This document shows positions 1-21,427 of a stretch of DNA of 21,427 nucleotides, piece by piece. Location of the stretch: the IMG/VR virus record IMGVR_UViG_3300024348_000285, positions 1 to 21,427 of that record. The stretch is one strand, 5' to 3'. The DNA is from a virus. Positions within the stretch are counted from its first letter, which is position 1. Each line of letters opens with the position of its first letter. The translations under genes were made by a program, and so were the position numbers. Below the pieces are notes generated by a model. The model searched no databases. It was given only the letters and a program-made list of their open reading frames with translations, and had not been told where the DNA came from.

Positions 1-111
1 GGAGTATGCGGTTACTCTACCGCAACCTGCTGAGCAGGATACATAGCCAAGACGCTTAGCGTCTGACTCTACTAGGTAGTCGTTACGACTTTCCCAAATT
101 CTGTTAGTCAT
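1..111 (-). CDS. Partial gene of unknown function (N-terminus only)
   Basis: The minus strand is open from an ATG at 111 to the window edge and encodes 37 residues beginning MTNRIWESRNDYLVES and containing two cysteines (CSAGC). A possible ribosome site (AAGAAAGG) lies about 11 nt upstream. The plus strand also has short open stretches here, in frames 2 and 3 ending at stops near 44-46 and 57-59, so strand assignment is not certain. The minus frame is preferred because it has a start, a ribosome site and an upstream -10 element. I do not recognise the product. Confidence 0.55.
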   Translation of the reverse strand, partial: MTNRIWESRNDYLVESDAKRLGYVSCSAGCGRVTAYS

Positions 112-130
112 TTTAGACCTAACCTTTCTT

Positions 131-147
131 AGTAAGACTTTCTTACT
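131..147 (-). promoter_or_regulatory. Hairpin just upstream of the ribosome site of the leftward partial gene
   Basis: A perfect 7-bp stem (AGTAAGA / TCTTACT) with a 3-nt loop lies directly upstream of the AAGAAAGG ribosome site of the 1-111 gene. In the leftward mRNA it could affect translation or stability. Function is inferred. Confidence 0.35.
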
Positions 148-161
148 TTCTTTATACCTTA

Positions 162-170
162 ATCATAGCA
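162..170 (-). promoter_or_regulatory. Extended -10 promoter element, leftward
   Basis: On the minus strand the sequence reads TGC-TATGAT, an extended -10 box about 50 nt upstream of the ATG at 111. No convincing -35 is visible, as expected for extended -10 promoters. It would drive the partial leftward gene. Confidence 0.4.
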
Positions 171-200
171 AGGGGCACTGACATTTATACCCCTATTCTC

Positions 201-275
201 GGGCGTGTCGAAATAAATCTTTGCAAACCTATGTGATTTGCACCACAAAGATCCCATGCACACGCTCATTATGGG
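201..275. promoter_or_regulatory. Nested stem-loop element in the divergent intergenic region
   Basis: The outer stem is 201-208 with 260-267 (8 pairs on the plus strand including one G.U; on the minus strand that pair becomes an A-C mismatch). The middle stem is 217-223 with 246-252 (ATCTTTG/CAAAGAT, perfect 7 bp). The inner stem is 224-227 with 237-240. CCCAT at 253-257, in an internal loop, is complementary to ATGGG at 271-275 just outside, which could give a pseudoknot or an alternative fold. It lies in the gene-free stretch 112-515. It could be a structured leader of the leftward gene or a protein-binding operator. I do not match it to a known riboswitch. Confidence 0.4.
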
Positions 276-362
276 CGGTCTATCCTAAATGTCCGTTTCT
301 CTCAAATATGTGTATCGTACAAATTAAAAATATATTAACATTTTCTGAAATTTGAAAAGGGG

Positions 363-390
363 TTGACACCGAAAATACAAATGTTATACT
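363..390 (+). promoter_or_regulatory. Consensus sigma70-type promoter
   Basis: A perfect -35 TTGACA (363-368), a 16-nt spacer and -10 TATACT (385-390), which also has the extended TGT in front. This is the strongest promoter in the window. It would give a leader of about 120 nt before the oxygenase gene at 516. The leader begins with two G6 runs (397-402 and 405-410). Confidence 0.75.
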
Positions 391-396
391 TTTCTA

Positions 397-412
397 GGGG
401 GGTCGGGGGGTC
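397..412 (+). repeat. Two G6-TC units in the initially transcribed region
   Basis: GGGGGGTC occurs twice in tandem right after the predicted start site of the 363-390 promoter, in an otherwise very AT-rich stretch. The rest of 412-483 is AT-rich with the 7-nt repeat AAGACCT; no gene is visible there. Confidence 0.6.
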
Positions 413-483
413 AGTAAATCAATAAATATTAAATATATTATATATAGTAAGACCTAAGACCTAAGATCAAGTGATACAACCAA

Positions 484-492
484 TGCTATAAT
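484..492 (+). promoter_or_regulatory. Second extended -10 element before the oxygenase gene
   Basis: TGC-TATAAT at 484-492 would start transcription near 499, 17 nt before the ATG at 516 and just ahead of the AAGGA ribosome site. No good -35 is seen. It may be an alternative or later promoter to the one at 363-390. Confidence 0.5.
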
Positions 493-515
493 TATAATCT
501 AGCGTAAGGAAAATC

Positions 516-1415
516 ATGGAACACAAACTACTCACCAAAGACGTAATCCTTTTCAAAAATACATTGAAGGATCCAGCTGCGACCCAGGATTTCATTATAC
601 GCTCTAAAACCAATAATGACCAGTGGTTTGGAAATTGGGAAGACTGGCGTCCATGGGGTCAATACTCAAAAGCATATCCATATCAAGATTCTTCATATGA
701 GGTGTGTGAAAATGAGGGCGGGGAATACCTGAGAGAGTTTTTAGACATATTCTGGAATGTAATGAAGATATATAAAGAAAATTATTTAAATAAAAATTAT
801 TTTGATTTGATAGGCGAAGATTCAGATATTCCAACAACTATGGAAGAAGCTAGAAAGCATCCAACATACTGCACTGCAGATGTAGTAATTTTAGAATCAG
901 AAAATACAGATAAATCAAAGCCATTGTCTATGGAATATCATCAAGACAGAAGGCCCTGGTTTGGTGGGACTCCCCATATATTCAATTTTAATATTTATAC
1001 TAATGACAATTACGAAGGCGGAGATATTTTAATTATTAATACAGAGGATGCAGAAAAATCAACATATATAGATGCTGATGGCAAAGAAAGAGAATGTTTG
1101 ATGATTGATCCTCCAGTTAGATACAAGATGGAAGCTGGAGATGGTCTGCTCTTTAGAACAGATGTATTTCATGCAGTTTTGCCAGTTATAGGAAATAAAT
1201 TTTACATTCGTCAATTCTTAACAGCATCATTTAAACCAGAGTGGTATGCTAAAAAGAACTCTATGTCTGAAGAAGAGTTTGAAGAATTTTTAAAGCAAGA
1301 AGAAAAAGAAGGATTTGCTAAATACGGTTGGCAATGCAGAATTTATAACTCAAAAGAAGAAATTGGTAATGGTGGAGACAATAATCAAATAGTTTGTGTG
1401 GTAAAAAATGTTTGA
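516..1415 (+). CDS. 2-oxoglutarate/Fe(II)-dependent oxygenase, copy 1
   Basis: A 299-aa protein with the metal and cosubstrate residues of the 2OG-Fe(II) dioxygenase fold. The HxD motif is H142-D144 (YHQDR), the distal His is H219 (VFHAV) and the 2OG-binding Arg is R232 (YIRQF). The strand before the distal His reads EAGDGLLF, as in prolyl-4-hydroxylase-like enzymes. These enzymes couple decarboxylation of 2-oxoglutarate to hydroxylation of a substrate, which cannot be read from sequence here. The start has an AAGGA ribosome site 7 nt upstream. It overlaps the next gene by 8 nt, and that gene is a paralogue with the same length and motif spacing at the HxD. Prolyl hydroxylation of phage tail proteins is an inference. 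Confidence 0.85.
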   Translation: MEHKLLTKDVILFKNTLKDPAATQDFIIRSKTNNDQWFGNWEDWRPWGQYSKAYPYQDSSYEVCENEGGEYLREFLDIFWNVMKIYKENYLNKNYFDLIGEDSDIPTTMEEARKHPTYCTADVVILESENTDKSKPLSMEYHQDRRPWFGGTPHIFNFNIYTNDNYEGGDILIINTEDAEKSTYIDADGKERECLMIDPPVRYKMEAGDGLLFRTDVFHAVLPVIGNKFYIRQFLTASFKPEWYAKKNSMSEEEFEEFLKQEEKEGFAKYGWQCRIYNSKEEIGNGGDNNQIVCVVKNV

Positions 1416-2304
1416 TGCTTTTGAATTGACTAAGGGAGTTCTTGTATTTAAGAATGTATTAAAAGATCCTAAAAAAACTTACGATGTAATAAAAAAATCT
1501 CAAACCGAAAAGCACGAACTGTTCACAGACTGGATGGATTGGGGTATATCTGGATTTAAGTCGACATTAGATCCTTATGACACTAGAGATCTAGATAACG
1601 AGCCTGGGGAAATCATTAAAGAGCTTTCAAGCATATACACACAATGTATTAACTACTATAAAGATAATTATCTTGATATGGACTATCTAAAGTCTTTAGA
1701 TGTAGCACCAAACTACAATATACCAGCAACACATGAAGAAGCAACTCAGGCTGGTGGATGGGGATCTGCAGATATACTTCTTGTAGACTATGCAGACAGT
1801 TTTGGTGATGATGGATTTATAAACGGATACCATATTGATAGAACTCCATTTTGGGGATCATCTCCACATGCATTTACATTAAACGTATACCCATATGATG
1901 ACTTTGAAGGTGGCGGATTGGCATTCATAAATATGGAAACGGCAGAACGAAAGATTACAGACAATGGCGTAGAGTATTATGAGATAGATAAGCCAGTAGA
2001 ATATTTTCCTGAAGCTGGAGATGCTATGTTTTTCTCTTCATTGCATTATCATGGCGTATATGGAACTAAGAACGGTGAAAAGGTATTTATTAGAATGTAT
2101 GTAGAGTCGCCTATGCCTAATGCATATAAGAAGGAAGTAGAATTTATGACTCAAGATGAAATTAATCAAAAGCGTGATATATCTAGAAAAGAATGTTTTG
2201 CAACACATACTCATCAGGCTAATATTTATACCTCAGTAGAAGAGATTGCAAATTTAAAGGCTTTAAATAAAAAATTCATAATTAGAAATAAAGCAGTTGA
2301 CTAG
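1408..2304 (+). CDS. 2-oxoglutarate/Fe(II)-dependent oxygenase, copy 2
   Basis: A 298-aa paralogue of the preceding gene. Both start with LTK-(D/G)-V-(I/L)-(L/V)-FKN and share the DW motif near residue 42. The catalytic residues are H142-D144 (YHIDR), H215 (HYHGV) and R229 (FIRMY), with a GG pair at 168-169 before the second strand. Its start lies inside the end of copy 1 (8-nt overlap), so the two are translated from one mRNA, probably coupled, since the upstream ribosome site is weak. The substrate is unknown. The two proteins are clearly diverged rather than a recent duplication, so they may act on different targets. Confidence 0.85.
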   Translation: MFDAFELTKGVLVFKNVLKDPKKTYDVIKKSQTEKHELFTDWMDWGISGFKSTLDPYDTRDLDNEPGEIIKELSSIYTQCINYYKDNYLDMDYLKSLDVAPNYNIPATHEEATQAGGWGSADILLVDYADSFGDDGFINGYHIDRTPFWGSSPHAFTLNVYPYDDFEGGGLAFINMETAERKITDNGVEYYEIDKPVEYFPEAGDAMFFSSLHYHGVYGTKNGEKVFIRMYVESPMPNAYKKEVEFMTQDEINQKRDISRKECFATHTHQANIYTSVEEIANLKALNKKFIIRNKAVD

Positions 2305-2309
2305 AATTA

Positions 2310-2318
2310 TGGTATACT
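2310..2318 (+). promoter_or_regulatory. Leaderless extended -10 promoter (TGG-TATACT)
   Basis: The -10 hexamer at 2313-2318 is followed by exactly 6 nt and then ATG at 2325, so transcription should start at the A of the start codon. It begins just after the stop of oxygenase copy 2. A TTGACT lies only 10 nt upstream, too close to be its -35. Confidence 0.6.
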
Positions 2319-2324
2319 AATATC

Positions 2325-2435
2325 ATGAAATTCTGCACATACTGTGAAAAACTATCATATACATCTAAGCTAACGCTAGATGGCAAGATGATATATTATT
2401 GTTCAGATCATGCTATGAATATTGCAGTTGACTAG
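2325..2435 (+). CDS. Small Cys-rich (zinc-ribbon-like) protein, 36 aa
   Basis: It encodes 36 residues with a CxxC near the N-terminus (FCTYC, C4 and C7) and a C-x2-H near the C-terminus (YYCSDH), a plausible four-ligand zinc site of the kind phages often carry in tiny proteins. It has no ribosome site. Instead an extended -10 box ends 7 nt before the ATG, implying leaderless translation. Its final codons and stop (GCAGTTGACTAG) exactly repeat the end of the preceding oxygenase gene. The function is unknown. Confidence 0.6.
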   Translation: MKFCTYCEKLSYTSKLTLDGKMIYYCSDHAMNIAVD

Positions 2436-2442
2436 GATATAT

Positions 2443-2586
2443 ATGAAGAAATTATCAGCATTAGTAAGTACCATTGCGATAGCAATCCTTTCAGGAGTTG
2501 CATTGTCTAAATTTTTAAATTGGGCGGGACAAGTAGAAATCTTTGATTTTGACCTAGATGAAGATATAGACAGTGAAGAATTCTAA
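2443..2586 (+). CDS. Small single-span membrane protein, 47 aa
   Basis: It encodes 47 residues: a lysine-led N-terminus (MKKLSALV), a hydrophobic segment at about residues 5-25, then an acidic tail (DFDLDEDIDSEEF). A ribosome site (TAGGA) overlaps the stop of the preceding gene. It could be a membrane peptide or an uncleaved signal-anchor protein. The acidic tail would face one side of the membrane. The last 14 nt overlap a possible second membrane peptide. I do not recognise a family. Confidence 0.6.
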   Translation: MKKLSALVSTIAIAILSGVALSKFLNWAGQVEIFDFDLDEDIDSEEF

Positions 2587-2656
2587 ACTCTATAGGTCAA
2601 TACTCTGGCTATCCTGGGTCTATATAGCTATACTGCTAATATGGACAATATGGTAA
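2573..2656 (+). CDS. Possible 27-aa membrane peptide with GTG start
   Basis: A GTG at 2573, inside the end of the previous gene, opens a 27-codon frame with a basic N-terminus (KNSKLYR) followed by a strongly hydrophobic, Trp-rich segment that ends at TAA 2654-2656. The composition is typical of a small transmembrane peptide, and the overlap suggests coupled translation. It also overlaps the start of the 92-aa gene at 2641. It has no clear ribosome site and could be chance. Confidence 0.35.
   Translation: MKNSKLYRSILWLSWVYIAILLIWTIW
2629..2634 (+). promoter_or_regulatory. -10 element for a leaderless transcript (TATACT-N6-ATG)
   Basis: TATACT is followed by 6 nt and the ATG at 2641, the same geometry as at 2313-2325. 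No TGN extension and no convincing -35 are visible. The 92-aa gene has no ribosome site, which supports leaderless translation. Confidence 0.45.
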
Positions 2657-2919
2657 ATTCGGACAAAGCAGACCAATTAGCGAAATACTTGCTAGATCGT
2701 AGATATGAAGAGTGTAATTATTTTCAAGCTGATAAGTTCATGGCAAGGTGTTCGCTAGAATGGGTCATAAAGGGCCTCAAGAGTCGATTAGAGACTTGTT
2801 TGAATGCAGAGTCAGGGGTATGTGACATATGGTACTTAGAAAGCCATACAGAGTGTTTATTACTAATGAATCTAATATACGAATATAGTGGAGATCCCCT
2901 GTATGATGCTAAATTCTAA
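2641..2919 (+). CDS. Unknown 92-aa protein
   Basis: A soluble, mostly helical-looking protein of 92 residues with five scattered cysteines. The start is the ATG placed 6 nt after TATACT; a second ATG lies 9 nt further in. The upstream frame is open for 15 more codons and hydrophobic but lacks a usable start. It ends near the convergent oxygenase gene; the 54-nt gap between them (2920-2973) shows short GCACTT-type repeats but no clear terminator hairpin. No family recognised. Confidence 0.65.
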   Translation: MDNMVNSDKADQLAKYLLDRRYEECNYFQADKFMARCSLEWVIKGLKSRLETCLNAESGVCDIWYLESHTECLLLMNLIYEYSGDPLYDAKF

Positions 2920-2973
2920 AATGGTTCTTCTACCGCCGCCGCACTTCAATTTTTTCACTTTTGCACTTTCGCA

Positions 2974-3813
2974 CTAAATGTCGGAATTGCCCTCTTCTTG
3001 TTTTTTCTTATTAATAATCTTATGAGTGTTATCACAATACGGTAAATCAGCCGACTGCCCGCAGATACATTTCTTTTTACAGAAAGTAGTTTCAGGATAT
3101 ACAGTTTGCACCCAGCTAATAATTTCCTTTTCATCTGTCATGTGAGGATGCTTGTCTGGATTAAATAGTTCATAAGTTCCAGGGGCATGCTCAAGCTCCA
3201 TGCAGAAGTTAGAATATGCATATCGCGTTCCAGATGTTATTTTTCTAACACCGTGTTCCCATGGATGTGTGGCTCCGTGTATTGCCAGGTCCCCAGGTCG
3301 AACATCTACTTCTAGACAATCAAATGCGTCCCCAGGTCTATCTTTTACAGATCCATCTTTTTCAAGATTAGGATAAAATATTTGTCCATCAGAATAGTCT
3401 CCAAAATACGTAACTATGCCGTGACTTAGCCTACAACAAGTTGACCATCTGTCTAGCTGAGTTAAATTGTGCTCCATATTCATTCCTGGGCTGTCAGCAT
3501 GTACAAACATACCCTCATCTCCTGGACGCATAACGTTTACAAAAAGTTGTGGATGTATATAATGCTCTGGATATAAAGCCATGGATATTCTATCCCAAAT
3601 CGGTTTTAGTTCAAGCATTAATGGGCCAGTTTTATTTTTATACCAGTCGATTGCTTGGTCTTCAAACTTAAAGGCATCTTGGTTATCAGCAAATCTAGAT
3701 TCATATTCTTTCATGATAGACATGATTTGATTATTTTCTTCTTCTGTTACAAAATTACGCCAGACCCATACTTGCTCCGCCACTTGCTCAAAATTCTTAT
3801 TGTCAGTAAACAT
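2974..3813 (-). CDS. 2OG/Fe(II) oxygenase fused to a C-terminal CDGSH iron-sulphur motif
   Basis: A 279-aa protein. The oxygenase part has H105-D107 (FVHADS), a distal His in HPWEHGV (H187 most likely) and R197 (GTRYA), with RPGDLAI before it, as in prolyl-hydroxylase-like enzymes. Residues 249-264 match the CDGSH consensus C-X-C-X2-S/T-X3-P-X-C-D-x-S/T-H: C249, C251, S254, P258, C260, D261, T263, H264, with Asn in place of the usual Gly. CDGSH domains bind a redox-active 2Fe-2S cluster through three Cys and one His. The cluster could act in electron transfer or redox sensing for the oxygenase; this is inference. The start overlaps the stop of the 51-aa gene (TAATG), so the two are cotranslated. 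Confidence 0.85.
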   Translation of the reverse strand: MFTDNKNFEQVAEQVWVWRNFVTEEENNQIMSIMKEYESRFADNQDAFKFEDQAIDWYKNKTGPLMLELKPIWDRISMALYPEHYIHPQLFVNVMRPGDEGMFVHADSPGMNMEHNLTQLDRWSTCCRLSHGIVTYFGDYSDGQIFYPNLEKDGSVKDRPGDAFDCLEVDVRPGDLAIHGATHPWEHGVRKITSGTRYAYSNFCMELEHAPGTYELFNPDKHPHMTDEKEIISWVQTVYPETTFCKKKCICGQSADLPYCDNTHKIINKKKQEEGNSDI

Positions 3814-3968
3814 TACTTCTTCCTAACTATACGTTTAAAAAATCCTTTTATTTTATTAAGATTTTTATCTAGCTTTTGATCGAATTGGCCACTCGGAGTA
3901 TCAGCATAACCAGGTGATGTAAAGTAAGGGCTATGCATTGCTTGTTTAAAATGATCTCTAGGGGACAT
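3813..3968 (-). CDS. Small basic protein, 51 aa
   Basis: The start chosen is ATG at 3968 (MSPRDHFKQ), not the upstream in-frame ATG at 4058, because the latter would place a terminator hairpin inside the gene, and because an extended -10 box ends 9 nt before 3968. The protein ends in a basic stretch (KIKGFFKRIVRKK). It is upstream of and overlaps the oxygenase-CDGSH gene. Function unknown. Confidence 0.6.
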   Translation of the reverse strand: MSPRDHFKQAMHSPYFTSPGYADTPSGQFDQKLDKNLNKIKGFFKRIVRKK

Positions 3969-3977
3969 GATAATATA

Positions 3978-3986
3978 ATTATACCA
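3978..3986 (-). promoter_or_regulatory. Extended -10 promoter (TGG-TATAAT), leftward
   Basis: On the minus strand TGG-TATAAT is followed 9 nt later by ATG 3968, giving a leader of about 0-3 nt. It sits directly downstream of the terminator at 3995-4034, so it marks the start of a new transcription unit for the 51-aa gene and the oxygenase-CDGSH gene. Confidence 0.6.
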
Positions 3987-3994
3987 CTTAAATA

Positions 3995-4034
3995 ATAAAG
4001 CCCCATTCAGAGGCGGATCCGAATGAGGCTTTAT
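3995..4034 (-). terminator. Terminator hairpin (leftward)
   Basis: A 14-bp stem pairs 3995-4008 with 4021-4034 around a 12-nt loop. On the minus-strand RNA every position pairs, one as G.U. On the plus strand the same position is a C-A mismatch, so the leftward direction is favoured. The tail is A/T-rich rather than a pure U run. It closes the lysozyme operon. A further AT-rich 8-bp inverted repeat lies at 4057-4080. Confidence 0.7.
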
Positions 4035-4092
4035 ATACTGGGAGCAAAACTCGACCAATACTTTAAAAGTATAAAGTATTATCTAAATAATG

Positions 4093-4281
4093 TCAAGGAA
4101 CTAATACGCCTTTTTCTACAAGAAGGTCGTACATGTTGCCCATTTGCCACTGCAAGAATGGCTGGTTCTTAATAATTTGCTGCTCAACGTCTGCAATATC
4201 TGCTCCGCTTGAAACTCCAGCAAATCTTGTATCATTGTTTAGTTTTTCTAGCATTAGTAGTACTACTTTTTCTTTTTCCAT
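4093..4281 (-). CDS. Unknown 62-aa protein
   Basis: The start is MEKEKVV at 4281, 1 nt after the stop of the upstream gene and behind a GAGGAAG ribosome site; the longer in-frame start at 4341 would overlap most of the upstream gene. It has a helical N-terminus with a D-A-D pattern and ends in MYDLLVEKGVLVP. MYDLL also occurs in its upstream neighbour, suggesting related or interacting small phage proteins. No family recognised. Confidence 0.65.
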   Translation of the reverse strand: MEKEKVVLLMLEKLNNDTRFAGVSSGADIADVEQQIIKNQPFLQWQMGNMYDLLVEKGVLVP

Positions 4282-4282
4282 T

Positions 4283-4495
4283 TTATTCTTCCTCACCTGG
4301 TGTAAATGAAGGCGCTGGCCCCAATAGGTAACCCGCCTCATGATATTCTATCATTTTTTGAGTATCTTCACTACCTACAATTTTATTTGAAATTAAGGTA
4401 AGAAGGTCGTACATTCTATGAAGCATAATATAATTCACCATAGGCAAATTATCTTCAAGATTACTTGAAACTTCTTTATTCTGGTCTTCCTGCAT
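4283..4495 (-). CDS. Unknown 70-aa protein
   Basis: An acidic N-terminus, a central helical segment (HRMYDLLTLISNKI) and a Pro/Gly-rich end (GPAPSFTPGEEE). It overlaps the end of the 35-aa gene upstream (4476-4495) and abuts the 62-aa gene downstream, so the group is a tightly packed leftward operon. Small proteins of this shape are common in tailed phages and have no known role. Confidence 0.65.
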   Translation of the reverse strand: MQEDQNKEVSSNLEDNLPMVNYIMLHRMYDLLTLISNKIVGSEDTQKMIEYHEAGYLLGPAPSFTPGEEE

Positions 4496-4583
4496 CTAGC
4501 CAAAAAACCTCTCTACCCATAGCGTCGGTAACCTGCATTGGTGCCGACTCTTTATTGCACTCACAGTATTCTTTATCGCACAT
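4476..4583 (-). CDS. Small Cys-containing protein, 35 aa
   Basis: It begins MCDKEYCECNKES and so has three Cys in the first nine residues, then reads to a stop at 4476-4478. Both ends overlap neighbours (11 nt with the upstream gene, 20 nt with the downstream one), and this chain of overlaps is the main support. Without it there would be an unexplained gap in a packed operon. Function unknown; a metal-binding peptide is possible. Confidence 0.55.
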   Translation of the reverse strand: MCDKEYCECNKESAPMQVTDAMGREVFWLDAGRPE

Positions 4584-4791
4584 TATTCTGTGCCTCAACA
4601 AGCTTTACTATATTCTGATACGTTGAAGATCCCATATTGTTTTTATACTCACATTGTAGGCAGTATAGAAATATATTGTCTTCTAAATCTTGATTACAAA
4701 AAAGAATGGACTGGTCTACTGGGCATAAAAGCTTTTCAACCAATCCATCTTCTGACATGGAGATGTAAGTTGATACATATTGTATCCTCAT
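4573..4791 (-). CDS. Zinc-ribbon-like protein, 72 aa
   Basis: It has four well-spaced cysteines: LLCPVDQ, LFCNQ and YCLQC. The arrangement C-x8-C-x10-C-x2-C resembles small phage zinc-ribbon proteins with an NIFLYCLxCEY signature. The start ATG at 4791 has a clear AAAGGAG ribosome site. It follows the lysozyme gene by 10 nt in the same operon. The molecular role is unknown. Confidence 0.7.
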   Translation of the reverse strand: MRIQYVSTYISMSEDGLVEKLLCPVDQSILFCNQDLEDNIFLYCLQCEYKNNMGSSTYQNIVKLVEAQNNVR

Positions 4792-4801
4792 CCCATCTCC
4801 T

Positions 4802-5344
4802 TTACTTTGTCGGAAATTTTAAATAAAATTCCTTAGCTCTCGGGGTCATACCCTTCCAGCTTGACCAATCACTGCCGCCATCGGTCATATAGTACGTTAT
4901 CTCTGCGTTTGTTACTGGGTCGAATAACTCTTTGTTACTCTGTAGATCAAATTTCTCAAGTCTTTCAGGACCAAGATTTCCAATCATATTTATCTGAAAT
5001 AATCCGTAAGAACTATCTCCTGTTTTTCTGTCCCCGTTATATGCAAGCGGTCTTCCATTAGATTCACGCTTTGCTATGGACCAGGCTTTCTTAAGGCCTA
5101 CTCCTTCAAATCCTACAGTCTCCAGAAGTGTTAACAACTCTTGATCTGTAAGCATCTCAGATGGCTTGTAAATTTCTTTACTAAAGCTATCTAAAACTTC
5201 TTGCTTTAATTGGGCTTCAGTTTTCACTAAAGGTTCTACTACAGTTAAAGCGTTTGCTGAGTTACCAAACAAAAATAACATTGTTACTGCTATTATCGTC
5301 CAGTCACGAACTAAATCGCTAAACTGTTGCTTTATATTCTCCAT
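4802..5344 (-). CDS. Exported SLT/lysozyme-fold peptidoglycan hydrolase
   Basis: A 180-aa protein with a lysozyme-like transglycosylase core. The likely catalytic Glu is E94 (AKRESNG), followed by GLFQIN at 114-119 and a C-terminal helix-rich part (TNAEITYYMTDGGSDW). Lytic transglycosylases cleave the MurNAc-GlcNAc bond. Residues 16-32 form a hydrophobic segment ending NSANA, which looks like a signal peptide or a releasable membrane anchor, so it may be exported through Sec independently of a holin pore. The AGGAGG ribosome site sits 8 nt before ATG 5344; the in-frame ATG at 5350 is only 2 nt from it and less likely. It could be the endolysin or a virion-associated lysin. Confidence 0.8.
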   Translation of the reverse strand: MENIKQQFSDLVRDWTIIAVTMLFLFGNSANALTVVEPLVKTEAQLKQEVLDSFSKEIYKPSEMLTDQELLTLLETVGFEGVGLKKAWSIAKRESNGRPLAYNGDRKTGDSSYGLFQINMIGNLGPERLEKFDLQSNKELFDPVTNAEITYYMTDGGSDWSSWKGMTPRAKEFYLKFPTK

Positions 5345-5377
5345 TGGCATTTCCTCCTATAGAGATAACGAACTATA

Positions 5378-5407
5378 ATCATAACATTAATATATAAGTA
5401 ATGTCAA
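5378..5407 (-). promoter_or_regulatory. Sigma70-type promoter for the leftward lysozyme operon
   Basis: On the minus strand, perfect TTGACA (5402-5407), an 18-nt spacer and TATGAT (5378-5383). It lies 34 nt upstream of the lysozyme start and should transcribe the lysozyme and the four small genes to the terminator at 3995-4034. Confidence 0.7.
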
Positions 5408-5465
5408 CTTAGTTAACTAAAACAATGTATCATTATGTGAGACGTTCAGAATATTTTTTGGGCAC

Positions 5466-5494
5466 TAGACCGCTAAATAAAAGTTTGATACACT
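5466..5494 (+). promoter_or_regulatory. Probable promoter of the RNR gene
   Basis: TAGACC (5466-5471), a 17-nt spacer and TACACT (5489-5494), with TGA in front forming an extended -10. The leader contains a short CCGC-AAG-GCGG hairpin (5516-5526) before the AAAGG ribosome site. No cobalamin riboswitch motif is visible in this short leader. Confidence 0.45.
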
Positions 5495-5544
5495 AGGACT
5501 TCACACAAAATTATACCGCAAGGCGGAGAAAAGGTCGTATATAA

Positions 5545-7479
5545 ATGTTGCAAACTATTGAAAATCCTTATGAAAACTTTATTGCTTTATCTAGATATGC
5601 AAAGTGGGTAGAGTCGGAAGGTCGAAGAGAAACCTGGGGAGAAACAGTAGATAGATATTTTAATTTTATGACTAATCATCTAAAGGTAAATCACAATTAT
5701 ATTCCAAATGAAAAGCTAGTTGCGGAATTAAAAGAGTTTGTTTTTGAAAGAAATGTTATGCCGTCTATGAGATCTGTAATGACTTCAGGTGCTGCATTAG
5801 AAAGAGATAATGTTGCAGGATATAACTGTGCTTTTCTTCCAGTTGATTCTCCCCGTTCTTTTGATGAAACAATGTATGTTCTAATGTGCGGAACTGGCGT
5901 TGGGTTTTCAGTAGAATACAAGTACATCAACAAACTTCCGCCAGTCCCAGAAAAACTTGAAAAGTCAGATACAGTTATTGTTGTTGAAGATTCAAAACAA
6001 GGTTGGGCAAAAGCATATCGTGAACTGTTGGCTTTACTTTGGACAGGACACATTCCAGCTATTGATGTTTCAAAAGTTAGACCTTCAGGGGCACGTTTAA
6101 AGACAATGGGAGGCAGATCTTCTGGGCCACAACCATTAATAAATCTTTTTGATTTTACAATTGCTAAATTTAAAAATGCTACAGGAAGAAATCTTAAGCC
6201 AATTGAATGTCACGACATAATGTGCAAGATTGGCGAAGTTGTAGTTGTTGGCGGAGTACGTAGGTCAGCAATGATTTCGCTTTCTAATATTAATGATATT
6301 GAGATGGCTCAAGCAAAGTCAGGCAATTGGTGGGAGCTAAGCCCACAACGTGCATTATCAAATAACTCTGTTGCATACTCACGCAAGCCAGAGATGGAGC
6401 AATTTATTGCAGAATGGAAATCTCTTTATGACTCAAAATCAGGAGAGCGAGGTATATACAATGTGGCCGCAGCTCAAGCCCAAGCAGCCAAGTTTGGAAG
6501 AAGAGATCCAGATATACACTACGGAACTAACCCTTGTTCAGAAATTATTTTACGTCCTTATCAGTTTTGCAATCTTTCAGAAGTCGTATTACGTGAAAAC
6601 GATACAAAGAAAGATATTCAGCGCAAAGTCGAGCTGGCTACAATTCTTGGAACGTGGCAATCAACTTTAACCGACTTTAAATACTTACGTAAAATTTGGA
6701 AAGACAATACAGAAGAAGAGCGCTTACTCGGAGTTTCTTTAACTGGGCAGTTTGGTCACAAATTTATGTCTGGAAAAGAAGATATTGTTATGCTTGAATC
6801 ATTTCTTATGACTTTGCGTGAAAAAGCAAGAGAAGTAAACAGAGAAGAGTCTGGTAAAATTGGTATTCCAGAATCTGCAGCAATTACTTGTGTCAAGCCT
6901 TCTGGAACCGTTTCACAACTAGTTGGCGTATCTTCAGGCATGCACCCATGGCATTCTCCATATTATATTCGTACAGTTCGTGGCTCTAAAGGAGATCCAA
7001 TTTCTACATTCTTAAAAGAAGTGGGCATTCCAGTAGAAGACGATGTTATGAAGCCAAATGATACTTACGTATTTTCATTTCCAGTAAAGGCACCAGATGG
7101 TGCAATTGTAAGAAATGATTTAACTGCCATTCAGCACTTAGACATATGGCTAGTTTATCAACGTGCTTGGTGTGAACACAAGCCATCAATTACCGTTTCA
7201 GTAAAAGAAGATGAATGGATGGAAGTTGGCGCTTGGGTGTATAAGAATTTTGACGAGGTCTCTGGAATTTCATTCCTACCGCATTCAGATCATACATACA
7301 AGCAAGCTCCTTACCAAGAGGTTTCAAAGGAAGATTACGATGCGCTGGTTGCAAAGATGCCTAAGAATATTCGTTGGGAAGACCTTTCATTCTATGAGAC
7401 AGAAGACGGAACATCACCCTCTGCCACCCTTGCCTGCAGTTCCGATGGAAATTGCGAACTTGTGGATATTTCAGCATAG
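5545..7479 (+). CDS. nrdJ: Ribonucleoside-triphosphate reductase, adenosylcobalamin-dependent (class II, monomeric type)
   Basis: A 644-aa enzyme reducing ribonucleotides to deoxyribonucleotides for phage DNA synthesis. NPCSEI supplies the thiyl-radical Cys (C331) and E333. C342 follows 11 residues after C331, the same spacing as C408/C419 in the Lactobacillus leichmannii enzyme. C95 (NCAF) would be the second redox Cys. Other family marks are KPSGTVSQL and RAWCEHKPS. The C-terminal CSSDGNC (C631, C637) is the expected redox-shuttle pair. It is shorter than the roughly 740-aa bacterial enzyme. The protein has no Tyr-radical partner nearby, consistent with B12 use. It is flanked by the divergent lysozyme operon and the holin-like gene. 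Confidence 0.93.
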   Translation: MLQTIENPYENFIALSRYAKWVESEGRRETWGETVDRYFNFMTNHLKVNHNYIPNEKLVAELKEFVFERNVMPSMRSVMTSGAALERDNVAGYNCAFLPVDSPRSFDETMYVLMCGTGVGFSVEYKYINKLPPVPEKLEKSDTVIVVEDSKQGWAKAYRELLALLWTGHIPAIDVSKVRPSGARLKTMGGRSSGPQPLINLFDFTIAKFKNATGRNLKPIECHDIMCKIGEVVVVGGVRRSAMISLSNINDIEMAQAKSGNWWELSPQRALSNNSVAYSRKPEMEQFIAEWKSLYDSKSGERGIYNVAAAQAQAAKFGRRDPDIHYGTNPCSEIILRPYQFCNLSEVVLRENDTKKDIQRKVELATILGTWQSTLTDFKYLRKIWKDNTEEERLLGVSLTGQFGHKFMSGKEDIVMLESFLMTLREKAREVNREESGKIGIPESAAITCVKPSGTVSQLVGVSSGMHPWHSPYYIRTVRGSKGDPISTFLKEVGIPVEDDVMKPNDTYVFSFPVKAPDGAIVRNDLTAIQHLDIWLVYQRAWCEHKPSITVSVKEDEWMEVGAWVYKNFDEVSGISFLPHSDHTYKQAPYQEVSKEDYDALVAKMPKNIRWEDLSFYETEDGTSPSATLACSSDGNCELVDISA

Positions 7480-7488
7480 TGGTAGAAT
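7480..7488 (+). promoter_or_regulatory. Extended -10 promoter (TGG-TAGAAT) for the holin/tail region
   Basis: It starts at the base after the RNR stop. Transcription would begin near 7495, exactly at the foot of the hairpin 7496-7511. It belongs to the same TGGTA motif family found before several other genes here. No -35 is obvious. Confidence 0.5.
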
Positions 7489-7495
7489 TATAGTA

Positions 7496-7532
7496 TTCGG
7501 CTTAGGCCGAAAATTCCAAGGGCAAATTGCCC
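7496..7532 (+). promoter_or_regulatory. Two hairpins in the leader of the holin-like gene
   Basis: Stem 1 is TTCGGC-TTAG-GCCGAA (7496-7511). Stem 2 is GGGC-AAATT-GCCC (7520-7532). They lie between the predicted start site and the AAGGAG ribosome site. A 5'-terminal stem could stabilise the mRNA. Neither has a U-run that would make it a terminator. Confidence 0.5.
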
Positions 7533-7548
7533 ACAAGGAGATAATAAA

Positions 7549-7788
7549 ATGGCTAAATTTGCAAAAGCAGATTTAAACAAAGATGGAAAGGTAACTATGC
7601 AAGAACAGATTCTAGCAGCGTTAGCAAGTTATGGAAGAGCATTTCTTTCAGCAGCTCTTGCTTTATACATGACAGGTAATACAAATCCCAGAGACCTATT
7701 ACTTGGCGGAGTGGCAGCAGTAGCGCCAGTTCTATTAAAGGCACTTAATCCAAATGACAAGAATTTCGGTTTCGTTAACAAGGCTTAA
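7549..7788 (+). CDS. Holin-like membrane protein with an N-terminal EF-hand loop
   Basis: A 79-aa protein with two hydrophobic segments (about residues 23-41 and 47-65) joined by a polar turn (TGNTNPRD), a size and shape typical of phage holins. Residues 8-19 form a canonical 12-residue EF-hand calcium loop: D8, N10, D12, G13, T16, E19. That would place a calcium site next to the membrane. The ribosome site AAGGAG is well spaced. Holins form the pores that let lysins reach the wall; the lysozyme here is on the opposite strand 2.2 kb away. A small tail-associated membrane protein is an alternative. Confidence 0.6.
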   Translation: MAKFAKADLNKDGKVTMQEQILAALASYGRAFLSAALALYMTGNTNPRDLLLGGVAAVAPVLLKALNPNDKNFGFVNKA

Positions 7789-7804
7789 AAAGTAGTCAAT
7801 TAGA

Positions 7805-7838
7805 AATACTCCTGTGCTAAAATTAGTACAGGAGTATT
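7805..7838 (+). promoter_or_regulatory. 11-bp inverted repeat enclosing a possible extended -10
   Basis: AATACTCCTGT (7805-7815) and its perfect complement (7828-7838) flank a 12-nt loop; the short run after it (CCTATTT) makes only a weak terminator. TGC-TAAAAT (7815-7823) lies across the loop. It may be a transcript-end hairpin for the holin-like gene or an operator on a promoter for the tail genes; the two cannot be separated by eye. Confidence 0.5.
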
Positions 7839-7860
7839 CCTATTTAGGAGACTATGGCAA

Positions 7861-8208
7861 ATGGCAGGACAAAAGAATTTCGAAGTAGATCAAAATGCTA
7901 CATTTAGCTTTGTACTAGAATACAAAGACGATAATGGAAATGCAATTGATTTAAATGGCGCATCTGCAAAGATGCAAATCCGTGACATAAAAGGCGGAGC
8001 TAAACTAGCCGTCACATTAACATCACCTTCAGGTGGAATTGTAATTGATGGCCTTAATGGGAAATTGACCATTACACTTACACCAACTCAAACAAACAAA
8101 CTCTTTTATCCTAAATCAGTATATGACATTATGCTTGTTGATTCTAATGCAAATAAAATAAAACTCCTTGAGGGCTTCATGACGCTCAATAGATCGGTAA
8201 CAGTATAA
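7861..8208 (+). CDS. Baseplate/tail adaptor-like protein
   Basis: A 115-aa beta-rich protein of a type common among tailed phages: an N-terminal strand (NFEVDQNATFSF), then GNAIDLNGASAKMQIRD, a hydrophobic strand pair, and LLEGFMTLNRSVT at the end. Such proteins have been compared with N-terminal domains of baseplate upper proteins; this comparison is from memory of the family pattern. The next gene starts on the stop codon (TAATG), indicating coupled translation. The likely role is attachment of fibres to the baseplate. Confidence 0.55.
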   Translation: MAGQKNFEVDQNATFSFVLEYKDDNGNAIDLNGASAKMQIRDIKGGAKLAVTLTSPSGGIVIDGLNGKLTITLTPTQTNKLFYPKSVYDIMLVDSNANKIKLLEGFMTLNRSVTV

Positions 8209-8648
8209 TGGCCGAAAAAGTAATTGTAACTGAAATTGTTAATGATGTAATAGTTTCCTCTCCAGGACCACAAGGGCCTAGAGGTAGAACTATCCTTAAC
8301 GGCACAGGTGTCCCTTCTAACAACTTGGGACTTGAAGGCGACTTCTATTACGACAAATCTCTTTCTAAATTTTACGGTCCAAAATTATCAGATGCAACAT
8401 GGGCTAATGCTGCTGTAATAACACTGTCTTCAAACACATTGTCTTTCAGTTGGGAATTAGCACAATTAACAGGCCCAGTTCAGGGTATATATTCATTGCC
8501 AATACTTCATAACTTAGGGTATAACCCAAATGTTACAGTAAAATCAAGTGCAGGGGATATATTAGAAGTGGGTATAGATTATAACGGTTTAAATCAAATA
8601 ACGCTGACAATGGCACAGCCATTTTCAGGGACAGCGCACCTGTCATAA
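8208..8648 (+). CDS. Short tail-fibre-like protein with a collagen-like GPQGPRG segment
   Basis: A 146-aa protein. Residues near 19-27 read GPQGPRGRT, two to three Gly-X-Y triplets as found in many phage fibres, followed by GDFYYDKSLSKFYGPK, a common adhesin segment. The C-terminal half is predicted beta (HNLGYNPNVTVKSSAG). It starts on the stop of the previous gene. The triplets could be targets for prolyl hydroxylation if the oxygenases in this window act on structural proteins. Confidence 0.6.
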   Translation: MAEKVIVTEIVNDVIVSSPGPQGPRGRTILNGTGVPSNNLGLEGDFYYDKSLSKFYGPKLSDATWANAAVITLSSNTLSFSWELAQLTGPVQGIYSLPILHNLGYNPNVTVKSSAGDILEVGIDYNGLNQITLTMAQPFSGTAHLS

Positions 8649-8661
8649 AGGGAGATAGCAA

Positions 8662-9633
8662 ATGGCAAAAAAATATTTAGTTAGTATTGATCTCAACAAG
8701 AATGAGTTACTCAATGCTCGAATTCAAAACTTAGGGTCCGCCCCATCTAATCCAGTAGCAGGTCAAATTTACTTTGACACTGGAACAAATACACTTTACT
8801 TCTACAACTCGACAGAGTGGGTACCAGCATCTGGTTCTACAGAAGTAATTCAAGATGTAATTAGCTCCACAGTAGTATCTGGCACAGGATTAACTGCCAC
8901 ATATAACGACGTAGCGGGAACACATACAATAAAATTAAATGATACTGCAGTAACAGCTGGAACTTATGGTTCAATTACAAAAGTACCAACATTTACAGTA
9001 GATCAGCAAGGTAGATTAACTGGAGCAAGCGAAGCCAACCTGGTTATTCCACTAGATTCTCAGACAACAGGAGACTATGTAGCAACTATTGTTGGAACAG
9101 CAAATGAAGTTACTGTTTCTCCAAATAGTGGACACAATGCAGCAGTAACTATTGGTCTTCCAGACAACGTAGAGATCACTGGCAATTTGCAGGTAGGCGG
9201 AAACCTAAATGTTATTGGAACTGTTAATTCTGTAAATACAACACAGATTAACATTGAAGATAATAAGGTAAAGCTTAATAGCGGATTTGCAGGAACACCA
9301 ACTACAGATGCAGGCATTCTTGTAGAACGCGGAACCCTGACAGACGTTGAAATACTATGGAATGAGACATCAGATGTATGGTCATTAACAAATAATGGAA
9401 CAGACTATCATGCAATAGCAAGAAAGTTTGCTACAACACTATCAACATCTGCAACATCATATACAGTAAATCATAAACTAGCAACTACTGACGTAACCGT
9501 TCAAATTTATCAGGCAGCATCACCATTTGCACAAGTTGAAGCAGATGTTGCAAGAGTAGATGAAAACAATGTCAGCATCGCTTTTGCTGTTGCTCCGACA
9601 ATCGGGGAATACAGAGTAGTAGTAGTAGGATAA
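8662..9633 (+). CDS. Tail fibre protein
   Basis: A 323-aa protein with an N-terminal segment GQIYFDTGTNTLYFYN, typical of phage fibre attachment domains; it is repeated as GDVYFNILSKNLRIYN in the next gene. The middle contains a long beta-rich part (QINIEDNKVKLNSGFAGTP, GILVERG) seen in fibre shafts. The C-terminal domain ends IGEYRVVVVG, a common fibre end domain starting with a TVNHKL-type strand. The GGGAG ribosome site is 8 nt before ATG. It is cotranscribed with its neighbours. Confidence 0.75.
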   Translation: MAKKYLVSIDLNKNELLNARIQNLGSAPSNPVAGQIYFDTGTNTLYFYNSTEWVPASGSTEVIQDVISSTVVSGTGLTATYNDVAGTHTIKLNDTAVTAGTYGSITKVPTFTVDQQGRLTGASEANLVIPLDSQTTGDYVATIVGTANEVTVSPNSGHNAAVTIGLPDNVEITGNLQVGGNLNVIGTVNSVNTTQINIEDNKVKLNSGFAGTPTTDAGILVERGTLTDVEILWNETSDVWSLTNNGTDYHAIARKFATTLSTSATSYTVNHKLATTDVTVQIYQAASPFAQVEADVARVDENNVSIAFAVAPTIGEYRVVVVG

Positions 9634-9637
9634 AAAA

Positions 9638-10099
9638 ATGTCTCGCCAAATGAAGGTAGCTCTTAATTTACTTACTATTGCGGCAGATCCAGATAACGCA
9701 AAAGCTGGAGATGTTTATTTTAATATATTAAGTAAAAATTTAAGAATATACAATGGAGAAGAGTGGGTTGAACTAACCCCTCCAAGTACAGACCCAACTC
9801 CATTTTATAGACATACTCATACATTTGACGGAGACGTTCATAGCATAGATATACAGAACCCAATTACATTTGTTGAATATAATGAAACTGCATCTCCCGC
9901 AGTTATTTTGCCACAAGTAATTGGAGTTGACGGCGGAACCCCAACGACAAGTCCTACAGATGCAAGTTGGGAATCTTTAACATTATTTGATGCTGGACAA
10001 CCAGATTCTTTGTATTGGCCAGATAATAATGATACAATAAACAATAGTGGAAATGCAGGTACTGATTTTAGTAATACAGTAGATGCAGGAGGAGCATAA
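9638..10099 (+). CDS. Short tail-fibre-related protein
   Basis: A 153-aa protein whose first 50 residues parallel the start of the preceding fibre (AGDVYFNILSKNLRIYNGEEWVEL). The remainder holds a His-rich turn (FYRHTHTFDGDVHSID) and a Gly/Asn/Asp-rich end (DAGGA). It starts 4 nt after the previous stop, and its own stop is 1 nt before the next ATG. It is probably a short fibre, or a separate attachment piece of a multi-part fibre. Confidence 0.55.
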   Translation: MSRQMKVALNLLTIAADPDNAKAGDVYFNILSKNLRIYNGEEWVELTPPSTDPTPFYRHTHTFDGDVHSIDIQNPITFVEYNETASPAVILPQVIGVDGGTPTTSPTDASWESLTLFDAGQPDSLYWPDNNDTINNSGNAGTDFSNTVDAGGA

Positions 10100-10100
10100 C

Positions 10101-11870
10101 ATGGCAGTAAGAATTCAGCTACGAAGAGATACAGCAGCTAACTGGACTTCAGTAAACCCAACTCTTTTAAGTGGTGAAATTGGAATAGAAACAGACACCC
10201 TAAAATTTAAAATTGGTAACGGACAAAGATGGAATCAAATAACATCATATGCTTTTAAAATGGGTGAAGCAAATGGAATGGCAACATTAAACTCAGAAGG
10301 AAAGATCCCAGCTTCACAGCTCCCCACAGCACTTTCAATTACAGCCGACATTAACTCAGCATTTGCTGCAATGACCACCTCTGGAATTCCAGAAGGAACA
10401 AATCTTTATTTTACAGATGCTAGAGCAGTTGCAGCAGTAGCTACTCAAATTGCAGCAGAAGTTTCTTTAAGAAATGCAGCAATTGAAACAGCAAAAAGTC
10501 AAGCTGTTACAATTTCAACAACAGATGCAACAAATAAAGCAGCAGCAGCACAGCAAAATGCAATCGCTGCAGCAGAAACAAAAGACTTAACAGCAATTGC
10601 TTCAGCAACTCAGGCTGCCAACACATACACCGATTCAAAAGTTGCCACAGAAGCTACAGCTAGAAATTCTGCTATCACTTCAGCAGTTGCAGCAGAAACT
10701 ACTAATAGAGGCATTGCAATAAATGCAGCAATTTCTGCAGAGACTACTGCTAGAACTGCTGCTATCGCAGCAGTAACAGGATCAACAAATTTATCTTCAA
10801 AAACAACAAACGACCTAGCAGAAGGATCTTCTAATTTATACTTTACAAATTCTAGAGCAATATCTGCATTAAATCCTACATTAACAGATAGATTTGCAGC
10901 TGTTAATGGATCAATGGATGATTTGTCAGCATACCTTCTTGCTTCATACACTACAACTGCAGCAGCAGATAGCAAATATGTCTTACAAAGCGGGCTTAGC
11001 AACACCTTAGACGGATATGTAATGGAAGCTGAAAAAGATTTGGCTTTTGGATATGCTGGTTTAGACGCAGCAGCTAAATTAAATATTGCAGTAGTACCAA
11101 CAACAATTGCAAGATCAGCAGATGTTACATCATCAATTTCTGCAGCAATATCTACAGAAGTTGCAGATAGAAATACTGCTATAACAAGTGCAATTGATAG
11201 TTTAATTAATTCGGCACCAGGCACATTAAATACCCTCGGAGAAATTGCAGCAGCTTTACAGGCAGACGTATCTGGACTTACCGCATTAACAACTACTGTT
11301 AATCTAAAAGCTCCTCTTGCTTCACCTACATTTACTGGTACAGTAACTCTTCCCGTAAATACAGTTAAGAGCTCTGATTTAAGCTGGGAGGCATACGATG
11401 CAGAAACAAACCTTCCATCGGCAACTACAAAGCACGGCATGTTTGCACACGTACATGGAACAGGATCTGCATACTACGCACATTCAGGTTCATGGAGAAA
11501 ATTATTAAATACTACCGAAGCAGAATTGACTTACGCACCATTATCTTCTCCGACATTTACTGGATCAGTAGATTTTTCTACAGCAACCGTTACTGGGCTT
11601 GATGCAATTCTTCCAAATCAAATGGGCTACACTGGAAAATATTTAAAAACAGATGGCACAAACGCTTCTTGGGAAGATTTAGATTTAACACTATACTTAA
11701 CAACAGCAATAGCAGCAACAACATATGCAACTCTAGATAATGCAAAGACTTATGGATATCACAATGCAGGGTCAAATACAGCAGCAAATAAAATAGCATA
11801 TGGAACATCAGCAACGGGATACTCAGCAATAGCTACCCCAGCAGCTGGCGACATTTACATACAATACTAA
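10101..11870 (+). CDS. Long tail fibre with Mtd-like N-terminal domain
   Basis: A 589-aa protein. The start is ATG 10101 behind GGAGGA, not the ATG at 10083 inside the ribosome-site region, because MAVRIQLRRDTAANWTSVNP aligns with the start of the paralogue at 18157. Residues 1-50 match the domain found at the N-terminus of the major tropism determinant and other fibres (GEIGIETDTLKFKIGNG). Then come GMATLNSEGKIPASQLP, NLYFTDARA motifs (about 101 and again near 250), Ala-rich coiled-coil parts, the NTLGEIAAAL module and LASPTFTGTVTLP repeats. It probably forms a trimeric shaft that ends in a receptor-binding tip. Confidence 0.8.
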   Translation: MAVRIQLRRDTAANWTSVNPTLLSGEIGIETDTLKFKIGNGQRWNQITSYAFKMGEANGMATLNSEGKIPASQLPTALSITADINSAFAAMTTSGIPEGTNLYFTDARAVAAVATQIAAEVSLRNAAIETAKSQAVTISTTDATNKAAAAQQNAIAAAETKDLTAIASATQAANTYTDSKVATEATARNSAITSAVAAETTNRGIAINAAISAETTARTAAIAAVTGSTNLSSKTTNDLAEGSSNLYFTNSRAISALNPTLTDRFAAVNGSMDDLSAYLLASYTTTAAADSKYVLQSGLSNTLDGYVMEAEKDLAFGYAGLDAAAKLNIAVVPTTIARSADVTSSISAAISTEVADRNTAITSAIDSLINSAPGTLNTLGEIAAALQADVSGLTALTTTVNLKAPLASPTFTGTVTLPVNTVKSSDLSWEAYDAETNLPSATTKHGMFAHVHGTGSAYYAHSGSWRKLLNTTEAELTYAPLSSPTFTGSVDFSTATVTGLDAILPNQMGYTGKYLKTDGTNASWEDLDLTLYLTTAIAATTYATLDNAKTYGYHNAGSNTAANKIAYGTSATGYSAIATPAAGDIYIQY

Positions 11871-11882
11871 AGGGGACAGAAG

Positions 11883-14444
11883 ATGCCGTTAAACATTTTT
11901 GATGGTTCCGCATGGAAACCTTTCAAAAAAATATCAATCCACGATGGTTCCACCTGGAAAGATTCAAAGGCATCTTATGTTTATGACGGCTCACAATGGA
12001 AAAAATTTGGGGCAGCAGTACCAAAAAATACAGTAGCTCCAGTATTTACATGGCAAAATAATAATAGACAAGCTGGACAATATATCTCTATAGGAGTTGG
12101 CACATGGGAAAACTCGCCAACCTCGTTTACATATACATGGCAAAAAGCACCATTTGCACTTAGCGGAGCGCATTTAGAATCTTCTTGGGTAACTTTTGGA
12201 GACAATCAAAACTCTTCTTATATTGATAAGCAGATGATCGGATATGTTTTAAGATGTAAGGTAGTTGCTATAAATGAATTTGGAGAATCTGACCCTGTTT
12301 ATGTTAATGGAAATAATTTAGTTTCTGTTTATACAAATGGCATAGATTCAATTTCAACGGATGATCAAAATCAAGTTGTTAGGCCACAAAATGTATTTTA
12401 TATAGACCACACACTTACACAGAATGGCCGCATCAATTTAAGATGGGTAAAACCAATAGGTGCAGATCAGTATAGAGTTTATTGGGTGGGACCAGGAGTA
12501 CAAAACCAAAAAGATGTTACTACTGTAGTTGATGGAACTGCATATGATACAACATCCATAGACACTGGCTCAGCAGATGGACAATTAACAGTTTATATTA
12601 CATCACAAAATGTAAATAATCCATATACACAATCTTTATACAACACTCCACTTGAAAGCCCAACATTTAAAGAGCATGTTATTCCAGATATGAAGCCATT
12701 TAAGCCTTCTGTTGCAATCGGAGTTTCTGATATACTTCAATCTACTGCCACCCTATCCTGGACTAATTCTAATTTAACTCAAACAGCCTGGGAAATTTAT
12801 TGGGTAAATCCAGACGGATCCTCTATGACAGCAGGTTCTGGTTCAGGATCAACAAACACAATACCATTAACATTCCTAACAGCTGGAGAAACATACAGAT
12901 ATAAGGTTGTAGTTACAGGAACAGCAGATAGATTTACTGAAACTTCATGGACCTCTAATACAGTACAATTTACAACAAATGCAGGAGTTTCCTACTACAC
13001 TGGAACCTCTAGATGTAATCCATTTAGTGGAGTTTATGCAGCAAACCCATCAGTCACAGGCCCACTTGTTTCTTCAAACAATACAATACCAACAGATACA
13101 TATATAGTTGATGGATCATTCAGTACAAAAACAGTTTACAGAACCACATATTCAGAGGCTCTTGTTGCAGCAGGAAATTCTGCTTGCGATCCCACAATAA
13201 CACCAACTCCAACAACTGCCCCACCAACCCAGTACACCTACTACACTGGAACTTCAGTCTGTAATCCTTTTAGTGGAACTTATGGCCAAAGCCCAAGTGC
13301 ATCTGGCCCACTAACTAATAGTACAGGTATACCAGAAGACACATATACAACTAGCGGACAACAAAGCACAAAAACGGTTTATAGAACAACTTACGCAGCC
13401 GCCCTTGCAGATGCAGGAAATTCTGCTTGCGATCCAACCCCAACTCCTACCCCAACCCCAACACCTACCCCAACCCCAACACCTACCCCAACCCCAACAC
13501 CTACCCCTTTACTAACATGCCCTGGAACCTATACTAATCCAACATCCTATACATGTACTGAGTTAGGATACGAATACCTCGGAAACTCAACTACATATAG
13601 CGTACCTAACGGTTGGCAATGTTGCGGTGGAGCACTTGCAACTCCTACACCTACAGCAACTCCTGCACCAGAAAAAGCAACTTGTCCAGGAACCTATACT
13701 AATCCAACATCCTATACATGCTCTGAGTTGGGATATGAATACCTTGGAAACTCAACTACATATAACGTACCTAACGGCTGGCAATGTTGCGGTGGAGCAC
13801 TAACGTTTGCACCTCCAAGTTTTTTTGCTCCTCCAGGGTTCTTCTCACCTCCAGGATTCTTTGCTCCACCAGGGTTCTTCTCTCCACCAGGATTCTTTGC
13901 TCCACCAGGATTCTTTGCACCCCCAAGCTTTATTTACATTCCTTGGTTTGGACCTCCTTGCGTAGAAGAGAACACTCTTGTAGACACTATGGACGGTCAA
14001 GTGCCAGCCAAGTTCTTACAGGTCGGAGATAAGATCAAATCTATTGTGATTAATCAAATTGACCCTTTAACACCTGATTCATACCAGTTCTCTACTTGGG
14101 CATCTTCTGATTTTTCAGTAGGCGAATTTGTTGAAACAACAATTACAGATATTGTTGAAACTCAAGAATCAGATATTTTGTATTTTAATGAAAATGTAGA
14201 TACAAGAATGACTTATACTCAACCAGTCTTTGTTAAAACTTTATCAGGAGAATATAAGATCAAAGAAGCTTATTATGTTGAAGTTGGCGAATCAATAATT
14301 CATATTGATTCCCAAGGGCAAATAGGAGAAACACTAGTAGATAAAATAGAGTTCCTAGTTGACCAATCTGTCAACGTTTATCAATTGTCATGCGAACCAA
14401 ACGACTGGTTCTTTGTAAATGGCATGCTTGTGCACAATAAGTAG
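11883..14444 (+). CDS. Large multidomain tail/adhesin protein with PPGFF repeats and C-terminal Hint domain
   Basis: An 853-aa protein. Residues 1-45 hold three DGSxWK repeats. About 46-160 is an Ig-like region. Two FN3-like domains span about 170-265 and 272-367. Next come two copies of a YYTGTSxCNPFSG module (371-438, 453-519), a Pro-Thr linker (519-543), two 41-residue Cys-rich modules (545-585, 600-640) and seven FF(S/A)PPG units (642-682). The Hint domain runs from C693 to N852, with block A CVEENTLVDTMDG and the end VHN followed only by Lys. The block B position expected to be His is Gln (Q780). Hint domains can self-cleave or ligate; whether this one does is unknown. Likely displayed at the tail tip. 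Confidence 0.8.
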   Translation: MPLNIFDGSAWKPFKKISIHDGSTWKDSKASYVYDGSQWKKFGAAVPKNTVAPVFTWQNNNRQAGQYISIGVGTWENSPTSFTYTWQKAPFALSGAHLESSWVTFGDNQNSSYIDKQMIGYVLRCKVVAINEFGESDPVYVNGNNLVSVYTNGIDSISTDDQNQVVRPQNVFYIDHTLTQNGRINLRWVKPIGADQYRVYWVGPGVQNQKDVTTVVDGTAYDTTSIDTGSADGQLTVYITSQNVNNPYTQSLYNTPLESPTFKEHVIPDMKPFKPSVAIGVSDILQSTATLSWTNSNLTQTAWEIYWVNPDGSSMTAGSGSGSTNTIPLTFLTAGETYRYKVVVTGTADRFTETSWTSNTVQFTTNAGVSYYTGTSRCNPFSGVYAANPSVTGPLVSSNNTIPTDTYIVDGSFSTKTVYRTTYSEALVAAGNSACDPTITPTPTTAPPTQYTYYTGTSVCNPFSGTYGQSPSASGPLTNSTGIPEDTYTTSGQQSTKTVYRTTYAAALADAGNSACDPTPTPTPTPTPTPTPTPTPTPTPTPLLTCPGTYTNPTSYTCTELGYEYLGNSTTYSVPNGWQCCGGALATPTPTATPAPEKATCPGTYTNPTSYTCSELGYEYLGNSTTYNVPNGWQCCGGALTFAPPSFFAPPGFFSPPGFFAPPGFFSPPGFFAPPGFFAPPSFIYIPWFGPPCVEENTLVDTMDGQVPAKFLQVGDKIKSIVINQIDPLTPDSYQFSTWASSDFSVGEFVETTITDIVETQESDILYFNENVDTRMTYTQPVFVKTLSGEYKIKEAYYVEVGESIIHIDSQGQIGETLVDKIEFLVDQSVNVYQLSCEPNDWFFVNGMLVHNK
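12993..13439 (+). repeat. Duplicated YYTGTS-C-NPFSG module (2 copies)
   Basis: Copy 1 is 12993-13196 and copy 2 is 13239-13439. They share YYTGTSxCNPFSG, STKTVYRTTY and AGNSACDPT at matching positions. Each copy has two Cys, suggesting one disulphide. The copies are similar in DNA, so the duplication is fairly recent. Confidence 0.8.
13437..13508 (+). repeat. Pro-Thr low-complexity linker (18-nt tandem repeat)
   Basis: It encodes alternating Pro-Thr through repeats of an ACCCCAACCCCAACACCT-type unit. PT-rich linkers are commonly O-glycosylated in secreted proteins; that is background knowledge, not shown here. The tandem DNA repeat can change length by slippage. Confidence 0.85.
13515..13802 (+). 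repeat. Duplicated 41-residue Cys-rich module (2 copies)
   Basis: 13515-13637 and 13680-13802, a period of 165 nt. Each starts TCPGTYTNPTSYTC and ends NGWQCCGGAL with four Cys. DNA identity is high with mostly silent changes. The pattern suggests a small disulphide-bonded domain. Confidence 0.85.
13806..13928 (+). repeat. FF(S/A)PPG hexapeptide array, 7 units
   Basis: Seven tandem units (first one missing a Phe) directly before the Hint domain; the 18-nt DNA units differ mostly at silent sites. It is followed by IYIPWFGPP and then the Hint Cys. The matching array in the 19994 gene has 14 units. Confidence 0.9.
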
Positions 14445-14447
14445 AAA

Positions 14448-14456
14448 TGGTATTAT
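14448..14456 (+). promoter_or_regulatory. Leaderless extended -10 promoter (TGG-TATTAT) for the glycosyltransferase
   Basis: The hexamer ends 6 nt before ATG 14463, so the transcript should begin at the start codon. It lies just after the stop of the Hint gene. The glycosyltransferase has no ribosome site, which fits. Confidence 0.6.
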
Positions 14457-14462
14457 TGCTTA

Positions 14463-15647
14463 ATGTCAGTAAAGCCTTGGGATTTATTAAATCCTAATAG
14501 TCAATATGCAACACCAGAAGAAGCCGCAAACAGGTATTCTATTTGTAAGGCCTGCCCAGAATTTATAGGTCTTACAAAACAATGCAAGAAATGTGGCTGT
14601 TTTATGAAATTTAAAACTAAGTTACAGGCAGCCGAATGCCCAATTCATAAGTGGGAAGCGGCAGAGCCAGTACCATTAGAAAAAATGGAGGAACTAATGA
14701 TAGACAACGACGCAAAGATATTTATTAATATACCTTCATATAAGGATCCAGAGATATGGAAGACAGTTGACCACTTTATAGCAAATGCGGAATTTCCAGA
14801 AAGAGTATTCTTTGGAATAACCCTTCAAGACGATAATGTTGAATATAATAAGGCAGAGACTTTAAAGAGAAATAATGTTAGAACAGATTGTCTTATTCCA
14901 GGATCTATTATTGGATGCCAGCCTGCCAGAAAGAATTCAAATAAATTCTATGCTGGCCAAGAGTATTATTTAAACATGGACTCCCACATGAGAGCAATAC
15001 CTAACTGGGATTCAGAAATAATTAAAGAATACAACTATGCAAAGAATGATTTTTCTGAACTAGTATTTACAGCATATGTCCCGCCATATGATGTTGATGA
15101 AAATGGCAATGATCAAATTCCAGAAATTTTACAGAATCCTACATTTTACATGACTGAAAGTAACGTAGCTCATTTTAAGGCTACCCTTGTTCCACAATTT
15201 AGTCCACAATATTCTAACCCAGATTCTAATGTGCTAAGCCCTTACGTGTCTGGACATTTCTTTTTTACAGAAAAATCCGTAATAGAAAAAGTTCCTTTTG
15301 TGGATGAAATTGCATTTACAGAAGAAGAGCCAATGATGGCTTTAAGATTCTTTACGGCAGGCTATAATCTTGTTACACCAAAGAAAGCATTTGTGTACCA
15401 TAGATACGGAAGACCAGATAGAAAGCTTATATGGGACGATAGCCCTGAAACATTTTATCCAAAGCATAACGAGTCTAAGTCTTACTTCCAGCAGATAATT
15501 GTCGGACAAAAAATAGATGATGCAAGTGGACTATTCACCGAAAGAACATTAGAAGACTTTGAAAATTATTCAGGAATTCATTTTTCTACTGGTATAATAG
15601 ATGATAGGGTAATCAAAGGCCTTCCTTCTGGATATTACCCGTCTTAA
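14463..15647 (+). CDS. GT60-like (GlcNAc) glycosyltransferase with N-terminal DUF6171-like Cys cluster
   Basis: A 394-aa protein. Residues 28-64 hold a zinc-binding-type cluster (C28, C31, C41, C44, C46, C59; CKKCGCFMK and CPIHKW) of the DUF6171 type. From about 85 the protein matches the GlcNAc-transferase family that includes Skp1-hydroxyproline GlcNAc-transferase: IFINIPSYKDPEIW, the nucleotide-sugar/metal motif NMDSHMRAIPNWD (171-183), then FTEEEPMMALRFFTAGYNL and a final H-R-Y-GR. The fold would move GlcNAc from UDP-GlcNAc to a protein hydroxyl. It is expressed from its own leaderless promoter amid tail genes, so a tail protein is the likely acceptor. Acceptor and sugar are inferred. Confidence 0.8.
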   Translation: MSVKPWDLLNPNSQYATPEEAANRYSICKACPEFIGLTKQCKKCGCFMKFKTKLQAAECPIHKWEAAEPVPLEKMEELMIDNDAKIFINIPSYKDPEIWKTVDHFIANAEFPERVFFGITLQDDNVEYNKAETLKRNNVRTDCLIPGSIIGCQPARKNSNKFYAGQEYYLNMDSHMRAIPNWDSEIIKEYNYAKNDFSELVFTAYVPPYDVDENGNDQIPEILQNPTFYMTESNVAHFKATLVPQFSPQYSNPDSNVLSPYVSGHFFFTEKSVIEKVPFVDEIAFTEEEPMMALRFFTAGYNLVTPKKAFVYHRYGRPDRKLIWDDSPETFYPKHNESKSYFQQIIVGQKIDDASGLFTERTLEDFENYSGIHFSTGIIDDRVIKGLPSGYYPS

Positions 15648-15661
15648 AAAAATATATAGGA

Positions 15662-15667
15662 TATAAT
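15662..15667 (+). promoter_or_regulatory. -10 element TATAAT before the second tail gene block
   Basis: A perfect TATAAT in the 56-nt gap after the glycosyltransferase; the expected start is near 15674, giving a leader of about 30 nt with the CAGGAGG ribosome site. No clear -35. Confidence 0.5.
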
Positions 15668-15703
15668 TAGATAACATGCAATACCGCCAGGAGGCTTTAA
15701 TAA

Positions 15704-16255
15704 ATGGCAACAACTTTTCCAACAAGTAAGGACAACCTTACAAATCCAGCGGCAAATGATGAGCTAGTAGGACACGCAGCACAACACGCTAATGCTAATG
15801 ATGCAATCGAAGCATTAGAGAATGTCGTTGGCGTAACAGGTTCAACAGATGCAAATTCTTTAACATATAAGTTAAACACACTTCAAACAACAGTATCTGG
15901 AATTTCAAATTCTTCAGATGCTATTTCAACCCAGCTTGGTCTAGAAGGAAATAACGACCTTGCAGTGTATGGGATTGAAAATGCAACAAACATCGATTCT
16001 TTTGCGAAGGCAGACTGGAAGACAGTTAACTATCGCATTCAGGTTACACAAGGTGCAGATGTATACACTTCAGAGATAGCAGCAACCTATTCAGGTTCCG
16101 ATATCCTTGTAAGCGAATCAAACATCGTTTCAAGCACTAACACAAGCATTTTTACTTATACTTTTGAAGAAAATTCAGGTATAATTAGTTTAAGAGTCAC
16201 CCCTGTGAGCGGTTCTATATCAGTAAGATATTACAGAACTTCAATCAAGGCGTAA
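15704..16255 (+). CDS. Tail protein with common HAAQHANANDAIEALE N-terminus
   Basis: A 183-aa protein. Its N-terminus (TFPTSKDNLTNPAANDE, then HAAQHANANDAIEALE) is a segment found in many phage tail and collar proteins. A coiled-coil-like linker follows, and the C-terminal half is beta-rich (WKTVNYRIQVTQG to SVRYYRTSIKA). The C-terminal domain resembles the end of the 16287 gene (KADYRSAKLLVKID, KVSGTLLK) in arrangement. It probably forms a trimeric spike or fibre. It has a strong AGGAGG ribosome site. Confidence 0.65.
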   Translation: MATTFPTSKDNLTNPAANDELVGHAAQHANANDAIEALENVVGVTGSTDANSLTYKLNTLQTTVSGISNSSDAISTQLGLEGNNDLAVYGIENATNIDSFAKADWKTVNYRIQVTQGADVYTSEIAATYSGSDILVSESNIVSSTNTSIFTYTFEENSGIISLRVTPVSGSISVRYYRTSIKA

Positions 16256-16286
16256 TAAAAAAAAAGCACCAAGAGGAGTCATATAA

Positions 16287-17669
16287 ATGGCAACAGTAGT
16301 AAAAAACTTTAGAATTAAATCTGGCCTCATTGTTGAAGGTACAACAGGTACAATCAATGGCCAAAATATCCTTAGAGAAACAGGATCAGATAGTTACATC
16401 CTCAACCTTGTAGGTGGAGCGACTCTAGTAAAGTCTGTAGAAGCAACACAGCTTGAAGTTAACGGTGCTGGAAAGCTATCCGTAAAGTCTGGCGTATTTG
16501 ATGCAGCAGGCGCAGCAGCAGCTGCACAGACTGCAGCAGAAGCCACAGCTTCAGCAGATGCAACTACAAAGGCTAATGCCGCAGCATCATCTGCAATTTC
16601 AGCAGCAGCAACAGATGCTACAACTAAGGTAGCCGCAGAAGCAGCGCTTAGAGTATCAGGCGACGCAGCTTCAGTATCAACTGCAGCAGCCGATGCAACA
16701 TCAAAGGCTAACGCCGCTCAAGCAGCAGCAATCTCTGCAGCAGCAGCAGACGCAACAACTAAAGCAGATGCAGCTCAAGCAGCAGCAATTTCTGCAGCAG
16801 CAGCAGATGCTACAACTAAGGCAAATGCAGCAAAGACTGCAGCGGAAGCAACAGCAGCAGCAGCACTTTCAACTGCAATCTCAACAGAGGTTACAAACCG
16901 TAATACAGCAATTTCAACTGCAGTAGATTCATTAGTAGATGGTGCACCAGCACTTCTTAACACATTAAATGAATTAGCAGCAGCAATTAACGATGATGCT
17001 AATTACACAACAACTCTTACATCAGCACTAGCAACAAAGGCTAACTCAGCTGATGTCACAACAGCAATTGCAACTGCAAAGTCAGAAGCAGCAACAGCTG
17101 CAGCAGCTGACGCAGCATCTAAGGTAGCTGCAGAAGCAGCCCTCAGAGTATCAGGAGACGCAGCCTCAGTTGCTACAGCATCAGCAGATGCAACATCAAA
17201 GGCCAATGCAGCTCAAGCAGCAGCAATCGCTGCAGCAGCAACAGATGCTACTACAAAGGCCAATGCAGCTCAAGCAGCAGCAGAAGCAACAGCAGCAGCT
17301 GCTAATACAGCTCAGCAAGCGGGAACAACAGCATTTACAGCGTTAAACGTAAATGATCAAGCAAAGCAAATTGCAGCTTCATCATCTGGAACAGCATCAG
17401 TTGCTGGAACAGCTTACCAGTGGGCAAAGGCAGACTACCGTTCAGCTAAGCTACTAGTTAAGATTGATAACGCATCACACAATGAAATATCTGAAATTCT
17501 ATTAACACTAGATGCATCAGATAACGTAGCAATTACAGAATATGCAATTGTTGGAACTAATGGATCAAGAGGAACAATTACAGCAGAAGTATCTGGTGCA
17601 AATGTTCTTGTAAAGGTCACACCAACAGATAACTCAACAGTTAAAGTATCTGGAACACTACTTAAATAA
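16287..17669 (+). CDS. Alanine-rich coiled-coil tail fibre
   Basis: A 460-aa protein. N-terminal domain VKNFRIKSGLIVEG is shared with the 17741 gene and is likely the attachment part. Residues about 75-350 are tandem Ala-rich units such as AISAAAADATTKADAAQ (18-residue period) plus the longer unit AAEAALRVSGDAAS, interrupted by the fibre module LLNTLNELAAAINDDANY. The C-terminal 95 residues form a beta domain (ADYRSAKLLVKID to VKVSGTLLK). Alanines use mainly GCA, so the DNA is rich in GCA repeats. It probably forms a long triple-helical coiled coil shaft. Confidence 0.75.
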   Translation: MATVVKNFRIKSGLIVEGTTGTINGQNILRETGSDSYILNLVGGATLVKSVEATQLEVNGAGKLSVKSGVFDAAGAAAAAQTAAEATASADATTKANAAASSAISAAATDATTKVAAEAALRVSGDAASVSTAAADATSKANAAQAAAISAAAADATTKADAAQAAAISAAAADATTKANAAKTAAEATAAAALSTAISTEVTNRNTAISTAVDSLVDGAPALLNTLNELAAAINDDANYTTTLTSALATKANSADVTTAIATAKSEAATAAAADAASKVAAEAALRVSGDAASVATASADATSKANAAQAAAIAAAATDATTKANAAQAAAEATAAAANTAQQAGTTAFTALNVNDQAKQIAASSSGTASVAGTAYQWAKADYRSAKLLVKIDNASHNEISEILLTLDASDNVAITEYAIVGTNGSRGTITAEVSGANVLVKVTPTDNSTVKVSGTLLK

Positions 17670-17683
17670 TTAAATAAAGGTTT

Positions 17684-17708
17684 TGGGGGATTCCTTAAAA
17701 ATCCCCCA
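17684..17708 (+). terminator. Hairpin terminator after the coiled-coil fibre
   Basis: TGGGGGATT (17684-17692) pairs perfectly with AATCCCCCA (17700-17708), loop 7 nt. The following sequence is A-rich rather than T-rich on this strand, so it may act as a partial terminator or RNA-processing or stability element. Confidence 0.5.
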
Positions 17709-17740
17709 CAATAAAACAATTAGGGGATAAGTGAACTTAA

Positions 17741-18100
17741 ATGGCAACAGTAAATAAGAATTTTAGAGTAAAGAATGGATTAAATGTGGCTGGTACAGCT
17801 ACGTTTGATTCTAACATCGTATTAGGCACCGCCCCAATAGCATTCGACGAAACAACAGGAAGACTCAAAGTCCAAATCAATGGAACTTGGGTCTCTTTAG
17901 CACATACAACAGATGTAGTCGATACATCTGGAGCAATAAGCTTTATGGATATCGGATTGGCTATCGATTATGATGGTAATCCTGTTTATACAGTTCAAGC
18001 AAACGGGGTTGTAACAACAGCAACTAAATTCGCTGACGGCGGAACCCCAGGTTCAACATCGTTCGACCTATCATTTGACTCAAGTACAATTAACGCATAA
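17741..18100 (+). CDS. Short tail-fibre attachment-like protein
   Basis: A 119-aa protein. The start (VNKNFRVKNGLNVAGTATF) parallels the N-terminus of the 16287 fibre, followed by QINGTWVSLA and a Gly/Ser/Thr-rich end (ADGGTPGSTSFD). The end resembles that of the 9638 protein (DGGTPTT). A GGGG-type ribosome site is farther than usual (about 13 nt). It could be a capping or adaptor protein between baseplate and fibre. Confidence 0.6.
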   Translation: MATVNKNFRVKNGLNVAGTATFDSNIVLGTAPIAFDETTGRLKVQINGTWVSLAHTTDVVDTSGAISFMDIGLAIDYDGNPVYTVQANGVVTTATKFADGGTPGSTSFDLSFDSSTINA

Positions 18101-18115
18101 TTGTAATTGAATAAA

Positions 18116-18124
18116 TGGTATACT
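18116..18124 (+). promoter_or_regulatory. Extended -10 promoter (TGG-TATACT)
   Basis: The same motif as at 2310-2318. Expected start near 18131, giving a 26-nt leader with AGGGGTGG as ribosome site before ATG 18157. No -35 seen. Confidence 0.55.
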
Positions 18125-18156
18125 TTACAAATAATATAAAATAAGGGGTGGCATAA

Positions 18157-18570
18157 ATGTCAACAGTAAGAATTCAAGTAAGAAGAGGCGTCGCAGCAGA
18201 CTGGACCTCAGTAAACCCAATATTAGCCGCAGGTGAAATGGGTGTAGAAACAGATACAAATAAGTTTAAGTTTGGTAACGGAACTGGCGCATGGAGCACA
18301 CTTGCTTACGCAGCATCAGATTCAGCAGCAATCGGAGAAATTTCTCAGGATGCAATTAATACAGCCCTTACAATGGGCTCAGGACTTTCAAAGACATACA
18401 ACGACGGTGCTAACACAATTACAATTAGCGTTGACTCAGCAGTTGTTGCAACCAGATCATATGTTGATGCTGCAGTTGCAGGATTGTCAAGCTCAGTAGA
18501 TGCAGCATATGTTCCAGAAGCAGATAAGGAGTGGCATACGGTGTTGCAAGCCTTGACGCAAATGCAGTAG
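18157..18570 (+). pseudogene. N-terminal part of a frameshifted tail fibre (Mtd-like domain)
   Basis: It encodes 137 residues in this frame. Residues 1-50 are a paralogue of the 10101 fibre start (VRIQVRRGVAADWTSVNP, GVETDTNKFKFGNG). Homology continues to about residue 125 (VPEADKE), after which the frame reads an unrelated 12-residue tail and stops. In the -1 frame the next residues are VAYGVASLDANAVVP, colinear with AEKDLAFGYAGLDA of the 10101 protein. The simplest reading is one missing G near 18530. A programmed -1 shift or a sequencing error are alternatives; no canonical slippery heptamer is seen. Confidence 0.7.
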
Positions 18571-19967
18571 TTCCAACAATACAAATTTCAAATGCTTCAG
18601 TTAGAGAAAAGCTCTCAGGTGGAACAGGAATTAATTACAACACATCTACAGGAGAAATTGCAGTAGGTACTTCAATTGCTACACGCACATACGTTGACGC
18701 ATCTCTTCAGACACTTGTTAATGGAGCTCCAGCAGCACTTGATACAATTAATGAGCTTGCAGCAGCAATCGGAAACGATGCAAACTATACAACAACAATT
18801 ACTACAGCTCTTGGCACAAAGGCGCCAATTGCTTCTCCAACATTTACTGGAACTGTAACAATTCCAGCAGGTGCAGGAATTGCAGGATATGTACAAACAA
18901 CAGATTTAGCAGCATATTCAACAACAGCGCTAAATGATGCAGCATACCTTTCAATAACAAATGCAGCTAGCACATACCTAACACAAAACAATGCAACCAG
19001 CACATATCTTGCTCTTGCAAATGCAGATGAAAGAATTCAGGATACAGCAGCAGGCATGTTACAGGTTTCAGCAGGTAATGGACTTGGAAGAGTTTATGAC
19101 GATGCAGCTAACTCATTAACATTGAGCATTGATCAGACTGTAATTTCTACAGTTGCAGCAAGAGATGCAGCAATTGTAACCGCACTTGCAACAGCAGCTT
19201 CAGATGCTACAACTAAGGCAAATGGAGCTGTAACAACTGCAGCAGCAGATGCGACAACTAAGGCAGCAACTGCTAAGTCAGAAGCTATTGCAGCAGCAGC
19301 AACAGCTGCTGATACAAAGGTATCAGATCACAGCACAGATACAACAAATGTACACGGAATTTCAGATACATCACTTCTAGCACTTAAGTCAGAGGTTGCA
19401 GCAGTTACAAAGACTTCCCTAGGCCTAGGTAATGTTGATAATACAGCAGATGCATCAAAGCCAGTATCTTCAGCACAGGCTACAGCAATTGCAACTGCTA
19501 AGTCAGAAGCAATCGCAGATGCAACAGCACGGGTAAATGCAGTAATTGCATCAGCTCCAGCAGCATTGGATACACTTGATGAACTTGCAGCAGCACTTGG
19601 AGATGACGCTAACTATGCAGCAACAATAACAACTGCACTTGCAGGCAAGGTTCCATCAGCTACAACAATTTCACAGAAGACAGCAAGCTACACTCTTGCA
19701 TCAATCAACGAGAAAGACTCAATGATTGAAATGAACGCAGCAGGTGCAACAACAGTTACAGTCCCAACAGACGCAGCAGTTGCATTCCCAGTAGGAACAT
19801 CTTTGGATATCCTACGGGTTGGCGCAGGCGCAGTAGACGTAGCAGCAGCAGGTGGAGTTACAGTTAATGCAACTCCAGGACTAAAGCTTCGCTCACAGTG
19901 GTCATCAGCAACATTAATCAAGAGAGCAGCAAATACTTGGGTACTTGTTGGCGATCTATCAGCTTAA
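18531..19967 (+). CDS. Body and C-terminal part of the frameshifted tail fibre
   Basis: It is open from a GTG at 18531 (478 codons), but that GTG lies inside the AAGGAG sequence and has no spaced ribosome site, so it is probably the continuation of the 18157 gene. It has fibre modules: DTINELAAAIGNDANY, IASPTFTGTVTIP, LGLGNVDNTADASKPVSSAQ and LDTLDELAAALGDDANY. The C-terminal domain (YTLASINEKDSMIEMN to WVLVGDLSA) is a common phage fibre head. Joined with the upstream part, the full fibre would be about 600 aa. Confidence 0.75.
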   Translation: MAYGVASLDANAVVPTIQISNASVREKLSGGTGINYNTSTGEIAVGTSIATRTYVDASLQTLVNGAPAALDTINELAAAIGNDANYTTTITTALGTKAPIASPTFTGTVTIPAGAGIAGYVQTTDLAAYSTTALNDAAYLSITNAASTYLTQNNATSTYLALANADERIQDTAAGMLQVSAGNGLGRVYDDAANSLTLSIDQTVISTVAARDAAIVTALATAASDATTKANGAVTTAAADATTKAATAKSEAIAAAATAADTKVSDHSTDTTNVHGISDTSLLALKSEVAAVTKTSLGLGNVDNTADASKPVSSAQATAIATAKSEAIADATARVNAVIASAPAALDTLDELAAALGDDANYAATITTALAGKVPSATTISQKTASYTLASINEKDSMIEMNAAGATTVTVPTDAAVAFPVGTSLDILRVGAGAVDVAAAGGVTVNATPGLKLRSQWSSATLIKRAANTWVLVGDLSA

Positions 19968-19993
19968 TTAGATTAAAAAATAGGAGATAAAAA

Positions 19994-21349
19994 ATGGCAA
20001 ACAAGAAATACGGTATTAAGTCTTCAGCACAGGATAACTTCCTGGAGCCAAAGGCCGTTACTGGATTTACTGCCACTGGTGTTAACGGAGGGGCGTTCAA
20101 TAGCGGTTCAGCGAATTTAGCTTGGACGCTTCCATCCGATTCACCAGCAGCAACACTATATACAATAGTGTCAAGTCCAGCAACAACAACACAAACAACA
20201 TCTTCTACCTCACTTTCCTTTACAGGTCTTGCAGGTGGAACATCATATACATTCACAATAACTCCATCTAATGCAGTTGGTAATGGTCCTACAACCACAT
20301 CAAGCGCTACAACGCCTACAACAGTCCCTGCTCAGGTTGGTGCTCCATCAGCATCATCTTCATCAGCTGGAACAGACGTAGTTTCATGGTCAGCACCAGC
20401 AAATGGTGGATCAGCAATCACAGCGTATTACTGGGCATCTAGCGATGGAAAATCTGGCAGCACAGCGTCTACATCTGTAAGCGTTGGTCAAGAGCAAGGA
20501 ACTGCACAGACATACACTGTCTATGCAGCTAATGCTAACGGAAATGGTGCAACATCAGGCGCATCAAACAGCATTACAACTTTCTTCTCACCACCTTCAT
20601 TCTTCTCCCCACCAGGGTTCTTCAGCCCACCAGGGTTCTTTGCACCTCCAGGGTTCTTCAGCCCACCAGGGTTCTTTGCACCTCCAGGGTTCTTCAGCCC
20701 ACCAGGGTTCTTTGCACCTCCAGGGTTCTTTAGCCCACCAGGGTTCTTTGCACCTCCAGGGTTCTTTAGCCCACCAGGGTTCTTTAGCCCACCAGGGTTC
20801 TTTGCACCTCCAGGGTTCTTCAGCCCACCAAGCTTCTATTTTATCCCTTGGTTTGGACCTCCTTGCGTAGAAGAGAACACTCTTGTAGACACTATGGACG
20901 GTCAAGTGCCAGCCAAGTTCCTACAGGTAGGAGATAAGATCAAGTCAACAGTTATCAATCAAATTGATGCTACAACTCCAGATGCTTATCAATTCTCAAC
21001 ATGGAGCTCAGATTCTTTATCTATCGGAGAATTCGTAGAAACTACAATTACCGACATAATTGAAACTCAAGAATCAGATATCATGTACTTCAACGGAAAC
21101 ACTGATGTAAGAATGACATTTACTCAGCCAATATTCGTAAAGACAGTAGATGGTACATATAAGATTAAAGAGTCTTACTATGCTGAAGTTGGCGAAAGCC
21201 TAATTCTTGTGGATGCAAATGGGACAATAAATGAAGTTCCAATTACAGACATCAAGTATTCAACAGAAGCACCAACAAGCGTTTATCAACTTTCTTGTGA
21301 ACCATACGACTGGTTCTTTGTCAGCGGATTACTTATACACAATAAGTAA
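19994..21349 (+). CDS. Tail/adhesin protein with FN3 domains, 14 PPGFF repeats and C-terminal Hint domain
   Basis: A 451-aa protein. Two FN3-like domains cover about 20-108 and 114-196 (LAWTLPSDSPAATLY, YTFTITPSNAVGNGPTT; VSWSAPANGGSAITAY). The hexapeptide array FF(S/A)PPG has 14 units at 197-280. The Hint domain runs from C291 to N450, ends HN-Lys-stop, and aligns without gaps to the Hint of the 11883 gene. Block B again has Gln (Q378) instead of His (MTFTQP). The ribosome site TAGGAG is well placed. The FN3 region differs from the 11883 protein, so the repeat-Hint end is a mobile module attached to different stalks. Confidence 0.82.
   Translation: MANKKYGIKSSAQDNFLEPKAVTGFTATGVNGGAFNSGSANLAWTLPSDSPAATLYTIVSSPATTTQTTSSTSLSFTGLAGGTSYTFTITPSNAVGNGPTTTSSATTPTTVPAQVGAPSASSSSAGTDVVSWSAPANGGSAITAYYWASSDGKSGSTASTSVSVGQEQGTAQTYTVYAANANGNGATSGASNSITTFFSPPSFFSPPGFFSPPGFFAPPGFFSPPGFFAPPGFFSPPGFFAPPGFFSPPGFFAPPGFFSPPGFFSPPGFFAPPGFFSPPSFYFIPWFGPPCVEENTLVDTMDGQVPAKFLQVGDKIKSTVINQIDATTPDAYQFSTWSSDSLSIGEFVETTITDIIETQESDIMYFNGNTDVRMTFTQPIFVKTVDGTYKIKESYYAEVGESLILVDANGTINEVPITDIKYSTEAPTSVYQLSCEPYDWFFVSGLLIHNK
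20582..20833 (+). repeat. FF(S/A)PPG hexapeptide array, 14 units (18-nt tandem repeat)
   Basis: Fourteen perfect-length 18-nt units, many identical, mostly alternating Ser and Ala forms; first and last units end in Ser rather than Gly. The DNA is homogeneous enough for slippage or unequal exchange. Confidence 0.92.
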
Positions 21350-21372
21350 TACTTTAAAGAAAAGAGATTAGC

Positions 21373-21427
21373 TTGTCAGCACTAGGGCCTAAACTAATTG
21401 ATCCTAACTCTATAACTAAAACCTGGG
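21373..21427 (+). CDS. Possible start of another gene, TTG start, cut by the window edge
   Basis: From a TTG at 21373 the frame is open to the edge and reads (M)SALGPKLIDPNSITKTW. The opening resembles that of the glycosyltransferase (MSVKPWDLLNPNS), so a second DUF6171-type protein is possible. An AAGAGA sequence is about 7 nt upstream. Only 18 residues are visible. Confidence 0.4.
   Translation, partial: MSALGPKLIDPNSITKTW

Follow-up and report, generated by a model that had tools for sequence, protein, structure and literature searches.

Two candidate modules for the chemical modification of tail repeats in an uncultured aquatic phage

The GT60 glycosyltransferase family was recognised on Thr-modifying enzymes of mucin domains in Dictyostelium and T. 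cruzi (PMC8724618, PMC3769586), which include the mucin-type pp-alpha-GlcNAc transferases Gnt2 and OGNT2 (PMC3769586). A related Dictyostelium enzyme, Gnt1, is specific for hydroxyproline (Hyp) and follows a 2OG prolyl 4-hydroxylase (P4H) in the modification of Skp1 (PMC8724618). Among viruses, Mimivirus L230, a fused lysyl hydroxylase-glucosyltransferase, modifies Lys in the repeats of a viral collagen (PMC4691112), and a small, single prolyl 4-hydroxylase of chloroviruses acts on Pro-containing peptides (PMC7019647). The locus described here is kin to these viral hydroxylation and glycosylation systems, and neither its architecture nor a link between Phe-Pro arrays and an oxygenase cluster was found reported in the open-access literature.

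The window, that is, the whole stretch of 21,427 nt that was analysed (IMG/VR record IMGVR_UViG_3300024348_000285, positions 1 to 21,427), comes from an uncultured aquatic phage and covers a portion of its tail operon, with genes for a lysozyme and a class II ribonucleotide reductase and a run of genes for fibres and Mtd_N-type tail proteins; features lie on the plus strand unless stated otherwise. All open reading frames named in a preliminary description of the window were recovered at their positions. The GPQGPRG fibre among them is a short fibre-like protein with weak PHROG matches (8208-8648), which does carry the motif, but as one seven-residue occurrence and not as an array. We propose, with a probability of about 0.55, that the phage carries two separate modules modifying its own tail repeats, a reading built on genes, motifs, families and co-occurrence. 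Module A would comprise repeat protein 2, with a Phe-Pro (PPGFF) array, and the tandem cluster of P4H-type 2OG/Fe(II) oxygenases that follows it, and module B would comprise repeat protein 1, with a PT-rich mucin-like linker, and the zinc ribbon-GT60 transferase encoded next to it.

Repeat protein 1 (853 aa, 11883-14444) contains a (PT)n linker (13434-13508), a PPGFF array of 6 units (13821-13928) and a C-terminal Hint (intein-like) domain extending from Cys1 to the HNK terminus (13959-14441). Repeat protein 2 (451 aa, 19994-21349) contains an fn3 domain (E 3e-8), a PPGFF array of 14 units (20582-20833) and, likewise, a C-terminal Hint domain (20864-21346). The two arrays and the Pro-Thr linker had been correctly described before; the Hint domains had been overlooked. 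The arrays are not a product of chance, because in bacteria and archaea their DNA pattern turned up in only 5 stretches across about 85,000 genomes, versus at least 120 stretches in viruses. The repeating unit is the hexapeptide FF[AS]PPG, with Gly at each sixth residue, and PPFFP variants lack Gly. PPG had been taken for the hydroxylation triplet of collagen, an analogy that we reject because the spacing of Gly is six residues and not the three of collagen-like sequences. Nor is the triplet invariant: the residue following PP can be G, S, A, L, T, N or R, and PPS, PPA, PPL, PPT, PPN and PPFFP arrays carry the same oxygenase cluster.

The array passes into GPPC-VEENTLV..., with Cys1 in PCVEENT..., and the protein ends in ...HNK. 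The Hint profile matches the bacterial intein-like (BIL) domain PDB 2LWY (E 9e-9), and Cys1 and the C-terminal HN are common to both. The phage domains differ from it in their carriers, which are tail proteins, in the single Lys beyond HN and in the His of the block-B motif TxxH, which is Gln in the window clade (TFTQ/TYTQ) and is retained in distant relatives; the activity of the Hint domains is thus uncertain. Among relatives, the arrays preceding the Hint domain are interchangeable (PPGFF, PPFFP, TPAVTP, TPVAP, TTTAA, TEAPT, PTPTP and NFGHY). Searches of named phages by tblastn with the repeat protein and the oxygenases returned no match, the array query being uninformative because repeats are masked.

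A fourth oxygenase gene of the window, the first one proximal to the array, begins with a TTG codon in the final 55 bases and is cut by the window end (21373-21427). The final 740 bases of the window recur at 100% identity in contig L083, where eight 2OG ORFs, the one at 21373 included, lie within about 8 kb. Together with the three genes ahead of the lysozyme, these eight downstream of repeat protein 2 probably give the window phage no fewer than eleven oxygenases. Proteins of DUF6065 and phrog_7084 are scattered among the cluster oxygenases. In contig L387, each of the eight called oxygenases was confirmed as PF13640 by Pfam, as were others, and one cluster member, compared by phmmer, matched the solved P4Hs 3itq and 5hv0 (E 1e-4) and the PKHD hydroxylase PiuC (7e-7); the array-proximal cluster is thus P4H-type by both PF13640 and similarity to solved P4Hs. 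One cluster member also shows a weak sequence match to the chlorovirus enzyme.

PPGFF arrays were collected by the DNA pattern alone, blind to enzymes, which yielded 52 non-redundant array proteins. Genes for 2OG oxygenases made up 128 of the 245 genes (52%) among the eight following the array gene versus 2 of 167 (1%) among the eight preceding it (Fisher 2e-34, a value that overstates independence because the IMG/VR contigs are related, many are fragments and mainly three N-terminal families, which hold nearly all PPGFF proteins, are represented). At least two 2OG genes were present in 26 of the 27 array loci having at least 3 kb downstream, although most PPGFF loci belong to one large homologous tail-protein family and the counts are not independent events; they also ignore kinship, since the terminase PF03237 matched only 2 of 40 contigs and failed as a tree marker. 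PF13640 was further searched over 18 whole contigs. A tandem cluster stood beside the array in all ten contigs with PPGFF or PPFFP arrays (6-12 PF13640 matches each) and in none of the eight contigs without such arrays (0-4 scattered matches), a split with a chance of 1 in 43,758 by our own arithmetic if the contigs, which are related, were independent. Similarly, of the genes that follow an Mtd_N tail protein, 18 of 20 with a Phe-Pro array have 2-5 oxygenases next, versus 0 of the 7 others. The preliminary pairing of oxygenases with PPG arrays therefore stands as an association, but the partners are the P4H-type tandem cluster after the array gene rather than the three oxygenases to which it had been attributed.

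This position of the array-proximal cluster points to a role in peptidyl-Pro hydroxylation. Alternatively, the cluster could be an auxiliary or counter-host island, with small-molecule, host-protein or nucleic-acid substrates, that is merely located in the tail operon. PHROG classes the cluster oxygenases as morons, and 2OG genes of aquatic phages are usually called auxiliary metabolic genes (PMC10436341); in the cultured cyanophage S-MbCM7, moreover, 2OG genes follow a short tail fibre gene without such arrays, which would imply either that such enzymes modify tails more broadly or that their substrate is another one. We nevertheless regard an auxiliary island as rather unlikely, given the sharp dependence on position and array among both contigs and tail genes, which holds for Hint and non-Hint array proteins alike. 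Somewhat less probable still is that the arrays are mere hydrophobic spacers and that the oxygenases act elsewhere in the tail, for example on Asn, Asp or Lys of fn3. The variable residue after PP leaves room for this account, as the hydroxylated residue is itself a prediction, and a set of eight distinct enzymes hints at several sites; against it, the Phe-Pro repeat is the feature common to array proteins with unrelated N-termini. A set of eight or more oxygenases is also large for a single repeat, which counts against module A as proposed.

Several loci depart from the general pattern. No oxygenase cluster adjoins the PPGFF array of repeat protein 1, and one array protein in G020 (L419) has no cluster within 6 kb. 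Where a Hint tail protein carries the NFGHY array, which lacks Pro, no 2OG gene follows in the 2.7 kb of downstream sequence, and the 38.7-kb contig has one PF13640 match, located elsewhere.

The three oxygenases before the lysozyme are real, as had been described, with their HxD...H...R motifs intact. Ox1 (299 aa, 516-1415) and its paralogue ox2 (1408-2304; 33% identical) share H142, D144, H219 and R232, which are invariant in these two proteins and 18 relatives (20 sequences), and ox3 (2974-3813, minus strand) has H105, D107, H187 and R197 invariant across 14 sequences, together with a CDGSH-like Cys tail (zf-CDGSH, a weak match under the cut-off, E 4e-5). All three thus have the facial triad and the 2OG-binding Arg of the 2OG-Fe(II) superfamily, and the double-stranded beta-helix is supported for ox1, whose AF2 model (pLDDT 92) structurally matches 2OG oxygenases at E 4e-7, with a low TM of about 0.4. 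These matches include P4H, P3H, PHD2 and small-molecule enzymes alike and do not separate a peptide from a small-molecule substrate. In Pfam searches none of the three reached a 2OG model, including the PF13640 that marks P4Hs, and ox1 had no Pfam match. Ox1 and PPGFF arrays occur together in 17 contigs of ox1's own lineage, and six more ox1-positive contigs without PPGFF stop short of the tail genes, judging from coordinates. Beyond this one phage lineage, 24 of the 25 PPGFF contigs found by the array pattern lack an ox1 orthologue, and the proposal that ox1 or ox3 modify the arrays was rejected. The three enzymes are a separate, lineage-bound group to which no substrate is assigned.

The transferase (394 aa, 14463-15647) is a clear GT60 member, as had been proposed (PF11397, E 6e-42, 144.7 bits against a 21-bit cut-off), and its gene starts 19 bases past that of repeat protein 1, directly after it, as described. 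It has a DSH motif, an acidic pair and a His; D90-x-H92, W99-D100 and E205-E206 are invariant in 36 GT60 sequences. Fused to the N-terminus of the transferase is a zinc ribbon, about 65 residues long (14463-14660; phrog_13558, DUF6171-like), that had been overlooked and that is a stand-alone gene in many viral contigs. The first fold match of the transferase model (pLDDT 95) is the polypeptide GalNAc-transferase ppGalNAc-T2, a mucin-type Ser/Thr enzyme. With the mucin-type transferases, namely Gnt2 and OGNT2 together with the GT27 ppGalNAc-Ts, the phage enzyme shares the GT60 family, the DxH motif, a GT-A fold nearest to GT27 and a Thr-rich acceptor-like sequence next door; it differs from them in being phage-encoded and fused to a zinc ribbon, and its activity is predicted.

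The tie between GT60 and low-complexity tail repeats held: an array rich in Thr and Pro lies within 3 kb of 36 of the 72 non-redundant GT60 genes, whereas the remaining genes of these loci predict 15.5. At zinc-ribbon loci, an upstream Thr fraction of at least 0.4, a threshold chosen, like the others for Thr arrays, after looking at the data, was found in 25 of 35 loci with GT60 versus 5 of 27 without it (p 4e-5), a link that loses strength when the comparison is confined to the synteny group linked to the lysozyme (10/14 versus 5/13). A Thr array was present upstream of 34 of the 60 GT60 genes with upstream sequence, and the transferase therefore commonly has a mucin-type acceptor-like domain beside it. 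Where GT60 is missing, its slot is filled by epimerases, GT61 or a weak O-FucT-like gene, a pattern that would fit an island of polymorphic glycosylation genes, and PTPTP arrays also accompany other sugar enzymes in place of GT60. That GT60 glycosylates not a tail protein but the phage DNA or a glycan of the host appears quite improbable to us: in the jumbo phages XacN1 and RAS14, the neighbours of the GT60-like genes do encode a carbamoyltransferase and RNaseH and not tail proteins, but these GT60-like genes are only about 23% identical, whereas here the transferase lies in a tail operon, Thr arrays are found upstream and the nearest folds are polypeptide GalNAc-transferases.

In the preliminary description, these parts had been joined into one pathway, in which the oxygenases hydroxylate Pro of PPG and GT60 then glycosylates Hyp, after the model of P4H and Gnt1 acting on Skp1. 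Every part is indeed present in one window, the Hyp-specific Gnt1 is a related enzyme, and some relatives line up an array, a zinc ribbon, a P4H-type 2OG oxygenase and GT60 in a row. The co-occurrence check that had been suggested was run across relatives and bore out the association of PPGFF arrays with oxygenases, but not with GT60, which lies near only 1 of 79 PPGFF arrays, is present in 2 of 25 long contigs and was not found in several PPGFF contigs of 105-113 kb. Successive Hyp formation and GlcNAc addition on PPG was rejected on this ground. Furthermore, 2OG genes near the zinc ribbon are no commoner with GT60 than without it (12/35 versus 16/27); of the 34 GT60 loci with Thr arrays, 24 have no oxygenase within about 4 kb and 21 have arrays that are almost Pro-free (at most 10% Pro); and the adjoining P4H is absent in the window lineage. 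We consider the single pathway highly unlikely. Unlike in the Skp1 system, where a single organism likewise has both 2OG prolyl hydroxylases and an enzyme of the GT60 family, GT60 here does not track Pro arrays, the acceptor resembles Thr linkers and there is no Skp1 homologue.

Because Phe-Pro arrays track the oxygenase cluster and Thr linkers track GT60, array hydroxylation and Thr O-glycosylation, both predicted, are the best reading, and two separate tail-modification modules are supported at the gene level. In module A, the oxygenases would most likely act in trans on the Phe-Pro arrays inside the infected cell, hydroxylating their Pro or other residues either ahead of virion assembly or while it proceeds; the peptide FFAPPGFFSPPG is put forward as a candidate substrate of the cluster oxygenases. 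In module B, the zinc ribbon-GT60 enzyme would most likely attach a GlcNAc-type sugar to the threonines in the PT linker, relatives exchanging GT60 for other sugar enzymes. The Hint domain may cleave itself and then trim, release or attach the array end. From the gene-level evidence, we infer the location of the repeat proteins in the virion, the substrates, the sugar and the modified residue. Like Mimivirus L230, this system would combine virus-encoded hydroxylation and glycosylation of the virus's own repeat proteins, but with hexapeptide Phe-Pro arrays and separate genes instead of collagen repeats, a Lys target and one fused enzyme. It shares a virus-encoded P4H-type 2OG enzyme with chloroviruses and differs in having 6-12 such genes in tandem behind a repeat gene.

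The gene-level evidence suggests that phages decorate their own tail repeats chemically, and the two-module reading yields direct predictions at the peptide level. More speculatively, and with tentative confidence, widespread uncultured phages might carry Phe-Pro tail fibres densely hydroxylated by banks of 6-12 oxygenases, Thr linkers with mucin-type O-sugars and self-processing Hint ends, in what would amount to an extracellular-matrix-like protein maturation. The 2OG oxygenases of aquatic phages are common and unexplained. If the position behind Phe-Pro arrays reflects the substrate, many of them would be virion-maturation enzymes, and mucin-type and hydroxylation chemistry, mainly known from eukaryotes and giant viruses, would be present in ordinary tailed phages.

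The gene downstream of repeat protein 1, one of the two tail proteins with a PPGFF array, proved to be near-constant: a phrog_13558/DUF6171-like zinc ribbon was found behind this protein in many phages (loci L037-L082), both with and without a GT60 glycosyltransferase. In the window, the zinc-ribbon domain spans positions 14463-14660. In some relatives, a radical SAM/SPASM-type gene is located between the zinc ribbon and GT60 (L041:7139-8152, L026:6622-7554), possibly encoding a further peptide-modifying enzyme. The GT60-like genes of the jumbo phages XacN1 and RAS14 (L205, L206) adjoin genes for a carbamoyltransferase and RNaseH, a setting that may point to a DNA-modifying branch.

Both repeat proteins carry C-terminal Hint domains (13959-14441 in repeat protein 1 and 20864-21346 in repeat protein 2), in which Cys1 and the HNK terminus are present and the block-B His is replaced by Gln. 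Some distant relatives have kept the block-B His and lost the HN.

A class II (B12-dependent) ribonucleotide reductase (5545-7479) is encoded within the tail region, adjoining a lysozyme gene on the opposite strand. Furthermore, a frameshift in this record divides the Mtd_N tail gene into two parts (18157-18570 and 18531-19967). Because the ORF is intact (603 aa) in the nearly identical contig L089, the split may reflect an error in sequencing or assembly.

The clusters of tandem oxygenase genes following Phe-Pro arrays repeatedly contain DUF6065 and phrog_7084 proteins (L387:9295-10705 and similar loci). In the window, the third 2OG/Fe(II) oxygenase-like protein (2974-3813) bears a Cys-rich, CDGSH-like C-terminal tail, which is absent from its distant relatives. 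The combination of a 2OG domain and a possible Fe-S site in one protein is unusual.
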